Assembly: GCF_018499875.1 (NCBI RefSeq)
Contig: NZ_JAHBAY010000012.1
Location: 1 to 64,000 of the forward strand
DNA: 64,000 nt
Source of the DNA: Kineosporia corallincola
GTDB lineage: Bacteria > Actinomycetota > Actinomycetes > Actinomycetales > Kineosporiaceae
Reading direction: 5' to 3'
The notes under the pieces were generated by a model. That model ran no database searches. It was not told the DNA's origin and worked only from the letters and a program-made list of their open reading frames with translations. This document shows, in pieces, positions 1 through 64,000 of the stretch. Made by a program: the position numbers and the translations under genes. How positions within the stretch are numbered: position 1 is the first letter of the stretch; the number at the start of each line of letters is the position of its first letter.

Positions 1-144
1 GCCGTGCTCGACCCCCGCAGGGTGGCCGTGCTCGACTCCCACAGGGTGGCCGTGCTCGACCCCCACAGGGTGGCCGTGCTCGACCCCCGCAGGGTGGCCG
101 TGCTCGACCCCCGCAGGGTGGCCGTGCTCGACCCCCACAGCTCC
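1..144. repeat. 24-bp tandem repeat, six units, coding
   Basis: Six head-to-tail 24-bp units start at base 1. They differ only at a few positions (CCCCCGC, CTCCCAC or CCCCCAC inside each unit), and the last unit diverges at its end. The array runs to the window edge and probably continues. Read on the minus strand in the frame of the gene at 269 it encodes an eight-residue repeat (L-R/W-G/E-S-S-T-A-T). Confidence 0.9.
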
Positions 145-269
145 ACTTCCGTGGTCGGGGGCGTCGAAACATCCAGCCAGACACCGTGAGGAGAGTTGAT
201 GATGATGTGCTCTTCGCCAGCCTCGATCGCGGCGTTGAGTTCCTGCTGGTTCGTGACGGTGGTACTCAT
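1..269 (-). CDS. Octapeptide-repeat phage protein, probable beta-solenoid (3' end outside window)
   Basis: The gene opens with ATG at 269 and stays open to base 1, so its C-terminus is missing. The first 43 or so residues (MSTTVTNQQELNAAIEAGEE onward) form a non-repeat head. Then an eight-residue repeat of type GSSTATL(R/W) begins, encoded by the 24-bp DNA array. Short Ser/Thr/Ala repeats with one bulky residue per turn suggest a stacked beta-solenoid; this is inference. It is the last gene seen in the phage operon. A hairpin with a T-run lies just upstream (310-346), so it may have its own promoter. Function unknown; a structural or surface role is possible. Confidence 0.75.
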   Translation of the reverse strand, partial: MSTTVTNQQELNAAIEAGEEHIIINSPHGVWLDVSTPPTTEVELWGSSTATLRGSSTATLRGSSTATLWGSSTATLWESSTATLRGSST

Positions 270-301
270 GCTGGTCGATTCCCGTTCTCGTGTCGTTGGT
301 T

Positions 302-346
302 TCGAAAAGTTCACCCCCGCCGCCCGGAGATCGGCCGGGCGGTGAA
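302..346 (-). terminator. Intrinsic terminator, minus strand
   Basis: A GC-rich hairpin pairs CCGCCCGG (320-327) with CCGGGCGG (335-342), with outer TTCACC/GGTGAA pairing. On the minus strand it is followed by CTTTTCG. It separates the gene at 365-616 from the repeat protein gene at 269. Confidence 0.6.
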
Positions 347-364
347 AGTCAAGCGCTGGTCACT

Positions 365-616
365 TCAGTTCCTCGGTTCCGTGATGATCCTGACTGCGCC
401 GGGAATCCGCCGGCCCCTTCCGTCTCGCCTCCACCGGATAGCCCGGCGACGCTCCAGAACCCCGATCCAGTAATCGGCGGCCCCCCTGTCAAGACCGGTC
501 TCAACCATCAACCGAGTCCGCGTGATCTCCTCCGGCGGAAGAGCTTTGATCGCCGCGAGGATCCGGGCATCGCCAGGGAGCGTCTGCCCGCACTGGTCGC
601 ACACCTCATTCACCAT
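365..616 (-). CDS. Small phage protein, possible winged-helix fold
   Basis: 83 residues from ATG 616. The N-terminus holds a CxxC pair (VCDQCG, residues 6-9). The middle (PPEEITRTRLMVETGLDRGA) reads like a helix-turn-helix in which a recognition helix follows TGL, and a basic segment (RRRAIRWRRDGRGRR) suggests nucleic-acid contact. It overlaps the upstream gene by 11 bp, so it is translationally coupled. A short zinc-knuckle plus winged-helix regulator is an inference; I do not recognise the family. Confidence 0.6.
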   Translation of the reverse strand: MVNEVCDQCGQTLPGDARILAAIKALPPEEITRTRLMVETGLDRGAADYWIGVLERRRAIRWRRDGRGRRIPGAVRIITEPRN

Positions 617-755
617 CAGGTTCCTCCTCGCGGTCCGGGTCGGCCCACAGCCGGTCCAGGAGCGACGACGTACCGGTCCGCTGGACCGGGATCCGGATCC
701 GCCCTGTTTCGGTGGCGCCCTGCTCGGCGTTCTCCCACCACAGGCCGCCGCTCAC
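606..755 (-). CDS. 49-residue hypothetical phage protein
   Basis: Starts at GTG 755, whose GTGA overlaps the TGA of the gene before it, the junction style of this whole operon. It begins VSGGLWWENAEQGATETGRI and ends in an acidic tail. No domain is recognisable. The overlap-defined start is preferred over the longer in-frame extension upstream, which would run deep inside the preceding gene. Confidence 0.6.
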   Translation of the reverse strand: MSGGLWWENAEQGATETGRIRIPVQRTGTSSLLDRLWADPDREEEPDGE

Positions 756-979
756 TCGGACACCCCGGCGAACTCGCTGACGGGGACGGGCTGATACCAG
801 TGGTACTGGCCCCCGATCCGCGTGTTCCGGATACCGATCCGGCCGCCCATCGTGATCACCTGGTATCCGCGGGGCTCGAAGTGTTCCGTGGCGAAACCGA
901 AAGCGCTCTCCGGAGTCATCGGGACCGCGGCGAGTTTGAGGCCTTCCTGGGTCACCCACATGGTCGCGGCGTCCATCAT
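752..979 (-). CDS. 75-residue hypothetical phage protein
   Basis: ATG 979 overlaps the stop of the upstream gene (ATGA). The protein starts MMDAATMWVTQEGLKLAAVP and contains FEPRGYQVITMGGRIGIRNT, alternating hydrophobic and polar residues that suggest a small beta-rich fold. Coupled on both sides in the operon. Function unknown. Confidence 0.6.
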   Translation of the reverse strand: MMDAATMWVTQEGLKLAAVPMTPESAFGFATEHFEPRGYQVITMGGRIGIRNTRIGGQYHWYQPVPVSEFAGVSE

Positions 980-1440
980 GCGTTCCTGGACGGGGTGACC
1001 ATGGCCACGAGCAGCGCCGATGCCCGCAGTTCCTGGACGCGTCCGCCAGCCTGGTCGGCCTGCGTGAAAAGCCACTCGATCAGTGCGTTTTCCTGGACCG
1101 CTGTCAGGTTCCTGAGGCCGTGGCTGCGGAGCGCTTCAACGTCTGTGGTGGTGATGTCGTTGGGCGTGTGCGGGAATCCGACCCAGGTCCTGATGTGGCC
1201 GGTTTCGTAGATGACCTTGATCCGGTCTGCGGCTACCGGGACGGCGGTCATGACGCCGGCGAAGGTTTTCAGGAGGTGGCACGCGTCGGCGACGGTGAAT
1301 CGTTCTGAGCGGACGGTTCCGTCGATCTCGACTTCGTCCCCGAGGGGCCATCCGGTCATGTCGCCCTCGTTGAACCAGATGAGTTCGGGTTCGGTTTCGT
1401 TGGGGTGGGGGCGTTGGGTGGGGATGGTGTTTTGGGTCAT
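976..1440 (-). CDS. 154-residue hypothetical phage protein
   Basis: Starts at ATG 1440 after a 329-bp non-coding gap, so it is probably the first gene of a distal transcription unit. The sequence contains RFTVADACHLLKTFAGVMTA and AVQENALIEWLFTQADQAGG, both likely helical, with a beta-like centre (DRIKVIYETGHIRTWVGFP). No motif is recognised. Upstream lie an unusual nested inverted repeat (1488-1530) and a candidate phage operator (1538-1557). Confidence 0.7.
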   Translation of the reverse strand: MTQNTIPTQRPHPNETEPELIWFNEGDMTGWPLGDEVEIDGTVRSERFTVADACHLLKTFAGVMTAVPVAADRIKVIYETGHIRTWVGFPHTPNDITTTDVEALRSHGLRNLTAVQENALIEWLFTQADQAGGRVQELRASALLVAMVTPSRNA

Positions 1441-1487
1441 GGCTTGCTCCCGGGTTGGGTGTTGCGGGGACCACCGTGGGTGTTCTC

Positions 1488-1530
1488 TGCGCTACGCATG
1501 TCAGCATGACATGCGTCGGTAGTTAGCGCA
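1488..1530. promoter_or_regulatory. Nested perfect inverted repeat
   Basis: The inner arms ACGCATGTCA (1494-1503) and TGACATGCGT (1507-1516) are a perfect 10-bp inverted repeat with a 3-nt centre. The outer arms TGCGCTA (1488-1494) and TAGCGCA (1524-1530) are also complementary. It lies 48 bp upstream of the gene starting at 1440. It could be a dimer operator or an mRNA leader hairpin; no T-run follows, so a terminator is less likely. Confidence 0.7.
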
Positions 1531-1537
1531 ACCCTGT

Positions 1538-1557
1538 CGGTGGTTTGCAGACCTCCG
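1538..1557 (-). promoter_or_regulatory. Candidate phage operator (copy 2 of 4)
   Basis: The minus strand reads CGGAGGTCTGCAAACCACCG. It shares GGAGGT-n2-GCAAAC-ACC with the sites at 4775-4794, 10176-10195 and the promoter site at 10486-10505. It lies in the intergenic gap before the gene at 1440. Assignment as a repressor site is inference. Confidence 0.5.
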
Positions 1558-1610
1558 TAACGGCGCCGGGCTGGGTTTGTCGCGGGGAGGTATGGGCTCC
1601 AAACGACGGT

Positions 1611-1641
1611 GACGGCCGCCACCGGGATGGTGACGGCCGTC
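1611..1641 (-). terminator. Strong hairpin, probable terminator
   Basis: GACGGCCG (1611-1618) pairs with CGGCCGTC (1634-1641), with an inner CACC/GGTG stem and a 5-nt loop. On the minus strand it is followed by ACCGTCGTTTGG, only a weak T-tract. Confidence 0.5.
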
Positions 1642-1769
1642 CTCTAAGCCGGGGCATTGGCGAGACCGCTACGTGAGGGGCTTCCCCGGTGGCCTTGCCG
1701 GGCCGTGGATCCGGGTGTTCCCGCTCGCGCCCCGAAGCCTAACCCCATCGGGCTCGCAGAGCAGAGGTT

Positions 1770-1967
1770 TCACCCCAGCGGCCGCGGTAGGTCCTCGGGT
1801 GCCGGCTCGGGCTGCCAGGACGGGTCGGCGGCCCGTTGCTCGCGGACGATCGCTTGACGGGCGTGGACGGCGGCCTTGAGCCAGCCGGGTCGGCGGCGGC
1901 AGGACCGACATGAGGGCAGGGGCTCATCGGGGGCGTGGAGGCCACAGAACGGCTTCTCAGGCTCCAT
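1770..1967 (-). CDS. Small Cys-rich phage protein
   Basis: 65 residues from ATG 1967. The N-terminal half carries a potential zinc site: C8, then H11, then CRSC (FCGLHAPDEPLPSCRSCRR). The C-terminus is Pro-rich. It overlaps the upstream gene by 11 bp. Such minimal zinc-knuckle proteins are common in actinophage early operons; function unknown. Confidence 0.6.
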   Translation of the reverse strand: MEPEKPFCGLHAPDEPLPSCRSCRRRPGWLKAAVHARQAIVREQRAADPSWQPEPAPEDLPRPLG

Positions 1968-2109
1968 CAGCCCCCATCACCTTCCGATCCATCACCGAGT
2001 TCTGCGTTGGGGCCGCAGAACGCCTCCTGGCCTCTTCCTGGCATCCGGGGCAGTCGAACTGGACGTAGCCGTGCTTGAAACACACAGCGATCACGACAAG
2101 ATCGCTCAC
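1957..2109 (-). CDS. 50-residue zinc-binding phage protein
   Basis: Starts at GTG 2109, overlapping the previous stop as GTGA. It carries CFKHGYVQFDCPGC: a C-x2-H followed by C-x2-C, a compact zinc-ribbon pattern. The tail is basic ([10 protein letters not shown]). It lies directly downstream of the replication-type HTH gene. Function unknown; nucleic-acid binding is plausible. Confidence 0.6.
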   Translation of the reverse strand: MSDLVVIAVCFKHGYVQFDCPGCQEEARRRSAAPTQNSVMDRKVMGADGA

Positions 2110-2879
2110 GCGCTCACCCTCCCCACATCAACGCGACAGGCCATGTGACGTCGCGCCGAGGGATTGCCGTACTCGTCGGGCAACCAACCCCCCATGCACT
2201 CATCGCAACCTGGAGCCCGCGGCTTAGGCACCACGGGGCCTGGGGCCTCTAGGTCACCCAGCCAGGCGATAACCCCACCCGCCTGAATGCCTGCCCATGA
2301 TCGGGCCGCTACTACCGGGCGCAGGAGATCGGGGGTCCAGCCGAGCGATGCGAGGCGGGCGCATCGACGCCGCAGTGGGCGCCGGGCGATCGTGGTTTGT
2401 AGTTCTTGGGGCAGGGCTTGCACCACCACCATCGCTAAGTCGTCAGTTGCGGTGAGCTCGACAGGCTTGGTGGTGGTGGTCTCTGTGGTATCTGTCGTAT
2501 CGGGTGCAGAATCTGCACCCCTGGCTGCAAAATCTGCACCCCTGAGCGCAGAATCTGCACCCCTGGCGTCGCCATCAGAGTCCCCCAGGGGTGCAGCATC
2601 TGCACCCCTGGGGAGCGTTGGCGCATACCTCGGGCACCTGTGCTGCCGGGCCTTCTCCACCAGCACCAGCCACCCCTGATCCTGCAACTCACGAAGCGCA
2701 TACTGCGCCGTACGCCTCGAAACCCCCATCTCCGAAGCAAGCAGCGCAAGTTCCACCCAAACCACCATGCCTTCCCGCGGCCACCAGTCAGCGATAATCA
2801 AAGCCGCATGACGGGTACGCGACGACAAACCCGACGCCTTCACTCCGTCCCGCCACCGCGCCCGCCGATCCAAAGTCAC
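2106..2879 (-). CDS. HTH replication-type protein with internal iteron-encoded repeats
   Basis: 257 residues from GTG 2879 (GTGA overlap with the gene before; a longer ATG form at 2942 would overlap more). Residues about 15-80 form a winged helix (LALLASEMGVSRRTAQYALR, then ELQDQGWLVLVEKARQHRCP). A degenerate 7-residue repeat (RGADSAL, RGADFAA, RGADSAP) and a Thr-rich linker follow. The C-terminal domain ends with CDECMGGWLPDEYG and a later Cys, possibly a zinc site. The layout of N-terminal DNA binding, a repeat-encoding centre and a C-terminal recruitment domain parallels phage replication initiators of the lambda O kind, with the iterons inside the gene. Initiator function is inferred from architecture; a plain regulator remains possible. 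Confidence 0.7.
   Translation of the reverse strand: MTLDRRARWRDGVKASGLSSRTRHAALIIADWWPREGMVVWVELALLASEMGVSRRTAQYALRELQDQGWLVLVEKARQHRCPRYAPTLPRGADAAPLGDSDGDARGADSALRGADFAARGADSAPDTTDTTETTTTKPVELTATDDLAMVVVQALPQELQTTIARRPLRRRCARLASLGWTPDLLRPVVAARSWAGIQAGGVIAWLGDLEAPGPVVPKPRAPGCDECMGGWLPDEYGNPSARRHMACRVDVGRVSA
2502..2609. repeat. 21-bp palindromic iterons, candidate phage replication origin
   Basis: Units of 21 bp start at 2502, 2523 and 2544. A decayed unit is at 2565, and a further good copy is at about 2587-2609. The first is a near-perfect palindrome (GGGTGCAG-AAT-CTGCACCC). The last has arms AGGGGTGCAG and CTGCACCCCT around CAT. Being 21 bp, the units keep the reading frame and give a 7-residue protein repeat. 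Direct repeats that are each palindromic, inside an HTH gene, match the logic of a lambda-type origin. Confidence 0.65.
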
Positions 2880-3145
2880 GCAGCACTCACCCACCTCACG
2901 ACGCCACCCCGCCCAACCACCGGCCGCCCCACCGGCCCGCACCCACGCAGGCGCATCTCACGCTCCTCATCCACCAACGCCTGCCGCCTCGCCCGGACCA
3001 CAGCCGGGTCCTCCACCGGCAGACCGGCAAGGATGTACCGGGCCAGGCCGAGAGTCCGGGCCACGCTGAACCCGCCCGTCTCCCGGGCGTGGACGTCCGC
3101 CAGCGCGGCCCGGTAGCCCTCGACGTACGCCTCCTCGGGCGTCAC
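2876..3145 (-). CDS. 89-residue hypothetical phage protein
   Basis: Starts at GTG 3145 (GTGA overlap). The sequence VTPEEAYVEGYRAALADVHA and LVDEEREMRLRGCG is strongly helical and charged, suggesting a small helical or coiled protein. It ends by overlapping the replication-type HTH gene. Function unknown; the position suggests a replication-accessory role. Confidence 0.6.
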   Translation of the reverse strand: MTPEEAYVEGYRAALADVHARETGGFSVARTLGLARYILAGLPVEDPAVVRARRQALVDEEREMRLRGCGPVGRPVVGRGGVVRWVSAA

Positions 3146-3378
3146 GACCCGGCCGCCTTCCGCGCGAGCCGCAGGGCCCGCTCGGCCTCGTCGTCCGGGC
3201 CCCACGGTTTCGCCCGGGAGACCAGCGGGTCACCGCCCGTGCATCCCTCGCTCCAGCGGGCGTGCCGGTCGCCGTCGTTGCGGCACAGACAGATGTACTG
3301 GCGGCGGGGCTTCATTGCCGCTAGTAGGTCGAGGAGGTCGAGCTGACCCTCGATCACTGTGTCCGCTAGGGGCCTCAT
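3142..3378 (-). CDS. 78-residue hypothetical phage protein with Cys/His cluster
   Basis: ATG 3378 overlaps the stop of the methyltransferase gene (ATGA). A hydrophobic helical N-terminus (VIEGQLDLLDLLAAM) is followed by a CLCRNDGDRHARWSEGC segment with three Cys and one His that could hold a metal, then a charged helical tail. Not recognised. Coupled to the methyltransferase upstream. Confidence 0.6.
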   Translation of the reverse strand: MRPLADTVIEGQLDLLDLLAAMKPRRQYICLCRNDGDRHARWSEGCTGGDPLVSRAKPWGPDDEAERALRLARKAAGS

Positions 3379-4412
3379 GCCGCGGCCTCCAGCCCGAGGT
3401 ACTGGGCGCGAGCCCGCGCGAGGTCCCCTACGCCGAGAGCGGCGAGGCAGTGCGCTGCCAGCATCGGCGGCACGCAGTCGCCGATCTGCTGCGGGATGTC
3501 ACCCGAGCGCTCACCGTGCCAGGGATAGGTGGCGGGGAAAGTCTGTAGCGCGGCGGCCTCAGCAACCGAAACCTTCTCGACACCATCCCATTTGAACCGG
3601 TCGATCTTCCCGGTGACGGTTGCGGCCGGCTGGTCCCAGCGCCGCAACCCGCGCTTGGCTGGGTCACCGCCCGTGCCGTAGTTCGACCGGAGCGTCTGCC
3701 CGACACGGTGCGGAAGAACATCACCGATCGTCAGCCACGACTCCAGGCCCGCGTCGAGGCGGCCCGGGTTACGGGGGTCGTAACGGGACCGGACAGGCTC
3801 CGGCGCCGCGACAGCCCGCACCCGTGAGGCCAGCAGCACGGCGCGGCGGCGGGACTGCGGCACATCGAACTGCTCGGCCTGGAGTACCCCGGTCCACACC
3901 GAGTAGCCGTGCTCGCGGAGCGCCGCACCGCTCGCCTCCCACAGGGGCAGGACAGATTCAGCTTGCTCCCAGGCCATCCACTCGGGCCGCAAGTGCAGGG
4001 CCCAACGCAGCGGCTCCAGGACCAGCACCGACCGCAGGTCGCCGGTGGTGGTCCGGACGTAGCGGCGGGGGTCGCGCCCTGCGGTGATCTCTCGGATCGC
4101 CCACAGCAGGAGATCCATGAACCGGCGGCCCGGAGCGCCCCCGGCCGCCGAAAAAGTCTGGCACGGCGGCGACCCGAACATGCCGTACAGCTGCTCCGTG
4201 ATTGCCTCGACGGGCATCTGAGACAGGTCCGCGACCACCCTGGCGAGCCCGGCCAGTCGTGCGGTGGTCGCGGCCAGCGGCGCCCACTCCCAGCCAAGCC
4301 CGAGCCGGTGGTCAAGGCCAAGGTAGCTCGCCCCGACCTCCCACCCTCCGGCGCCGGCGAACAGGTCGTGGACGGCGCGCAGGTCTGTCGCGGTCTGATC
4401 CTGGATGCTCAT
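3375..4412 (-). CDS. C5-cytosine DNA methyltransferase (Dcm family)
   Basis: 345 residues. It methylates cytosine at C5 in a specific DNA sequence using SAM. Visible motifs in order: motif I HDLFAGAGGWEVG (about 15-27); motif IV GSPPCQTFSAAGG with catalytic Cys84; a motif VI-like MAWEQAES (Glu149) where the usual form is ENV; motif VIII QSRRRAVLLAS (about 193-203); and motif X QIGDCVPPMLAAH near the C-terminus. No restriction endonuclease is adjacent, so it is probably an orphan phage methylase that protects phage DNA or marks its origin. Start ATG 4412 overlaps the next reading frames as ATGA on both sides. Confidence 0.93.
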   Translation of the reverse strand: MSIQDQTATDLRAVHDLFAGAGGWEVGASYLGLDHRLGLGWEWAPLAATTARLAGLARVVADLSQMPVEAITEQLYGMFGSPPCQTFSAAGGAPGRRFMDLLLWAIREITAGRDPRRYVRTTTGDLRSVLVLEPLRWALHLRPEWMAWEQAESVLPLWEASGAALREHGYSVWTGVLQAEQFDVPQSRRRAVLLASRVRAVAAPEPVRSRYDPRNPGRLDAGLESWLTIGDVLPHRVGQTLRSNYGTGGDPAKRGLRRWDQPAATVTGKIDRFKWDGVEKVSVAEAAALQTFPATYPWHGERSGDIPQQIGDCVPPMLAAHCLAALGVGDLARARAQYLGLEAAA

Positions 4413-4663
4413 GCTGCGGTGTCCTCGCCCGCGACGGGGCGGAGGGTGATGGCCTCCAGGAGGCCGAGTCGCTCGGCCTGGCGGAGGACTTTCCGGAGGT
4501 AGGCCGGGGCGATGTTGAGGCGCCGGGCGATGCCCTCCAGGTGGTCGGAGTACGCGAGCAGTTCGATGTCTTCGATCAGCTGCGCTTTGGTGCGGCAGGG
4601 CATTCCGGCGCGGCTTTTGCGTGGGGGGTTGTCCGTGCCGCCGGTAGTCTGTTGGTTAGGCAT
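4409..4663 (-). CDS. Small HTH phage regulator
   Basis: 84 residues from ATG 4663, chosen because GGAGGTCACG precedes it; a longer form would run through several intergenic hairpins. A helix-turn-helix is readable in EGIARRLNIAPAYLRKVLRQ, and the start of the protein is polar and disordered. It is the first gene after a 193-bp intergenic gap containing an operator-like site and overlaps the methyltransferase start, so it may control the distal half of the operon. Confidence 0.65.
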   Translation of the reverse strand: MPNQQTTGGTDNPPRKSRAGMPCRTKAQLIEDIELLAYSDHLEGIARRLNIAPAYLRKVLRQAERLGLLEAITLRPVAGEDTAA

Positions 4664-4774
4664 CGTGACCTCCAGATAGGTCGTCGGGCTATTCGGTTTC
4701 CTGCGTGCGCCCTCGGGGGCCCCGGGACCGGAGCTCTCCCCACTGCTCGCTACAGCGGGGAGAAGTGCGCGCGC

Positions 4775-4794
4775 TGGAGGTTTGCACGCTACCG
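4775..4794 (+). promoter_or_regulatory. Candidate phage operator (copy 3 of 4)
   Basis: The plus strand reads TGGAGGTTTGCACGCTACCG, matching the GGAGGT-TTGCA-ACC pattern of the other copies. It lies in the 4664-4856 intergenic region. It is followed by a small hairpin (ACGCTAC 4786-4792 with GTAGCGT 4798-4804). Confidence 0.5.
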
Positions 4795-4816
4795 CAAGTA
4801 GCGTCCAGAACACTGC

Positions 4817-4852
4817 GATGGGCGCGGATCCAGGATCGGATCCGCGCCCATC
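4817..4852 (-). terminator. Perfect 15-bp hairpin, terminator
   Basis: GATGGGCGCGGATCC (4817-4831) and GGATCCGCGCCCATC (4838-4852) are perfect arms around AGGATC. It sits just after the stop of the gene at 4857-5093 in the direction of transcription. A third hairpin (CTCCCC...GGGGAG, about 4735-4761) lies further downstream. Confidence 0.7.
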
Positions 4853-4856
4853 AGGG

Positions 4857-5093
4857 TTACAGGAGAGGGCCGGGTATCCCGGCCACGAGGAGCCTCGCCG
4901 CCGGGCTGACCCGGGCGCCGGAATTGAGGACGCCATGCCAGTGCCCGGCCGGGATGACGCAGTACCCGGCACCGCACCACGGGCACGTCCACGTCAACAC
5001 GAGCCGGGCCCCCAACGCGATCACGTCAAACCCGATGGCCGGGCCGGCGTAAGGGCAACCACAGCCCAAGCAGTCCGCCACGATCTCGGTCAC
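4857..5093 (-). CDS. Zinc-ribbon phage protein
   Basis: 78 residues from GTG 5093 (GTGA overlap with rusA). Cysteines are arranged CLGCGC near residue 10 and CPWCGAGYC near residue 37, a classic zinc ribbon split by a hydrophobic beta segment. A long hydrophobic tail follows. Probably a small nucleic-acid or protein-binding ribbon; the gene precedes a strong terminator and closes the proximal half of the operon. Confidence 0.65.
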   Translation of the reverse strand: MTEIVADCLGCGCPYAGPAIGFDVIALGARLVLTWTCPWCGAGYCVIPAGHWHGVLNSGARVSPAARLLVAGIPGPLL

Positions 5094-5479
5094 CGTTGAG
5101 CCTCCAATTCCTCTATCTCAAGCCGGATTTCAGTGGGCCCTTTCTCTGGAACCCGGCGGAGATCGGGGCCGGTGAGATGCTTGTCATCGTCGTCCGGGAG
5201 CAGGCCAGCATCGACGAGGCCATCCATGATGGCTTTGACCGTTGGGGCGAGGTTCCCGACGTCGCGGCGGTGGCCAGTCGGGAACCGGAACTGTGCGACG
5301 ATCCGGGCGCGTTCCATGGGGACGACAGTCCCGGCCTGGAGTGCGGCCCGTGTCGTGTACATCGCGAGTTCCCGCCAGAACCTCGTGCGTTCGGCCTTCC
5401 GCCGCCAGTGCATCCGGTGGTTCGCGTTCAGCAACGCATGCGGGTCTATCACGGGGATCGTGAGCGTGTAGATGGTCAC
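5090..5479 (-). CDS. rusA: RusA-family Holliday junction resolvase
   Basis: 129 residues from GTG 5479 (GTGA overlap with whiB). RusA-type endonucleases cut four-way junctions symmetrically. The N-terminus (TIPVIDPHALLNANHRMHWR) matches the family start where the DNA-binding strand leads into a basic loop. The acidic cluster RRDVGNLAPTVKAIMDGLVD followed by LLPDDDDKHL supplies the metal-binding Asp residues. The length fits the family. It lies beside recombination and replication genes, as expected for processing phage replication intermediates. Confidence 0.85.
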   Translation of the reverse strand: MTIYTLTIPVIDPHALLNANHRMHWRRKAERTRFWRELAMYTTRAALQAGTVVPMERARIVAQFRFPTGHRRDVGNLAPTVKAIMDGLVDAGLLPDDDDKHLTGPDLRRVPEKGPTEIRLEIEELEAQR

Positions 5480-5748
5480 ACGAGGGTCCTGTTCCGCGCC
5501 GCCCGGCGCCTTCGCAGGATTCGTTCGAGGGCGGTTTCCCCGCCCCTGACACCCCAGGTCACGGACGCCACGTTCTCGGTGGCGTCGGCGTCGTCCCTGC
5601 ACTCCAGCCGGACAGGGCAGTCAGCGCACGCCATCAGGGCCTCTTCGGTCATCTCGTCTTTGACATGCGTTGGGCGGCCGACCTTCTCAGAGAAAAACAG
5701 CTCGGGGTCCATGCCGAGACACTCGGCGTCCTCACGCCAGTCGCTCAC
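5476..5748 (-). CDS. Phage WhiB-like iron-sulfur regulator
   Basis: 90 residues from GTG 5748. It has the four conserved cysteines C10, C41, C44 and C50 (AEC; ACADCPVRLEC) that ligate a 4Fe-4S cluster. The later WGVRGGETALER is the family's G-rich turn, and a basic tail (RILRRRRAARNR) follows. WhiB proteins bind the main sigma factor and alter transcription. A prophage copy could retune host or phage promoters; that role is inference. Confidence 0.9.
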   Translation of the reverse strand: MSDWREDAECLGMDPELFFSEKVGRPTHVKDEMTEEALMACADCPVRLECRDDADATENVASVTWGVRGGETALERILRRRRAARNRTLV

Positions 5749-5945
5749 GATCCCACCGCCGACGCTGAGGCCGCGAGCTCGACCATAACCGTGTTGATGT
5801 CGGTCGTGGTCAGCTCTTTCGAGGACCGGATGGTGCGGTGCAGGATCCCGGACAGGTACTCGATCTTGTCGTCCCTGGTCCGGTAGCCGGCGCGGGTCAA
5901 GGTGGCGTGGAGCGCTGTGCGATGCGCCCGAGACGCGACGATCAT
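5745..5945 (-). CDS. 66-residue hypothetical phage protein
   Basis: ATG 5945 overlaps the preceding exonuclease stop (ATGA), so the longer upstream start is not used. The sequence IVASRAHRTALHATLTRAGYRTRDDK is basic and helical. It ends with LTTTDINTVMVELAASASAV. Not recognised. Confidence 0.6.
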   Translation of the reverse strand: MIVASRAHRTALHATLTRAGYRTRDDKIEYLSGILHRTIRSSKELTTTDINTVMVELAASASAVGS

Positions 5946-6553
5946 GAGCCCATCACCGCCCGGTACTGAGCCAGCGCCCACCGGCAGTCACCGAGAGCCG
6001 TGTGCCGATCGAAAGCATCCGGGTCGACACCGATCGCGCGGCTGACCGCGCTCGAATCCCACGGGAAATCGGGGAGATTCAGTCCGGCATCCAGGTCACC
6101 TCGACTGGCACGGCCAGCGAGATAACCGACCGCGAGAGCTTCCACGCACACGGGCCGGTAGTGCCACGGCAGGGCAGCCCGTCGAGTGGACCAGCGCCCT
6201 TCGTCGTACCGGTAGCGGGTGTCCCTGGTCGAGAACATCTTCGCGATGTGGCCGACGTCGAAGGTCGGATTGCAGGCCATGAGAACGGGTTTCCCTGAGA
6301 AGATCGGCGCAGACCATTCCGGGAACTCGTCCCAGTTCCGGGCTGCGGCGGCGTCGTATCGGGCCTCGTAGTCGGCCCGGAATTCCGGTGGGAGCAGGTC
6401 GATCCGGTCGGGCAGGTGGTCGCTGATGAATGTCTGGTACTCGGCCGTGTGTCCGTCTGGGTCGACACGGATCGCGGCGAACTCCCACGCGTGGTCGTAG
6501 AACCGGTCGAGGCCGGTCGTTTCGCAATCCACGAGCACGATCGGGCTGTTCAC
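5942..6553 (-). CDS. DnaQ-like 3'-5' exonuclease
   Basis: 203 residues from GTG 6553. DEDDh exonuclease motifs are visible: Exo I LVDCETTG (Asp9, Glu11), Exo II around NPTFDVGHIAKMF, and Exo III HTALGDCRWAL, where H-x4-D gives the catalytic His and last Asp. It degrades DNA or RNA ends with two metals. Placed between the recombination pair and whiB, it may proofread or trim ends during phage replication or recombination. Confidence 0.88.
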   Translation of the reverse strand: MNSPIVLVDCETTGLDRFYDHAWEFAAIRVDPDGHTAEYQTFISDHLPDRIDLLPPEFRADYEARYDAAAARNWDEFPEWSAPIFSGKPVLMACNPTFDVGHIAKMFSTRDTRYRYDEGRWSTRRAALPWHYRPVCVEALAVGYLAGRASRGDLDAGLNLPDFPWDSSAVSRAIGVDPDAFDRHTALGDCRWALAQYRAVMGS

Positions 6554-7461
6554 TGGTCGCCTCCGTTCCAGCCGGGCTCCATGGTCGGGTCGTACTCGTT
6601 CGGGTCTTGAGCGGTAGGAGCCGGTACAGGCTTGCGCGGCTCTGGAACAGCCCCCTGAAGATCCGTCAGCTTGACGCCAGCATCCGTCTCAAAGACATCC
6701 TCCTTACGCAGCTCTCCGTTCGTCAGCGATTTGAACAACACCGTCAGCTGCGCCACGTCGTGCTCGTCCCACTGGGCCGAAGACCGCCCCCGCTGGTCGG
6801 CGAGCTGCTGCTCAGTGACCTGGAAGTTCTTCGAGAATGCGTCGATTGCTCCGGCGATCCGCTGCGGCAGCGGCTTCCCGCCACCCTCACGAAGAGTCTT
6901 GTTGCACAGATCGACCGCTTCGTCGACGAACCACGACGGCAAGATCGCGAAGATCATGGCCCTGGCGCGCCGGGCACCATTGTTCGCGTTCGACTCGTAG
7001 ATATCCCGCATGTCGGTGAGCTGCTTGACGCCGGTCTTGGTGTCCCGCTTATGCGGGACCACGAACGTCGTTTCGCTGCGGGCGTTGGTTTGGAGATCCC
7101 ATGCCACAGCCTGCATTTCGGACTCACCCTTGATGTCGTCGCGCCTCAGCTCCTTGATCCCGAACTGACAGTTTCCCCAGATCCGGGCCAGCTCCCTCGC
7201 CAAGTGCACCGACGGTCCGGTGACCGCCTGTCCTCCCCGCTTATAGCTGTAGAACGCACGGTTCGCGAGCGATTCCATGCGGCACACGTCGCGCATCTCG
7301 CGGATCGCGGCCTGGATGTCTCGGGGCCGCTGCTGAGCGACAACGACGGCCGCCTGCACTTCAGCGACGGCTCGGGATTGCTCGACGGCAGTGGCCTGGC
7401 CGATGAAAGATGGTGCCGGCGCGCCATTCACGTTCTGGATGCGGTCAAGTTCAACATTCAT
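6550..7461 (-). CDS. Probable single-strand annealing protein partner of the exonuclease
   Basis: 303 residues from ATG 7461. It lies 2 bp after the RecE-like nuclease gene, the usual position of RecT/Bet-type annealing proteins. Visible features: MESLANRAFYSYKRGGQAVT and VHLARELARIWGN (residues about 60-95), a basic stretch around VPHKRDTKTG, NGARRARAMIFAILP (about 160-175), and an acidic, Pro-rich C-terminal tail (DPNEYDPTMEPGWNGGD). The tail is typical of proteins that contact SSB-like partners. No signature was matched, so the annealing role is inferred from position. Confidence 0.6.
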   Translation of the reverse strand: MNVELDRIQNVNGAPAPSFIGQATAVEQSRAVAEVQAAVVVAQQRPRDIQAAIREMRDVCRMESLANRAFYSYKRGGQAVTGPSVHLARELARIWGNCQFGIKELRRDDIKGESEMQAVAWDLQTNARSETTFVVPHKRDTKTGVKQLTDMRDIYESNANNGARRARAMIFAILPSWFVDEAVDLCNKTLREGGGKPLPQRIAGAIDAFSKNFQVTEQQLADQRGRSSAQWDEHDVAQLTVLFKSLTNGELRKEDVFETDAGVKLTDLQGAVPEPRKPVPAPTAQDPNEYDPTMEPGWNGGDQ

Positions 7462-7463
7462 GG

Positions 7464-8369
7464 TCAGTCCACCTCGGGGTGCTGGTAGGCGATGTAGCCG
7501 GGGGTTTCAGCGGTGACGAGGTCCGGCGTATACCCGGGCCATGGGTTGTCCCAGCCGTGCGCGGCGAGACATTCGGCGTAGGTCGTCAGCGCCTGGTGGC
7601 GCAAGTAGTTCCCGATCGCGACGCCCTTGGCGTCGAATCTGATCTGGTTGACGAGGTAAGGGGCGGTTTTTTCCTGGATGAGGAAGATGAATTCGATGTC
7701 GCTGGCGAGGCCGAGGGCGTAGGCGCCAGCTACATACTGGGCGCGCTGGATGTGGTAGCCCCAGTCGTAGGCCTTCTTGATCCACTTGTCGGGATCGGCG
7801 CAGTCCGCTGTCTTGTAATCCACAAGGAACAGCCGTCCGTCGATCTCCGGCTTGCGGAGGTAGTCGACCAGACCCCGGCACCAGACGCCCGTGTCGGGGT
7901 CCTGCCAGATCATTGTCTGCTCAGGCAGGCCGGCCCCCGGATGCAGGAGCGTCGACGCCCAAGGCGACGACCAGAGCGCTTCTTTCATAGCCTTGATCGT
8001 TTCGAGCTCGTCTTCGCTGACGACGATCTTTCCTTCGGCGCGGGCGGCATCAGCATCGGCCTTGATCGCCTTGCCTTCCTTGGTTCGGCCGTCGGCCCTC
8101 GGGAAGGCGACTACCTCCGCTCCGCGTCCGAGGATCAGGGTGTGGGTGCCGCTGCCGAAGTTCTGCGATTCGGACGGTTTCTGGATGCCGGCTTTCTTCC
8201 AGGCCTGGAAGTGCGCAGGCCGGTTCGGTGGGATGAGGTGCTTGATGCCGGTGGCGGACAGGGACCCGCCGGCTACAGGGTCGCGAAGGTAGTCGGCTTC
8301 GTTGAGGTCGTAGACGCCGGGCTGGGTGATTTGGAGGCGCTGTCGTTGTCCGGGGATCCGGGCGCTCAC
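7464..8369 (-). CDS. RecE-like PD-(D/E)XK exonuclease
   Basis: 301 residues from GTG 8369 (GTGA overlap; in-frame codons upstream belong to the neighbour's frame). Early residues SATGIKHLIPPNRPAHFQAW and FGSGTHTLILG match the N-terminal block of phage exonuclease VIII-like nucleases. The catalytic core follows as RGLVDYLRK then LFLVDYKTADCAD (Asp and the DYK motif), and YHIQRAQYVAGAYALG gives the QxxxY element. It resects double-stranded ends to expose single strands for the downstream annealing protein. Confidence 0.85.
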   Translation of the reverse strand: MSARIPGQRQRLQITQPGVYDLNEADYLRDPVAGGSLSATGIKHLIPPNRPAHFQAWKKAGIQKPSESQNFGSGTHTLILGRGAEVVAFPRADGRTKEGKAIKADADAARAEGKIVVSEDELETIKAMKEALWSSPWASTLLHPGAGLPEQTMIWQDPDTGVWCRGLVDYLRKPEIDGRLFLVDYKTADCADPDKWIKKAYDWGYHIQRAQYVAGAYALGLASDIEFIFLIQEKTAPYLVNQIRFDAKGVAIGNYLRHQALTTYAECLAAHGWDNPWPGYTPDLVTAETPGYIAYQHPEVD

Positions 8370-8560
8370 GAGATCACCTCCAGGTGTGTCAGGTAGATCC
8401 CGCCCGGGTATCCGTCGACCATGACGACTGGGGCGCCGGACGGCAGGGTCCAGGCTTCGGATCGGGTGGTCGATTCGAAGCCCTCGCCTTCCCTGGTCCA
8501 GGGCCAGTAGCGGACCCTTGTGCCTACCGGGTTTTCGGCGTTCCACTGGGCAGCGCTCAC
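8366..8560 (-). CDS. 64-residue hypothetical phage protein
   Basis: Starts at GTG 8560 (GTGA overlap). The sequence VSAAQWNAENPVGTRVRYWP, with the later GAPVVMVDGYPGGIYLTHLE, looks like a small SH3-like beta barrel: a Gly-Thr-x-Val-Arg-Tyr strand near the start and a closing hydrophobic strand. Function unknown. The pattern GTRVRYWP is a common opening of short actinophage proteins. Confidence 0.65.
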   Translation of the reverse strand: MSAAQWNAENPVGTRVRYWPWTREGEGFESTTRSEAWTLPSGAPVVMVDGYPGGIYLTHLEVIS

Positions 8561-8676
8561 TTGGCCACCTCCGGGTACCAGCGGTCGAGGATGCGCTCCG
8601 CTTCGGCTTGGATGTCGGGGGTAGCCATGGTGCCGCCCCGGTTCAGAAGTGGTCGGTAGATGGAGTTGATGCTCAC
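8557..8676 (-). CDS. 39-residue phage microprotein
   Basis: A very short gene from GTG 8676 to TGA 8557, overlapped by GTGA at both ends, which is the main support for its reality. The translation begins VSINSIYRPLLNRGG and ends in an amphipathic helix (IQAEAERILDRWYPEVAK). An internal ATG after residue 16 is an alternative start. Function unknown; perhaps an inhibitor or adaptor peptide. Confidence 0.55.
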   Translation of the reverse strand: MSINSIYRPLLNRGGTMATPDIQAEAERILDRWYPEVAK

Positions 8677-9608
8677 TGGTCCTCACTCGCCAGCAGTTCC
8701 ACGAAGTCGGTGATGTGCTCCGGCTTATGGCTGTTCAGGTCACGGATCGCCGTTTGGGACATCCAGAAACTGAAGTCGCCGTCCACGCAGAGCATGACCC
8801 GCACGCCCTTGACGCCTCGGACGGTGGCGGTGCCGACCGTGCCGGGAGCGGTGGGAAGGGGCTTGATCTCGCGAGTGACAGTGGCGATGAAGCCCGGCAT
8901 GATGCTGGCGAGTCGGACGCTGTCGTGGTTGATCAGGACGTGCAGTGTCCCAGTACCTGCGTCCCGCAGGATCTCTCGCCTGATGGTTATCCAGTCCCCC
9001 TCGCGCATCTCGCTCAGCGGCACCTCGCGGACCTCTGGCGTCGGGGACGGCTTGGGTTCTTCGGTGGGCTGGTCCGCCCATGTCAGCGTGACGCCCTGAT
9101 CGAGGATCGTTGAGCGATGCGGCTCGGGATCGTGGTTCTCGTAGAGGACGCAGCCCACGGCATTCGACACCCAAGGATGTGGAGCCGCGCAACGACCGCG
9201 CTCTGTCTCTTCGGCGGGTTGGTCGGGCAGGGAGACGAGGATCAGGGTCCTGTCGCCATCCAGGCGGAGGCCATCCCACTCCAGGGGCGGCCAATGGCTT
9301 GACCGTGATCCGTCCGAGTTGATGGGTTCCCATTCCCGATTCTTGCGCCGCCAACAGGATCTACTGTCCGCGATCCGGACCACCGATCCCACGGGCGGCT
9401 CGCCCATCTCCTCGGTGACCACCTCCCCCACCTGCCAGACGGGGGCAACCTCGATGGCCTGTACGCACCTGCCATCAGGGAACTGCACCTGAAGCCAGGT
9501 AGGGAAGACGTGGGCAGCCAGCCCGATCTTCCCGACGTAGCTGTCGTCGCTCCGGTCCTTCACTGCGACTACGCGGACCTTCTGACCGGGCTGGGGGATG
9601 AAGGTCAT
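8673..9608 (-). CDS. Phage protein with repeated SH3/KOW-like segments
   Basis: 311 residues from ATG 9608 (ATGA overlap sets the start). At least three beta-rich segments can be read. Residues 5-60 contain GQKVRVVAVKDRSDDSYVGK, KOW-like. About 65-140 contain GSVVRIADSRSCWRRKNREW. About 205-265 contain MREGDWITIRREILRDAGTG. A Pro/Glu-rich linker (PTEEPKPSPTPEVREVP) separates the second and third. Multiple small barrels suggest a scaffold or nucleic-acid adaptor. Not recognised as a named family. Confidence 0.6.
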   Translation of the reverse strand: MTFIPQPGQKVRVVAVKDRSDDSYVGKIGLAAHVFPTWLQVQFPDGRCVQAIEVAPVWQVGEVVTEEMGEPPVGSVVRIADSRSCWRRKNREWEPINSDGSRSSHWPPLEWDGLRLDGDRTLILVSLPDQPAEETERGRCAAPHPWVSNAVGCVLYENHDPEPHRSTILDQGVTLTWADQPTEEPKPSPTPEVREVPLSEMREGDWITIRREILRDAGTGTLHVLINHDSVRLASIMPGFIATVTREIKPLPTAPGTVGTATVRGVKGVRVMLCVDGDFSFWMSQTAIRDLNSHKPEHITDFVELLASEDQ

Positions 9609-9883
9609 GCCGCTCCCCCGATCGGCTCGACCGCGACCAGCCGCACAGGGTCGCCATGCCACACGCAAGCCGCGCCCACCCGGTCGGTACCCATCACCAG
9701 ATGCCCCTCACAAATCAGGCGGGTGCCCTCCATCCCGCACTCAGACACCGCGATCACCCGGTAAACGGCCCGGCTCGTGCAATCACTGACCTCACCCGTC
9801 GAGATCCGGCGCGTGAACCCCTCACAGGCGAGGGCTTCGGTCGCCGCGACCGCTTCGCCGATCTCTGCGATGACGGCGGTCAT
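9605..9883 (-). CDS. 92-residue Cys-rich phage protein
   Basis: ATG 9883 with ATGA overlaps on both sides. It carries five Cys spread as CEG, DCT, ECG, ICEGH and ACVWHG, a likely zinc-binding fold; the CEGH element resembles one half of a treble-clef finger. No family is recognised. Part of the proximal early operon. Confidence 0.6.
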   Translation of the reverse strand: MTAVIAEIGEAVAATEALACEGFTRRISTGEVSDCTSRAVYRVIAVSECGMEGTRLICEGHLVMGTDRVGAACVWHGDPVRLVAVEPIGGAA

Positions 9884-10071
9884 CGTCCGCTCCGGTCCGT
9901 GATGACCCCGGCAGCCTCGGCCACCGCGATCAGGTCGTCCGTGGTCGCGGTCTCGACCTGGCGGCGGTCGGCCAGACGCTCGAACGGGTCAGCGCCAGCG
10001 GGGTCTGCGGGGAGGGCATCGCCCGCACGATGACGGGGCTGGTTCCTGCGCTTGGAGAAGAAGCTCAACAC
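9880..10071 (-). CDS. 63-residue hypothetical phage protein
   Basis: From GTG 10071. A basic start (VLSFFSKRRNQPRHRAGDAL) is followed by an acidic helical half (ADRRQVETATTDDLIAVAEA). It lies second in the operon, 74 bp after the HTH regulator. Not recognised. Confidence 0.55.
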   Translation of the reverse strand: MLSFFSKRRNQPRHRAGDALPADPAGADPFERLADRRQVETATTDDLIAVAEAAGVITDRSGR

Positions 10072-10145
10072 GATCTACGCTCCAGTCGGTTGGTTGGTGG
10101 CGGTCCCGGGCTTCGAGGTGCGGGGCCGCTGCTTGTTTTGGTGGG

Positions 10146-10475
10146 CTACTCCTGGCGGAGTTCCTGTGCCCCTATCGGTGGTTTCTGTACCTCCATCGGG
10201 GGCGCGAGCAAGTCCGTGGTGAAGACGTCATCGACCCCCAGGTATGGCGGGCCGAGCCGGTCGAGGATCCGCTCTGCGACGTCACGGCTGACCCGGCTGC
10301 GGCCACCGACCAGGCCCTTCACGTGGGACTCGCTGACTCCGGCGTGCGCGGCTATGACCGCCCACGTGATCGGGCCGAGGCGCCGCCCCTCGGACCGAGC
10401 GGCAACGAGGGCCCGGAATGCCAGCGGGTCACAAAGCCGAAAGCTGGGCGCCCTCGGCAGCAGGGGATCTTTCAT
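10146..10475 (-). CDS. Cro-like HTH regulator, first gene of the early operon
   Basis: 109 residues from ATG 10475. An HTH is readable as WAVIAAHAGVSESHVKGLVG followed by SRVSRDVAERILDRLG, the XRE-type layout. The -10 box at 10483-10488 puts the transcription start within a base or so of this ATG, so the mRNA is probably leaderless; this fixes the start against a longer reading. It is transcribed away from the repressor-like gene at 10670, the classic Cro position. Near its 3' end the DNA contains a further operator-like copy (10176-10195). Confidence 0.75.
   Translation of the reverse strand: MKDPLLPRAPSFRLCDPLAFRALVAARSEGRRLGPITWAVIAAHAGVSESHVKGLVGGRSRVSRDVAERILDRLGPPYLGVDDVFTTDLLAPPMEVQKPPIGAQELRQE
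10176..10195 (-). promoter_or_regulatory. Candidate phage operator (copy 4 of 4, intragenic)
   Basis: The minus strand reads TGGAGGTACAGAAACCACCG, agreeing with the copy at 1538-1557 at 15 of 20 positions by eye. It lies inside the 3' end of the HTH gene, so it may act as a transcription block rather than a promoter operator. Confidence 0.4.
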
Positions 10476-10482
10476 GCCCCTG

Positions 10483-10511
10483 ATAGTAGTTTGCAAACTT
10501 CCCCGAGTCAA
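10483..10511 (-). promoter_or_regulatory. Early promoter with operator in its spacer
   Basis: On the minus strand: -35 TTGACT (10511-10506), a 17-bp spacer, and -10 TACTAT (10488-10483). The 12-bp perfect palindrome AGTTTGCAAACT (10488-10499) fills the spacer and touches the -10, so a bound repressor would block RNA polymerase. Predicted start at about 10476, directly at the ATG at 10475, implies a leaderless transcript. Confidence 0.8.
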
Positions 10512-10669
10512 CGGTTCAGTGACCCTAATGATTGGCGCGTCACCCCAGTTCAGAGGCCAAATGGCCCCAACTCGGTGCACCATCCGCTGTATGGTCGCCC
10601 GAGGCAACACGGGGAGCCTTGAGACCACCAGGCTTGCACCGACAACCAGCAACAAAGGATGATCCCGCC
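10512..10669 (+). promoter_or_regulatory. Leader of the repressor-like gene
   Basis: This intergenic stretch should hold the plus-strand promoter of the gene at 10670. TTGAGA (10619-10624) is a possible -35, but no good -10 follows. AAAGGATG (10654-10661) is a plausible ribosome-binding site. Nothing else is identified. Confidence 0.35.
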
Positions 10670-11125
10670 ATGACGGACAAGGCAGACGAAGGCACCAGTG
10701 CGCCCCCAGCAGCAGGCGCCCTCGCCCGACTCCTCCGCGCGGAACTCGACCGCATGAACATCGACGGCGCCGACCGGGGCCCCACATGGATAGCCCGCTC
10801 CCTCGTCGACCCCCTAACCGGACAGCACCTCTACGAGAACGCCGAGTCCGGGAAGGTCTTCTGCCGCCAGCTCCTCACACGGCCACGCACCGACAAAGAG
10901 GGCGACCTGAAGTGGCCCACCCTCCGCGCCCTCGCCGCGCTCTTCGCCCTACCCGTCTCGACCGTGCGTGACGCCGTCGCACAGGACATGGCCGGCTACG
11001 ACGGGCGGCAGACTGTCGGCTGGCCACACTTCGTCCATCCCAAGGCCGCCGAACTGGGGGCCAAGGGACGGGCATTCCTGCGCCAGGCATCGGAGTATGC
11101 AGTGCGGGATGAAGGGCTGATCTAA
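10670..11125 (+). CDS. Probable phage immunity repressor
   Basis: 151 residues from ATG 10670, with AAAGGATG upstream. It is the only plus-strand gene of the prophage, divergent from the early operon. Residues about 25-100 read as an actinophage-type XRE fold: LARLLRAELDRMNIDGADRG, then WPTLRALAALFALPVSTVRD as the recognition region. The C-terminal part (about 110-151) is a short helical extension, possibly for dimerisation. It most likely silences the promoter at 10483-10511. Its position next to the lon junction puts the switch at the end of the integrated element. Confidence 0.7.
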   Translation: MTDKADEGTSAPPAAGALARLLRAELDRMNIDGADRGPTWIARSLVDPLTGQHLYENAESGKVFCRQLLTRPRTDKEGDLKWPTLRALAALFALPVSTVRDAVAQDMAGYDGRQTVGWPHFVHPKAAELGAKGRAFLRQASEYAVRDEGLI

Positions 11126-11240
11126 GGGCACGCAGAGGGCACACCATAAAGCTCCAAGATGGTCACTAGCGATACAAGATGAAACAAGATAATCCGAGGT
11201 CAGACGGCCTTTGAGGCCATCACGGCAGGTCCCGACGTCC
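11126..11240. other. Prophage right attachment junction
   Basis: Non-coding phage end: an inverted repeat GGCCT-TTG-AGGCC (11206-11218) and direct repeats of ACAAGAT (around 11175 and 11186). Lon-homologous codons resume at 11241 (CCG GCG CAG AAC CAC). The crossover must lie at or just before 11241. The core cannot be defined without the left junction. Confidence 0.65.
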
Positions 11241-12302
<1,062 letters not shown>

Positions 12303-12373
12303 CCTCCCGGGCCCGGTCAGGACACGGCCGGGTCACCCCGGTAGGCCGAAAGTCCCATCCCCGAGCTGATGCC

Positions 12374-12405
12374 GTTCGCCGTGAGCTGTTATTTTCACGG
12401 CGAAC
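12374..12405 (+). terminator. Terminator hairpin after lon
   Basis: GTTCGCCGTGA (12374-12384) and TCACGGCGAAC (12395-12405) are perfect 11-bp arms with an AT-rich loop. It lies 72 bp after the lon stop. It overlaps the start of the longest reading of the kinase gene, which argues for the later GTG 12432 start there. Confidence 0.65.
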
Positions 12406-12431
12406 GGACGGCTCCCGCGGATAAGGACGAG

Positions 12432-13631
12432 GTGGACGCGCTCCCCCAGCCCAGCGCCACCAGGGTGCGGCAGATCGTCGCCGTGGCGCTCAGCCGCACG
12501 GTGCTCCTCACCCGGGCCGCGGTCTGCCTGACCACCGCCGTGGTCGGCCTGCTGGTGCACAGCGACGGCGTGGTCTCGGCCGCGCTCGTCGTGGTGCTCC
12601 TGCTGTCCACGGCGGCCGGGGTGGCCGCGCTGCCGCGCTGGCCCACCCTGGTGCGTTCCCCCGTGCCACTGCTGTCGGCCGACGCCGTGCTGGTGCTGGC
12701 CGTGCTCGGGCTGAGCCGGGGCGGCCTGACCTACTTCGCGTTCGCGGCCGGGTCGGCGGCGCTGGCCGGGGCCGCGCTGGGGTTCGCCGCGATCCCGCTG
12801 TGGGCCGCGCAGACCGTGCAGGGCCTGGTGGTGTGCGCGGTGCTGCTGAACACCGCCGACCCCGGTGACGCGCTGGCCGGGTTCCTGCTGGCCGCACCGC
12901 CGGCCGCGGTGCTGGCCGGGATCGGCACGGTGCTGGCCCGGCGGGTGCTGATCCGGCAGATGAGCCGCACCGTGCGGCTGATCACCGACGCGCAGCGCTC
13001 GGCGGCCGCGGCCGAGCGGGCCCGGCTGGCCCGGGAGCTGCACGACTCGGTCGCCAAGACGCTGCGGGCGATGTCGCTGGCGGCCGTGGCCCTGCCGGGG
13101 TCGCTGCGCCGGCAGCCGGCGCTGGCCGAGCAGCTGGCCGGGGTGATCTCGCAGGGCGCGACCGCCGCCAGCCAGGAGGCCCGGCAGCTGATCGACGGCA
13201 TGCGCCTGGACGCCCCGGACGAGGACTTCGCCACCACCCTGCGCCGGGTCTGCGCGCTCTGGTCGGCGGAGACCGGGATCAGCGCCACCGCCACGGTCGG
13301 CCCGGTCGAGCCGCCGGTGGCCGTGCGCTACGAACTGGCCCGGATCGCCGGCGAGGCCCTGGTCAACGTGCACCGGCACGCCGCCGCCACCCGGGTCGGG
13401 GTGACCGTGTCCGAGCGTGGGCGGGGCCTGGTGATGACGGTCCGCGACAACGGCCGCGGGTTCGACGCCCCCTACGGCGAGGACCCGGCGGCGCTCCAGC
13501 AGCTCCAGCACCGCGGCCACGCCGGTATCGTCGGCATGATGGAACGGGCACGCACGATCGGCGGCACCCTCACCGTGGAGTCGGAACCCGGCCTGGGCAC
13601 CCTGATCCGGGTGCGGGTGCCGGTGCTGTGA
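12432..13631 (+). CDS. NarL-family sensor histidine kinase
   Basis: 399 residues from GTG 12432, chosen because AAGGA precedes it and the earlier ATG 12369 lies in a hairpin. The N-terminal half has about five or six membrane helices (residues 20-170) with little outside the membrane. The HisKA_3 box ERARLARELHDSVAKTLRAM contains His204, the phosphorylation site. The HATPase has NVHRHAAATRVGV and DNGRGFD, with GHAGIVGMMERAR near the end. It phosphorylates the response regulator encoded next, with a GTGA overlap. The signal is unknown; the membrane-embedded sensor suggests an envelope cue. Confidence 0.9.
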   Translation: MDALPQPSATRVRQIVAVALSRTVLLTRAAVCLTTAVVGLLVHSDGVVSAALVVVLLLSTAAGVAALPRWPTLVRSPVPLLSADAVLVLAVLGLSRGGLTYFAFAAGSAALAGAALGFAAIPLWAAQTVQGLVVCAVLLNTADPGDALAGFLLAAPPAAVLAGIGTVLARRVLIRQMSRTVRLITDAQRSAAAAERARLARELHDSVAKTLRAMSLAAVALPGSLRRQPALAEQLAGVISQGATAASQEARQLIDGMRLDAPDEDFATTLRRVCALWSAETGISATATVGPVEPPVAVRYELARIAGEALVNVHRHAAATRVGVTVSERGRGLVMTVRDNGRGFDAPYGEDPAALQQLQHRGHAGIVGMMERARTIGGTLTVESEPGLGTLIRVRVPVL

Positions 13632-14362
13632 GCGGCTGGCACCCCGACGACACCGTCGCCTGGCTGACGGCGGGATCCCCGTCCGCCGAGCCGGCGCCGC
13701 AGCGGATCACCGTGCTCCTGGTCGACGACAACCCGACGATCCGGGCCACGCTGCGTCCCCTGCTGGAGGCCGACGGGCGGATCAGCGTGGTCGGCGAGGC
13801 GGGCAACGGGGCGGCCGGGCTGAGCGAGGCCCGGCGGCTGCGCCCGCGGGTCACCGTGCTCGACCACCAGATGCCGGTGGCCGACGGCCTGTCGGTGGTC
13901 GAAGACATCGCCCGCTACAGCAACGTGCTCGTGCTGACCAGCAACGACAGCGAGGACATCATCGGCCCGATGCTGCGCGGCGGGGCCCGCGGCTACCTGG
14001 TGTACGGCCGGTTCGACCCGGCCGACCTGGTGGCCGCCGTGCGGTCGGTGGCCGCCGGACGGGGCTGGCTGATCCCGGAGGCGGCCTCGGTCGCCACCGG
14101 CGCGGTACGCGACGCCTACGCCCGCGAGCGCGCCGCCGGTGCCCGGCACGGCAACCTGCGCCGGGCCCGCCGGGCGTTCGGGCTGAGCGGGCGCGAGATC
14201 GAGGTGCTGGAGCTGGTCGGCGACGGCCTGTCGAACGCCGCGGTCGCCGCGCAGCTGGGCCTGTCGGAGAAGACCGTGAAGAACCACCTGAGCAAGATCT
14301 TCGGCAAGCTCGACGTGACCAGCCGCACCGAGGCGCTGGCCCGCTGGCACGGCTGGCGGTAG
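13628..14362 (+). CDS. NarL/FixJ response regulator with atypical receiver
   Basis: 244 residues from GTG 13628 (GTGA overlap with the kinase). The receiver spans about 27-145: acidic pair VDDN, phospho-acceptor Asp79 (VTVLDHQMP), then LTSND. The conserved beta-5 Lys (usually GYLLK) is absent: here ARGYLVYGRF. The LuxR-type HTH (about 180-240) reads FGLSGREIEVLELVGDGLSN and KTVKNHLSKIFGKLDV. Losing the Lys usually weakens phosphorylation coupling, so output may be partly kinase-independent. Confidence 0.9.
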   Translation: MSGWHPDDTVAWLTAGSPSAEPAPQRITVLLVDDNPTIRATLRPLLEADGRISVVGEAGNGAAGLSEARRLRPRVTVLDHQMPVADGLSVVEDIARYSNVLVLTSNDSEDIIGPMLRGGARGYLVYGRFDPADLVAAVRSVAAGRGWLIPEAASVATGAVRDAYARERAAGARHGNLRRARRAFGLSGREIEVLELVGDGLSNAAVAAQLGLSEKTVKNHLSKIFGKLDVTSRTEALARWHGWR

Positions 14363-14364
14363 GC

Positions 14365-15063
14365 GTGGCAGCCCGTTCCCGGCCCCCCGCCGTCCGCCGT
14401 TCGCCCTGGTGGGGCGTCGGGCTGCTGTCGCTGGCGGTGGCCGCGTCGTCGTTCGCGGTGCCCGCCCTTCTGCCGGGCGGAGGTTCACCGGTGGACGGCG
14501 AGGGCCGCGCGGCCGCGTCGTCGTCCACCATCACGTCGCCCGCCGCACCGACCGCCACGGTGCCGGTGACCACCCCCGCGACCACCACCGCCACCCCCGC
14601 CGCCACCACCCCGGAGGTCACGACCCCGGAGGCCACCCCGGAGACGACCACCCGGAGTCCCACGCCCGAGCCGTCTTTCGAGGCGATGACGATCAACCCG
14701 TGGGCGAAGAAGTACGAGAGCTCGGGGATCGCGGTGATCGACTGCCCGACCTGTGCGAGCGGCCGGCGGGTGCAGTACCTGGGGCAGGGACACTACGTGA
14801 TCGTGCGGCTCGCCGACGTGCCGGTGGCCGGGCGGCGCACCATGACGGTGATCTACACCTGCGCCTGCGACGACGACCCGCGTGACCTGGACGTGATGGT
14901 GAACTCCGACCCGGTGCGCACTTTCACCGTGAAGGGCGCGAAGAGCTGGGAGACCCCGGCCCGGTTCAGCATGAGGATCCGGCTGGAGAAGGGTGCGAAC
15001 GTGATCCGCTTCTCCAACCAGGACGACCCGGCACCCGACCTGGACCAGATCCTGATCCGCTGA
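14365..15063 (+). CDS. Secreted or anchored CBM35/CBM6-like protein
   Basis: 232 residues from GTG 14365, 2 bp after the response regulator and so co-transcribed. One N-terminal membrane segment (WWGVGLLSLAVAASSFAVPA, about 15-34), then a long Thr/Pro/Ala linker (about 50-105). The C-terminal beta-sandwich (about 108-232) contains YLGQGHYVIVRLADVP, a CTCACDDD-type Cys pair and the closing ANVIRFSNQDDPAPDLDQIL, the pattern of CBM35/CBM6-like carbohydrate modules. It is likely the ligand-binding or output protein of the two-component pair, but no substrate can be named. Confidence 0.65.
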   Translation: MAARSRPPAVRRSPWWGVGLLSLAVAASSFAVPALLPGGGSPVDGEGRAAASSSTITSPAAPTATVPVTTPATTTATPAATTPEVTTPEATPETTTRSPTPEPSFEAMTINPWAKKYESSGIAVIDCPTCASGRRVQYLGQGHYVIVRLADVPVAGRRTMTVIYTCACDDDPRDLDVMVNSDPVRTFTVKGAKSWETPARFSMRIRLEKGANVIRFSNQDDPAPDLDQILIR

Positions 15064-15171
15064 TGCCCGGTTTCCGGGGCCGGTCGGCGAGGATGGCGGC
15101 ATGCGGATCTGTGTGCGACGGCGGCCGTCCTGTTCCTGCGGGGTCCCGGCCCTCCTGACCGGCGGGGTGTC

Positions 15172-18027
15172 GTGGGGGTCCCGCTGAGCGGCCTGCTCCC
15201 CACCGCCGCCGCGGCGCTGGAGCGGTCCCTGCCGATCAGTGACACGATTCCGGTTCTGCTGCAACGACTCACCGCCGCCGGGTCGGGTGTGCTGGTGTCG
15301 CCGCCGGGCACCGGCAAGACCACCCTGGTGCCGCTCGCGCTCGCGGACGCCGTGGCCTCGTCCGGCGGCACCGGCGCCGGACGGGTGCTGGTGGCCGAGC
15401 CGCGCCGGGTGGCGGCCCGGGCGGCCGCGCGGCGGATGGCCTGGCTGCTGGGCGAGGAGGTCGGCGGGAGCGTCGGTTACGCGGTGCGGGGAGAGCGGCG
15501 GGTGGGCCCGCGCACCCGGGTCGAGGTGGTCACGACCGGTCTGCTGGTGCGCCGGATGCTGGCGGACGCCGAACTGCCCGGCACCGCCGCGATCCTCCTG
15601 GACGAGTGCCACGAACGTCATCTCGACACCGACCTGGCCCTGGCGTTCGCCACCGAGGCCCGCGCCGCCCTGCGCCCGGACCTGCTGCTGCTGGCCGCCT
15701 CGGCGACCGCCGACAGCGACCGGCTGGCCGCGCTGCTGGGTGACGGGGCGACGCCGGCCCCGGTGATCGGGGCGGACGCACCGCTGTTCCCGGTGGAGCC
15801 CTTCTGGTGCCCGCCGGCCGGGCCGGTCGACCCGCCGCACGGGCTGCGGGTGGACCCGCGGCTGCTCGACCACGTCGCCTCGGTGGTACGCCGGGCCCTC
15901 GCCGAGGCACCCGGTGACGTGCTGGTGTTCCTGCCCGGGGCCGGTGAGATCGAGGGGGTGGCGCGGCGGCTGGGTGGCGCGGGTGGGCCGGACGGTCCGG
16001 GCGCCCGGGTGCTGCGGCTGCACGGGCGGATGAGCGGGCGGGACCAGGACGCGGCGTTGCAGGGGCCGGGCGGTCCGGGCGGTCCGGGCAGTCCGGGCGG
16101 GCGGCGGGTGGTGCTGGCGACCTCGGTGGCCGAGAGCAGCCTGACCGTGCCCGGGGTGCGGATCGTGGTGGACGCAGGCCTGGCCCGGGTGCCGCGCACC
16201 GACCTGGCGCGGGGCCTGAGCGGGCTGGCGACGGTGCGGGTGTCGCGGGCCTCGGCGCACCAGCGCGCGGGGCGCGCCGGGCGGGAGGCGCCGGGCCGGG
16301 TGTACCGCTGCTGGGCGCAGGCCGAGCACGACCGGCTGGCAGCACATCCCGAGCCGGAGGTGGCCGTCGCCGACCTGACCGGTTTCGCGTTGTCGCTGGC
16401 GGTGTGGGGCTCGCCCGACCCGGCGTCGCTGCCCCTGCCCTCGCAGCCCCCGGCGGCCGCGATGACGGTGGCCCGGCGCACCCTGGAGACCATCGGCGCG
16501 GTGGACGACGGCGGCCGGGTCACCGCGCACGGCACCCGGATCGCCTCGGCCGGCGTGCATCCCCGCCTGGCCCGGGCCCTGATCGACGGCGCCGGCCTGG
16601 TCGGGGACCGGCGGGCGGCGGAGATCGTCGCGCTGCTGGCCGACGACTCGCTGGCCGGCGGCACCGACGACCTGGGCGCGGCCTGGCGCCGGCTGCGGCG
16701 CGGCGGCGATCCGCTCGCGGCCCGCTGGAAGGACGAGGTGCGGCGGCTGCGCTCCGCGGTGCCGGTGGGTGTGCCGGTGGGTGCGGCGACACCGGCGGGA
16801 ACGGGTGGGGGCACCAGCCCGGGCGGCGCGGGCTCGGGCTCGGGCGGCGCAGGCTCGGGCTCGGGCTCGGGCTCGGGCGGCGCAGGCTCGGGCTCGGGCG
16901 GCGCAGGCTCAGTTTCGGGCGGCGCAGGCTCGGGCGGCGCACGTTCGGGCGGCGCGGGCTCACCCGGCACCCCGGCGGGGCTCCCGGACGACCTGGCCGC
17001 CGGGCTGGTCACCGGGCTGGCCTTTCCCGAGCGGTTGGCCCGGTTGCGGCGTACCGGGGGCTACCTGATGTCGGGTGGGACGGGGGCGGAGCTGTCCGGC
17101 GGGTCCGGCCTGACCGGGATCGGCTGGCTGGCGGTCGCGGTGGCCCAGCGGCAGGCCGGGGCGCAGGCCGCGCGGGTGCGGCTGGCCGCGGCGATCGACG
17201 AGGCCACCGCCCTGGAGGCCGGGTCCGGGCTGTTACGCACCACCGACGAGGTGACCTGGGAGAACGGCGACGTGGTGGCCCGGCAACGGGACCTGCTCGG
17301 CGCGATCGTGCTGGCCGAGCGCCCGCTGCCGCGCCCGGCCCCGCACCTGGTGCAGGCCGCCCTGCGCGAGGGGCTGGAGAAGGAGGGGCTCGGCCTGCTC
17401 CGCTGGACCCCCGCCGCCACGCACCTGCGGGCCCGGCTGGCGTTGCTGCACCGTGCCTTCCGGGCCCCGGCGAGCCCCGGTCAGGCCACTGAGCAGGTCA
17501 CCCAGCAGGCCACCGACCCGGCCACCGGCGTCACCTGGCCCGACGTCTCCGACGCCGCCCTGCTGTCGCGCGCGCAGGAGTGGCTCACCACCGCCCGCCG
17601 CCGCTCCGACCTCCAGCGGGTGGACCTGGTGCAGGTGCTGCGCGGCCTCCTCGACCACCGCGCGCTGCGGCAGCTGGATGAGCTGGCGCCGGAGCGGATC
17701 GTCGTCCCCAGTTCGTCGTCCCTCGCCCTGACCTACTCGACCGACCCGCTCGACCCGGCCGACCCGGTGCTGGCGGTGAAGCTCCAGGAGGTGTTCGGCT
17801 GGGGCACCGCACCCCGGATCGCCGGGGGCCGGGTGCCGGTGGTGCTGCACCTGCTCTCCCCCGCGGGCCGGCCGCTGGCGGTGACCGCCGACCTGGAGTC
17901 GTTCTGGCGCAACGCCTATCCGGGTGTGCGGTCGGAGATGCGGGGGCGCTACCCGAAGCACCCGTGGCCCGACGACCCGACCACCGCCGTCGCCACCCGC
18001 CGCACCAGGAACGCGGCGCACCGGTGA
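15172..18027 (+). CDS. hrpB: ATP-dependent helicase HrpB
   Basis: 951 residues, about 100 longer than usual because of a Gly/Ser-rich insert. It is a DEAH-box nucleic-acid-dependent ATPase. Motif I SPPGTGKTTLV (about 43-53), Ia LVAEPRRVAAR, II LLDECHERHLD (DECH), III AASATADSD, V ATSVAESSLTVPGV, VI QRAGRAGREAPG. HrpB-specific C-terminal regions follow, ending ATRRTRNAAHR, with GRYPKHPWPDDP shortly before. The low-complexity insert lies at about 542-603, between the helicase core and the HrpB C-domain. GTG 15172 is the longest start; its exact position is uncertain. Confidence 0.9.
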   Translation: MGVPLSGLLPTAAAALERSLPISDTIPVLLQRLTAAGSGVLVSPPGTGKTTLVPLALADAVASSGGTGAGRVLVAEPRRVAARAAARRMAWLLGEEVGGSVGYAVRGERRVGPRTRVEVVTTGLLVRRMLADAELPGTAAILLDECHERHLDTDLALAFATEARAALRPDLLLLAASATADSDRLAALLGDGATPAPVIGADAPLFPVEPFWCPPAGPVDPPHGLRVDPRLLDHVASVVRRALAEAPGDVLVFLPGAGEIEGVARRLGGAGGPDGPGARVLRLHGRMSGRDQDAALQGPGGPGGPGSPGGRRVVLATSVAESSLTVPGVRIVVDAGLARVPRTDLARGLSGLATVRVSRASAHQRAGRAGREAPGRVYRCWAQAEHDRLAAHPEPEVAVADLTGFALSLAVWGSPDPASLPLPSQPPAAAMTVARRTLETIGAVDDGGRVTAHGTRIASAGVHPRLARALIDGAGLVGDRRAAEIVALLADDSLAGGTDDLGAAWRRLRRGGDPLAARWKDEVRRLRSAVPVGVPVGAATPAGTGGGTSPGGAGSGSGGAGSGSGSGSGGAGSGSGGAGSVSGGAGSGGARSGGAGSPGTPAGLPDDLAAGLVTGLAFPERLARLRRTGGYLMSGGTGAELSGGSGLTGIGWLAVAVAQRQAGAQAARVRLAAAIDEATALEAGSGLLRTTDEVTWENGDVVARQRDLLGAIVLAERPLPRPAPHLVQAALREGLEKEGLGLLRWTPAATHLRARLALLHRAFRAPASPGQATEQVTQQATDPATGVTWPDVSDAALLSRAQEWLTTARRRSDLQRVDLVQVLRGLLDHRALRQLDELAPERIVVPSSSSLALTYSTDPLDPADPVLAVKLQEVFGWGTAPRIAGGRVPVVLHLLSPAGRPLAVTADLESFWRNAYPGVRSEMRGRYPKHPWPDDPTTAVATRRTRNAAHR
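16797..16972 (+). repeat. Gly/Ser/Ala low-complexity repeat inside hrpB
   Basis: Imperfect 12-18 bp units of GGCGGCGCAGGCTCGGGC type are repeated about eight times and encode GGAGSGSG runs. All units keep the frame. Probably a flexible linker produced by slippage; length may vary among strains. Confidence 0.8.
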
Positions 18028-18081
18028 CCGGGCGGTCAATTCGTTCGACTCACCAAAACCCGAGGAGTAAGGTGCCCCCTC

Positions 18082-20193
18082 GTGTCTGCCTCCGTTGATG
18101 ACGTCCTGGGCTCGGAACAAGAATATCTCGCGCGGGCCCGCACCGACCTGGAAGCGATGCGCCAGCAGGTGCTTTCGCTGGAGGTGCAGGGTGGTGACGA
18201 GGTCTCGGCGGAGTACCTGAGCGCGGCGCTCTGGCACCGCGCGCAGGCCCTGATCGACGACCCGGGCACCACGCTGTTCTTCGGGCGCACCGACCACGAC
18301 AACGGCAACCGCTGGTACATCGGGCGGCGCCACGTGGCCGACGCGAAGGGCGACCCGGTGGTGATCGACTGGCGCGCCGAGGTGTCCAAGGCGTTCTACC
18401 AGGCCAGTCGCAACGACCGGATGGGTGTGCTGAAGCGGCGCCGGTTCGGCATCGAGCGCGGCGAGATCACCGCCTACGAGGACGAGCAGCTCACCGACCC
18501 GGCCCCGGCCGGCGACGCGAAGAGCCAGATCCTGGCGCACGAGATCGAGCGGCCGCGCGCCGGGCCGATGCGCGACATCGTCGCCACCATCCAGCCCGAG
18601 CAGGACGTCATCGTCCGCGCCGACGTGGACACCTCGGTGTGTATCCAGGGGGCGCCCGGCACCGGGAAGACGGCCGTCGGACTGCACCGCGCGGCCTGGC
18701 TGCTGTATGCGTTCCGCGAGCGCCTGGCCCGCACCGGGGTGCTGGTGGTCGGGCCGAACGAGTCGTTCCTGGAGCACGTCAACGCGGTGCTGCCGAGCCT
18801 GGGCGAGGCGCAGGTGCGGCACGCCACGGTCGAGCAGCTGGTGATCACCTCGCCCGGCGGAGCCGAGACCCTGCTCACCGTGCGGGGTTCCGACACCCCG
18901 GCGGTGACCGGGCTGAAGGGCGACGCCCGGATGGCCGAGGTGCTGCGCCGGGCGGTCTGGTCGTCGGTGACCACGCCCACCGAGCCGATGATGCTGCCGC
19001 GCGGGTCGCGGCGCTGGCGGGTTCCGGCCTACCAGCTGGCCGGGATCGTCGACGAGCTGCGCAACCGGGGCGTGCGGTACGCGGCGGCGAAGGACATGCT
19101 GCCGCAACGGATCGCGCACGCCGTGCTGGTGCTGATGGAGGAGGCCGGGGACTCCCCCGACGACCGGGTGCAGGACGCGGTGGCCCGCAGCCGTGAGGTG
19201 AAGCGGTACGCCGACGCGGTGTGGCCGGCGGTGGACCCGAAAAAGCTTCTGCACAAGCTGCTCTCCGACCCGGAGGTGCTGGCCCGGCACGCCGGCGGGA
19301 TCCTGGACGCCGACGAGCAGAAGATGCTGCTGTGGGAGAAGCCGCCGCGCACGGCCGGTTCCGCGCGATGGAGCCCGGCCGACGCGGTGCTGCTGGACGA
19401 GCTGACCGACCTGACCCGGCGCCCGGCCAGCATGGGCCACGTGGTGCTGGACGAGGCACAGGACCTGTCGCCGATGCAGCTGCGGGCGGTGGGGCGGCGG
19501 TGCACGGCCGGTTCGATGACGGTGCTGGGCGACATCGCGCAGGGCACCACGCCGTGGGCCACCCCGTCGTGGGAGGTGACGCTGGAGCACCTGGGGCACA
19601 GCGGCGCCGTGATCGACGAGCTGGACCGCGGTTTCCGCGTGCCCGACGCCGTGATCCGTTACGCGGCACGGCTTCTGCCGTCGATCGCGCCGGGCCTGAA
19701 CGCGCCGACGTCGGTGCGTGACTCGCCGGGCAGCCTGCGCCTGGTGACCAGCGCGAGCGCCGAGGACCGCTGGGCCGACGTGGAGTCCGCGGTGCGGCGC
19801 GACCTGGCCGAGCTCGGCTCGATCGGCCTGATCGTGCCGGACTCGCTGGTGCCGGAGGCGGCCCGGCGGCTGCGTGAGGCGGGCATCGAGCACGCGGTGC
19901 TCGGGCAGCACGGCGCCGAGCTCGACTCCGCCGCGACCGAGAACGCGACCGAGAACGCGACAACGGTGGACGACGAGACCCCCGACCCGCTCAGCCTGCG
20001 CGTCAGTGTCGTCCCCGCGACCACGGCCAAGGGCCTGGAGTACGACTGGGTGATCGTGCTGGAGCCCACCACCATCGCGGCCGAGGAACCGGACGAGCGC
20101 ACCGGCCTGCGCCGGCTCTACGTGGTGCTGACCCGTGCCGTCACCGGCCTGACCGTGGTGCACCACGAACCGCTGCCCGCGGTGCTGGCGTGA
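18082..20193 (+). CDS. helD: HelD/HelR-type RNA polymerase-recycling helicase
   Basis: 703 residues from GTG 18082. UvrD-like superfamily 1 ATPase: Walker A IQGAPGTGKTAVGLHRAAWL (about 188-207), Walker B region VVLDEAQDLSPMQLRAVG, motif III DIAQGTTPWA, and C-terminal TTAKGLEYDWVIVLEP and RRLYVVLTRA. The N-terminus (about 5-60) is a predicted coiled coil (EQEYLARARTDLEAMRQQVL), the arm used by HelD proteins to enter RNA polymerase channels. HelD frees stalled polymerase; some actinobacterial HelR proteins give rifamycin tolerance. No rifamycin-associated element is seen upstream. Confidence 0.88.
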   Translation: MSASVDDVLGSEQEYLARARTDLEAMRQQVLSLEVQGGDEVSAEYLSAALWHRAQALIDDPGTTLFFGRTDHDNGNRWYIGRRHVADAKGDPVVIDWRAEVSKAFYQASRNDRMGVLKRRRFGIERGEITAYEDEQLTDPAPAGDAKSQILAHEIERPRAGPMRDIVATIQPEQDVIVRADVDTSVCIQGAPGTGKTAVGLHRAAWLLYAFRERLARTGVLVVGPNESFLEHVNAVLPSLGEAQVRHATVEQLVITSPGGAETLLTVRGSDTPAVTGLKGDARMAEVLRRAVWSSVTTPTEPMMLPRGSRRWRVPAYQLAGIVDELRNRGVRYAAAKDMLPQRIAHAVLVLMEEAGDSPDDRVQDAVARSREVKRYADAVWPAVDPKKLLHKLLSDPEVLARHAGGILDADEQKMLLWEKPPRTAGSARWSPADAVLLDELTDLTRRPASMGHVVLDEAQDLSPMQLRAVGRRCTAGSMTVLGDIAQGTTPWATPSWEVTLEHLGHSGAVIDELDRGFRVPDAVIRYAARLLPSIAPGLNAPTSVRDSPGSLRLVTSASAEDRWADVESAVRRDLAELGSIGLIVPDSLVPEAARRLREAGIEHAVLGQHGAELDSAATENATENATTVDDETPDPLSLRVSVVPATTAKGLEYDWVIVLEPTTIAAEEPDERTGLRRLYVVLTRAVTGLTVVHHEPLPAVLA

Positions 20194-20978
20194 TCTCGCT
20201 GGCGGCAGAGGGTTTCGGCCGGGCGATGGTTGAGCTGTGCCGTCACGCGCCGGGCGGTCAGGTGCACCGGTTCGGCCACGCGACGCTCGTGACCACCGGC
20301 GCTCCCACCGCCTCGCTGAACTACGTGATGGCACTGGGACCGGCGCCGCGCACCGCCGACGTGGCCCGGGCGGCCGCCGTGCTGGAGGCGTCGCAGCTGC
20401 CCTGGGGGCTGGAGTTCCGCACCGATCCGGGCCCGGAGATCATGGCCCTGGCAGCGGATTTCGGGATCACCGAGCTCAGCCGGCCGGGCTTCATGACAGC
20501 ACCGGCGCAACGTCTGGAGCTGCGGGACGAGGCACCGGCGACCGGGCCGGGCTCACCGGGCCTGCCGGGCCTGCGGATCGAGGCGGCCGGGCCGGACCGG
20601 TACGAGGAGTACACCGACGTCCTCACCCGTGGTTTCGAGGCCCCGGCGGGAACTTTCGGGACGGCGATGGGTGGAACGGTGCTGGCCCTGCCCGGCCTGA
20701 CCGGTTACCTGGCCCTGGACGAGGGCCGGGCCGTGGGCACCGGGCTGGGCCTGACCTCGCCCGACGGCGTCCTCAGTGTGTTCAACGTCGCCGTGGTGCC
20801 CGCGGCGCGCGGTCGCGGGATCGGGCGGGCGCTGACGCAGGCCGCCCTGCGCGACGGTCTGCGGCGGGGTGCGCGGGTGGTCGGGTTGCAGGGCAGCGAG
20901 ATGGGGCGACCGCTCTACGAGTCGCTCGGCCTGCGCGAGACCGAGCGCTGGTTCACCCTGGGCCGGCCGGGCCGCTAG
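20190..20978 (+). CDS. GNAT-family N-acetyltransferase
   Basis: 262 residues from GTG 20190 (GTGA overlap with helD). The C-terminal GNAT core (about 130-255) has the acetyl-CoA-binding beta-4/alpha-3: FNVAVVPAARGRGIGRALTQ, followed by ARVVGLQGSEMGRPLYESLG. The N-terminal 120 residues form a second, degenerate GNAT-like half, common in tandem proteins of this family. The substrate is unknown. Its last 26 bp overlap the convergent TetR gene. Confidence 0.85.
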   Translation: MISLAAEGFGRAMVELCRHAPGGQVHRFGHATLVTTGAPTASLNYVMALGPAPRTADVARAAAVLEASQLPWGLEFRTDPGPEIMALAADFGITELSRPGFMTAPAQRLELRDEAPATGPGSPGLPGLRIEAAGPDRYEEYTDVLTRGFEAPAGTFGTAMGGTVLALPGLTGYLALDEGRAVGTGLGLTSPDGVLSVFNVAVVPAARGRGIGRALTQAALRDGLRRGARVVGLQGSEMGRPLYESLGLRETERWFTLGRPGR

Positions 20979-21684
20979 ACGTTTCCGCCCGCCCCCCGGG
21001 CAGTTTCGCCTGGAGGTCGTGGATTCCCTCGATCAGGATCGCCAGGCCGGTGTTCTGGTAGCGCCGGTTCTTCGACTTGGCCACCAGCGACGGCGCGCAG
21101 TGGATGATGCTCGGGTAGCGATCGGGCTCCAGGGCCTCCAGCTCGATGCGCCGGACCCGGATGCTGCGCGCCGCCTCTTCGGGTGAGTGCCGCGGCGACC
21201 GCTTGCCCGGCTCCTGTGTCACGAGCATCACCAGGGTGTGCAGCGCGTACACGCCGATGTCGCTCATCTGCTCGTCGCTGAACCCGCCCTCGCGCAGGGC
21301 GGCGAAGACCAGCTCGGCCAGGTCGAGACCGGCCCGGCAGACCAGGAACCGCTGGTGCACCAGGTCGGCGACCTCCGGGTGCCGGCCCAGGCCGTCGAGT
21401 ATGGCCTCGAAGCAGGCCCGGATGCGGCTGTGCCACGGCGGTGGTTCGCCGGCCGGCCAGACCGGGATTTCGATGCCGGCGAGCACCTGCTCGACCATGC
21501 CGTCGAGCAGGGCGTCCTTGTCCTTGAAGTGCCAGTAGAGGGCCATCGGGGTAACGCCGTGATCGGCGGCCAGGCGCCGGACGGTGACGGCGTCGAGCCC
21601 TTCGGCGCCGGCCAGCGCGAGCGCGGAGGTGACGATCGCCTCGCGGCTCAGCCGTTCCCTGGTCGCACTCCTCCTGGCCGCCAC
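20953..21684 (-). CDS. TetR-family repressor of the adjacent MFS pump
   Basis: 243 residues from ATG 21684. The N-terminal HTH reads TVRRLAADHGVTPMALYWHF with KDKDALLDGM (about 33-65), typical of TetR with a TetR_C-type ligand domain behind. It is divergent from the DHA2-type efflux gene at 21795, with a tandem operator array (21738-21770) between, so it most likely represses that pump and possibly itself, releasing on a drug-like ligand. Its C-terminus is Gly/Pro-rich and overlaps the GNAT gene. Confidence 0.9.
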   Translation of the reverse strand: MAARRSATRERLSREAIVTSALALAGAEGLDAVTVRRLAADHGVTPMALYWHFKDKDALLDGMVEQVLAGIEIPVWPAGEPPPWHSRIRACFEAILDGLGRHPEVADLVHQRFLVCRAGLDLAELVFAALREGGFSDEQMSDIGVYALHTLVMLVTQEPGKRSPRHSPEEAARSIRVRRIELEALEPDRYPSIIHCAPSLVAKSKNRRYQNTGLAILIEGIHDLQAKLPGGRAETSSGPAGPG

Positions 21685-21737
21685 ACCGCGACTTTACCCC
21701 GTACAGGCACGGGCTTGCCAGACACTTCCTATACGCG

Positions 21738-21770
21738 GTACATGTATGCCGTACATGTACGACGTACATG
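21738..21770. promoter_or_regulatory. TetR operator array, three GTACATG units at 13-bp spacing
   Basis: GTACATG starts at 21738, 21751 and 21764, exactly 13 bp apart. The middle unit is a perfect palindrome, GTACATGTAC (21751-21760). It lies between the TetR and MFS genes, close to the MFS start, so occupancy would block transcription. Confidence 0.75.
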
Positions 21771-21794
21771 AATCCCGAGGAAGGTTCGATCGCC

Positions 21795-23222
21795 ATGAGG
21801 CGCAATCCCTGGTCGACGCTGGCCGTGCTGGCCCTGGCCCAGTTCATGGTCGTGCTCGACGTCACGATCGTGAACGTGGCGCTGCCCGACCTCCAGAACG
21901 ATCTCGGCTTCAGCGCCGACGACCTGCAATGGGTCGTCAGCGCGTACACGCTGGTGTTCGGCGGGTTCCTGCTGCTCGGCGGCCGGGCCGCCGACCTGCT
22001 CGGGCGGCGGCGGCTGTTCCTGGCCGGCCTGACCGTGTTCGGGCTGGCCTCGCTGGCCGGGGGCCTGGCCGACAGCCAGGGTCTGCTGATCGCGTTCCGC
22101 GCGGTGCAGGGTCTGGGCGGCGCGATGATGTCGCCGGCCGCGCTGTCCATCCTCACCGTCACCTTCGCCCCCGGGCGTGAGCGCAACATCGCCCTCGGCA
22201 TCTGGGGCGGGCTGGCCGGTCTGGGCGGCACGCTGGGCGTGGTCGCCGGCGGCTTCCTGGTGGACGGCGCCAGCTGGCGCTGGGTGTTCTTCGTCAACGT
22301 GCCGGTGGCCGTCGCCCTGCTCGCCGTCACCCCGCTGTTCGTCGGTGAGAGCCGCGCCGGGAGCACGGACGGACCGCGCACGTTCGACGCCCTCGGCGCC
22401 CTGCTGGCGACCACCGGCGTCCTCGCCCTGATCTACGGCGTGATCCGCGCCGAACCGCTGGGCTGGAGCGACCCGGAGGTGATCGGCTCGCTGGTGGCCG
22501 CGGTCGTGCTGCTCGCCGGGTTCGTCGCCGCCGAGGCCCGTTCGGCCGCTCCCCTGGTGCCGCTGCGGATGTTCCGTTCCCGCTCGCTGAGCGTCTCGAC
22601 CGTGCAGCTGGGCCTGAACGGCGCCGCGTTCCTGTCGATGTTCTTCCTGGCCGCGATCTTCCTCCAGCAGGTGCGCGGCGAGTCGGCCGTCGCCACCGGC
22701 GTGCAGTTCCTGCCGATGGGCCTGGCCGCCATCCTCGGGGCCGCGTCGGCGTCGAGCCTGGTCACCCGGATCGGCACCCGGCCGGTGCACCTGATCGGCT
22801 CGGTGCTCGGGGTGGCCGGCCTGCTGCTGCTCACCACCGCCGGGGCCACCGGCGGCTACGCCACCGAGTTGCTGCCCGGCTTCGCGCTGTTCGGCTTCGG
22901 CATCATGTGGGTCGGTGTGCCGGGCCAGATCTCGGCGGTGTCGGAGGTGTCGCACGACGACGCCGGTGCCGCGTCCGGGCTGGTGTCGGCGGGTTATCAG
23001 GTGGGCGGTGTGCTGGGCCTGGCGGTGGTGAACACGCTGTCGACGTCGCTGGCCAACAGCCGTCTGGCCGAGGGGGCGAGCGTGCAGGCCGCCCTGGTCG
23101 ACGCGTTCCACCGGGGCATGCTGGTGGCGGCCGGGTTCGCGGTGGTCAACGCCGGGCTGGCGTTCGCGGCCCGGCAGCGGGTGCCCGACGCGCAGGAGCT
23201 CACCGAGGCCGTCCCGGTCTGA
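21795..23222 (+). CDS. MFS drug efflux transporter, DHA2-type (14 TM)
   Basis: 475 residues from ATG 21795, chosen because GAGGAAGG lies 8-15 bp upstream; an earlier ATG at 21768 falls inside the operator array. Signature motifs: VLDVTIVNVALPDLQND in TM1 (motif D1), GGRAADLLGRRRLF (motif A) and the WRWVFFVNVPVAV region (motif C area). About 14 hydrophobic segments are present. It is a proton-driven multidrug antiporter under control of the divergent TetR. Confidence 0.9.
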   Translation: MRRNPWSTLAVLALAQFMVVLDVTIVNVALPDLQNDLGFSADDLQWVVSAYTLVFGGFLLLGGRAADLLGRRRLFLAGLTVFGLASLAGGLADSQGLLIAFRAVQGLGGAMMSPAALSILTVTFAPGRERNIALGIWGGLAGLGGTLGVVAGGFLVDGASWRWVFFVNVPVAVALLAVTPLFVGESRAGSTDGPRTFDALGALLATTGVLALIYGVIRAEPLGWSDPEVIGSLVAAVVLLAGFVAAEARSAAPLVPLRMFRSRSLSVSTVQLGLNGAAFLSMFFLAAIFLQQVRGESAVATGVQFLPMGLAAILGAASASSLVTRIGTRPVHLIGSVLGVAGLLLLTTAGATGGYATELLPGFALFGFGIMWVGVPGQISAVSEVSHDDAGAASGLVSAGYQVGGVLGLAVVNTLSTSLANSRLAEGASVQAALVDAFHRGMLVAAGFAVVNAGLAFAARQRVPDAQELTEAVPV

Positions 23223-23234
23223 GCCTCCCTCCCG

Positions 23235-23280
23235 ATCATGGACGACGAGGAGCCCGGCCAGGGCCCTCGTCGTCCATGAT
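23235..23280. terminator. Bidirectional terminator, 16-bp perfect stem
   Basis: ATCATGGACGACGAGG (23235-23250) and CCTCGTCGTCCATGAT (23265-23280) are perfect arms; the loop contains an inner GCCC/GGGC stem. It lies between the convergent MFS gene and the RipA-family gene. Confidence 0.85.
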
Positions 23281-23288
23281 TCCTGCCC

Positions 23289-23876
23289 CTACACGAACAG
23301 GAGACCCACGAAACCGGCCGTGTACGCGAGCGCGAACACCCAGGGCACCCACTGCTCGACGTGGCTGAGCGGCCAGTAACGCGCGGGATCGGTGCCGCCC
23401 CCGAGCGCGGCCCACTCGGCGCGCCAGTAGGGCGAGGCGGGAAGCCGTTCCTCCAGGGCGCCGATCACCGCGAACTTGGCCGAGTTCAGCTGCCGGTACG
23501 AGCGCAGCAGCCAGAACCAGGCCAGGCACTGCCCGAGCAGGATCAGCCAGGGCGCGATCAGCAGCGGCCGGGCGGTGTCCACGGAATGCTCGGCGAACAG
23601 CGCGATTCCGGCGGCCACGGTGGTGTTCACCGACAGGAAGAAGGCGTTGGCCTGGCCGCGGCGCTCGGAGACCCGGTCCGCCATCTCGGCGTAGAGCTTG
23701 TACTGCTCCAGCAGCACCGCGGTGTCGGTGTCCCCCGGCCCGGGCGGGTTTCCGGCCGTCGGCGCGTCGTTCCAGAGCGTCGCCCGGATCCCGTCGAGCG
23801 ACGGGGACGGCGCGGTGCGGAAGAAGCGGTCGGCGAATCTGGACGCCGCCGAGGGGGCGGCCTGGTCTTCCGTCAT
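23289..23876 (-). CDS. RipA-family octameric membrane protein
   Basis: 195 residues from ATG 23876. The family core is visible as LLEQYKLYAEMADRVSERRG with ANAFFLSVNTTVAAGIALF (about 56-95), LLIAPWLILLGQCLAWFWLL (TM), RSYRQLNSAKFAVIGALEER and a last C-terminal TM (VFALAYTAGFVGLLFV). RipA-type proteins form membrane oligomers; their biochemical role is unsettled. It stands alone between terminators and the gamma-glutamyltransferase gene. Confidence 0.7.
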   Translation of the reverse strand: MTEDQAAPSAASRFADRFFRTAPSPSLDGIRATLWNDAPTAGNPPGPGDTDTAVLLEQYKLYAEMADRVSERRGQANAFFLSVNTTVAAGIALFAEHSVDTARPLLIAPWLILLGQCLAWFWLLRSYRQLNSAKFAVIGALEERLPASPYWRAEWAALGGGTDPARYWPLSHVEQWVPWVFALAYTAGFVGLLFV

Positions 23877-24068
23877 GGCGCCATCCTGCCGGAGCGGCGA
23901 CCGGTCCGGCCGGGCCCTTTGCCCGGCGATGCGCGGACTTGTCCACGGGCCCGGCCCACCGGCTCCGATCCCCGGCTACGATGCGTGGATTCTGTGTCAT
24001 CGTTCCGTGTCCGTTTCCCGGGACGTGAGCTCCGCAGCCTGACGCTCGGCCTGATGCGAGGAGAACCG

Positions 24069-25961
24069 ATGACCCGCCCGTCCTTTTCCGTCAGCAGAAC
24101 CGGCAGCAGAACAGGCAGGGGCCGTGGCCTCCGGGTCGCGCCGACCGTGATCGGGGTGCTCGCGGTGTGCGCGTCGCTCACCGCCGGGGCGATCGGCACA
24201 CCGGCGCCCACGCCCACTCCCTCGCCCTCCGGCACCCCCGCACCCACCCCGAAGAAGGCCGAGGCGATCGGCTACGGCGGCGCGGTGAGCAGTGTCGACG
24301 CCGACGCCACCGCGATCGGGCTGGACGTGCTGCGCCGGGGCGGCAACGCGGCCGACGCCGCGGTGGCCACGGCGGCGGCGCTGGGGGTCACCGAGCCGTA
24401 CTCGACGGGCATCGGGGGTGGCGGTTTCCTCGTCTACTACGACGCGAAGAAGAAGCGGGTCAGCACCGTCGACGGCCGGGAGACCGCGCCGAAGGCGTTC
24501 ACGCCCACCACTTTCCAGAACGCCGACGGCACCGCGCTGGACTTCGCCACGGTGGTCAGCTCCGGGCTGTCGGTCGGGGTGCCGGGCACGCCCGCGCTCT
24601 GGGACCGGGCCGTGCGCCAGTACGGCACCCGCAGCCTGAACCAGCTGCTGGCCCCGGCCCAGCGCCTGGCCGAGCGGGGGTTCGTGGTGGACCAGACGTT
24701 CCACGACCAGACCGCGGCCAACGCCACCCGGTTCGCCCGGTTCCCGGCCACCGCCCAGCTGTTCCTGCCCGGCGGGTCCGCCCCCGAGGTCGGCACCGTG
24801 TTCACCAACCCCGACCTGGCCCGGTCGTTGGGCATCCTGCGCCGGCAGGGGGTGAAGGCGCTCTACCGCGGTGAACTCGGCCGGGCCGTGGTGAGCACCG
24901 CGAACGCCCCGCAGACCACCGACGGTTCCGCGGTGTACGCCGGCCTGATCACCCGCAAGGACCTGCGGGCGTACCGGGCGCTCACGAAGAAGCCGGTCGT
25001 CAGCACGTACGAAGACCTCACGGTGTACGGCATGCCCACGCCGTCGTCCGGCGGCATCGCGGTGGCCGAGACCCTGAACCTGCTCGAGGAGTACCCCGGC
25101 GGCGATCTCGGCGGGCTGTCCGAGGTGCCGTACCTGCACCGGTTCGCCGAGGCGAGCGCCACCGCGTTCGCCGACCGCAACCGCTGGGTCGGTGACGTGA
25201 AGGGCGTCCCGGTGCGCGAGCTGGTGTCGCAGGACTTCGCCGCGGAGCGGGCCTGCCAGCTGTTCGACCCGGAGAAGGCCGCGGCCCGGCCGATCCCGTT
25301 CGGCATCCCGGACGGCTCGTACGGCACCGACCACTGCGTGGCACCGGCCACCGCCCAGCCGGCCGCGCGGGACGACCACGGCACCAGCCACGTCACGGTC
25401 GCCGACCGCTGGGGCAACGTGGCGTCGTACACGCTGACCATCGAGCAGACCGGCGGCTCGGGCATCACCGTGCCCGGTTACGGCTTCCTGCTGAACAACG
25501 AGCTGACGGACTTCAACTTCGTCCCGCTCACCGCCGGCGTGCCCGACCCGAACCTGCCGGGCCCGGGCAAGCGGCCGCGCTCGTCGATGTCGCCGACCAT
25601 CTTCACCCAGAACGGAAAACCGCTGCTGGCCGTCGGCTCTCCGGGCGGCGCCACGATCATCACCACCACGTTGCAGGTGGCGCTGGGCCGGCTGGACCGG
25701 GGTCTGTCACTGGTCGACGCGATCGCGGCCCCGCGCATCTCCTCCCGCAACGGCGCCACGAGCGACGCCGAGCCGGCCGTCACCACCACCGCGCTGGGCT
25801 CGGGACTGACCGCCCTGGGCCATCAGCTGAAGGAGACCGCGGAGATCGGCGCCGCCACCGCCGTCGAGTTCCGGCCCGGCGGGAAGCTGGTGGCCGCGGC
25901 CGAGCCCACCCGCCGCGGCGGCGGGTCGGCGGCCGTGGTCGACGAGGTGGTGAAACCCTAG
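24069..25961 (+). CDS. ggt: Secreted gamma-glutamyltransferase
   Basis: 630 residues from ATG 24069, preceded by GAGGAGA. Signal or anchor segment at about 22-42 (VAPTVIGVLAVCASLTAGAI), then a Pro/Thr linker. The N-terminal half carries GGNAADAAVATAAALGVTEP and GIGGGGFLVYYD. The self-cleavage and nucleophile motif T-S-H-V-T (Thr439, in DHGTSHVTV) fits the family signature and generates the small subunit. GSPGGATIITTT forms the oxyanion region. It cleaves glutathione and gamma-glutamyl peptides outside the cell. Confidence 0.93.
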   Translation: MTRPSFSVSRTGSRTGRGRGLRVAPTVIGVLAVCASLTAGAIGTPAPTPTPSPSGTPAPTPKKAEAIGYGGAVSSVDADATAIGLDVLRRGGNAADAAVATAAALGVTEPYSTGIGGGGFLVYYDAKKKRVSTVDGRETAPKAFTPTTFQNADGTALDFATVVSSGLSVGVPGTPALWDRAVRQYGTRSLNQLLAPAQRLAERGFVVDQTFHDQTAANATRFARFPATAQLFLPGGSAPEVGTVFTNPDLARSLGILRRQGVKALYRGELGRAVVSTANAPQTTDGSAVYAGLITRKDLRAYRALTKKPVVSTYEDLTVYGMPTPSSGGIAVAETLNLLEEYPGGDLGGLSEVPYLHRFAEASATAFADRNRWVGDVKGVPVRELVSQDFAAERACQLFDPEKAAARPIPFGIPDGSYGTDHCVAPATAQPAARDDHGTSHVTVADRWGNVASYTLTIEQTGGSGITVPGYGFLLNNELTDFNFVPLTAGVPDPNLPGPGKRPRSSMSPTIFTQNGKPLLAVGSPGGATIITTTLQVALGRLDRGLSLVDAIAAPRISSRNGATSDAEPAVTTTALGSGLTALGHQLKETAEIGAATAVEFRPGGKLVAAAEPTRRGGGSAAVVDEVVKP

Positions 25962-25975
25962 GCGGGGCAGGAGCT

Positions 25976-26299
25976 TCAGGCCGGGACCGGCACCCCGGCC
26001 AGCACCGCGGTCAGCAGGCCGGGCCAGCGGGCGTCCAGGTCGTCGCGGCGCAGCGACAGCTGGCGCTCGCGGCCGACCTGCACCGACCGGGTGACGCCCG
26101 CCTCCCGCAGCACCTTGAGGTGGTGCGACCGGGTGGACTTCGGCATGTCCGGGCCCACCGACGCGCACACCAGCGGGGTCTGGCCCTCGCGCCAGAGGGC
26201 GAGCCGGCCGACGATCTCCAGCCGCGCCGGGTCGCTCAGGGCGAACAGCACGGCCGGAAGGGCGAGCTCCGCGACGTCGGGATGCTCGTAAGCACTCAT
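25976..26299 (-). CDS. ArsR-family repressor
   Basis: 107 residues from ATG 26299. Winged HTH: LFALSDPARLEIVGRLALWR, then MPKSTRSHHLKVLREAGVTR (recognition helix) and QVGRERQLSLRRDDLD (wing). No Cys ligand pair of the metal-sensing type is at the recognition helix. It is divergent from an MFS gene with a large inverted repeat in between, so it probably represses both. It ends 14 bp from the convergent ggt gene. Confidence 0.9.
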   Translation of the reverse strand: MSAYEHPDVAELALPAVLFALSDPARLEIVGRLALWREGQTPLVCASVGPDMPKSTRSHHLKVLREAGVTRSVQVGRERQLSLRRDDLDARWPGLLTAVLAGVPVPA

Positions 26300-26328
26300 G
26301 CAACCAAGACTAATCCACCCGGCCCGTT

Positions 26329-26385
26329 AGTTCGACTTTTCTAGAACTTGGACCTACGCTGCAACGGTTCAAGTTTAGTCGAACT
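26329..26385. promoter_or_regulatory. ArsR operator and MFS promoter region
   Basis: AGTTCGACT (26329-26337) and AGTCGAACT (26377-26385) are perfect inverted arms. Inside them AACTTG (26345-26350) and CAAGTT (26370-26375) form a second pair. TTGGAC (26348-26353) and AAGTTT (26371-26376) could serve as -35 and -10 for the MFS gene. Repressor dimers on both arms could loop over the promoter. Confidence 0.65.
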
Positions 26386-26400
26386 GTCATGGAGGACCGG

Positions 26401-27678
26401 ATGGTCACGCAGTCACGGCGGGCGGCAGGCTTCTGGCTCGCCGCCCTGACGGCGGTGGTGTTCCTGGCGGCGTCCAGCGCGCCGTCGCCGCTGTACGTCG
26501 TCTACCAGCAGGAGTGGCACTTCGGCCCGGCCGTGCTCACGGTGGTGTTCGCGACCTACGCGGCGGTGCTTCTGCTGACCCTGCTGGTGGTGGGCGGCCT
26601 GTCCGACTTCGTCGGGCGGCGCCCGGTGATCCTGGCCGCCATCGCGCTGGAGATCGCGTCGCTGGCGGTGTTCCTGGTCGCCGACGACGTGGCCGACCTG
26701 ATCGTCGGGCGCGGCCTCCAGGGGCTCGCGACCGGGATCGGCCTGGGCGCGCTCGGCGCCGCGATCGGCGACCTGGCCCCACCCGGGCGTCCCACGCTGG
26801 CGGCCGGGATCAACGTCGCCTCCCCCACCCTCGGGCTGGCCGCCGGTGCCCTGCTGTCGGGTGTGCTGGTGCAGTTCGCGCCGATGCCGACCACGCTGGT
26901 GTTCGACGTCCTCACGCTCCTGCTCGTGGTGCTGCTGATCGCCTGCGCCGTGGTGCTGCCGGCCCGGGACGAGCGGCGCGCGGGCGCCCTGGCCAGTCTG
27001 CGGCCCACCGCCTCGGTGCCGCCGGCGGCCCGCCGGGCCTTCCGCAACGCCGTGCCGGTGCTGGTGGCGACCTGGTCGATCGGTGGCCTGGTGCTGTCGC
27101 TCGGCGCTTCGCTCGCCGTCGGGGTGTTCGGCGTGGACAACCACGTGATCGGCGGGATCGTGGTGACGGCGATGGCCGGTTCCGGCTCGCTGGCCGCGTT
27201 CGCGGTGCGCGGGCGCCCGGCCCGCTCCACCATGCTCGCCTCCTGCCTGGTGCTCGCCACCGGCATGGCCGTGGTGCTGGTGGCGGTCGCGACCACCTCG
27301 CTCCCGGTCTTCTTCGCCGGCCTGGTGGTGACCGGGCTGGGGTTCGGCGCCGGGTTCGTCGGCGCGCTCGGGTCGGTGGCCCGGCTGGTGCGCCCGCACG
27401 AACGGGCCGAGCTGCTCTCGGCGGTCTACGTGCCCAGCTACCTGGCGTTCGGCGGGGCCGCGGTACTGGCCGGGCTGGCCGTGCCGCACTTCGGGCTGCG
27501 GCCCACCACCACCGTGTTCGGGCTGGTGGTGATCGCTCTGGCGCTGGTCGCGGTGGGGGCGGAGCTGGCCGCACGACGTCAGGAGGACCGGGAGAAGGCC
27601 CTGACCGGCGCGCTGTTCACAGCCGAAACACCCTTCCCGGCGGCGAAAGCCGGGGAAACCACCCGATCCATGGGCTGA
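26401..27678 (+). CDS. MFS efflux transporter under ArsR control
   Basis: 425 residues from ATG 26401, with GGAGG spaced 6-10 bp upstream; ATG 26389 would remove this ribosome site. About 12 TM segments. Motif A reads GGLSDFVGRRPVILAAIALE, and the second half begins near residue 215. The N-terminus AALTAVVFLAASSAPSPLYV resembles small-molecule exporters. Divergent from ArsR, so expression is probably induced by its ligand. A hydrophilic tail follows the last TM. Confidence 0.88.
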   Translation: MVTQSRRAAGFWLAALTAVVFLAASSAPSPLYVVYQQEWHFGPAVLTVVFATYAAVLLLTLLVVGGLSDFVGRRPVILAAIALEIASLAVFLVADDVADLIVGRGLQGLATGIGLGALGAAIGDLAPPGRPTLAAGINVASPTLGLAAGALLSGVLVQFAPMPTTLVFDVLTLLLVVLLIACAVVLPARDERRAGALASLRPTASVPPAARRAFRNAVPVLVATWSIGGLVLSLGASLAVGVFGVDNHVIGGIVVTAMAGSGSLAAFAVRGRPARSTMLASCLVLATGMAVVLVAVATTSLPVFFAGLVVTGLGFGAGFVGALGSVARLVRPHERAELLSAVYVPSYLAFGGAAVLAGLAVPHFGLRPTTTVFGLVVIALALVAVGAELAARRQEDREKALTGALFTAETPFPAAKAGETTRSMG

Positions 27679-27697
27679 ACGGCGAATACTTGCCTGC

Positions 27698-29785
27698 GTG
27701 GTAGCGATGGACGGGGCCCCGCCGCCCGGTGCCGTGCGGGCCGGGCCGGGGCCCGCCGTCGCCGAACCCGATCTGGGCCGGCTGTTCGCACCGCGCTCGG
27801 TGGTGGTGGTCGGGGCCACCGACCGGCCCGGCTCGTACGCCGCGCAGACGCTGCTCAACCTGCGGCGGGCCGGTTTCGCCGGGCAGGTCGCCGGGGTGCA
27901 CCCACGCCTCGGCGAGGTGCTCGGGGTGCCCTGCCGGCCCGACCTGGCCGGGGCGGTGGACGTGCTCGGCGGGCCCGCCGACGCCGTGGTGGTGGCCACC
28001 ACGGCCGCCACCGTGCCGGACTACCTGGCCGAGGCCGGGCGGCTGGGCTGCGGCGGGGCGGTGGTGTTCGCCGGCGGCTTCGCCGACACCGGTGACGACG
28101 CGGCCCAGCGGCGCCTGGTCACCGCGGCCGGGCGGCACCGGCTGCCGGTGCTCGGCCCGAACACCAACGGCCTGGTCAGCGCGCACGGCCGGGCACCGTT
28201 GTGGGGAGACCCGGTGGTGCTGCCCGGCGACGACCCCGACCCGGCGGTCGCACTGGTCACCGAGAGCGGCAGCGCCGGGCTGCTCGCCCTGGGCCACCGG
28301 CAGGCCCAGGGGCTGCACTCGGTGGTCTCCCTCGGCAACGCCGCCGTCGTCGACGTCCCGGCCGCACTGGCGAATCTGGCCGCCGCACAGCGGGTCCGGG
28401 CGGTCGCGCTGTATCTGGAGCGGATCCCCGACGGTGCCCGGCTGGCCTCGGCGCTGGCCCTGTGCGCCCGTGCCGACCTGCGCATCGCCGTGCTGCGCAC
28501 CGGCCGGCACATCGACACCGGGCGTGGGCGCGTGCTCGACGCGCTGCTGGCCGAGGCCGGGGCGGTGGCCTGCCCGGACGTGCACCGGCTGATCGAGACC
28601 GCCCGGGCCCTGGCCGGCGGGCGGCGTACCCGCCGCGGCCCGGTCGTGATCACCTCGACCGCCGGTGACGCCGCGCTGGCCGCCGACCTGGCCGCCGACG
28701 CCGGGGTGGAACTGCCCGGGCTGTCGCCGGGCACCCGGGCCGAGCTGGCCTCGCACCTGCCCCGCACCGCCGTGCCCGGCAACCCGCTGAACCACACCAC
28801 CGGGGTCTGGGCCGACGCCGGGGCGATGGCCCGGATCACCGCGGCCGTCGCCGCCGACCCGGCCGTGGGCAGCGTGCTGTACGTGCAGGACGAGCCGCCC
28901 GGCCTGCACCCCGACGACTCGGCCGAGTGGCTGGCCACCCGCGAGGGCGTGCTGCTGGGCGCGGCCCGGGCGGACGCCGGGGTGCTGGTGGTGGCCGGGA
29001 TGCCCGGGCAGGAACCGGCCGGGGCGGTGTCCGGGCTGCCCGCGGCGCTCGCCGCGGTAGCCGCCCTGCGCGAGGCCGCCCCCGACGCCACCCGGCTGGC
29101 CCGGATCGCGGCCGGGGCCCGGCGCCACCACGCCGTCCCCACGCCCTTCCGCCCCGGGCCGCTGGCCGAGCACGACGCGAAGGCGGCCCTCGACGCGGCC
29201 GGTATCGGGGTGCTGCGTCACGCCGTGGTGCCGCTGCCGGACGGTGACGCCGACGGCGAGGCCGTCGCGACCGCCGTGGCGCTGGCCGCCGCGCAGATCG
29301 GTTTCCCGGTGACGGTGCGGCTGTCCTCGCCCGGTTCCGCCGCGACCCCCGACGCGCCGGGCCCGGCCGGCGGCCTGACCAGCGCCGACCGGGTGGGGCG
29401 ACGGGTGGGCGAACTGCTCGCCGGGGCGGCCGGGATGGACGACCTGGAGCGCTGCGGGTCGGCGCTGCTGATCGAGGCCCTGGCCCGGCCGGGCGTGGCC
29501 CTGACGATGACCGCGCACCGGCAGGGACCGGTGCCGGCGCTCACCGTCGGGCTGGGCGGGGCCTGGGCGCAGGTGCTCACCGGCACCCGCACCGTGCCGC
29601 TGCCCGCCCCGCCGGAGCTGGTCACCCGGGCCGCGGCCGCCCTGCCCGGCACCGCCACCGCCGACCTGGAGGCCGCCGGGCGGGCCGGCAGCAGACTCGG
29701 GAACCTGCTGCTGGAGGGCGGTTTCACCGAGCTGCGGATGACGGTGAACGGGGGGACGGCGGTGCGGGCCCAGGCCCGGCGCTGA
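27698..29785 (+). CDS. ADP-forming acyl-CoA synthetase relative, lacking the phosphohistidine loop
   Basis: 695 residues from GTG 27698 (ATG 27707 is an alternative). Domain order fits the family: CoA-binding Rossmann (SVVVVGATDRPGSYAAQTLL, about 30-130), two succinyl-CoA-ligase-like domains (VALVTESGSAGLLALGH; VSLGNAAVVDVPAALA) and a C-terminal ATP-grasp half (EHDAKAALDAAGIGVLRHAV onward). The loop that normally carries the catalytic His (a SHTG motif) is missing: LRTGRHIDTGRG passes straight into VLDALLAEAGAV. Such a protein cannot phosphorylate itself by the usual route, so it may be regulatory. Confidence 0.75.
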   Translation: MVAMDGAPPPGAVRAGPGPAVAEPDLGRLFAPRSVVVVGATDRPGSYAAQTLLNLRRAGFAGQVAGVHPRLGEVLGVPCRPDLAGAVDVLGGPADAVVVATTAATVPDYLAEAGRLGCGGAVVFAGGFADTGDDAAQRRLVTAAGRHRLPVLGPNTNGLVSAHGRAPLWGDPVVLPGDDPDPAVALVTESGSAGLLALGHRQAQGLHSVVSLGNAAVVDVPAALANLAAAQRVRAVALYLERIPDGARLASALALCARADLRIAVLRTGRHIDTGRGRVLDALLAEAGAVACPDVHRLIETARALAGGRRTRRGPVVITSTAGDAALAADLAADAGVELPGLSPGTRAELASHLPRTAVPGNPLNHTTGVWADAGAMARITAAVAADPAVGSVLYVQDEPPGLHPDDSAEWLATREGVLLGAARADAGVLVVAGMPGQEPAGAVSGLPAALAAVAALREAAPDATRLARIAAGARRHHAVPTPFRPGPLAEHDAKAALDAAGIGVLRHAVVPLPDGDADGEAVATAVALAAAQIGFPVTVRLSSPGSAATPDAPGPAGGLTSADRVGRRVGELLAGAAGMDDLERCGSALLIEALARPGVALTMTAHRQGPVPALTVGLGGAWAQVLTGTRTVPLPAPPELVTRAAAALPGTATADLEAAGRAGSRLGNLLLEGGFTELRMTVNGGTAVRAQARR

Positions 29786-29913
29786 GCGCTGCCGCAGCTG
29801 AGCGATGCTGCCGCAGCTGAGCGATGCTGCCGCAGCCGCGCGGTGAGGCAACAGCCGCGCCCGCCCGGGCGCGCTTGCCGTCCCGTCACCGTCCGTTGTG
29901 GTTCCATGACGGG

Positions 29914-30525
29914 ATGGGGGCGAGCACGGTGGTTTCTGAGGGTCCCGAGATCAGCACCCGGGAGCGGATCGTCGAGGGCACGGCCGGGCTGCTGGCCCGC
30001 CGGGGACTCCAGGCCACCTCACTGGCCGAGATCCTCAGTGCCTCCAGGGCGGCCCGCGGCTCGATGTACCACTCCTTCCCCGAGGGCAAGGAGCAGGTGG
30101 TGTCGGAGGCCCTCGGGCTGGCCGGGCGCCGCACCATGGACTGGCTGGACCGCTGGGACGGTGACGGGGCCGGCGTGGTGACCGAGCGGTTTCTGCACGG
30201 CTGGCGTCTGCTGCTGTCGCGGTCCGACTGCACCACCGGCTGTGCGGTCGTCGCGGTCACCGTGGCGGCGGACACCAAACGGCTGCTCGACGACGCGGCC
30301 GAGGTGTTCCGGTCGTGGCGCTCGCGGCTGTCCCAGCTGCTCGAGCACGGCGGGCTGCCGTCCGACACCGCGGCCGGGTTCGCCACCCTGCTGATCGCCG
30401 CCAGCGAGGGTGCCGTGGTGCTATCCCGCGCCGAGCGCACCCTGGAGCCGTTCGAGCTGACCGCCGAGCAGCTGCTCGACCAGGTGCGGACCCTGCTGCG
30501 CGAGCTCCCGGACGACGAGGGGTAG
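29914..30525 (+). CDS. TetR-family regulator
   Basis: 203 residues from ATG 29914. The N-terminal HTH is TRERIVEGTAGLLARRGLQA, TSLAEILSASRAARGSMYHS, then FPEGKEQVVSEAL (about 16-65). The C-terminal domain resembles YxaF/LmrA-type regulators (TTGCAVVAVTVAADTKRLLD). Short GCTGCCGCAGCTGAGCGAT repeats lie just upstream (29785-29840). It converges on a DHA2-type MFS gene from which it is separated by a terminator; it may regulate that pump. Confidence 0.88.
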   Translation: MGASTVVSEGPEISTRERIVEGTAGLLARRGLQATSLAEILSASRAARGSMYHSFPEGKEQVVSEALGLAGRRTMDWLDRWDGDGAGVVTERFLHGWRLLLSRSDCTTGCAVVAVTVAADTKRLLDDAAEVFRSWRSRLSQLLEHGGLPSDTAAGFATLLIAASEGAVVLSRAERTLEPFELTAEQLLDQVRTLLRELPDDEG

Positions 30526-30553
30526 CGCGCTCCCGTCGTCCCCGCACAAAACA

Positions 30554-30586
30554 GACGTGGCCCGGGTTCTCACCCGGGCCCACGTC
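30554..30586. terminator. Bidirectional terminator
   Basis: GACGTGGCCCGGGT (30554-30567) pairs with ACCCGGGCCCACGTC (30572-30586), with a single bulge and a TCTC loop. It lies between the convergent TetR and MFS genes. Confidence 0.8.
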
Positions 30587-30598
30587 GTCGAGCAGGTG

Positions 30599-32107
30599 TC
30601 AGCTGGAAAGCCCCGACACCGTGGAGAACTCGCCGGACAGGCCGACGGCGGCCTCCTCGCGCTCCTCCTGGGCGGGCACGGCGTGCGGCTTGACCCGGCC
30701 GCCGAGCAGGCCGATCACCGCGACGATCGCGAACGCGGCCGCGCCGAGCGAGAAGATCAGCACGTAGGCGCCCTCGGAGGGCAGGCCGGTGGTGTCGCTG
30801 ATCATGGCGGTGAGCAGGCTGACCGTGAGCGCGCTGGCCACGGCGCTGCCGACCGACCGCATGATCGAGTTGACGCTGTTGGCCACACCGGTCTCGGCCG
30901 GCGGCACGGCCTGCACCAGCAGGGCCGGCAGGGTGGCGAAGCCGAAGGTCACGGCGACCTGGGTGAGGATGCCGAAGACGATCATCTCCCAGGTGCTGTC
31001 GTGGAACAGCGCCATCCCGGCGAAGCCGACCACACCGAACACCGCGCCCAGGGTGAGGGCCTTGTGGCCGCCGACCCGGTGCACGAGCTGGCCGATGAAC
31101 GGGGCGGCGACCACGCCGGCCACACCACCGGGCAGCAGGTAGACGGCGCTGGCGGCGAGCACGTCGGCGGTGAAGCCGTAACCGGTCAGCATGTCGGGCG
31201 TCTGGACGAAGTCGGTGATCCCGAGGAACGAGCTGAACATGCCGAAACCGACCAGCAGGCCGGCGCCGTTGGCCAGCATGACGCCGCGGTTGACCAGCAG
31301 CTTCGGCGCGGCGAGCGGCTGCTTCATGCGGCCCTCGACGAGGATCCAGACGGCCAGCACCACGACGGCGGCGACGAACAGGCCGATGGTGACCGGCGAG
31401 CCCCAGCCCCAGCTCTCGCCCTGCGAGATCGGCAGGAGCAGCAGCACCAGACCGGCGCCGAGGATGCCGCCGCCGAGCCAGTCGACGCTGGTGGCGGAGT
31501 GGCCGCCGGGTCGCTTCGGCAGCGTGAAGAAGCTGATCACCAGGGCGATCAGGGTGATGGCGAGGCCGAACCAGAACGGGCGGTGGTAGCTGGCGTCGCC
31601 CTGGGTGAGCAGGCCGGTGACCAGCAGGCCGACCACACCGCCGACCCCGAGGGTGGCGCTGACCAGAGCCATCGACTGGGTCAGCTTGTGCGGCGGGACC
31701 TCGTCCCGCAGCACGCCCATCGACAGCGGGAACAGGCCGTACGAGGAGCCCTGGAGCACCCGGGCGACGATCAGCAGCGGCAGCGAGCTGGTGAACAGGG
31801 CCAGCAGGATGCCGACCGTGACCGTGACGAGGATGCCGAGCATCACCGGGCGGCGGCCGTAGACGTCGCCCATCCGGCCGAGCACCGGTGTGGCCACGGC
31901 GGCGGCCAGCAGGTTCGCGGTGAGGACCCAGCCGGTGGTGGTCAGGTCGGCGCCGAGCTGGCCGGCGATCCGGGAGAGCACAGGGACGACGAGGGTCTGG
32001 AGCAGCGACAGCGTCATCACCGCGGTGGCCAGTCCGACGATCAGGAGACCGTGGCTCTGCCCGTCTTTCGGGGTGTTCGGGGGGCTCGTCGAGTCGACCG
32101 CGACCAT
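30599..32107 (-). CDS. MFS transporter, DHA2-type (14 TM)
   Basis: 502 residues from ATG 32107. Motif A-like GRMGDVYGRRPVMLGILVTV, then VARVLQGSSYGLFPLSMGVL and GVGGVVGLLVTGLLTQ. About 14 TM segments are present. The N-terminus is short and polar, and the C-terminal tail is acidic (QEEREEAAVG). A small inverted repeat (GTTGC-n5-GCAAC, 32199-32213) lies 92 bp upstream and could be the operator of the neighbouring TetR protein. Confidence 0.88.
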   Translation of the reverse strand: MVAVDSTSPPNTPKDGQSHGLLIVGLATAVMTLSLLQTLVVPVLSRIAGQLGADLTTTGWVLTANLLAAAVATPVLGRMGDVYGRRPVMLGILVTVTVGILLALFTSSLPLLIVARVLQGSSYGLFPLSMGVLRDEVPPHKLTQSMALVSATLGVGGVVGLLVTGLLTQGDASYHRPFWFGLAITLIALVISFFTLPKRPGGHSATSVDWLGGGILGAGLVLLLLPISQGESWGWGSPVTIGLFVAAVVVLAVWILVEGRMKQPLAAPKLLVNRGVMLANGAGLLVGFGMFSSFLGITDFVQTPDMLTGYGFTADVLAASAVYLLPGGVAGVVAAPFIGQLVHRVGGHKALTLGAVFGVVGFAGMALFHDSTWEMIVFGILTQVAVTFGFATLPALLVQAVPPAETGVANSVNSIMRSVGSAVASALTVSLLTAMISDTTGLPSEGAYVLIFSLGAAAFAIVAVIGLLGGRVKPHAVPAQEEREEAAVGLSGEFSTVSGLSS

Positions 32108-32463
32108 GAAGCTTGTACTCCGCCTTCTTTAGACGTGGGCGCGCGCACGTCGGCACTGACGCGTTGCGGGGGTTGGTGGTGGCCGGTGGCCGTCATTCGT
32201 TGCGGACGGCAACTAACCAGAGGGTGCAGCGTACGGGCCCCGATCCGTATTCCCCTCCGGATGGCCGCCGAACGGGTGACGCACGCCACCCCCCTCGTCC
32301 TCTTGCTGCGGATATGGGGGTGATTCGGTGGTCGCCCGGCGGTGTTCGGCCCGGCCGGGCGCCCGGTTCCGTGATCTCGTGCCGGTCGTGCCCGCAAGCT
32401 GTCGGTGGGAACCCCTAGAGTCTGGGTGGTCGTTCAGCAGGCAGCGGGCAAGAGGTGAAGATC
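32108..32463. other. Divergent intergenic region between MFS and tex
   Basis: 356 bp with no gene. It contains the upstream sequence of the MFS gene (AAGAAGGCGGAG as its ribosome site), the inverted repeat GTTGC-GGACG-GCAAC (32199-32213) and, at the far end, the tex ribosome site GAGGTGA (32453-32459). No convincing -10 or -35 pair for tex was found, and no riboswitch-like fold is evident. Confidence 0.5.
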
Positions 32464-34983
32464 GTGACAGTCAGTGTCGAACAGCGGATCGCCGACGAGC
32501 TGGGGGTTCAGCTGTGGCAGGTGGTCGCCGCGATCGGCCTGCTCGACGACGGCGCGACCGTGCCGTTCGTCGCCCGGTACCGCAAGGAGATCACCGGCAC
32601 CCTCGACGACGCACAGCTGCGCACCCTCCAGGAGCGCCTGGTCTACCTGCGGGAGCTGGAGAAACGACGTGAGGCGATCCTCGAGTCGATCGGCTCGCAG
32701 GGCAAGCTGACGCCCGAGCTCGAGGCGCAGGTGCGCGAGGCCGATTCCAAGTCCCGCCTCGAAGACATCTACCTCCCCTACAAACCCAAGCGCCGCACCA
32801 AGGCCCAGATCGCCCGGGAGGCCGGGCTGGCGCCCCTGGCCGAGGGGCTGCTCGCCGATCCCACCCAGGATCCGCGCGTGGCCGCCGAGTCGTTCGTGGA
32901 CGGCGAGAAGGGTGTCGCCGACGTCACCGCCGCGCTCGAGGGCGCCCGGTCGATCCTGGTGGAGAAGTTCTCCGAGGACGCCGACCTGATCGGCACCCTG
33001 CGCGAGCGCATGTGGAACCGCGGGCAGCTGTCGGCCACCGTGCGCGAGGGCAAGGAGGCCGCGGGCGCCAAGTACTCCGACTACTTCGCCCTCACCGAGC
33101 CCTACACCAAGCTGCCCTCGCACCGTGTGCTCGCGATGTTCCGCGGCGAGAAGGAGGAGATCCTCGACCTCGCCTTCGAGCCCGACGACGCGCCGCCGCC
33201 GGCCCCGGGCGAGCTGGGGGCCTCGGAGCAGTACATCGCGCACCGGTTCGACGTCAGCAACCAGGGGCGACCGGGCGACCGGTTCCTGGTCGACGCGGTG
33301 CGCTGGGCCTGGCGCACCCGGATCTCGGTGCACCTCGGCCTCGACGTGCGCGCCCAGCTGCGCACCGCCGCCGAGGAGGAGGCGATCCGGGTGTTCGCCG
33401 CCAACCTGCGCGACCTGCTGCTGGCCGCCCCGGCCGGCAACCGCGCCACGCTGGGTCTCGACCCGGGCATCCGCACCGGCGTCAAGGTCGCCGTGGTCGA
33501 CGGCACCGGCAAGGTGGTGGCCCACAGCACCGTGTACCCGCACGAGCCGCGGCGGCGCTGGGCCGAGTCGCTCGACGAGCTCGAGAGGCTCTGCCGCGCG
33601 CACCACGTCGACCTGATCGCGATCGGCAACGGCACCGCGTCCCGCGAGACCGACAAGCTGGCCGCCGAGCTGATCGCCCGCGCGAAAGACCTCTCGATGA
33701 CCAAGGTCGTGGTCTCCGAGGCCGGTGCGTCGGTGTACTCGGCCTCCGCCTACGCCTCGGCCGAGCTGCCCGACCTCGACGTCAGCATCCGCGGCGCCGT
33801 CTCGATCGCCCGCCGCCTGCAAGACCCGCTGGCCGAGCTGGTGAAGATCGACCCGAAGTCGATCGGCGTCGGTCAGTACCAGCACGACCTGCCCGAGTCG
33901 GCCCTGGCCCGATCGCTCGACGGGGTGGTCGAGTTCTGCGTGAACGCGGTCGGCGTCGACGTGAACACCGCCTCCGCCCCGCTGCTGCGCCAGGTGTCCG
34001 GCATCGGCGAGACGCTGGCCGCCAACATCGTGTCGCACCGCGACAGGAACGGGCCGTTCCGCAACCGTAAGTCGCTGCGCGACGTGCCGATGCTCGGGCC
34101 GAAGGCGTTCGAGCAGTCCGCGGGCTTCCTGCGCATTCAGGGCGGCGACGACCCGCTCGACGCGTCCGGCGTGCACCCGGAGGCCTATCCCCTGGTGCGG
34201 CGCATCCTCACCCGGGCCGAGGTTGACCTGCCCAGGCTGATCGGCAACACCGCGCTGATCCGCACGCTGAAGCCGGGCGAGTTCGCCGACGACACGTTCG
34301 GTCTGCCCACGGTCGAAGACATCCTGGCCGAGCTGGACAAGCCCGGCCGCGACCCGCGACCGGCGTTCCGGGCCGCGGTCTTCGCCGAGGGCGTCAACAC
34401 GGTCGCCGACCTGAAGCCGGCCATGGTGCTGGAGGGTGTGGTCACCAACGTGGCCGCGTTCGGGGCGTTCGTCGACGTCGGCGTGCACCAGGACGGGCTG
34501 GTGCACGTCAGCGCGATGTCGCACAACTTCGTCAAGGACCCGCGAGAGGTGGTCAAGCCCGGCGACGTGGTCAAGGTGAAGGTCATGGAGGTGGACACCG
34601 ACCGCAAGCGGATCTCGCTCAGCCTGCGGCTCGACGACGAGATCGGTGCGCCCGCCGGTGGCCAGCGGGGTTCCCGCGGCGGCCCGCGGGGCGGCGGTGA
34701 CCGCGGTCAGCGGCCCGGTGGTGCCGGCGGCGCCGGCGGTCCGGGTGGGCAGCGCGGTCAGGGCAGCCAGGGTCGTGGTGGCCAGGGCGGTGCCGGGGGC
34801 CGGGGCGGTGCCGGGGGCCGGGGCGGTGCCAGTGGCCAGGGTGGCGCCGGTGGCCAGGGTGGCGCCGGTGGCCGTGGCGGTTACGGCGGCCAGGGCAACC
34901 GGGGTGGCCAGAGTGGCCGTGGCGGCACGCCCGACACGGCACTCGCCGACGCCCTGCGCCGGGCCGGGCTCCTGAACGACTAG
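32464..34983 (+). CDS. tex: Tex-like RNA-binding transcription accessory protein with RGG tail
   Basis: 839 residues from GTG 32464 (preceded by GAGGTGA; GTG 32455 is a slightly longer alternative). Tex N-domain: VPFVARYRKEITGTLDDAQL and LEDIYLPYKPKRRTKAQIAR. YqgF/RNase H-like domain: LGLDPGIRTGVKVAVVD. HhH region: NAVGVDVNTASAPLLRQVSG. S1 domain near 640-725: GVVTNVAAFGAFVDVGVHQD. The last 100 or so residues are a GG-rich RGG tail (GGRGGAGGRGGASGQGG), absent from proteobacterial Tex, which probably adds nonspecific RNA binding. Tex aids transcription and RNA turnover. Confidence 0.93.
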   Translation: MTVSVEQRIADELGVQLWQVVAAIGLLDDGATVPFVARYRKEITGTLDDAQLRTLQERLVYLRELEKRREAILESIGSQGKLTPELEAQVREADSKSRLEDIYLPYKPKRRTKAQIAREAGLAPLAEGLLADPTQDPRVAAESFVDGEKGVADVTAALEGARSILVEKFSEDADLIGTLRERMWNRGQLSATVREGKEAAGAKYSDYFALTEPYTKLPSHRVLAMFRGEKEEILDLAFEPDDAPPPAPGELGASEQYIAHRFDVSNQGRPGDRFLVDAVRWAWRTRISVHLGLDVRAQLRTAAEEEAIRVFAANLRDLLLAAPAGNRATLGLDPGIRTGVKVAVVDGTGKVVAHSTVYPHEPRRRWAESLDELERLCRAHHVDLIAIGNGTASRETDKLAAELIARAKDLSMTKVVVSEAGASVYSASAYASAELPDLDVSIRGAVSIARRLQDPLAELVKIDPKSIGVGQYQHDLPESALARSLDGVVEFCVNAVGVDVNTASAPLLRQVSGIGETLAANIVSHRDRNGPFRNRKSLRDVPMLGPKAFEQSAGFLRIQGGDDPLDASGVHPEAYPLVRRILTRAEVDLPRLIGNTALIRTLKPGEFADDTFGLPTVEDILAELDKPGRDPRPAFRAAVFAEGVNTVADLKPAMVLEGVVTNVAAFGAFVDVGVHQDGLVHVSAMSHNFVKDPREVVKPGDVVKVKVMEVDTDRKRISLSLRLDDEIGAPAGGQRGSRGGPRGGGDRGQRPGGAGGAGGPGGQRGQGSQGRGGQGGAGGRGGAGGRGGASGQGGAGGQGGAGGRGGYGGQGNRGGQSGRGGTPDTALADALRRAGLLND

Positions 34984-35294
34984 GGCGTGTCGGGGGCCGG
35001 GACCTGAACCGGCCTGAACCAGCCGGCACCCGGTTGTGCCGAACCGGACCGGCGGATCCAGGCGGATCCAGGCGGATCCAGGCAGCCAGGATCGTCCGGA
35101 GGGGACGTTCACGCGGTCACGGCCGCGGACGTCCCCTTCCGGCACTCTCCCCCGACCACCCCGACCACCCCGACCACCGTCCAGGCGTCCCCTCCGCTCC
35201 CCACCCCGGTCACCCTCCGGGCGCCGCTCCCCGTCCGGCCGGGTTCCTGCACGCAGCGCCCTCCGGCCCGGGTCCGTGTGCCAGCATCAGCCGC
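34984..35294 (+). other. Intergenic region with GGATCC repeats
   Basis: 311 bp with no convincing gene. A 10-bp unit GGCGGATCCA is repeated three times (35051-35080), followed by a strong terminator (35101-35136) and a C-rich stretch with CCCCGACCA repeats (35147-35180). Confidence 0.6.
35101..35136 (+). terminator. Terminator after tex
   Basis: GGGGACGT (35101-35108) pairs with ACGTCCCC (35129-35136); an inner CGCG/CGCG stem extends it. It lies about 120 bp after the tex stop. Confidence 0.7.
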
Positions 35295-36116
35295 ATGCTG
35301 GACGAATCGGGGATCGCCGCGGTGGAGAAGGCCGTTCGCAGGGCGGCGAGCGAGGTGGTGGTGCCGCTGTTCGGGGCGCTGGCCGCCGGGGACATCGAGG
35401 AGAAGGCGCCGGGCGACCTGGTAACCGTCGCCGACCGCCGGGCCGAGGAACTGCTCACCCGCGAGCTCACGGCGATCCTGCCCGGCTCGGTGGTGGTGGG
35501 CGAGGAGGCGGTGCACGCCGACCCGTCCCTGCTCGGGCTGCTGCGGGGCCCGGACCCGGTGTGGATCGTCGACCCGGTCGACGGCACCGAGGCGTTCGCG
35601 GCGGCGTCCCCGCGCTTCTCGATCCTGGTCGCGCTGTCGGTGCGCGGAGAACTGCTGGCGTCGTGGACCCTGGCGCCGCTGCTGGGTTTTCTGGCCACCG
35701 CCACGGCGGGCGGCGGCGCCCACGTCGACGGCGAGCCGGTGCGGGTGGCGCCCGGTGTCACCGGACTGCGGCACCTCGACGTCCTGCTCCCCCGGCCCAG
35801 CTGGTGGACGCCCACGGAACAGGCCCGGTTCAGTGCCCTGTACGCGACCGGGGTGATGCCGTCGTTCTTCGACTTCTCCGGGCTGACCTACGCCGACCTG
35901 GCGGCCGGGCGGCGCACCGCGATGATCATGCCCTGGGACAATCCGTGGGACCACGCCGCCGGGGTGCTGCTGCACACCGAGGCCGGCGGGGTGGTGGTGG
36001 GGCTGGACGGGCGCCCGTACGACGTGGCCGGCGGCAACCGGCTGCCCTTCGTCGCCGCTCCCGACCAGGCCACGGCCGACCTGATCACCGCGGCCCTGCG
36101 GCTTCCGGGCGAGTAG
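35295..36116 (+). CDS. Inositol monophosphatase-family phosphatase
   Basis: 273 residues from ATG 35295. A Mg-dependent phosphatase with family metal sites: GEEAV (Glu pair, about 71-75), the WIVDPVDGTEAF motif (about 92-103; D-P-x-D-G-T) and NPWDHAAGVLLHTEAGG (the W-D-x-A-A-G motif, about 217-233). N-terminal helices AAVEKAVRRAASEVVVPLFG and DLVTVADRRAEELLTREL complete the fold. The substrate cannot be told from inositol phosphate, histidinol phosphate or PAP by eye. Confidence 0.88.
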   Translation: MLDESGIAAVEKAVRRAASEVVVPLFGALAAGDIEEKAPGDLVTVADRRAEELLTRELTAILPGSVVVGEEAVHADPSLLGLLRGPDPVWIVDPVDGTEAFAAASPRFSILVALSVRGELLASWTLAPLLGFLATATAGGGAHVDGEPVRVAPGVTGLRHLDVLLPRPSWWTPTEQARFSALYATGVMPSFFDFSGLTYADLAAGRRTAMIMPWDNPWDHAAGVLLHTEAGGVVVGLDGRPYDVAGGNRLPFVAAPDQATADLITAALRLPGE

Positions 36117-36126
36117 GGTCGGGCGC

Positions 36127-37491
36127 ATGACCGCACCCGGCCCGACGCTCGAGACCCTGCGCCGCGAGAACCCCACGTTCACCGTGGCCGAACCGCGCAC
36201 CGCGACCGGGTTCGGGCGGCTGGACCTGCTTTTCCACTTCACGGTGGGGGAACACGTTTTCACGCCCACGGTCTCGCTGCACGGGCTGACCGAGGCCGAG
36301 ACCGCCCGGGTGCGGCTGCCCCCGGCCCGGGCCCTGCTGCGGGCGATCGCGCTGGTCGAGTCGTTCTCCTACTGGAAGGCGTTCTGCTCCCCCGAGCTGC
36401 GCGTTCCGCCGGCTCCCGACGCCGCGGAGATTGCCTGGTGGGAGGCCTTCTGGCCGTCGGCCATGGGAGAGTTCTTCTACCGCAACCAGATCGACTTCAC
36501 CACACCCGGATTCCTCGACGTCACAGCCGATCAGGCCCCGCCGGCACCGGCGCGGGAGTCCCCGGCGGACGGCCCCGCGCTGGTCATGTTCTCCGGCGGC
36601 AAGGACTCCCTGGCCCTGGCCCTCACCACCCGCCGGGTCATGCCGGCCGACTTCTTCGTCTACAACCCCACTCCCGGCCAGCTCGGGCTGACCGCGTCGC
36701 TGACGGCCGGTGGCGGCCGGGTGTTCCGGGTGGAGCGCGCCGTGCTGCCGGAACTGCTCGCGCTCAACCAGGCCGGCCATCCCAACGGCCACACGCCCTA
36801 CTCGGCGCACCTGGCGTTCACCGCGATGCTGGTGGGATTCCTGCGTGGCAGCTCGCTGGTGCTCGCCGGGAACGCCCGCAGCGACGACGAGCCCAACATC
36901 AGTGCCTACCTGGGACGCCCGGTGAACCACCAGTGGACGAAGACGTACGAGTTCGAGGCCGCGCTCGGCGACTACCGCGACCGCTGGGCGCCCGGGGCCC
37001 CGCGTTACGCCAGCCCGCTGCGCCCGCTCTACGAGCTCCAGGTGATCTCCCTGCTGGTGGACGACGTGGAGGCCTTTCTGCGCACGGCCAGCTGCAACCG
37101 CACCCGGGGGCAGGGCTGGTGCCGGGAGTGCGCGAAGTGCGCCTGGGTGTTCCTGGCCACGTCCGTGCTCTTCGGTCACCCGGTGGCGGTGGGCAAGCTG
37201 GGCGGTGACCTGTTCGGGAACATCGCGCTGGCAGGACTTTACGAGCGGATGGCCGGCCTGCACGGCACCAAGCCGTTCGAGTGCACCGGCAGCGAGGACG
37301 AGGTGCGGGCGGCGCTCCGGGAGGTGCTGGAGCGCGACCCGGCCGCCGGCCCGCCGAAGGCCCTGCTGGTGGCGGCCGAGGACGCCCGGATTAGGCAGGC
37401 CCGCCCGCTCGCCGCGGTGCTCGGCGAGTGGGGCGCCGACGACCTGGTGCCCGAGCGGCTGCTCCCACTGGTCCGGGCGGCCCGCAGGTAG
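36127..37491 (+). CDS. PP-loop ATP pyrophosphatase, MurL-like
   Basis: 454 residues from ATG 36127, 10 bp after the phosphatase gene, so probably co-transcribed. The ATP PP-loop is MFSGGKDSLALAL (SGGKDS at 156-161). The N-terminal block FSYWKAFCSPELRVPP and MGEFFYRNQIDFTTPGFLDV (about 80-132), the C-terminal GHTPYSAHLAFTAML, and a Cys cluster CNRTRGQGWCRECAKCAW resemble MurL, which epimerises L-Glu to D-Glu in UDP-MurNAc dipeptide. The partner MurD2 is not nearby, so the assignment is tentative; another amidating or thiolating PP-loop enzyme is possible. Confidence 0.6.
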   Translation: MTAPGPTLETLRRENPTFTVAEPRTATGFGRLDLLFHFTVGEHVFTPTVSLHGLTEAETARVRLPPARALLRAIALVESFSYWKAFCSPELRVPPAPDAAEIAWWEAFWPSAMGEFFYRNQIDFTTPGFLDVTADQAPPAPARESPADGPALVMFSGGKDSLALALTTRRVMPADFFVYNPTPGQLGLTASLTAGGGRVFRVERAVLPELLALNQAGHPNGHTPYSAHLAFTAMLVGFLRGSSLVLAGNARSDDEPNISAYLGRPVNHQWTKTYEFEAALGDYRDRWAPGAPRYASPLRPLYELQVISLLVDDVEAFLRTASCNRTRGQGWCRECAKCAWVFLATSVLFGHPVAVGKLGGDLFGNIALAGLYERMAGLHGTKPFECTGSEDEVRAALREVLERDPAAGPPKALLVAAEDARIRQARPLAAVLGEWGADDLVPERLLPLVRAARR

Positions 37492-37520
37492 ACAGCCGGC
37501 CGGTGGCGGATACTGGCGGT

Positions 37521-38270
37521 GTGCTCAAGGTCTGCCTGAACGGTGCCCGCACCCCGGCGGAACATCCCGGTCTGCCGCTGACCCCGGCCCGGCTGGCCGG
37601 CTCGGCGCGGGACGCGGTGCGGGCCGGGGCCGACGCGATCCATCTGCATCCGCGAGGGGCGGACGGTTCGGAGTCGCTGCTCGCGGTCGACGTCGCCGGG
37701 GCGGTCGCGGCGGTGCGTGCGGCGTGTCCGGGGGTTCCGGTGGGCGTCTCGACCGGTCTGTGGATCACGGCGCGTGACCCGCGGGCTCGGCTCGAACTGG
37801 TCGGCGGCTGGGTGGTGCTGCGCGACGCCGAGCGCCCGGACTTCGCCTCGGTGAACCTGTCCGAGCCCGGGACGGCCGAACTGGCCGGGCTGCTGCACGA
37901 TCTCGGCATCGGGGTGGAGGCGGGGGTGTGGACCGCGCACGACGCGCGGGCCCTGGCCCCGTCGTCCACCCGGCCGGCGTCCATCAGAACTGTTCTGCCG
38001 GGCCTGGTCCGGGTGCTGGTGGAGATCATCGGGGTGCCGCCCGAGCAGGCCGTCGCCGAGGCCGACGCGGTGCTGGCCGCGCTCGGTGACCCGGGCGTCC
38101 CGGTTCTGCTGCACGGTGAGCGGGAGGCCTGCTGGCCGGTGCTGCGTCATGCCGCGGGGCTCGGCCTGCCCACCCGGATCGGCCTGGAGGACGTGCTGAC
38201 CGGCCCGGACGGCGAACCGGTCGCCGGCAACGCCGACCTGGTCCGGCACGCCAGGGAGATCATCGGCTAG
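37521..38270 (+). CDS. BKACE-family beta-keto acid cleavage enzyme (DUF849)
   Basis: 249 residues from GTG 37521. The family condenses a beta-keto acid with acetyl-CoA using a metal. The metal-binding HLHPR motif (His41, His43 in DAIHLHPRGADG) is present, the barrel strands follow (GVPVGVSTGLWIT; SVNLSEPGTAELAG) and the C-terminal GLPTRIGLEDVLTGPDG matches the usual signature. It is somewhat shorter than typical members. The gene follows the MurL-like gene by 29 bp and ends before a strong terminator. Confidence 0.83.
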   Translation: MLKVCLNGARTPAEHPGLPLTPARLAGSARDAVRAGADAIHLHPRGADGSESLLAVDVAGAVAAVRAACPGVPVGVSTGLWITARDPRARLELVGGWVVLRDAERPDFASVNLSEPGTAELAGLLHDLGIGVEAGVWTAHDARALAPSSTRPASIRTVLPGLVRVLVEIIGVPPEQAVAEADAVLAALGDPGVPVLLHGEREACWPVLRHAAGLGLPTRIGLEDVLTGPDGEPVAGNADLVRHAREIIG

Positions 38271-38281
38271 GCCATCGGTGC

Positions 38282-38315
38282 GGGGCACCGGCCCGGGCGG
38301 CCGGGCCGGTGCCCC
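38282..38315. terminator. Bidirectional terminator, 15-bp perfect stem
   Basis: GGGGCACCGGCCCGG (38282-38296) and CCGGGCCGGTGCCCC (38301-38315) around GCGG. It lies between the BKACE gene and the convergent pectinesterase. Four GAACC-GTCA type direct repeats follow at 38320-38360. Confidence 0.85.
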
Positions 38316-38355
38316 GTGGGAACCCGTCAGAACCTGTCAGAACCCATCAGAACCG

Positions 38356-39348
38356 TCAGCTGCCGGTCGGGTTCCAGCCGTCGCTGCCGGCCAGGTACTT
38401 CTTCGGCGTGTAGCTGGCGGCCTGCGACGAGCTCAGCTGCGGGCGGTTGCTGTTGGTGGTGGCACCCGCACCGGTGTTCTTGTACTCCGAGAACCGGGCG
38501 TTCTCCCAGGTGTTCCCGGACATGTCGGTCCACGGCTCGGACGTCTTGAGGCCCGCCGACAGCGACGACTCGCGCACCACGACCTGGGCCTTGGCGCCCC
38601 ACGGGCGGCCCAGCTGCACGGTGTTGTTGGTCTTGCCGGTGATGGTGGACTTGTAGATCAGGAACCCGTACGCGTTGGCCGAGTCGGTCTTGGCCGCGGT
38701 GATCGGGCCGCCGGTGCTGCGCTTCTCGTAGATGTTGCAGCCCTCGAAAACGGCTGTGCCGCTGCCGAAGATGAAGTCGACGGTGCCCTGCACGTAGGAG
38801 TACCTGAAGTACGACCGGCCGGAGTTGATCAGCAGGGTGTCCTGGTCGCCGAGCAGCCGCACGTGGTCGAACACCGCCCGGTCGGCGCTCACGTTGAGGG
38901 CCACGGCCTGGTCGCCGTTGTTGACGCCCTTCTCCGTGTAGTCGTTCGAGAAGGTCAGGTTGTTCGCGGCGAAGTCGGAGCCGTACACGAACACGCTGGC
39001 GCTGCCGGCCGTGCCGTAGGTGGCGTTGGCGTGGTTGTTCACGATCACCACGTCCTCGGCCGAGTCGCCGGTGCCGGTCAGCGTGACGTACGGCTTGGTC
39101 GCGGGGATCGTGACCACCTCGCGGTAGGTGCCGGGCGCGATCTTGATGGTCACCCGGCTCTTGTTGCCCGAGCCCACGGCGTTGACCGCGGCCTGCACGG
39201 TCTTGTAGGTGGCGCTGCCGTCGGCGGCCACGGTGAGCGTGGAGTTCGCGGCGCTCGACGACTGGGTCTGGTTCACCGCGACCACGGCGGTGGCGGCCAC
39301 GACCAGCCCGGCGGTGAGGGCGATGTTCCGGGTGCGCTTTGCAGGCAT
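38356..39348 (-). CDS. Secreted pectinesterase
   Basis: 330 residues from ATG 39348. A Sec signal peptide (MPAKRTRNIALTAGLVVAAT, cleavage likely after about residue 34) precedes a right-handed beta-helix. Family motifs: GDQAVAL (about 145-151), LLGDQDTLL with catalytic Asp170, YVQGTVDFIFGSG with nucleophile Asp191, and LGRPWG with Arg248. It de-esterifies plant pectin outside the cell, pointing to a plant- or litter-associated lifestyle. Monocistronic: a strong terminator is downstream and a 109-bp gap upstream. Confidence 0.93.
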   Translation of the reverse strand: MPAKRTRNIALTAGLVVAATAVVAVNQTQSSSAANSTLTVAADGSATYKTVQAAVNAVGSGNKSRVTIKIAPGTYREVVTIPATKPYVTLTGTGDSAEDVVIVNNHANATYGTAGSASVFVYGSDFAANNLTFSNDYTEKGVNNGDQAVALNVSADRAVFDHVRLLGDQDTLLINSGRSYFRYSYVQGTVDFIFGSGTAVFEGCNIYEKRSTGGPITAAKTDSANAYGFLIYKSTITGKTNNTVQLGRPWGAKAQVVVRESSLSAGLKTSEPWTDMSGNTWENARFSEYKNTGAGATTNSNRPQLSSSQAASYTPKKYLAGSDGWNPTGS

Positions 39349-39457
39349 GTGAGGGCCTGTCCTCTCGGACGTCAGGGGACGAGTCGGTCACCTGGTAGTC
39401 GTCCGGGAGGACAGGCGATAACACAAATCCCGAAACTGCCCGGCGAGGGCGCGGCCG

Positions 39458-40291
39458 TCAGCCCCGGCGGCGCGCCACCTCCACCTGCTGACGGGCCTGC
39501 TGCTGCAACTCCGGCGTGAACCGCACCTCGCCGCCCTTGCCCGCGTACCGTCGTTCCACCTGGCCCGAGGTGCGCCGCAGAATGGTGACGCTGTTCTGCA
39601 TGAGCTTCTGCGACTCCAGCAGGTTCAGCACCTCCAGCTCGCCGGGGTGCGCCTTGCGCACCTCGTCGATGTAGTGCAGCACCGCCTCACCCTCGGGGTA
39701 GGTCATCAGGTAGTGCATGACCACCAGGCCGCCGTCCGGGTTGATCAGGTCCCAGAAGTGGTCGAAGAACCACAGGCACTCCCAGGCGTCGACCCAGGCC
39801 AGGTCGATCGGGCCGAAGCCGGCCGGGAGCAGCCCGATCGAGTCGCGCAGGTCGGCGTTCACCACCGCCACCAGGTCGTCGAGCCCGAGCCGGGCCAGCA
39901 CCTCGGAGGTGCGGGCCGCCGAGGACTCCTCGATCGAGAGGTTGTCGATCGCGACCAGGGACGGCCGGTACGGCTCCAGGTAGGAGGCCGGGGCCAGGAG
40001 CGGCGGCCGGTCGAGCAGCCACTCCTCGCCCAGCTCGCCGGACCGGGCCAGGTGGTGGCTGGTCTTCGCGGCGAGGGCGCTCTCCTCGGCGGCGGCCAGA
40101 CGCCGCTGGTCGGCCAGCGCCCCCGCCAGGAACGGCGTGGTGTAGCCCATCCCGACCTCGAGCACCCGTTCCGGCCGGAGCAGGGCGACCAGGTTGGCCA
40201 GGAACGGGCCGACCACCTCGGTGCCCATGCCGGGCACCTCCAGTCCGGCCACCGCCGAGCGGAACTCGGGACCATCAACGACGGACGTCAA
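39458..40291 (-). CDS. Class I SAM-dependent methyltransferase
   Basis: 277 residues from TTG 40291, with GGAGG just upstream; no ATG alternative lies nearby except at residue 22. Motif I is RVLEVGMGYTTPFLAGAL (about 39-56); the post-motif acidic site and motif IV are DLAWVDAWECLWFFDHFWDL with NPDGGLVVMHYLM. The carboxy part is helical and charged. It could methylate the hydroxymalonyl unit made by the nearby FkbHIJK enzymes, the job of FkbG, but it is not obviously FkbG-like and lies outside the main operon. Confidence 0.7.
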   Translation of the reverse strand: MTSVVDGPEFRSAVAGLEVPGMGTEVVGPFLANLVALLRPERVLEVGMGYTTPFLAGALADQRRLAAAEESALAAKTSHHLARSGELGEEWLLDRPPLLAPASYLEPYRPSLVAIDNLSIEESSAARTSEVLARLGLDDLVAVVNADLRDSIGLLPAGFGPIDLAWVDAWECLWFFDHFWDLINPDGGLVVMHYLMTYPEGEAVLHYIDEVRKAHPGELEVLNLLESQKLMQNSVTILRRTSGQVERRYAGKGGEVRFTPELQQQARQQVEVARRRG

Positions 40292-40326
40292 CGAACCTCC
40301 AGGGGCGCTGAAGCGACACGACGGGC

Positions 40327-40731
40327 TCAGGACGAGCTGACCGCCGCCACGACCTCGATCTCGATCACGGCGCCGTCCTTGAACAGCCGGGACACCTCGA
40401 CCGTGGTGCTGGTCGGGAGCGGCTCGGTCAGGTACTTGCCGCGGATCCGGGCGTACTCGGCCCGCTGGTTCATGTCGGTGAGGAAGGTGCGGATGTTCAC
40501 CACGTCGGCGAGCGTGGCCCCGTGCGCCTCGAGCAGCTGCCCCAGGGCGACGAACAGCGCCTCGCTCTGGGCCGCCATGTCACCGGGGAAGGCGGCATTC
40601 CCGTCCTCGTCGATCGCCACCTGACCGGAGACGAAAAGCATGGCCCCCGTGCCGAAATCGATGCGGGCGACCTGGGAGTAGGGACCCGCCGGGGCGGGTG
40701 CCCCGGCCGGATTGTCGATGGTTACCTTCAT
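40327..40731 (-). CDS. RidA/YjgF-family protein lacking the catalytic Arg
   Basis: 134 residues from ATG 40731, preceded by GAGGTG. The RidA fold is clear: AGPYSQVARIDFGTGAMLFV, SGQVAIDEDGN, LGQLLEAHGATLADVVNIRT and VEVSRLFKDGAVIEIEVVAA. In RidA enzymes an Arg before the last-but-one strand (form PxRS) grips the imine carboxylate. Here the segment is PLPTSTTVEV, with Ser in its place. Imine deamination as in true RidA is therefore unlikely. It lies 36 bp from the methyltransferase gene, so the two are probably co-transcribed. Confidence 0.85.
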   Translation of the reverse strand: MKVTIDNPAGAPAPAGPYSQVARIDFGTGAMLFVSGQVAIDEDGNAAFPGDMAAQSEALFVALGQLLEAHGATLADVVNIRTFLTDMNQRAEYARIRGKYLTEPLPTSTTVEVSRLFKDGAVIEIEVVAAVSSS

Positions 40732-40776
40732 GATCCGCACCTCGTCACTTGTGAACCATTGCATGTCGGGCAAACA

Positions 40777-40804
40777 TGGACAATAACGCCAACCGGGTCA
40801 TACT
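40777..40804 (+). promoter_or_regulatory. Candidate promoter of the LuxR-type regulator, leaderless
   Basis: TGGACA (40777-40782) and CATACT (40799-40804) are separated by 16 bp. Transcription would start at or next to the ATG at 40811, giving a leaderless mRNA. Confidence 0.4.
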
Positions 40805-40810
40805 TGCGCA

Positions 40811-41812
40811 ATGCACGATGATGCCGAGCGGCTCGCGGACCCGGCGCCGTGCGGGGCGGCCGGCTGCCCGAGCCCGGCCGGCCTGTGCGCCGCCGGCCGA
40901 CAGTACTACCGGCGCCGGGTCGAGACCGGTTCGGCAGGCGGCACGCCGGTCCCGCGCTGTCTCTCCGAACTCGGCCTGCTGGAACCGGATCCGGGCCGGC
41001 CCGGGCAGTTCACGCAGGTCACCCCGGTGGTCGCGCTGGACCGGCTGCTGCGGCCGCTCGAGCAGGAGTCCTCGGCCCTGCGCGGCCGGGCGATGGAGGT
41101 GCAGGCGGCGTTCGAGACCGTGGAGGAGATCTTCACCGACGCCCGCCGGAGCCGGCTGCCCCACCTCACCGTGCTGCGCGGACGCCGGACGATCGCCGAG
41201 ACCATCGACGCCGCGGCGGAATCCTGCCAGGAGGAGCTGCTCACCGCGCAGCCCGGGAACAAGCGTCCGCAGGAGATCCTCGACGAGGTCCTCGACCAGA
41301 ACCTCAGCCTGCTGCGGCGCGGTGTGCGCCAGCGCACGCTCTACCAGCACGCGGTCCGCTCCGACCAGCCGACCTTCCGCTACATCAGCGAGGTGGTGTC
41401 GGCCGGCGGCGACGTGCGCACCCTCGACGAGATGTTCGACCGGCTGGTCATCTGCGACCGCTCGGTGGCCTACATCCCCACCGGCCCGGCCTACGCCGAG
41501 GAGGCGCTCGAGGTGCGGCACCCGGCGATCGTCCGGTTTCTGGTGAACGTGTTCGAATTCGCCTTCAGCCGCGGCATCCCGGTGACGACGGAGTCACAGC
41601 GCCGGCCCTCCAGCGTGGTCAGCGACACCGAGAAGACGATCATGCGCCTGCTCGTGGAGGGGCAGACCGAGATCGCGATCGCCCGCAAGATGAGTATCAG
41701 CCGCCGCACGGTGGCCGAGTACGTCAGCCGCATCTCGCAGCGGCTCGGCAGCAACAGCCGCACCCAGCTCGGCTACCTGATGGCGGTCAACGGGCTGATC
41801 AAGGACGCCTGA
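40811..41812 (+). CDS. LuxR-type pathway regulator of the NRPS-PKS cluster
   Basis: 333 residues from ATG 40811. The C-terminal HTH (about 270-333) reads SDTEKTIMRLLVEGQTEIAI and RRTVAEYVSRISQRLGSNSR, a LuxR/GerE domain. The middle, SCQEELLTAQPGNKRPQEIL with ALEVRHPAIVRFLVNVFEFA, is a phospholipase D/TrmB-like effector domain often found in actinobacterial HTH regulators. It is the only dedicated regulator within the locus and converges on the operon end (14-bp overlap with the thioesterase gene), so it probably activates the minus-strand operon. Confidence 0.83.
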   Translation: MHDDAERLADPAPCGAAGCPSPAGLCAAGRQYYRRRVETGSAGGTPVPRCLSELGLLEPDPGRPGQFTQVTPVVALDRLLRPLEQESSALRGRAMEVQAAFETVEEIFTDARRSRLPHLTVLRGRRTIAETIDAAAESCQEELLTAQPGNKRPQEILDEVLDQNLSLLRRGVRQRTLYQHAVRSDQPTFRYISEVVSAGGDVRTLDEMFDRLVICDRSVAYIPTGPAYAEEALEVRHPAIVRFLVNVFEFAFSRGIPVTTESQRRPSSVVSDTEKTIMRLLVEGQTEIAIARKMSISRRTVAEYVSRISQRLGSNSRTQLGYLMAVNGLIKDA

Positions 41813-42563
41813 CGCCCACCCGCGCGATCTCCTCCGCCAGCGCCGCGGCCACCGCGGCCGCCTGGTCGAACAGGTAGAAGTGGCCGCCCTCCCAGACCCG
41901 GGAGCGGGGCGGGGCGGTGCTGTGCGTGTGCCACGGGCGCATCTGGACGGCGGTGGCCGCGGAGTCGCCGCCGGCCCGCCACACCGACAGCGGCACGTCG
42001 AGCGCCGGGCCGGGCCGGTACCGGTAGGTGTCGACCAGGGCCAGGTCGTCGCGGAGCACCCGGACCATCCGCTCGCGCAGGCCGGGCACGCTCAGCAGCG
42101 GGCCGGGAGTGCCCCCCAACCGGTTCATCAGGTCCACCAGGCGGTGCTCCGGCCACAGGTCGCGCCGCGCCCCGGGGCGCATCCCGGGCGCCGGGCTGGC
42201 CGAGACGCCGAGCCAGACCGGGGGTCGGCCGGCCGCGGCCAGGGCACGCACCAGCTCGAACCCGACGAGCGCCCCCATGCTGTGCCCGAAGAGCGCGTAC
42301 GGCCCGGACGACACCTCCCGCAGGTGCGGCAGCAGCCACCGCACCGCGTCGCCGCACCCGGTGAAGGCCACCTCGTCGTCCGCCGTGATCCGGCCCGGTA
42401 GCTCCACCCCGAGCACCCGCCAGTCCTCGGGCAGCAACCGGGCCAGCGGCAGGTAGCTGAGCGCCGAGCCGCCCGCGTGGTGCGCGAAAACCAGGGTCAT
42501 CGCCGGGTTTCCGGGATCCGGCCGGAGCTCGCGCAGCGGGGACGGCCCGGCGGTGGGACTCAC
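41799..42563 (-). CDS. Type II thioesterase
   Basis: 254 residues from GTG 42563 (GTGA overlap). An alpha/beta hydrolase that removes stalled or wrong acyl groups from carrier domains. It opens with LVFAHHAGGSALSYLPLARL, and the nucleophile elbow GHSMG has Ser95. The catalytic Asp is probably near VDTYRYRPG, and the His lies in GGHFYLF. It is the last gene of the operon. Since the assembly line ends in a reductase domain, this enzyme is for editing and not for product release. Confidence 0.92.
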   Translation of the reverse strand: MSPTAGPSPLRELRPDPGNPAMTLVFAHHAGGSALSYLPLARLLPEDWRVLGVELPGRITADDEVAFTGCGDAVRWLLPHLREVSSGPYALFGHSMGALVGFELVRALAAAGRPPVWLGVSASPAPGMRPGARRDLWPEHRLVDLMNRLGGTPGPLLSVPGLRERMVRVLRDDLALVDTYRYRPGPALDVPLSVWRAGGDSAATAVQMRPWHTHSTAPPRSRVWEGGHFYLFDQAAAVAAALAEEIARVGVRRP

Positions 42564-43534
42564 CCGCGAAACCGCCAGGCCGAGACCCCCCAGCTGAAGC
42601 CCATCCCGCTGCTGGCCAGCAGCACCAGGTCACCGGGGTTCAGCGCCTTGGCGTCGAGCAGGTCGTTCAGCGCGATCAGGGTGTCGGCCCCGCCCATGTG
42701 GCCGTACCGGTGGTAGTTGAGGACCGACCGCTCCCGCGGCAGGCCGAGTGCGTCCAGCAGGCGTTCGTGAATGTTCTTGTCCCCCTGGTTGAACAGGAGG
42801 TAGGCGACGTCGTCGAGCGTGGCGCCGACCGCTCGCAGGTTCTTCCCGACCAGCGCCGTCAGGTGCGTGAGGTAGGCCTCGGCCAGGCCCTTGCGCCGTC
42901 CCCGGCGCCGCATGAACACCTGGAACTCCTCGTGCTCGCCCTGGTAGTAGTCGGCCCAGGCGGGATCGGTGCTCAGCGCCGAGCTGAGGTACTGGAAACC
43001 GCTGCCGCCGCCGACGTCCCCCAGCAGCACCGCCGCCGGGGCGTCACCGAAGTTGAACAGCACCTTCGAGTCCGGGTCGGAGCGGTCGACCAGCCGGCTC
43101 AGCCGGTCCCCCACCAGGACCAGCACGAACCGGCTCTCCCCGGAGGCGATCTCGCGGACGCCGAGCCGCAGGGCCAGTGAGGCGGCGTTGCAGAAGTTCG
43201 TCACCTCGAAGCAGTGCGCGTCGTGGATGCCGAGCTCCAGGGCCGAGCGGGCCGCCGGGGACCAGAACGGCAGGTCCCACTCCCCCGACCCGGCGTAGAT
43301 CACCGTGCCGATCTCCGAGGGGCTGACGCCCTGCCGGTCCAGCACCTGACGGGCCGCCCGCACCGCCAGTTCCCAGGCCTGCTCACCGTCGGCCAGCACC
43401 GGGAACCGGTCGCAGTGGGTGATCGCGAGCAGGTCGGCGACCGGGACGCCGGACGTCTCGTGCAGCTCGGCCACGGTGACCTCCCCGGCCGGGAACGTCA
43501 CCGCGAAGTCCACGATCCCGGCCACGGGCGTCAC
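42560..43534 (-). CDS. KAS III-like acyltransferase/ketosynthase (first of two)
   Basis: 324 residues from GTG 43534 (GTGA overlap with the monooxygenase gene). Thiolase fold with nucleophile Cys115 in VTNFCNAASLAL. In FabH the Cys works with His (HQAN) and Asn (GNTSAA). Here these sites read NQGD and GHMGGADT: the His is replaced by Asn249, and His279 stands where the Asn should be. FabH-like proteins with changed triads often act as acyl transferases. Because the locus lacks AT domains, it may move the oxygenated malonyl unit between carriers. Confidence 0.8.
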   Translation of the reverse strand: MTPVAGIVDFAVTFPAGEVTVAELHETSGVPVADLLAITHCDRFPVLADGEQAWELAVRAARQVLDRQGVSPSEIGTVIYAGSGEWDLPFWSPAARSALELGIHDAHCFEVTNFCNAASLALRLGVREIASGESRFVLVLVGDRLSRLVDRSDPDSKVLFNFGDAPAAVLLGDVGGGSGFQYLSSALSTDPAWADYYQGEHEEFQVFMRRRGRRKGLAEAYLTHLTALVGKNLRAVGATLDDVAYLLFNQGDKNIHERLLDALGLPRERSVLNYHRYGHMGGADTLIALNDLLDAKALNPGDLVLLASSGMGFSWGVSAWRFRG

Positions 43535-44574
43535 CGGTTCCTCCCGGCGAGGGCGGCCAGCAGGGGCAGCCCCTCCATCACCGTCTTGGGAGCCAGCCCG
43601 AAATCGAGCAGGCAGGCGATCTCGTCGACGTCGATCCCGCGGAACCGGTCCACCACCCGCTGGGCCGAGTCCGGGGTGCCGAGCAGGCCGCCGTCGTCGA
43701 AGTACCGGTCGAACGAGCGGGCCACGATGAACTCGGTGTCCTCGGGCGAGAGCTCCTGCGGGGCGGTGGTTCTGCCGTTCAGCCCGGCGCCCAGCAGCAG
43801 GTGCAGCGATCCGCGCAGGTAGTCGCTCAGCGGCTCGCGCACCGCCTCCCGTGCCTCCCGGCCGTCCTCGTGCAGGTAGGTGTGCACCATCACCACGACG
43901 TGACCGGGCCAGCCGTCGGCGTCCGGGCGCTCGCGGACCGCCTGGCGGTACGCGGCGATCTTGACCGCCAGGTCGTCCACCTCCTGCCCGAGCAGGTGGG
44001 TGAGCAGCCCGGCACCGAGACGGCCCGCGTTGCGGAAGGTCTCGATCCCCCCGGCACTGGTCACCCAGATCGGCAGCTGCCGCTGCACGGGCGGCGGGAA
44101 GATGCCCACCCGGCTGGTCCGGCCGGCGCCGTCGGGCAGGTCGAGCTGTTCTCCACGCCACAGCCGGCGCACCTGCTCGATCTGCTCCAGCATGATCGCG
44201 CGGCGGTCCGGGTAGGCCTCGGGCCGGAGCACGAAATCGGTGGCGTGCCAGCCGGAGGCGAACGAGACGCCGACCCGGCCGCCGGACAGGTTGTCGATCA
44301 CCGACCAGTCCTCGGCCACCCGCAGCGGGTGGTGCAGGGGCGAGACCAGGCTGCCCGCGCGGATCTTCACCCGCTCGGTGATCGCCGCGACCGCGGCCGA
44401 GGTGACCGCCGGGTTGGGGTAGAGCCCGCCGAACGGGTGGAAGTGCCGTTCGGGCGTCCAGACGGCCTCGAACCCGTTCCGGTCGGCGAACCGGGCGCCG
44501 TCCATCAGCAGGCCGTACCGGTCCTCGGTGACCGCCTGGCTGTCGTTGGCGAAGTAGAAAAGACTGAAGTCCAC
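43531..44574 (-). CDS. Luciferase-like flavin monooxygenase (MupA/Atu3640 type)
   Basis: 347 residues from GTG 44574, with GGAGG upstream. A flavin-dependent TIM-barrel oxygenase that uses FMNH2. Strands read DFSLFYFANDSQAVTEDRYG, NGFEAVWTPERHFHPFGGLY, HHPLRVAEDWSVIDNLSGGR, VGVSFASGWHATDF and LPIWVTSAGGIETFRNAG, the set seen in monooxygenases embedded in NRPS clusters. These proteins hydroxylate amines or carbons of carrier-bound amino acids. The substrate here is unknown; an aminoacyl thioester on the stand-alone A domain's target PCP is a reasonable guess. Confidence 0.88.
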   Translation of the reverse strand: MDFSLFYFANDSQAVTEDRYGLLMDGARFADRNGFEAVWTPERHFHPFGGLYPNPAVTSAAVAAITERVKIRAGSLVSPLHHPLRVAEDWSVIDNLSGGRVGVSFASGWHATDFVLRPEAYPDRRAIMLEQIEQVRRLWRGEQLDLPDGAGRTSRVGIFPPPVQRQLPIWVTSAGGIETFRNAGRLGAGLLTHLLGQEVDDLAVKIAAYRQAVRERPDADGWPGHVVVMVHTYLHEDGREAREAVREPLSDYLRGSLHLLLGAGLNGRTTAPQELSPEDTEFIVARSFDRYFDDGGLLGTPDSAQRVVDRFRGIDVDEIACLLDFGLAPKTVMEGLPLLAALAGRNR

Positions 44575-44598
44575 GCGTCCCCTCCGGGATGGGTCGGG

Positions 44599-46164
44599 TC
44601 AGGATGTGGTCAGGAGCCGGCGCAGATGCCCCCGGTCGGCCTTGCCGTTGGCGTTCAGCGGCACGGCCTCCAGCCGGTGCAGCCGCCGGGGCACCATGTG
44701 CAGCGGAAGCCGGCGGCGCAGCCAGCGCCGCACGTCCCGGTCGGCCAGCTCGTCCCCGGTGTAGGCCGCGACCAGCTCGGTGCCCTCGCCCTCGCCGAGT
44801 GCGAGCACGATCGCCTGGCCCACCCCCGGGTGGGCACGCAGGGCCGCCTCGATCTCGCCCAGCTCGACCCGGAAGCCCCGGATCTTCACCTGGTTGTCGA
44901 GCCGCCCGAGGTGCAGCAGGGCACCCTCCACCTGCCGCACCCGGTCACCGGTGCGGTAGTAGTGCGCGGGGGTGAGGGGGGTGCGGCCGTCGTAGGGTTC
45001 CGCGCGGCCGTCCCGGAAGGCCAGGAACCGCCCGGTGTCGTCGGCCGGGTCGAGGTAGCCGCCGAACCGCTGCGAACCACGGACGCACAACTCGCCTTCG
45101 GCGGCCGGGTGGCCGTTCTCGTCGATCACGAGATGGTCGAGGAACGCATAGATCTCGCCGATCGGCACGGTGCCGTTGGCGGTCCGCGGCCAGTGCGAGC
45201 GCCGCGCCGGCAGCGTGTACTCGGAGCAGGCGACCGTGAGTTCCGTCGGGCCGTAGACGTTGTCGATCGCCGACCCGGGGGCCGCCCGGTGCCAGGCCCG
45301 CGCCTGGTCGAGCGTGAGCTGCTCGCCGATGAACGTGCTGTGCCGCAACGTCCCGGCCGCGTTCTCCGGCAGGCCGGACAGCTCGACGGCGACCGACACC
45401 ACCGACGGCACGCTGAACCAGTGCGTGATGCGCCGTTCCACCACGTAGTCGATCGGGGTGAGCAGGTCCCCGGCCGAGGGCACGCACAGCGTCGCTCCCC
45501 CGGCCCAGGTGACGAACAGGTCGAAGACCGAGGGGTCGAAGGTCAGGTCGAAGGTGTGCGACATCCGGCAACCGGGGCCCACGGCGTAGCGCCGCCGGTT
45601 GTGCTCGACGTACGGCGAGACGTTCCGGTGCGTGATCGGGACGCCCTTGGGCCGGCCGGTGGACCCGGACGTGAACAGCACGTACGCCAGATCGTCCGGC
45701 CGGCCACGGTACTCGCCCAGGAGGCGCTCCAGTTCCGGGTCCGGGGACGGGCCCGCCCCGGTGACGTCCTCGTCGGTCAGGAGCAGGGTGAGGACGCCGG
45801 CACCGGCCAGTTCCGCCTCCAGCTGGGGACGGCCGGCCGGATCGGCCAGCAGGACGTCGATCCGGGCCAGGTCGCACACCGAGCGGTTGCGGGCCGCCGG
45901 GTAGCCGGGGTTGAGCGGGGTCACGGCCGCGCCCAGCCGCAGCGCCGCGAGGTACCCGACGCAGGAGTGCGGACCCTGGCCGGCCAGCAGGGCCACCCGG
46001 GCGGGAACGCCGTCGTACGCCTGCCGGATCCGGGCGGCCAGAGCCGTTGCGGCAGCGTGCAACTCACCGTAGGTCAGGGTGTGCCCGGCGGCCTCCAGGG
46101 CCGGCGCGGCCGGGGTCGCGAGGGCGGACGCCGTGAACCACTCGTACAGCGTGCGGTCACTCAT
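44599..46164 (-). CDS. Stand-alone NRPS adenylation domain
   Basis: 521 residues from ATG 46164, overlapping FkbH by 8 bp. It activates an amino or hydroxy acid and loads a PCP in trans, as it has no carrier of its own. A3 LFTSGSTGRPKGVPITHRN, A5 NVYGPTELTVAC, A7 YYRTGDRVR, A8 GRLDNQVKIRGFRVELGEIE and A10 NANGKADRGHL are all present. The hand-read specificity positions D-P-F-W-T-I-V-V-A-K keep the Asp that binds the amino group but match no code I know. It probably serves the A-less C-PCP modules. Confidence 0.88.
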   Translation of the reverse strand: MSDRTLYEWFTASALATPAAPALEAAGHTLTYGELHAAATALAARIRQAYDGVPARVALLAGQGPHSCVGYLAALRLGAAVTPLNPGYPAARNRSVCDLARIDVLLADPAGRPQLEAELAGAGVLTLLLTDEDVTGAGPSPDPELERLLGEYRGRPDDLAYVLFTSGSTGRPKGVPITHRNVSPYVEHNRRRYAVGPGCRMSHTFDLTFDPSVFDLFVTWAGGATLCVPSAGDLLTPIDYVVERRITHWFSVPSVVSVAVELSGLPENAAGTLRHSTFIGEQLTLDQARAWHRAAPGSAIDNVYGPTELTVACSEYTLPARRSHWPRTANGTVPIGEIYAFLDHLVIDENGHPAAEGELCVRGSQRFGGYLDPADDTGRFLAFRDGRAEPYDGRTPLTPAHYYRTGDRVRQVEGALLHLGRLDNQVKIRGFRVELGEIEAALRAHPGVGQAIVLALGEGEGTELVAAYTGDELADRDVRRWLRRRLPLHMVPRRLHRLEAVPLNANGKADRGHLRRLLTTS

Positions 46165-47281
46165 GACCCACCCGCACCGGCGCCTGCCGCGCACCGGTCA
46201 GGTCGGGGGCGGTCAGCGTCATCGTGGTGGGCTCCGGCTGCCGGGTGGGCAGCACGTGCAGCACCTCGATGCCGTCGTCGGGCCGCCCGGTCACGGAAAC
46301 GGCCGTGCAGTCACAGGGTTCCGGGGTGAAGCCCGCGAACCGGTAGGCGACCTCCATCATCCGGTTGCGGTCGGTGCGCCGGAAGTCGGCGGTCAGGTGC
46401 ACCTGGGCGCGGGCCGCCTGGTCGAGCAGCCAGCGCAGCAGCACCGTGCCGGCCCCGAACGCCACCACCCGGCACGAGGTGGCCAGCAGCTTCAGGTGCC
46501 ATCTGTCCGGGAACCGTTCCAGCAGAACGATTCCCACCGCACCGTGGCCGCCGAACCGGTCGGACATGCTGGTCACGAGCACCTCGTGACGCGGGTCGTC
46601 GAGCAGGTCACGCAGGGCCGCGTCGGAGTAGTGCACGCCGGTCGCGTTCATCTGGCTGGTGCGCAGCGTGAGTTCCTCCACCCGGGCCAGGTCGGGCCCG
46701 GTCGCCCGGGCGATCCCCATGCCCAGGTCGAGCGTGCGCAGGAAGTCCTCGTCCGATCCCGGGAAGACCTCCCGGGCACCGGCCCGCTCGGCGTTGGCCC
46801 GGTACATCGCCCGCCGGTTGCGCGAGTCGGCCGTGACGATCGGCCGGAACTCCGGCCGGTCCAGCAGCCCGGCCAGGTCGGTGGCCGGGTAGCTGCGCAC
46901 CTCGGGCAGGTGGAAGGCCACCTCGGCGCGCTCGGTCGCCTGGTCGTCGACGAAAGCGAACGTGGACAGCGCCAGGTTCAGCCGGTCCGCGACGTGCCGC
47001 ACGGCCTCCGACTTCGGCCCCCAGCTGATCTGCGGCATCAGGAAGTACTCCTCCAGCCCCAGCTCCCGGAGCTTCTTCCAGGCCACCTCGTGGTCGTTCT
47101 TGCTGGCCACGGTCTGGAGGATGCCGCGCCGGTCCAGCTCGGCGACGACGGCCCGCACCTCCTGGCTCACGGCCACCTCGTCGCCCTCGGACAGGGTGCC
47201 CCGCCAGAGCGTGTTGTCCAGGTCCCAGACCAGGCACTTCACCGTCTTCGGGGCGCCGGTGGACGCGTTCAGATCTCCCAC
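46157..47281 (-). CDS. fkbH: FkbH-like glyceryl-ACP synthase
   Basis: 374 residues from GTG 47281 (13-bp overlap with the KAS III-like gene). A HAD-superfamily enzyme that takes 1,3-bisphosphoglycerate, dephosphorylates it and loads a glyceryl unit on an ACP. N-terminal HAD motif LVWDLDNTLW (about 17-26), later SKNDHEVAWKKLRELGLEEY, and FVDDQATERAEV (motif III region, about 89-100). The C-terminal part (about 180-330) is GNAT-like: RTSQMNATGVHYSDAALRDL and GHGAVGIVLLERFPDRWHLK. It is the first step towards hydroxymalonyl-ACP. Confidence 0.92.
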   Translation of the reverse strand: MGDLNASTGAPKTVKCLVWDLDNTLWRGTLSEGDEVAVSQEVRAVVAELDRRGILQTVASKNDHEVAWKKLRELGLEEYFLMPQISWGPKSEAVRHVADRLNLALSTFAFVDDQATERAEVAFHLPEVRSYPATDLAGLLDRPEFRPIVTADSRNRRAMYRANAERAGAREVFPGSDEDFLRTLDLGMGIARATGPDLARVEELTLRTSQMNATGVHYSDAALRDLLDDPRHEVLVTSMSDRFGGHGAVGIVLLERFPDRWHLKLLATSCRVVAFGAGTVLLRWLLDQAARAQVHLTADFRRTDRNRMMEVAYRFAGFTPEPCDCTAVSVTGRPDDGIEVLHVLPTRQPEPTTMTLTAPDLTGARQAPVRVGHE

Positions 47282-48258
47282 AGGGTCACCGCCCAGGCCG
47301 CGACCGGGCTGTTGTTGAGCACCAAAACGTGATCTCCCTCGGTGAGTTCGTCACTGGCGACCAGACGCTCCAGGTTGAGCACCACGTCCATCGCGCCCAG
47401 GTGGCCGTAGCGGGTGAGGTGGGTGGCGCAGACCGGGTGGATCGGCAGGCCGAGCAGCGACTCGTAGAACTGGTACGCGCCGGCCGTCACGTTCTGCATC
47501 AGCACGGCCCGCACCCCCGAACGCGGCACCCCGGCGTCCTCCAGCACGGCGTCCACCAGCCGGCCGAAGCGCAGCCGGCTCTGCATGGCCAGCTCGAACC
47601 GGTACCGGTCGGGCGAGCGGCACTCCTCGACCCACTCGTAGAACGGCGCCTGCTTGTAGTCCACCGAGAACAGGTCGTGGAACGTGCCGTCGGTCTCCAG
47701 GCGGTGTGCGCGCAGCACCGGGCGCCCACCGCGCACCATGGTCATGGCGAAGGCCCCGTCACCGATCACCGTCACCGGGTAGCGCACCCGGTCCAGCCCG
47801 GTCGGCCGGCTGGCGAAGGCGATCATCACGCTGTGCCGGGACGGGTCGGCGGTCAGCAGGTCGTGCGCCAGGCCCCAGGCCGCGCTGGAGCCCGCGCAGC
47901 CCAGACCGTCGAGGGTGAGCGCGAATCCGGAGGTCAGCTTCGCCTCGGCCTGCACCTGCCCGGCGTCCGAGCCGAGCAGCACGTCCGGCGAGCGGGGCCC
48001 GACCAGGATCAGGGCGTCGGGTTCCGGCGCTCCCGGGTCCTGGTCGGCCAGCAGGGCCTGGCAGGCGCGGGCCGCCAGCCCGGCGGCCGGCGACTCGATC
48101 GTGCCGACCGTGGCGACGCCGCTGGAGTCGGCGAACTCCTGCTCCTGCACACCCAGCAGGGCGTAGTCGGGCAGGGAACTGACCGGCCGCAGTTCGCCGT
48201 CCCCGGGCAGGACACTCCGGACCAGGCCGATGCCGATGCCGATGCCGTCGCCGGTCAT
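47269..48258 (-). CDS. KAS III-like protein (second of two)
   Basis: 329 residues from ATG 48258 (ATGA overlap with fkbI). Thiolase fold with Cys121 in LDGLGCAGSSAAW. As in the first paralogue the FabH His/Asn pair is altered: LMQNVTAG replaces HQAN, and RYGHLGAMD carries His286 at the GNT position. The first 45 residues are divergent and the rest is only distantly similar to the paralogue. Two non-identical KAS III-like enzymes in one operon suggest separate transfer or condensation roles. Confidence 0.78.
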   Translation of the reverse strand: MTGDGIGIGIGLVRSVLPGDGELRPVSSLPDYALLGVQEQEFADSSGVATVGTIESPAAGLAARACQALLADQDPGAPEPDALILVGPRSPDVLLGSDAGQVQAEAKLTSGFALTLDGLGCAGSSAAWGLAHDLLTADPSRHSVMIAFASRPTGLDRVRYPVTVIGDGAFAMTMVRGGRPVLRAHRLETDGTFHDLFSVDYKQAPFYEWVEECRSPDRYRFELAMQSRLRFGRLVDAVLEDAGVPRSGVRAVLMQNVTAGAYQFYESLLGLPIHPVCATHLTRYGHLGAMDVVLNLERLVASDELTEGDHVLVLNNSPVAAWAVTLWEI

Positions 48259-49403
48259 GCCCACACCACCCGGGCCCGCTCGGCGAGCAGCAGCTGACTG
48301 ATCTCCGTGCTGCCCTCGATGAGTTCCATCATCTTGGCGTCGCGGTAGGCCCGGGCCACCACGTGCCCGTCCTGCGCCCCGGCCGACGCGAGCAGCTGCA
48401 CCGCCGAGCGCGCCGTCTCGGCGGCGTGTCCGGCGGCCAGGTACTTGGCCGTGACCGCCGCCGTCACCAGGTCCGGCGCGCCCTCGTCCCACCACCGGCT
48501 GGCCTGGGCGCAGCTGAGCCGGCTGGCCTGCTCGGCGGCCACCATGTCGGCGAGCCGCCGGGCGACGAGCTGGTGCGCGGCCAGGACCTGCCCGAACTGA
48601 CGGCGCACACCGGTGTGCCGGACCGCCGCGCCCAGGCAGGCCTGCACGATGCCGACGCAGCCCCAGGCGATGGACAGCCTGCCGTAGGTCAGCGCCGCGG
48701 TGACCAGCCAGTCGAGCGGCAGCCCGGCACCGGCCAGGAGGCTGTCGGCGGGCAGGCGTACGTCGCGCAGGGTCACGTTCGCGTGCCCGGCGGCCCGGCA
48801 GCCGAGCGGGTCGGGAACCCGCTCGATCGTGACGCCGGGATGATCCGCCGGCACCAGGAGGGCACCCGCACCCGCCTCGTCCCCGCTCGCGAACCGTCCG
48901 AAAACCATGATGTGACTGGCGTAGTCGGCTCCGGTGATCCACACCTTGGCGCCGTTGACCCGTACCGTGTCGCCCTCGGACACGATCAGCGTGCTCATCC
49001 CGGACAGGTCGCTGCCCGCGTCCGCCTCGCTGAAGGCCACCGCGGCGAGGTCGCCGGAGGTGAACCCGCTCAGGTAGGCGGCCCGCTGCTCGGGGCTGCC
49101 GAACCGCTGCACCGTCCAGGCGGCCATGCCGTGCGACGTCATCAGGCTGCGCAACGACGAGCAGCGGCTGCCGACGTGCGCGGTCAGCTCGCCGTTCTGC
49201 ACGGAGCTCAGGCCCGGCCCGCCGTATGCGGCGGGCACCTGGGCGCACAGCACGCCCTTCGACCCGAGTTCGTGGATCAGCCCGGTGGGCAACCGCCCGG
49301 CCCGGTCCCAGTCACCGGCCCGGTCCCCCACCAGCTCGTCCACCAGGCCGGCCAGGCCGGCCACGTCAGCCACGTCAGCCACGTCGGCCCGGGCGTCAGT
49401 CAT
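48255..49403 (-). CDS. fkbI: FkbI-like acyl-CoA dehydrogenase
   Basis: 382 residues from ATG 49403 (8-bp overlap with the ACP gene). A FAD enzyme that, with FkbK, oxidises glyceryl-ACP to hydroxymalonyl-ACP. Acyl-CoA dehydrogenase marks: VAFSEADAGSDLSGMSTLIV (FAD site), VWITGADYASHIMVFGRF, LTYGRLSIAWGCVGIVQACL, RRQFGQVLAAHQLVARRLAD and the C-terminal EGSTEISQLLLAERAR. The N-terminus is short and Asp/Val-rich (DVADVADVAG). Order with the ACP and FkbK genes is as in methoxymalonyl loci. Confidence 0.9.
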   Translation of the reverse strand: MTDARADVADVADVAGLAGLVDELVGDRAGDWDRAGRLPTGLIHELGSKGVLCAQVPAAYGGPGLSSVQNGELTAHVGSRCSSLRSLMTSHGMAAWTVQRFGSPEQRAAYLSGFTSGDLAAVAFSEADAGSDLSGMSTLIVSEGDTVRVNGAKVWITGADYASHIMVFGRFASGDEAGAGALLVPADHPGVTIERVPDPLGCRAAGHANVTLRDVRLPADSLLAGAGLPLDWLVTAALTYGRLSIAWGCVGIVQACLGAAVRHTGVRRQFGQVLAAHQLVARRLADMVAAEQASRLSCAQASRWWDEGAPDLVTAAVTAKYLAAGHAAETARSAVQLLASAGAQDGHVVARAYRDAKMMELIEGSTEISQLLLAERARVVWA

Positions 49404-49668
49404 CCTCTCCCCCGGTCAGTCTCAGCACCAGGGCGGTCATCGCCCCGACCGTGCGGAAGTTGTCCAGCCGGATGTCGTTGCCGGTCACCGCCACCCCGAA
49501 CGTGCTCTCCAGGTGCACCAGCAGCTCCAGGGCGAAGAGCGAGGTGACCAGCCCGGAACCGAACAGGTCCAGGTCGGGTGCGACGGTCTGCCGGGTGCGC
49601 TGCTCGAGGAACCCGATCAGGTTCGCGGCGACCGTGTCGGCGGTGATCCCGCCGGTGAAGGTGGTCAT
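49396..49668 (-). CDS. fkbJ: FkbJ-like discrete acyl carrier protein
   Basis: 90 residues from ATG 49668 (ATGA overlap with fkbK). The phosphopantetheine Ser43 lies in LFGSGLVTSLFALELL, the exact variant of the carrier motif (usually DSL) found in methoxymalonyl-type ACPs. It carries the glyceryl, then hydroxymalonyl, thioester. Encoded between fkbI and fkbK, a conserved sub-operon. Confidence 0.93.
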   Translation of the reverse strand: MTTFTGGITADTVAANLIGFLEQRTRQTVAPDLDLFGSGLVTSLFALELLVHLESTFGVAVTGNDIRLDNFRTVGAMTALVLRLTGGEDD

Positions 49669-50558
49669 GACGTGGTGCCTCCGTAGTCGAAGAAGCCCCG
49701 GCCGGTCTTGCGCCCCAGATCACCGGCGCGGACCTTGGCCAGGAGCAGGTCGCAGGGCTCGTAACCGGTGTCGCCGGTGCGTTCCCGCAGCACCTCGAGC
49801 GAGTCGGCGACGTTGTCCAGCCCGATCAGGTCGGCCGTGGCCAGCGGCCCGGTGGGGTGACCCAGGCAGCCCCGGAACACCTCGTCGACCGCCTCCGGGG
49901 TGGCCACCCCGTCGGCCACGATCCGGGCCGCCTCGTTGATCATCCGCTGGAGGATCCGGTTGATCACGAAGCCCGGCCCGTCACCGACCAGCACCCCGTG
50001 CTGCCCCAGGTCGTCCAGCAACCGCACCGCCGCGTCCATCGCGGCCGCGCTGCTGCGTGGGCCCTGGATCAGTTCCGCGGTGCGGATCAGGTAGGGCGGG
50101 TTCATGAAGTGGATGCCGACCAGGTCGCCCGGCCGGGCCACCCACCCGGCCTGCTCGTCGATCGGGATGGCCGAGGTGTTCGAGACGATCAGGGTGCCCT
50201 CGGCGACCACGGCGGACACCTCGGCCAGCACCTTGCTCTTGGTCTCGGCGCGCTCGGTGACCGCCTCCACGACCGCCCGGCACCCGGCGACGGCGTCCAG
50301 GTCGGTGGTGGTGGTCAGCTCGCCGGAAGGCTCGTCCCGCGGCAGCTTCCCGAGCAGCTGGGCCATGCGCACCTGGCCACGCACCGCCGAGGCGGCCCGG
50401 CGCAGGATCTCCGGGTCGACGTCCACCAGCACCACCGGCAGTCCCCGGCCGACGGCCAGGGCCGCGATCGCCGTGCCCATCACCCCGGCGCCGAGCACCG
50501 CCAGCGGCCGCGGTCCGGCGGGTCCGGCGGCACCGGTCCCGTCGGTCCCGCCGGTCAT
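49665..50558 (-). CDS. fkbK: FkbK-like 3-hydroxyacyl-CoA dehydrogenase
   Basis: 297 residues from ATG 50558 (ATGA overlap with the PKS gene). NAD-dependent: Rossmann motif LAVLGAGVMGTAIAALAVGR (about 18-37), ETKSKVLAEVSAVVAEGTL, IVSNTSAIPI, then the dehydrogenase C-domain with GIHFMNPPYLIRTAEL, DGPGFVINRILQRMINEAAR and GLGH-like GCLGHPTGPLATADLIGLDN. It oxidises the hydroxymethyl of glyceryl-ACP before FkbI acts. Confidence 0.92.
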   Translation of the reverse strand: MTGGTDGTGAAGPAGPRPLAVLGAGVMGTAIAALAVGRGLPVVLVDVDPEILRRAASAVRGQVRMAQLLGKLPRDEPSGELTTTTDLDAVAGCRAVVEAVTERAETKSKVLAEVSAVVAEGTLIVSNTSAIPIDEQAGWVARPGDLVGIHFMNPPYLIRTAELIQGPRSSAAAMDAAVRLLDDLGQHGVLVGDGPGFVINRILQRMINEAARIVADGVATPEAVDEVFRGCLGHPTGPLATADLIGLDNVADSLEVLRERTGDTGYEPCDLLLAKVRAGDLGRKTGRGFFDYGGTTS

Positions 50559-53500
50559 CGGTCGCTCCCCGGCTCGTCGGTGGTCAGGGCGGGCAGCAGG
50601 TCACCGATGTCCGGCACCCGCCGGGCCAGGAACGTCAGCCCGTCGCGCAGTTGCTCACCGGTCACCGCCGGGGAGAGCCGGTTGCGCCGCAGCCAGGGCT
50701 GCCAGCCCCGGGCCTGCACCCCGTCCTCCCGCAGCTCGTGCCCGTCCAGCTCGTACAGCGCGGTCGAGGACAGCACCGGGCTCCCGGTCTCCAGGGCCCG
50801 GTCGGCGACCAGCTTCTGCCACTCCCGCAACGGCACCGGGCGGGTCGGGAAGCCCACCTCGCCGAGCATCTCGAACAGCCGGCCCAGGCCCGGCGAGCGC
50901 TCGTCCACCAGGTGGTAGGCCCGGCCGACCGAGCTGGGCGACAGCGCCAGCTCGACCACGGCCCGGGAGAGCACGTCGACCGGGGAGATCGGCAGCCCCC
51001 GCTCGTCCTGCGGGTGTGCCCCCACGGCCAGCCCGCTGGCCAGGGAGAACCAGATCAGGTCCCGGTCGTTGCAGGCACCGGTGGCGGTCGAGGCCATGAT
51101 CAGGCCGGGCCGGAAGACCCGGATCCGCATCCCGTCCTGCTCGGCCCGTTCCAGCAGGCGCTCGGACACCCACTTGGCCACGCCGTAGCCGCCGAGCTGC
51201 GGGTCGAGCGGCTGCTCGCGGGTCTCCAGCAGGCGGTCGCCGGAGCCGACGGCCGGCCCGGTGGCGGCCACCGTGGAGATGAAGCTCAGGTCGCGGATGC
51301 CGGCCGAGCGCATCCAGACCAGCAGGTCGGCCAGCGGCAGCACGCTGTCGTGCCGCAGTTCGCGGTAGGGCTCGGTGAACACCACCTTCGCGGCGCAGTG
51401 CAGCACGTGGCCGATCTCCCCGGCCAGCAGGCCGTCACGGTAGGTGCGGCCGATCGTGCCGATGTCCCGCAGGTCGCCGGGCACCACGTGCACCCGGGCC
51501 GGGTCGGGCCGGGGCAGGTCCAGTTTCGCGGCGGCGGCCTCCAGCCGTTCCCGCCCGCGCTCCTCGTCCGGCGCCCGCACGATGCAGTACACGTCGGCCT
51601 GGGAACGGGCGAGCAGGTCGTTCAGCAGGAAGGCACCGAGATAGCCGGTGGCTCCGGTGAGCAGCACGCCGCGCCCCGGTGCCTCCGGCCCGGCCAGGTC
51701 GCCCAGGGGCAGCTGGAGGTCCCGGTCGACCAGGGCGCCGTCACCGTCGGCCGCGGGGTCGGCCTGCTGCGCGTCGTCCGGGCCGCCCCGCATCCCCCGC
51801 ACGATGCCCGCGATCGCCCGCACCGTGGCCTGGCTCCCACCGGCCCGGTGGATGTTGACCAGCACCCCGTGACGGCGCTGCACCTCCAGCACCATCTGCA
51901 CGGAGAGCAGGGACGTGCCGCCGAGACGGCCGAACTCGTCGTCCGGGCCGATGTCGTCGACGCCGAAGAGCTCGCCCCACAGCGAGATCAGGTCGGACTC
52001 GATGCCGTCGGCGGGCGTCCGCGGTGCCGGGGACGCCTGCGGTGCGCCGGCGGATGTCCCGGCTGGTGTCCCGGCGGATGTCCCGGCTGGTGTCCCGGCG
52101 GATGTCCCGGCTGGTGTCAGCGGTGCCGCCGGCGCGTCCAGCGGGTACCGGTCCAGGGCCCAGTACCGTGACCGGGCGAAGGCGTACCCGGGCAGCCGCA
52201 CCCGGCGTCCCCGCGGGGCGATCGCCGCCCAGTCCACCGGGACCCCCGCGAGCCAGGCGGCGCTGAGCGCCTCCTCGACCACGTCGTCCACCGTGTCGGG
52301 CCCGGCGGTGGCCTTCACCTCGACGCGCACCAGGTGCCGGTCGCCCGGACCGGCCGCCGGCACCTCGGGTACCACCCGGGTGCCCGCGGGCAGGGCCGTC
52401 AGCAGGGTCTCCAGCAGGCCGCCGGGCCAGTTCGCCCCGGCGGGGGCGAGCACCAGGGCGTCGCACCGGTCCGGCACCCGCCCGGTGCGCACCGCGGGTG
52501 GGCGGGGCAGCCGCAGGGCCGCGACCAGATCGCCCTGCGGGGCCGTCACCACCCTCCGCACCCCGAAGTCCGTGCGGCCCACCCGCAGGGTGTGCGCCAC
52601 GTCGGCCAGGTCGAGGTCGCCGGTCTCGAGAACGTCCGCCAGCCGGGCGGACTGGGCGTCCAGCTCGGCCCGGGACCGGGCCGACAGCACCAGCCGGTGC
52701 ACCGGGCGGGCGGGGGCCGGTGCCCGCACCGGAGGCGGCGGCGGTGCGAGCACGGCGGCCGCGTTGGTGCCACCGACCCCCATCGAGTTGACCAGGACGT
52801 GCCGGTCCGGCTCCTCGGTCAGCCCGGCCTCGGTGAGGACGGTGAACGGGCTCTCGGCGAGCAGGCCCGGGTCACGGGGCCGGGTGTACATCGGGTGCGC
52901 GGGCAGCCTGCCGGTACGGGCCACGTGCACCGCCTTGATGAAACCGGCGATACCGGCGGCCGGCCCGGTGTGGCCGATGTTGGTCATCACCGACCCGAGA
53001 CCGCAGTAGCCGGTCTTCTCGGTGGTCTGCCGGAACGCCGCGCTCAGCGCCATCAGCTCGATGTGGTCGCCGACCGCGGTGGCCGTGCCGTGCGCCTCGA
53101 CGTAGCGCAGCCGGTCGGCCGGCACGTCCGCCACCCGCAGGGCGGCGGCCACCACATCGGCGACGCCGGCCGGACCGGGAGCCACGAATCCCATCCGGTC
53201 GGCGCCGTCGTTGCCCACCGCGCTGCCCTTGAGCACCGCCAGCACGGGATCACCGTCGGCCAGTGCGTCATCGAGCCTGCGCAGCGCCACCACGCCCACT
53301 CCGGAGCTGTAGGTCGTGCCGGTCGAGCGGGCGTCGAACGACCGGCAGAACCCGTCCTCGGAGAGCACCCCGCCGGGCTGGTGGTGGTACCCCCGGAAGG
53401 GTTCCAGCACCGTCGCCCCTCCGGCCAGTGCGATGTCGCACTCCCCGGACAGCAGGCTGAGAGTGGCGTAGTGCACGGCGTAGAGAGACGACGAGCATCC

Positions 53501-54043
53501 GGTCTGGATGCTCAGCGCCGGGCCTCTCAGGCCGAGTTTGTAGGCGACCCGCGACGGCATGAAGTCCGCCTGGCCACCGACGGTCAGATCGAGATCGTCG
53601 ACCGCGGCACGGATTCCGTCCTGCCGGGCCCGGGCCGCGAGCAGGGCCGCGGAGTATCCCCCGGCCGCGCTGCCGGCGAACACGCCCACCACCGGGCCGC
53701 CCGGTCCCTGGGGGCGGGCCGGGTGCCCGGCGGCCTCCAGGGCCTCCCAGGATGCCTCCAGGAAGATCCGGTGCTGCGGGTCGATGGTCTCGGCCTCGCG
53801 CGGCGGGTAACCGAAGAACTCGGCCGCGAACCGGTCCACCCCGGGCAGGGTGGCCCCCACCCGGACGAATCCGGGGGCGGCGGCCTCCTGCTCACCGATG
53901 CCCGAGGCCCGCAGCACCTCGTCCGGCAGCTCACGCATCGAGACCACGCCGCCGTCGATGTTGCGCCAGAACTCCTCCGGGGTCCAGGCGTCGGGGTAAC
54001 GGCAGCCGATGCCGACGACCGCGATCTCCGTGCCGGCCGTCAC
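50555..54043 (-). CDS. AT-less PKS module: KS-ACP-thioester reductase
   Basis: 1162 residues from GTG 54043. KS at 1-430 with Cys183 (QTGCSSSL), His318 (EAHGTAT) and His358 (NIGHTGPAAG). Next comes a linker (about 440-680) that keeps the usual pre- and post-AT regions (HRLVLSARSRAELDAQSARL; RRVRLPGYAFARSRYW) but not the AT itself, as if an AT had been excised. A Thr/Ser/Ala/Gly repeat and an ACP (GGTSLLSVQMVL) follow. The C-terminus (about 770-1162) is a thioester reductase: GVLLTGATGYLGAFLLNDLL, YGVAKWVSERLL and FRPGLIMASTATGA. The KS performs one extension and the reductase releases an aldehyde or alcohol. The extender must come in trans. Confidence 0.92.
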   Translation of the reverse strand: MTAGTEIAVVGIGCRYPDAWTPEEFWRNIDGGVVSMRELPDEVLRASGIGEQEAAAPGFVRVGATLPGVDRFAAEFFGYPPREAETIDPQHRIFLEASWEALEAAGHPARPQGPGGPVVGVFAGSAAGGYSAALLAARARQDGIRAAVDDLDLTVGGQADFMPSRVAYKLGLRGPALSIQTGCSSSLYAVHYATLSLLSGECDIALAGGATVLEPFRGYHHQPGGVLSEDGFCRSFDARSTGTTYSSGVGVVALRRLDDALADGDPVLAVLKGSAVGNDGADRMGFVAPGPAGVADVVAAALRVADVPADRLRYVEAHGTATAVGDHIELMALSAAFRQTTEKTGYCGLGSVMTNIGHTGPAAGIAGFIKAVHVARTGRLPAHPMYTRPRDPGLLAESPFTVLTEAGLTEEPDRHVLVNSMGVGGTNAAAVLAPPPPPVRAPAPARPVHRLVLSARSRAELDAQSARLADVLETGDLDLADVAHTLRVGRTDFGVRRVVTAPQGDLVAALRLPRPPAVRTGRVPDRCDALVLAPAGANWPGGLLETLLTALPAGTRVVPEVPAAGPGDRHLVRVEVKATAGPDTVDDVVEEALSAAWLAGVPVDWAAIAPRGRRVRLPGYAFARSRYWALDRYPLDAPAAPLTPAGTSAGTPAGTSAGTPAGTSAGAPQASPAPRTPADGIESDLISLWGELFGVDDIGPDDEFGRLGGTSLLSVQMVLEVQRRHGVLVNIHRAGGSQATVRAIAGIVRGMRGGPDDAQQADPAADGDGALVDRDLQLPLGDLAGPEAPGRGVLLTGATGYLGAFLLNDLLARSQADVYCIVRAPDEERGRERLEAAAAKLDLPRPDPARVHVVPGDLRDIGTIGRTYRDGLLAGEIGHVLHCAAKVVFTEPYRELRHDSVLPLADLLVWMRSAGIRDLSFISTVAATGPAVGSGDRLLETREQPLDPQLGGYGVAKWVSERLLERAEQDGMRIRVFRPGLIMASTATGACNDRDLIWFSLASGLAVGAHPQDERGLPISPVDVLSRAVVELALSPSSVGRAYHLVDERSPGLGRLFEMLGEVGFPTRPVPLREWQKLVADRALETGSPVLSSTALYELDGHELREDGVQARGWQPWLRRNRLSPAVTGEQLRDGLTFLARRVPDIGDLLPALTTDEPGSDR
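52051..52118 (-). repeat. 24-bp tandem repeat in the KS-ACP linker
   Basis: Two full and one partial copies (24+24+20 bp) of CGGATGTCCCGGCTGGTGTC, followed by CCGG. They encode a T-S-A-G-T-P-A-G repeat in the linker before the ACP. Frame-preserving, probably a flexible spacer. Confidence 0.8.
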
Positions 54044-57000
54044 TCGGCAGCCCCCGAGACGGTGGTGACCGGGGTGGCGGCAGGGTTCGTGACGGGGTTG
54101 GTGGCGGCGGCCCCGCGGCCGAGCAGGCGGCTGCGGTCAGGGGTGGCGCGAACCACCTGACCGGTCCCGTCGGCCCCGTCGATCCCGTCGGCCCCGTCGG
54201 CCGGTGACAGCAGCTCGACCTGCGCCCGCACCGTGCTGTGCTGGAACAGGTCCGAGACCTTGATCGGGCGGGCGCTGAGCGGCCGCAGCTCCTCCCACAG
54301 CATGATCAGCAACAGCGAACTGCCGCCCGACTCCAGGAATTTCGCGTCGTCCGGCACCGTCTGGGCCGGGTCCAGGTCGAGCACCTCGGTCCAGGCCCGG
54401 CGCACCGACTCGGTCAGGTCCGCCCGGCTGGGGACCGTTCCCGCCGGGGTGACTGCGTTCTGGCCACCTGCGTTCTGCATCGTGCTCTCCTGAAGGGGGT
54501 GCGAGGTCGGATCGGACGACAGGGCCCGGGCCACCGCGACCAGCTCACCGAGCAGCGCGGTGGCGGTGTCCGGATCGAAAAGGTGCACGGCGTAAGACAG
54601 GTCGAGCTCCAGGTGGTCTCCCAGATCGGTGACCACCAGCTCCAGTTCGTGCTTGATGTGCAGCGGGTCGAGGGGCCGGTAGCGACCCCCGGTCCGGGGG
54701 CCGAGCGCCGCCGGCACGTCGCGGCCCTCCTGCACGCTCAGGTAGACCGGGGTCAGCGGGGGACGGCTCAGGTCCCGTTCCGGGTGCAGCGCCGCCACCA
54801 CCTCGTCGAACGGCACACCGGCGTGCCGGAAGGCGAAGGTGCCGCTCTCCCGCACCCGGCCCAGGAGCCGCGGCCAGGACGGGTCGCCGGTCAGGTCCAC
54901 CCGCAGCACCAGCGTCTCGACGAACATCCCGATCGCCTCCGCCTGCGCGGCGGTGTCCCGCCCGGCCCAGGGGAAGGCGAGGAGGAAGTCACGCTGCCGG
55001 CCACGCCGGGCCAGCACGGTGGCCAGCAGCGCCGCCGACGTCATGAAGAGCGTGGCCCCGGCCCGCGTCGCGGCCTCCCGCAGCCCGGCGGTGGTCGTGG
55101 CGTCGATCCGGGCCGTGACGGAACCGGCCAGGGTGTGCTGCACCTCGCCGCGTTCCCGGTCGGCCGGCAGTTCGACGTCGACCGGGGCACTGCCCAGCCG
55201 GGCCACGACCTGCTCCAGCGCGGCGCGGTCCGGCGCCGTCCCCGGCTCCCGTCGTGGCCCCGGCGCAGCGGGCTCCGCAACGGTCTCCCCGCGGTAGCGG
55301 GCGGCGATCTCCTCCACCAGCAGCCGCCGCGACCAGCCGTCGACGACGATGTGGTGTGCCACCAGCACCAGCAGGGTCTGCTCACCGCGGCGTAGCAGTT
55401 CGGCCCGCACCGGCGGGCCGGTCGCCAGATCCATCGCCTCCCAGCAGAATTCGGCCAGGTGCTCACGCAGCTCGGCGTCGCTCCAGGCGCTCGCGTCGAC
55501 GGTCCCGGCCCGGGCCGGGGCGGCGTCGGTGCGCAGGCAGACCTGCCGCAGCCGCCGGTCCAGGTGGAACCGGGCCCGCAGCACCGGGTGCCGGGCGAGC
55601 ACGTCGTCGACGGCTCGGCGCAGCGCGCCGGCATCGACCGGCCCGGTGTACTCGATCACCGAGGGCAGCAGGTAGGCCGCCCGGTGGGACGGCAGCCGGT
55701 CGAGTGTCCAGAACCGGGCCTGGACCGGGTCGGCCGGCCGCGGAGCGGACGGATCATGCTGCGGTGCCGGCACTTCCGGCGCCCCCGGCGAATCCGGGAC
55801 GACCGGCGAGTCCGGGACGACCGCGGCCCGGTGCAGGAGCTCGGCCAGGTGGGCGACCGTCGGCTCGGCGAGGAAGTCGCGCGGGGTGACCACCACGCCC
55901 CGGCGCCGCTGGGCCTCGGCCAGCATGCTGATGACCAGCAGCGACTGCCCCCCGGCGGTGAAGAAGTCCGAGTCCGGGGCCAGCCGGGCCGGGCTCCCCG
56001 GCAGTACCGCCGCGAAAAGCTCCTCGGCCTGCGCGTAGTCGGATGCCTCATAGCGCTTCCCGGTCACCGCCGGGCCCGCCCCGGACGTCACCGCACGCAC
56101 GTTCCCCACCGGGACGGGGCCCGCGGGCAGGTCACCGACCACCCGGTCCGGGTCCGCCGTCACCTCCTCCAGCAGCCGCACGAAGCCCGCACCCAGCTCG
56201 TCCACCACGGCCGCCGGGTAACGGTCGGTGTCGTGCTCGATGGTCAGGACCGCACCGGACGCGGTCTCGTCGAGCATGAGCAGGAGGTCGAACTTGGCCG
56301 TGCCGGTGCCCAGCACCACCGGCCGGCGCCAGGGCGAGGTCTCCTCGTCCCAGGCCGGGGCCACCATGTTCTGGAGGACGAACCCGACGTCGGCCGGGGC
56401 CAGGCGGCCCTCACCCCGCAGCGCCGCGATCCGCGCGGTCAGCCGGTCGAACGGCAGCCTCTGGTACGACAGCGCACCGTAGAACTCGGCCCGGGCCGCC
56501 GCGCAGAGCTGCCGGAACGTCGCCCCGGGCACGACCCGGCAGCGCAACGGCACGGTGTTGACGAAGAACCCGACCAGCGGTGCCAGATCGGTCTCGGCCC
56601 GGTTGGCCGTCATCACCCCGAGCAGGAAGTCCCGCCGCCCGGAACGCCGGGCCACCAGCACCTCGACCACCGTGGAGAGCAGCACGAACGGCGTGACCCG
56701 CAGCGAACGGGACCGTTCGGCCACGGCCTCCCAGACCGGTGACGGCACCTCGAAGCCGCGGTGCGCCCCCGGCCGGGCCCCGTCGGGAGCGGCGGGACGC
56801 CCGGAGCAGCCGGCCAGCACCGGTCCCCCGGCGAGCGGGGCCAGCACCGCGGCCCTCTCCTGGAGCGCGGTGGCGATCTCCGGTGACCGCGCCACCTCCT
56901 GCTCCCGCAGCGCGAAATCGGCGTACTGCAAGGGAAGTTCCGCGAACTGCGGGTCACGGCCGGCCAGGAGCGCCCGGTAGGCGACGGTGAGGTCCCCGAA

Positions 57001-57444
57001 CAACGGGGCCAGCGACCAGCCGTCGACCGCGATGTGGTGCACACTCAGCAGCACGGTGTCCGGTCCGGTGTCCCCGCTCCAGACCACGGCCCGCAGCACC
57101 TGCCCGTCGGCCGGCGAGAGGGGCCGGGCCGCGAGCGTCCCGCAGTCGTCGAGGGCCCGGGCCGGCACGTCGTCACCGGCGGGCACGTCGATGCGCAGAA
57201 CCTCGATCACCGGCCGGTCCATGACCTGCTGCACCGGCGCCCCGTCCACCAGGCGGTAGCGGGTGCGGAGGATCTCGTGCCGGGTCGCGACCGACTCCAG
57301 CGCGCCCGCCAGCACCGTCGGGTCGACCGGCACCCGGGCCGTGAACAGCAGCGGCACGTTGTAGGTGGGGTTGCCGGGTGCGGCGGCGTCGGTCAGCCAG
57401 ACCCGCAGCTGGGCACTCGAGAGGGGAGCCTCCCGGGCGCTCAC
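54040..57444 (-). CDS. NRPS: C-PCP-C-PCP without adenylation domains
   Basis: 1134 residues from GTG 57444 (GTGA overlap with the A-PCP gene). C1 (about 8-440): LSSAQLRVWLTDA, catalytic SVHHIAVDGWSLAP. PCP1 (about 460-540): DFFTAGGQSLLVI. C2 (about 565-985): PVQARFWTLDRLPSHR, AHHIVVDGWSRRLL. PCP2 (about 1030-1100): KFLESGGSSLLLI. Both HHxxxDG motifs are intact. With no A domain, each PCP must be charged in trans, most simply by the stand-alone A domain; the monooxygenase may act on these amino acids. It should form two peptide bonds after the Val-like starter. Confidence 0.92.
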   Translation of the reverse strand: MSAREAPLSSAQLRVWLTDAAAPGNPTYNVPLLFTARVPVDPTVLAGALESVATRHEILRTRYRLVDGAPVQQVMDRPVIEVLRIDVPAGDDVPARALDDCGTLAARPLSPADGQVLRAVVWSGDTGPDTVLLSVHHIAVDGWSLAPLFGDLTVAYRALLAGRDPQFAELPLQYADFALREQEVARSPEIATALQERAAVLAPLAGGPVLAGCSGRPAAPDGARPGAHRGFEVPSPVWEAVAERSRSLRVTPFVLLSTVVEVLVARRSGRRDFLLGVMTANRAETDLAPLVGFFVNTVPLRCRVVPGATFRQLCAAARAEFYGALSYQRLPFDRLTARIAALRGEGRLAPADVGFVLQNMVAPAWDEETSPWRRPVVLGTGTAKFDLLLMLDETASGAVLTIEHDTDRYPAAVVDELGAGFVRLLEEVTADPDRVVGDLPAGPVPVGNVRAVTSGAGPAVTGKRYEASDYAQAEELFAAVLPGSPARLAPDSDFFTAGGQSLLVISMLAEAQRRRGVVVTPRDFLAEPTVAHLAELLHRAAVVPDSPVVPDSPGAPEVPAPQHDPSAPRPADPVQARFWTLDRLPSHRAAYLLPSVIEYTGPVDAGALRRAVDDVLARHPVLRARFHLDRRLRQVCLRTDAAPARAGTVDASAWSDAELREHLAEFCWEAMDLATGPPVRAELLRRGEQTLLVLVAHHIVVDGWSRRLLVEEIAARYRGETVAEPAAPGPRREPGTAPDRAALEQVVARLGSAPVDVELPADRERGEVQHTLAGSVTARIDATTTAGLREAATRAGATLFMTSAALLATVLARRGRQRDFLLAFPWAGRDTAAQAEAIGMFVETLVLRVDLTGDPSWPRLLGRVRESGTFAFRHAGVPFDEVVAALHPERDLSRPPLTPVYLSVQEGRDVPAALGPRTGGRYRPLDPLHIKHELELVVTDLGDHLELDLSYAVHLFDPDTATALLGELVAVARALSSDPTSHPLQESTMQNAGGQNAVTPAGTVPSRADLTESVRRAWTEVLDLDPAQTVPDDAKFLESGGSSLLLIMLWEELRPLSARPIKVSDLFQHSTVRAQVELLSPADGADGIDGADGTGQVVRATPDRSRLLGRGAAATNPVTNPAATPVTTVSGAAE

Positions 57445-59285
57445 GCGGCCCGCACCGTGGTCCGGACCCGCGTGCACAGGTCGGCCAGCGTGTCGGCGAG
57501 CAGCACCTCGGCGGCGTCCACCGGACTGCTCAGGCCGTCCTGGATCCGCGCGGCCACCTGCATCGCGAGGATCGAGTTGCCGCCCAGGTCGAGGAAGTTG
57601 TCGGCGGCGCCGATCCGGCTCACCCCCAGCACGTCCCGCCAGGCGGTGGCCACCACGTCGTCCACCTCGTCGGCCGGCCCCTCCGGGGCCGCGGCGGCCA
57701 CCGGTCCCACCGACACCGGCGACCCCACCGGCGGTTCCGGTTCGAGCAGCGCCAGCAGGGCGGCCCGGTCGGTCTTGCCGGTGGGCCCGATCGGCAGACG
57801 CTCCAGGAACAGCCAGCGCGAGGGCAGCATGTAGGCCGGCAGCCGGGTGGTCAGCTCGCCGGTCAGGGTCTGCGCCCGCAGCACCGTTCCCGGCGCCGGC
57901 AGCGCGAACCCGGCCAGGACCGCGGCCGGCCCTTCGCCGACCTTCTCGACGAAGGCTGTGTCGACGAGACCCGTTGCCACGGCGGCCCGTTCGATCTCCT
58001 CGAGCTCGATCCGGAACCCGCGCAGCTTCACCTGCCGGTCGCGGCGTCCCAGCACCTCGAACACGCCGTCCCCCGTCGTCCTGGCCAGATCACCGGTGCG
58101 GTAGACCATGTCGCCGGTTCCGGGCCGGGTGACGAACTTCTCGGCCGTGAGCTCGGGGCGCCCCAGGTATCCCAGCGCCAGCCCCGGGCCGCCGACGCAC
58201 AGTTCGCCGAGCTCGCCGTCGGGCACCGGGGCGAGCCGCTCGTCGAGCACGTGCAGGCTGGTCTGCTGCAACGGGCGGCCGACCGGGATCCGGTCCAGCC
58301 CGGCCGTGCTCCGGTCGTTACAGTCGAAATAGGCCGCGAACGTGGTGGTCTCGGTCGGACCGTACCCGTTCACCAGGCGTCCCGGCGGGCCGGCCGCCAG
58401 CACCCGGCGCACCGCGCCGAGCTCCAGCTGCTCCCCGCCCACCACGAGCGTCCCCAGTCGGGAGAACGCGCCGGGACGCTCGCGGGCCAGTGTGTGGAAC
58501 AGCGAGGTGGTCAGGAACAGCGCGTCCAGGCGCTCGGCGCGGGTCAGCCCGATCCAGTCGTCGAGCGGCAGGTCGCCGAACCCCGGCAGCACGACCACCG
58601 TCCCGCCGGCGATCAGGGCGTTCCAGATCTCGAAGGTGGTGGCGTCGAAGGCCGGGTTGGCCGCGTTGCCCACCCGGTCGCCCGCCTCGATCGTGCAGAA
58701 CAGCGGGTCGACCGCGAGGCGGCGCACGGCCCGGTGCGGAACCACGACGCCCTTGGGACGGCCGGTCGAGCCCGAGGTGAACGCCACGTAGGCCGGATCG
58801 CCGGGGGCGGGATCGGGCCCGCCGTAAGCGTCTTCGCCCTCGCCGGCGAACTCCGGGGCCTCCACCACGGTCAGGTCGGGCAGGCGCTCGCGCCACCCGG
58901 ACGGGTCGGGCACGGAGCGCGGGGCGCACACCGCCACCCGCACACCGGAGTCCTGGAGGATGCCGGCCAGCCGGTCGGCCGGCGCCATCGCGTCGAGCGG
59001 CAGGTAGGCCGCACCGGCCCGGAGGATCCCGAGCAGGGTGACGACCAGCGAGACCGAGCGGTTCTGGGCCACCGCCACCAGGTCCGAGGGCCGCACACCC
59101 ACCTCGTTCAGCCCGGCGGCCAGCCGGCCCGCCCGGAGCCAGAGTTCCCGGTAGTTCAGGGTCTCGCCGGTCAGCGGATCGCGGACGGCGGGGGCGTCCG
59201 GCCGCCGGACGGCCCAGCGACCGACCAGGGCGGGGACCGCGGTTTCCGGATCCGGCCGGTCCAGGGGCGTGCCGAGGTGTTCCAC
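57441..59285 (-). CDS. NRPS initiation module: A-PCP, Val-like specificity
   Basis: 614 residues from GTG 59285, with GGAGGAA upstream; first gene of the operon. A domain: FTSGSTGRPKGVVVPHRAV (A3), NPAFDATTFEIWNALIAGG (A4), VNGYGPTETTTFAAY (A5), VYRTGDLAR (A7), GRRDRQVKLRGFRIELEEIE (A8), GPTGKTDRAAL (A10). PCP: DNFLDLGGNSILAMQ. The hand-read code D-A-F-F-V-G-G-T-F-K is close to the published Val code (DAFWIGGTFK) and to Ile variants. It starts the chain with Val or a similar aliphatic residue; no C domain or lipid-loading domain precedes it. Confidence 0.92.
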   Translation of the reverse strand: MEHLGTPLDRPDPETAVPALVGRWAVRRPDAPAVRDPLTGETLNYRELWLRAGRLAAGLNEVGVRPSDLVAVAQNRSVSLVVTLLGILRAGAAYLPLDAMAPADRLAGILQDSGVRVAVCAPRSVPDPSGWRERLPDLTVVEAPEFAGEGEDAYGGPDPAPGDPAYVAFTSGSTGRPKGVVVPHRAVRRLAVDPLFCTIEAGDRVGNAANPAFDATTFEIWNALIAGGTVVVLPGFGDLPLDDWIGLTRAERLDALFLTTSLFHTLARERPGAFSRLGTLVVGGEQLELGAVRRVLAAGPPGRLVNGYGPTETTTFAAYFDCNDRSTAGLDRIPVGRPLQQTSLHVLDERLAPVPDGELGELCVGGPGLALGYLGRPELTAEKFVTRPGTGDMVYRTGDLARTTGDGVFEVLGRRDRQVKLRGFRIELEEIERAAVATGLVDTAFVEKVGEGPAAVLAGFALPAPGTVLRAQTLTGELTTRLPAYMLPSRWLFLERLPIGPTGKTDRAALLALLEPEPPVGSPVSVGPVAAAAPEGPADEVDDVVATAWRDVLGVSRIGAADNFLDLGGNSILAMQVAARIQDGLSSPVDAAEVLLADTLADLCTRVRTTVRAA

Positions 59286-59566
59286 GCGATTCCTCCAGAG
59301 GCTTCGATCACCCGGCGGGCGGGCGGCACGGAAATCTGGAAATGACGAAGAGGGAGCCGGCCGGACGAACGCCGGAAATCAACGGACCGCACCGGACGGA
59401 AATTCAGGAATTCAGCGAGAACCCCAGCCGTGGTCGGCCATCGTGTTCAGCCGGGCGGACGATTGAGATCCCTCGAAGGACGCACCCATTCGTTCGGGAA
59501 ACAGGCACGGCGGCGCACCTGGAAGCATCTGTTCATTCCCCCAGAACTCAACGTTTGCAACGGGCC

Positions 59567-59582
59567 GTGTCAAAGCTGACAC
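59567..59582. promoter_or_regulatory. Operator-like inverted repeat GTGTCA-N4-TGACAC
   Basis: GTGTCA (59567-59572), AAGC, TGACAC (59577-59582): perfect 6-bp arms. It lies 282 bp upstream of the NRPS operon start. It is a candidate site for the LuxR-type regulator at 40811 or an unlinked one. Confidence 0.55.
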
Positions 59583-59814
59583 CCACGGTCACATCCGAGC
59601 AAGAGCGGCACTCCGCACGTTGATGCACTGCACAAGTGCGTACAACTCAGACAAAACGGTCATGATCAATGGAATGGTCGGTGACACAGCGAGTTTGATG
59701 ATCCACACATGGCCATCTCGCGCCGCCGGCGACGGACCCGGCCGATCGGCCACCGTCGATCACGGCCCGCAATCTTCACCGTTCGTTCAACGTCCCGCAG
59801 ACCACGCGCCAACG

Positions 59815-59842
59815 TTGACATAACCGGACAATCCACTACGCT
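59815..59842 (+). promoter_or_regulatory. Promoter of the MFS exporter
   Basis: TTGACA (59815-59820), 16-bp spacer, TACGCT (59837-59842). Predicted start near 59849 gives a leader of about 110 nt before ATG 59960. Confidence 0.65.
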
Positions 59843-59959
59843 CCTTCGTGGCCTTCCGCTCTCCGGAAGCCCTTCCCCTCCCGTCCGCCCAACCGCCCGT
59901 CCGGTTCTGCCGGAAATTCGGCGCAGGTCGTCCCCGAGCGAATCAGGCGAGGTATCCAG

Positions 59960-61273
59960 ATGGTCGGAACAGACCGCATCGGCACGACGCTGCGGACGTG
60001 GTTCGGCGAACTCGTCCCGGCCCGCGGCCCGGCCCGTCGGCTCGCCGTGCTGACGATCGTGCAGTCCACCGGCTACGGCCTCTTCCTGACCTCGAGCGCG
60101 ATCTTCTTCCGCGAGACGATCGGGCTCAGCACCACCCAGGTCGGCCTGGGGCTGTCGATCGCCGGTCTCGCCGGGCTGCTCCTCACCGTGCCGATCGGGC
60201 GCCTCGCCGACCGGTTCGGGGCCCGGCGGCCGCTGTTCGCCCTCTACGCCGCGCTGATCGTGCTGTTCACCGCCTACTGCGGGGTGACGAACTTCGCCGG
60301 CTTCGTGCTGGTCGCCAGCCTCATCTCGATCTGTGAGACGTCGGTGACCCCGCTGCGTGCCACCCTCACCCACGAGCTGTTCCCGCCCGAGGACCGGGTG
60401 CGGGTCAGCGCCCAGATGCGCAGCCTGCTCAACGTCGGATTCATGGCCGGCGCGGCCGGGGCCGGGGCGGCACTGGCCGTCGGCACCCGCTCTGCCTTCA
60501 TCGCGGTGGTGCTGCTCTCCGCCCTCGGCCACGCGTTCTGCGCCGTGATCGTGTGGCGCCTGGAGCCGGGGCCCGTCCGGGAACCGGTCGCCCCGCATCC
60601 CCACCAGAACCGTTCCGGCCTGCGCGATCTGCGGTTCGTCGGGCTCGCCCTGCTGGCCGGGGTGCTGGAGTTCTACCAGCCGATCCTCACCGTGGCCCTG
60701 CCCCTGTGGATCGTCACCCGCACCGACGCGCCCAACTCGGTGAACGCGGTGATCCTCATGCTCGACACCGTTCTGGTCATCCTGCTCCAGGTCGCCGCCA
60801 GCCGCGGGGCCGAGACCGTGCCCGGCGCCGCCCGCATGCTGCGCCGCTCCGGCCTGGTGCTGGCCCTGTCCTGCGCCGTCTTCGCCACCACGCAGGGTGC
60901 CTCGGCCGCGGTCGCGATCCCGGTTCTGCTGATCGGCACGGTGGTGCTGGTGGTGGGCGAGCTGAGTCAGGCCGCGGGTTCGTGGGGCCTGGCCCTGCAC
61001 CTGCCGCCCCCTGGCAAACAGGGTGAGTACCAGGGGGTCTTCGCCCTGGGCCGCGGCCTCCAGCAGACCACCGGGCCGGCCGTCGTCACCTTCCTGGCCG
61101 TGTCCCAGGGCTGGTGGGGCTGGCTGGTGCTGGGCGTACTGCTGGCCGCCGCCGGGCTGGCCTGCCCGCCGCTCACCCGCTCGGCCCAGGCCGCCCTGGC
61201 CGGCGCCGCTCCGCTCCCGCCGACCCCCAGCCCGGCGGGAGCCGGTGGCACGGCCCCCGAAACCGGCGTCTGA
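59960..61273 (+). CDS. MFS exporter of the cluster product (probable)
   Basis: 437 residues from ATG 59960, with GCGAGG upstream. About 12 TM segments. Motif A reads GRLADRFGARRPLFALYAAL, and the second half resumes near GLALLAGVLEFYQPILTVAL. The N-terminus LAVLTIVQSTGYGLFLTSSA is typical of small drug exporters. It is divergent from the NRPS operon and shares its regulatory region, which supports product export or self-resistance. The C-terminus is Pro/Gly-rich. Confidence 0.85.
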   Translation: MVGTDRIGTTLRTWFGELVPARGPARRLAVLTIVQSTGYGLFLTSSAIFFRETIGLSTTQVGLGLSIAGLAGLLLTVPIGRLADRFGARRPLFALYAALIVLFTAYCGVTNFAGFVLVASLISICETSVTPLRATLTHELFPPEDRVRVSAQMRSLLNVGFMAGAAGAGAALAVGTRSAFIAVVLLSALGHAFCAVIVWRLEPGPVREPVAPHPHQNRSGLRDLRFVGLALLAGVLEFYQPILTVALPLWIVTRTDAPNSVNAVILMLDTVLVILLQVAASRGAETVPGAARMLRRSGLVLALSCAVFATTQGASAAVAIPVLLIGTVVLVVGELSQAAGSWGLALHLPPPGKQGEYQGVFALGRGLQQTTGPAVVTFLAVSQGWWGWLVLGVLLAAAGLACPPLTRSAQAALAGAAPLPPTPSPAGAGGTAPETGV

Positions 61274-61278
61274 GAGCC

Positions 61279-61304
61279 CCGGTTCAGTCCTCCGGCTGAA
61301 CCGG
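61279..61304. terminator. Bidirectional terminator
   Basis: CCGGTTCAG (61279-61287) and CTGAACCGG (61296-61304) are perfect arms with an 8-nt loop. It overlaps the 3' end of the transporter ATPase gene and follows the MFS gene. Confidence 0.7.
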
Positions 61305-62342
61305 CCTGGCCTTCAGCCGTTCCCCGGGCTGGTTCTCCGGGAAGTGGCACGCCACCTGGTGATCCGGTGCGGCCAGGGCCAGCGGCGGCTCCTGCACCGA
61401 GCAGATCTCCTGCGCCTTCCAGCACCGGGTGTGAAAACGGCAGCCCGACGGCGGTTTCAGCGGGCTCGGGGCCTCACCCCGCAGCCGGATGCGCTCCCGG
61501 TCGGCGCGCACGTCCGGGTCGGGCACCGGCACGGCCGACAGCAGCGCGTGCGTGTACGGATGCATCGGCCGCTCGTACAGGCCGTCCCGGTCGGCGATCT
61601 CGACGATCTTGCCGAGATACATCACCGCGACCCGGTCGGAGATGTGACGGACGACGGACAGGTCGTGCGCGATCACCACGTAGGTCAGGCCGAACTCGTT
61701 CTGGAGGTCTTCGAGCAGGTTGATCACCTGCGCCTGGATCGACACGTCCAGGGCCGAGACCGGCTCGTCGGCGATGATCAGCTTGGGCCGCAGGGCGATC
61801 GCCCGGGCCACCCCGATGCGCTGGCGCTGACCGCCGGAGAACTCGTGCGGGTAGCGGTTGTAGTGCTCCGGGTTCAGCCCGACCAGCTTCAGCAGTTCCT
61901 GCACGGCCGGCTTGATCTGGTTCGCCGGCAGCGTCTTGTGCAGCCGGAACGGCGCCCCGACGATCGACCCCACGGTGTGCCGGGGGTTCAGCGACGAGTA
62001 CGGGTCCTGGAAGATCATCTGCACGTCGCGCCGCAGCGGCCGCAGCTGCGCCGTGGACAGGTGCGCCACGTCGCGGCCCTCCAGCGTGATCGAGCCCTCG
62101 GTGGGCTCGTCCAGGCGGGTCAGCAGCCGGCCGGTGGTGGTCTTGCCGCAGCCGGACTCCCCCACCAGGCCCAGGGTCTCGCCCCGGCGCACGCTGAAGT
62201 CGATACCGTCCACGGCCTTCACCGCGGCGACCTCACGGCGGAACAGGGCGCCCCGGTTCACCGGGAAGTGCCGCTTCAGGCCCCTGACGTCGAGCAGGAC
62301 GTCGGTCTGTGTGCTGGTCTCTTCGACCGTCGGCGTACTCAC
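61284..62342 (-). CDS. Peptide ABC transporter ATP-binding protein, OppF/DppF type
   Basis: 352 residues from GTG 62342, with GGAGGAGG upstream and GTGA overlap with the oppD-like gene. Walker [14 protein letters not shown]-loop [17 protein letters not shown], signature [17 protein letters not shown], Walker [16 protein letters not shown]-loop VIAHDLSVV. The C-terminal oligopeptide-transporter extension has the Cys cluster [14 protein letters not shown]. It energises peptide import together with the OppD-like ATPase. Confidence 0.93.
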
Positions 62343-63412
62343 AGCCGCGGTGACACCTCCTCCGCCCACAACTGGCGGCGCTTGGACGACGAAAGATGGC
62401 ACGCCACGCTGTGTCCCGGTTGACCCGGCACGGCGAGCAGCTCGGGCACCTCGGTCAGCGCCCGGCCGTCGGTCTGGTCGTCATAGGGGCAGCGCGGGTT
62501 GAACGCACACCCGGTGGGCAGGTTGATCAGGCTCGGCGGGGACCCCGGCACCGGCAGCAGCCGCTCGGCGCGCAGCCGGTCCATGCGCGGCATCGAGCTG
62601 AGAAGTCCCCAGGTGTAGGGGTGTTCGGGGGCGTGGAAGATGTCCCGCACCGGCGCGTGCTCGACCGCCTTGCCGCCGTACATCACCAGCACGTCGTCGG
62701 CCAGCTCGGCGATCACCCCGAGGTCGTGGGTGATCATGATGACCGCCGACCCGAACTCCTTCTGGAGCCCGCGGATCAGGTCGAGGATCTCGGCCTGCAC
62801 GGTCACGTCGAGCGCCGTGGTCGGCTCGTCGGCGATCAGCAGCTCCGGGTCGCAGGCCAGCGCCATCGCGATCATCGCGCGCTGCCGCATACCGCCGGAG
62901 AACTGGTGCGGGTAGTCGTCCACCCGCGACGCCGGCTCCGGGATGCCGACCCGGCCGAGCAGGTCGACGGCGTGCTGCCGGGCGGCCTTCCTGCTCACGT
63001 CGTTGTACAGCCGGTACGCCTCGACGATCTGGGCACCGACCTTGAAGTACGGGTGCAGCGACGACAGCGGGTCCTGGAAGATCATCGCCATCTTGCGGCC
63101 CCGCAGCCGGCGCACGAAATCCGCCGGGGCGCGGACCAGCTCGTCGCCGTCCAGCCAGATCTCGCCGGAGACGCGGGCGTTCGTGGTGCGGTGCAGGCCC
63201 ATGATGCCCAGGCTGGACACGCTCTTGCCCGACCCGGACTCGCCGACGATGCCCAGCGTGCGGCCGCGCTCCAGCGAGAAGCTCACTCCGTCGACGGATT
63301 TCACCAGCCCGTCGTCGGTGGGGAAGTGGATCCGCAGGTCCTTCACCTCGAGGAAGGGCCGCTGCGCCACCGTGGCCTGCCCGGCCGTCTGCTCAGCCGT
63401 CTGCTCAGCCAT
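62339..63412 (-). CDS. Peptide ABC transporter ATP-binding protein, OppD/DppD type
   Basis: 357 residues from ATG 63412, directly after the permease stop. Walker [14 protein letters not shown]-loop [17 protein letters not shown], signature [17 protein letters not shown], Walker [16 protein letters not shown]-loop MITHDLGVI. The C-terminal extension contains [11 protein letters not shown] and ends with [10 protein letters not shown]. Second ATPase of the same operon. Confidence 0.93.
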
Positions 63413-64000
63413 CTAGAGCCTCACCCTCGGGTCGATCACGGCGTACAGAATGTCGACGACCAGGTTGGCCAGCACCACGAAGGTCGCCGCCAGCATGGTC
63501 ACGCCGAGCACCTTGGGCAGGTCGTTGCTCGACAGCGCCTGCACCGTGTAGGTGCCGAGACCGGGCAGCGAGAAGGTCGATTCGGTGAGGATGGCACCGC
63601 CGATCAGCAGCCCCAGGTCGAGGCCGAAGATGGTGAGCACCGGGGTGAGGGTGGAGCGCAGCGCGTGCTTCAGCACCACGGTGCGCTCGGGCAGGCCCTT
63701 CGCCCGGGCGGTGCGGATGTAGTCCTCGTTCATCGTCTCGAGCATGCCCGCCCGGGTCAGCCGGGCGTACCCGGCCGCGTAGAGGAAGGACAGCGTGATC
63801 CAGGGCAGGATCAGGTCGTAGGCCCACTCGGCCGGATTCTCCAGCAGCGGCGTGTAACTGCCGCCGCCGGGGAAGATGCCGAGCGTGTAGCTGAACACCG
63901 AAAGGGCCAGCAGGCCAGTGAAGAACACCGGCAGCGACACCCCGGCCAGGGCAACCGCCATCGCCGCCCGGTCGAACACGGTGCCCCGGCGCAGCGCCGA
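63413..64000 (-). CDS. Peptide ABC transporter permease, DppB type (N-terminus outside window)
   Basis: The reading frame is open to base 64000, so about a third to half of the protein lies beyond. Visible sequence begins SALRRGTVFDRAAMAVALAG and includes SLPVFFTGLLALSVF, RAKGLPERTVVLKHALRSTL (the EAA loop that contacts the ATPases) and the family ending YAVIDPRVRL. An inner-membrane channel subunit for di- or oligopeptides. The substrate-binding protein and second permease are presumably upstream. Confidence 0.9.
   Translation of the reverse strand, partial: SALRRGTVFDRAAMAVALAGVSLPVFFTGLLALSVFSYTLGIFPGGGSYTPLLENPAEWAYDLILPWITLSFLYAAGYARLTRAGMLETMNEDYIRTARAKGLPERTVVLKHALRSTLTPVLTIFGLDLGLLIGGAILTESTFSLPGLGTYTVQALSSNDLPKVLGVTMLAATFVVLANLVVDILYAVIDPRVRL

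Follow-up and report, generated by a model that had tools for sequence, protein, structure and literature searches.

In known FkbH-to-FkbK pathways, a glyceryl-ACP is formed and then oxidized to hydroxymalonyl-ACP. Extender loading has been described as a task of acyltransferases (ATs), acting in cis or in trans (review, PMC6164871), and ATs specific for ACP-bound units are represented by ZmaA-AT, ZmaF, and OzmC, which serve hydroxymalonyl-, aminomalonyl-, and methoxymalonyl-ACP (PMC4207774, PMC6164871). Acyl transfer is also described for ChlB3, which shifts an acyl group between carrier proteins by means of Cys113-His296-Asp301, and for CerJ, which transfers malonyl (PMC9573744) and which, according to the title of PDB entry 3t5y, has malonic acid on its Cys in that structure. 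Here we describe a cluster from Kineosporia corallincola in which the PKS module has no AT and a protein of predicted KASIII fold, KAS3a, is the candidate for its replacement.

Gene content of the cluster and its PKS module

The cluster spans positions 39458-61273 of the window, the whole stretch of 64,000 nucleotides that was analyzed. Its core is an operon of 12 minus-strand ORFs (59285 to 41799), mostly with overlaps of a few bases; the span also holds methyltransferase-like, RidA-family, LuxR regulator, and MFS exporter genes. Below, L numbers denote individual loci used in comparison.

59960..61273, plus strand: MFS exporter (PF07690; homologues within related clusters)
57441..59285, minus strand: NRPS A-T didomain, first module (Pfam AMP-binding and PP-binding)
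54040..57477, minus strand: NRPS C-T-C-T protein without A domains of its own (Pfam Condensation and PP-binding only)
50555..54043, minus strand: AT-less PKS module, KS-ACP-thioester reductase (Pfam)
49665..50558, minus strand: FkbK-like 3-hydroxyacyl-CoA dehydrogenase family protein (Pfam 3HCDH_N and 3HCDH)
49396..49668, minus strand: FkbJ-like free ACP, proposed extender-unit carrier (PP-binding and sequence)
48255..49403, minus strand: FkbI-like acyl-CoA dehydrogenase family protein (Pfam Acyl-CoA_dh)
47269..48258, minus strand: KAS3a, KASIII-fold protein, proposed extender transferase from FkbJ to the PKS ACP (PF08541)
46157..47281, minus strand: FkbH glyceryl transferase/phosphatase (TIGR01686, 332.7 bits, cut-off 146.65)
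44599..46194, minus strand: stand-alone A domain (AMP-binding without PP-binding)
43531..44574, minus strand: MupA/Atu3671-family luciferase-like monooxygenase (TIGR04020, 474 bits, cut-off 244.45)
42560..43534, minus strand: KAS3b, second KASIII-like protein, with Cys-His-Asp (PF08541 and PF08545)
41799..42563, minus strand: type II thioesterase (PF00975)
40811..41812, plus strand: LuxR-type regulator (PF00196; homologue in L005 only)
40327..40773, minus strand: RidA-family protein (PF01042; homologues near the cluster in L008, L016, L020, and L087)
39458..40291, minus strand: methyltransferase-like protein (PF13578, 25.9 bits, just under the cut-off of 26.3)

Pfam and NCBIfam bear out the gene set of the original prediction, which had placed FkbH, FkbI, FkbJ, and FkbK with an AT-less KS-ACP-reductase protein in a 12-gene operon. 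The two KASIII-like genes were absent from that prediction, and it named no candidate for a transfer. The A-T didomain shares 51-62% identity with its counterparts in the loci that most resemble the window's, and we infer that the stand-alone A domain (44599..46194) probably loads the T domains of the C-T-C-T protein in trans.

Within the PKS protein, Pfam places the KS at residues 6-383, KS-AT linker families at 397-501, the ACP at 684-745, and the reductase at 795-1028. The linker remnants match PF22336 and PF22621 above cut-off and PF16197 below it, and the AT family itself (PF00698) has no Pfam match in the protein, in agreement with the earlier claim that the AT region is missing and its flanking linkers are kept. 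The reductase passes PF07993, with TIGR01746 just under its cut-off (209.4 versus 213.35 bits), and KS residues Cys183, His318, and His358 and ACP residue Ser711 are all present. Across the whole assembly (97% complete), PF00698 has two matches, both free FabD-like ORFs and neither in the cluster, and at E <= 1e-20 this cluster's KS is the only type I KS; a home-made AT profile found no AT anywhere in the window. Apart from the FabD-like pair, the genome yielded no discrete AT-family gene that could be dedicated to the module, as expected from the claim that the cluster has no free AT gene. The broader wording, that the cluster has no acyltransferase, holds for the AT family but probably not for function, for which the comparison below provides KAS3a as a candidate.

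The hydroxymalonyl-ACP set is complete in the operon, with FkbH, free ACP, ACAD, and HCDH recognized by Pfam and NCBIfam. Hydroxymalonyl and methoxymalonyl had both been put forward as the extender; the first accords with this set, and the second is less likely because the sole methyltransferase-like gene is not tied to it. That gene, a sub-threshold match and the lone candidate for an FkbG-type O-methyltransferase, lies about 6 kb from the nearest FkbH-K gene, and its homologues (in L005, L008, L016, L017, L020, L085, and L087) include two beside aminomalonyl-type clusters, L017 and L085.

KAS3a and the loci that carry it

AlphaFold2 predicts a KASIII (thiolase-type) fold for KAS3a (pLDDT 87.9). 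Foldseek matches it to FabH, ChlB3, DpsC, and CerJ at E values of about 1e-18 to 1e-20, with 22-24% identity to ChlB3 and CerJ in the alignments. The triad Cys121-His286-Asp291 is found in 55/55 copies, and Arg89 and Arg159 are equally invariant (55/55). Where FabH has its Asn, all 55 copies have His, and at the FabH His position there is Gln in 52, His in two, and Pro in one; the FabH encoded in the host genome retains Cys, His (HQAN), and Asn.

We compared 55 distinct actinobacterial KAS3a loci, found in Streptomyces, Amycolatopsis, Actinokineospora, Micromonospora, and others, with FkbH loci that lack KAS3a in 16 KAS3a-bearing genomes, the control genomes all coming from one family scan. 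Among the KAS3a loci, L003 is from Streptomyces hydrogenans, L005 from S. lushanensis, and L017 from Amycolatopsis. With the nearest KS taken for KAS3a loci and, unevenly, any KS for controls, an AT lies beside the KS (within 3 kb) in none of the 45 KAS3a loci with a detected KS versus 17 of the 18 controls with a KS (Fisher p = 1.8e-14) and, among full hydroxymalonyl sets only, in 0/31 versus 13/14 (p = 1.9e-10), values that overstate independence because the loci share ancestry. If any KS is allowed to count, a single KAS3a locus is affected: in L021, a second PKS adjoins an AT. An AT occurs somewhere in the stretch in four of the 55 (L021, L075, L077, and L092). The 16 genomes gave 49 FkbH matches, of which 15 lie by KAS3a, two in genome G199 are halves of one split gene and stand outside the controls, and 32 were taken as controls; four of these (L141, L142, L143, and L145) were dropped for FkbH scores below 100 bits by phmmer, leaving 28, 10 of them without a KS. 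L118, alone among the controls in lacking an AT, has its KS at a contig end. Nine repeat loci (L044, L045, L081-L084, L086, L160, and L164) were left out of the counts, and near-copies exist among the loci (L024/L026, L063/L065, L075/L077, and L088/L089).

KAS3a occurs with three AT-less architectures: KS-ACP-reductase, KS-KR-ACP-C, and KS-ACP-C-containing proteins. These modules look active: in all 27 reductase-type loci the ACP retains its serine motif ahead of the reductase, and among the 45 partner KSs, both active-site His motifs are kept in every one and the Cys motif in 43 (the motif searched for was not seen in L068 and L079). In the split clusters L004 and L006, KAS3a lies with the FkbK-J-I/FkbH cassette, apart from the KS-ACP-reductase gene, which a different contig carries. 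In 10 KAS3a loci, the stretch read holds no KS above 120 bits; extender genes are missing from the stretches read in seven of the 55 (L024, L062, L066, L067, L090, L091, and L094), and two more show ACAD/HCDH alone (L021 and L061). Genome G129 has a discrete AT gene next to an AT-less KS and the hydroxymalonyl genes; a distant KAS3a (L069) lies about 16 kb from it. Genome G204 (L092) has an AT-containing PKS gene about 9 kb from the cassette; the same contig also encodes an AT-less two-KS protein at a distance of about 31 kb.

The extender cassette itself varies. Instead of FkbH-K, five loci (L017, L025, L027, L085, and L045, the last in the genome of L026) carry an aminomalonyl-type set of ACAD, HCDH, ACP, and a seryl-carrier-protein-ligase homologue. 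KAS3a is present in five loci with a seryl ligase and no FkbH in view. Seryl ligase was found in eight places in the 16 genomes; the two strongest, L165 and L170, were compared, and both lack an adjoining KAS3a and have KS-AT proteins. Closer to the window, KAS3a was found at E <= 1e-20 in none of 57 other genomes of its genus, family, and order, and the cluster is thus not typical of its kin.

Proposed route and its rivals

Reasoning from sequence, we think it probable that KAS3a (47269-48258) replaces the missing AT by moving hydroxymalonyl, or in other loci aminomalonyl, onto the PKS ACP from the FkbJ-type ACP. FkbH would form glyceryl-S-FkbJ, which FkbK and FkbI would oxidize to hydroxymalonyl-S-FkbJ. 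Cys121 of KAS3a, activated by His286 and Asp291, would accept this presumed substrate without decarboxylation, and KAS3a would hand it, in the direction that we infer, to the ACP within the KS-ACP-reductase protein. Once there, hydroxymalonyl would be condensed by the KS with the NRPS-delivered peptide, and the reductase would release the predicted product, a small peptide with a single hydroxylated C2 extension, as an aldehyde or alcohol.

Gene neighborhood does not separate extender transfer from peptide-chain transfer. The original prediction had allowed for a KS that takes the unit straight from FkbJ or for transfer by another protein; the KAS3a comparison favors the latter. Direct condensation with FkbJ-bound hydroxymalonyl, with KAS3a employed otherwise, for instance in moving the peptide or elongated chain between carriers, we regard as unlikely. 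It would agree with a KS protein without an AT and has a precedent in the KASIII-like AfcL, which holds and transfers a peptidyl chain (PMC12186527), but the module's own ACP keeps its serine motif in every reductase-type locus, KAS3a stays with the extender genes and not with the KS in both split genomes, and its presence goes with the lack of an AT in differing NRPS contexts. Loading of the PKS ACP by a FabD of fatty acid synthesis, with plain malonyl or the FkbJ-bound unit, seems highly improbable: the FabDs are the sole AT-family proteins found in the genome, but both carry the charged form RVR(X)5GAFH, an RXR-type motif of the positively charged kind typical of CoA-dependent ATs (PMC4207774), and this would leave unexplained the KAS3a that accompanies AT-less KSs (45/45 loci with a KS) as well as the retention of the hydroxymalonyl genes.

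Chances are slimmer still that KAS3b, and not KAS3a, is the transferase. Its gene lies within the operon and Cys-His-Asp is found in 10/10 KAS3b copies, yet just 10 of the 55 KAS3a stretches (some of which end early) contain KAS3b, and AT-less KSs also occur in loci without KAS3b in view. The slightest probability we give to a ring-forming role, in which FkbH, the ACP, and a KASIII protein would turn glyceryl-ACP into a tetronate or another ring, as in the proposal for tetromadurin with FkbH-like Mad7, ACP Mad8, and FabH-like Mad16 (PMC7489565). FkbH, a free ACP, and a FabH-like protein do occur together, and Foldseek matches KAS3a to the tetronate enzyme AbyA1 at rank 43; against this, the oxidizing enzymes FkbI and FkbK are present, KAS3a is kept where the seryl-ligase set replaces FkbH, the condensing Asn of FabH is replaced in KAS3a, its His nearly always too, and the chain would be released by the reductase.

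With KAS3a as the preferred extender transferase, we lean, somewhat less firmly, toward a wider view: a separate lineage of KASIII-fold Cys enzymes may have replaced the chain-extension AT across a group of actinobacterial NRPS-PKS clusters, with at least three AT-less architectures and two ACP-bound extenders (hydroxymalonyl and aminomalonyl), the cassette having been exchanged at least twice and the transferase kept. If true, AT-less modules that seem incomplete or appear to borrow FabD would have a specific partner, one easily mistaken for a starter ketosynthase; hydroxymalonyl and aminomalonyl units would be served by a small stand-alone ACP-to-ACP transferase; and KAS3a with an AT-less KS would be a simple marker for a set of apparently uncharacterized actinobacterial clusters.

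Relation to known systems

Among the literature matches listed, which cover few subscription journals, no described pathway combines a KASIII-like protein and a reductase with FkbH-K and an AT-less KS, and the earlier failure to recognize a characterized pathway with this gene set finds the same answer there. Two published reports were considered as matches and set aside: the foxicin cluster has FkbH, but its modules, as described, contain an AT (PMC5318452), and in Phytohabitans the FkbH-bearing PKS/NRPS cluster lists KS/AT, the AT-less cluster being a separate, anthracimycin-like one (PMC7692728).

The component parts are of known kinds; their use in chain extension looks like a new variation. 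The FkbH-K sets of FK520, zwittermicin, and tetromadurin share FkbH, ACP, ACAD, and HCDH with this cluster, but full sets without KAS3a adjoin AT-containing PKSs (13 of the 14 controls with a KS), unlike the one here. As in trans-AT type I PKSs, the KS-ACP module has no cis AT and retains linker remnants; it differs in that the cluster has no discrete AT-family gene and the genome has FabDs only. The reaction proposed for KAS3a, from ACP-bound extender to PKS ACP, is that of ZmaA-AT, ZmaF, and OzmC (PMC4207774, PMC6164871), which are AT-fold serine enzymes, whereas KAS3a is a predicted KASIII-fold cysteine enzyme. In fold (predicted for KAS3a) and Cys-His-Asp triad it resembles CerJ, ChlB3, SfaN, and AfcL, its His and Asp being five residues apart as in ChlB3 (PMC9573744), and it is proposed, like them, to transfer acyl groups without forming a C-C bond (PMC9573744, PMC12186527). 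Of these four, CerJ carries malonyl to a sugar, ChlB3 moves an aryl unit between carriers, SfaN transfers a starter, and AfcL transfers a peptide, whereas KAS3a would deliver an extender to an elongating module.

An AT-less operon with two KASIII-like genes

The original prediction of an NRPS-PKS cluster that makes an oxygenated malonyl-ACP yet lacks an acyltransferase (AT) is borne out by the PKS protein, in which KS-to-AT linker families are recognizable as far as residue 501, the ACP starts at 684, and no AT was found between the two. The absence extends to the whole genome (8.2-Mb assembly, 97% complete), where the only two PF00698 matches are in free FabD-like genes and no type I KS besides that of the operon was found at E <= 1e-20. 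One FabD adjoins a FabH; the second FabD-like gene (L001:1399-2391, contig C17) does not, and adjoins a response-regulator-like gene. The operon comprises twelve genes, with neighbors overlapping or separated by tiny gaps, and includes two KASIII-like genes unmentioned in the prediction.

Gene order of the operon (59285 to 41799, minus strand)
A-T protein
C-T-C-T protein
KS-ACP-reductase protein
FkbK
FkbJ, free ACP
FkbI
47269-48258, minus strand, KASIII-like gene KAS3a
FkbH
Stand-alone A domain
MupA-family luciferase-like monooxygenase
42560-43534, minus strand, second KASIII-like gene KAS3b, following the monooxygenase
Type II thioesterase
Flanks: LuxR regulator, RidA-family gene, methyltransferase-like gene, MFS exporter

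Active sites of the KASIII-like proteins

Searching with KAS3a gave 25 loci from further actinobacteria. Within the family to which Amycolatopsis sp. WAC 01376 belongs, 297 genomes were scanned, and 32 of them contained 38 KAS3a places: 16 close matches (E < 1e-150) and 22 more distant ones (E from about 1e-65 to 1e-83). With repeats removed, 55 distinct loci remained, the window counted among them. Two nearly identical loci, L024 and L026, come from MAGs assigned to different families (Hamadaea and Streptomyces), which are probably one organism binned twice.

Cys121, His286, and Asp291 are invariant in all 55 sequences, with the triad His always at the position of the FabH Asn, while at the FabH His position 52 sequences have Gln, 2 retain His, and 1 has Pro. 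The FabH of the same genome as the window retains Cys, His, and Asn. The Cys-His-Asp site is common to KAS3a and three proteins described in the literature: ChlB3, a KASIII-fold acyltransferase reported to move 6-methylsalicylyl between carrier proteins via Cys113-His296-Asp301; CerJ, described with a site of the ChlB3 kind and malonyl transfer (PMC9573744); and the KASIII-like AfcL, described as shuttling a peptide (PMC12186527). Structural matches to an AlphaFold2 model of KAS3a (pLDDT 87.9) are FabH, ChlB3, DpsC, and CerJ. By analogy with those families, KAS3a, which has the transferase triad and lacks the FabH condensing pair, would be predicted to act as a transferase and not as a condensing enzyme. 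The triad is also present in KAS3b (10/10 sequences); KAS3b was found in only 10 of the 55 KAS3a stretches, is therefore no general explanation for AT-less KSs, and was set aside as such.

KAS3a, AT absence, and extender sets

A KS scoring above 120 bits is present in the stretch read at 45/55 KAS3a loci, and in none of the 45 does an AT lie within 3 kb of the KS nearest KAS3a. The controls were FkbH loci that lack KAS3a, drawn from 16 of the KAS3a-bearing genomes (32 fetched, 28 usable); 18 hold a KS, and 17 of these show an AT next to a KS, the sole AT-less control (L118) having its KS at a contig end. When only complete FkbH, ACAD, and HCDH sets are compared, the counts are 0/31 versus 13/14. 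Fisher tests give P values of 1.8e-14 (all loci) and 1.9e-10 (complete sets), both too small because the loci share ancestry. Counting every KS instead of the nearest yields one KAS3a locus with an AT beside a KS, L021, which has a second PKS. Blindness of the AT profile, built from 22 ATs including the two FabDs, is ruled out as the cause of the 0/45, since the same profile detects ATs in control loci.

KAS3a accompanies several PKS architectures. KS-ACP-reductase proteins are represented by 27 loci with a reductase domain, all 27 with the ACP serine motif; the L026 contig carries only the ACP-reductase end. KS-ACP-C-containing proteins occur in L071, L074, and L063, and the genome of L025 has an AT-less KS-KR-ACP-C protein (L043:7092-12215) with an aminomalonyl-type set, an architecture unlike that of the window. 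Pfam found no AT in the seven KAS3a-associated PKS proteins checked. Among the 45 partner KSs, 43 have the active-site Cys motif and all have both His motifs.

FkbH is near KAS3a in 41/55 loci (11 of these read 10 to 18 kb away), only ACAD/HCDH in 2, and no extender genes were found within the stretch read in 7. In the remaining five (L017, L025, L026, L027, and L085), a seryl-[carrier protein] ligase homologue replaces FkbH, accompanied by ACAD, HCDH, and ACP (for L026, as read in the longer piece L045). These sets are of the same kind as the zwittermicin aminomalonyl-ACP set, described as seryl-AMP synthetase ZmaJ, ACP ZmaH, and ACAD ZmaI (PMC6395733), and we infer by analogy that they would make aminomalonyl-ACP. 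On the KAS3a tree, whose bootstraps are not fully settled, the aminomalonyl label has to change three times, and well supported branches force two or more of these changes; the extender cassette was therefore probably exchanged more than once, with KAS3a and the AT-less KS staying together. Two seryl ligase sets without KAS3a (L165 in genome G313 and L170 in G086) adjoin KS-AT proteins.

Proposed extender transfer and predicted product

The neighborhood alone would be compatible with KAS3a moving either the extender or the chain. In L004 (Kibdelosporangium aridum) and L006, A-T, FkbK, FkbJ, FkbI, KAS3a, and FkbH lie together between two DNA ligase genes, and the AT-less KS-ACP-reductase gene is on a different contig, which also carries NRPS genes and a stand-alone A domain. 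This placement of KAS3a, with the extender genes and apart from the KS, suggests a role in handling the extender. The L006 record is titled Rhodococcus rhodnii NRRL B-16535; its locus and flanks match K. aridum, its genome is 12.4 Mb and appears in the Amycolatopsis-family scan, and the species name looks wrong.

Some loci fit extender transfer by KAS3a less well. In genome G129 (L168, G129:C38:18001-33000), a hydroxymalonyl set is grouped with an AT-less KS and a discrete AT gene. Some 16 kb past this AT gene is a KAS3a of the distant type, and the cluster may have both transferase kinds. At L092 (G204), an AT-containing PKS gene lies about 9 kb away and a two-KS protein about 31 kb away, whose sequence, read over 10.3 kb, contains no AT; ATs in the L021, L075, and L077 stretches belong to other PKS genes. 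L090 and L091 have KS-ACP-reductase, FkbJ-like ACP, and KAS3a, and no FkbH, FkbI, FkbK, or seryl ligase was found in the stretches read. In L091 (6539-8913, genome G286), glyoxalase/HPPD-like and aminotransferase genes replace FkbH/I/K between the KS-ACP-reductase on one side and the ACP and KAS3a on the other, perhaps specifying a third type of ACP-bound extender. G286 has an FkbK-J-I-H cassette elsewhere (L120); this stretch and L127 (G301) contain FkbH, FkbI-like ACAD, HCDH, and ACP genes, no KS or AT was found in either, and the cassettes may work in trans.

The product is likely a short peptide with one hydroxylated C2 unit and an aldehyde or alcohol end. A-T and C-T-C-T would build the peptide, the latter probably loaded in trans by the stand-alone A domain; after extension by the hydroxylated unit, the reductase would release a gamma-amino-beta-keto-alpha-hydroxy aldehyde or alcohol, possibly cyclized. 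From gene content, a methoxy group appears less likely than hydroxy, because the sole methyltransferase-like gene flanks aminomalonyl-type relatives too.

Judged from sequence, KASIII-fold extender loading has a fair chance of being right in its general form. Among the matches listed from the open-licence literature, no KASIII-fold enzyme loading extender units is described, and the combination therefore looks like a novel use of parts that are already known, namely KASIII-fold acyltransferases, AT-less modules, and the hydroxymalonyl set.
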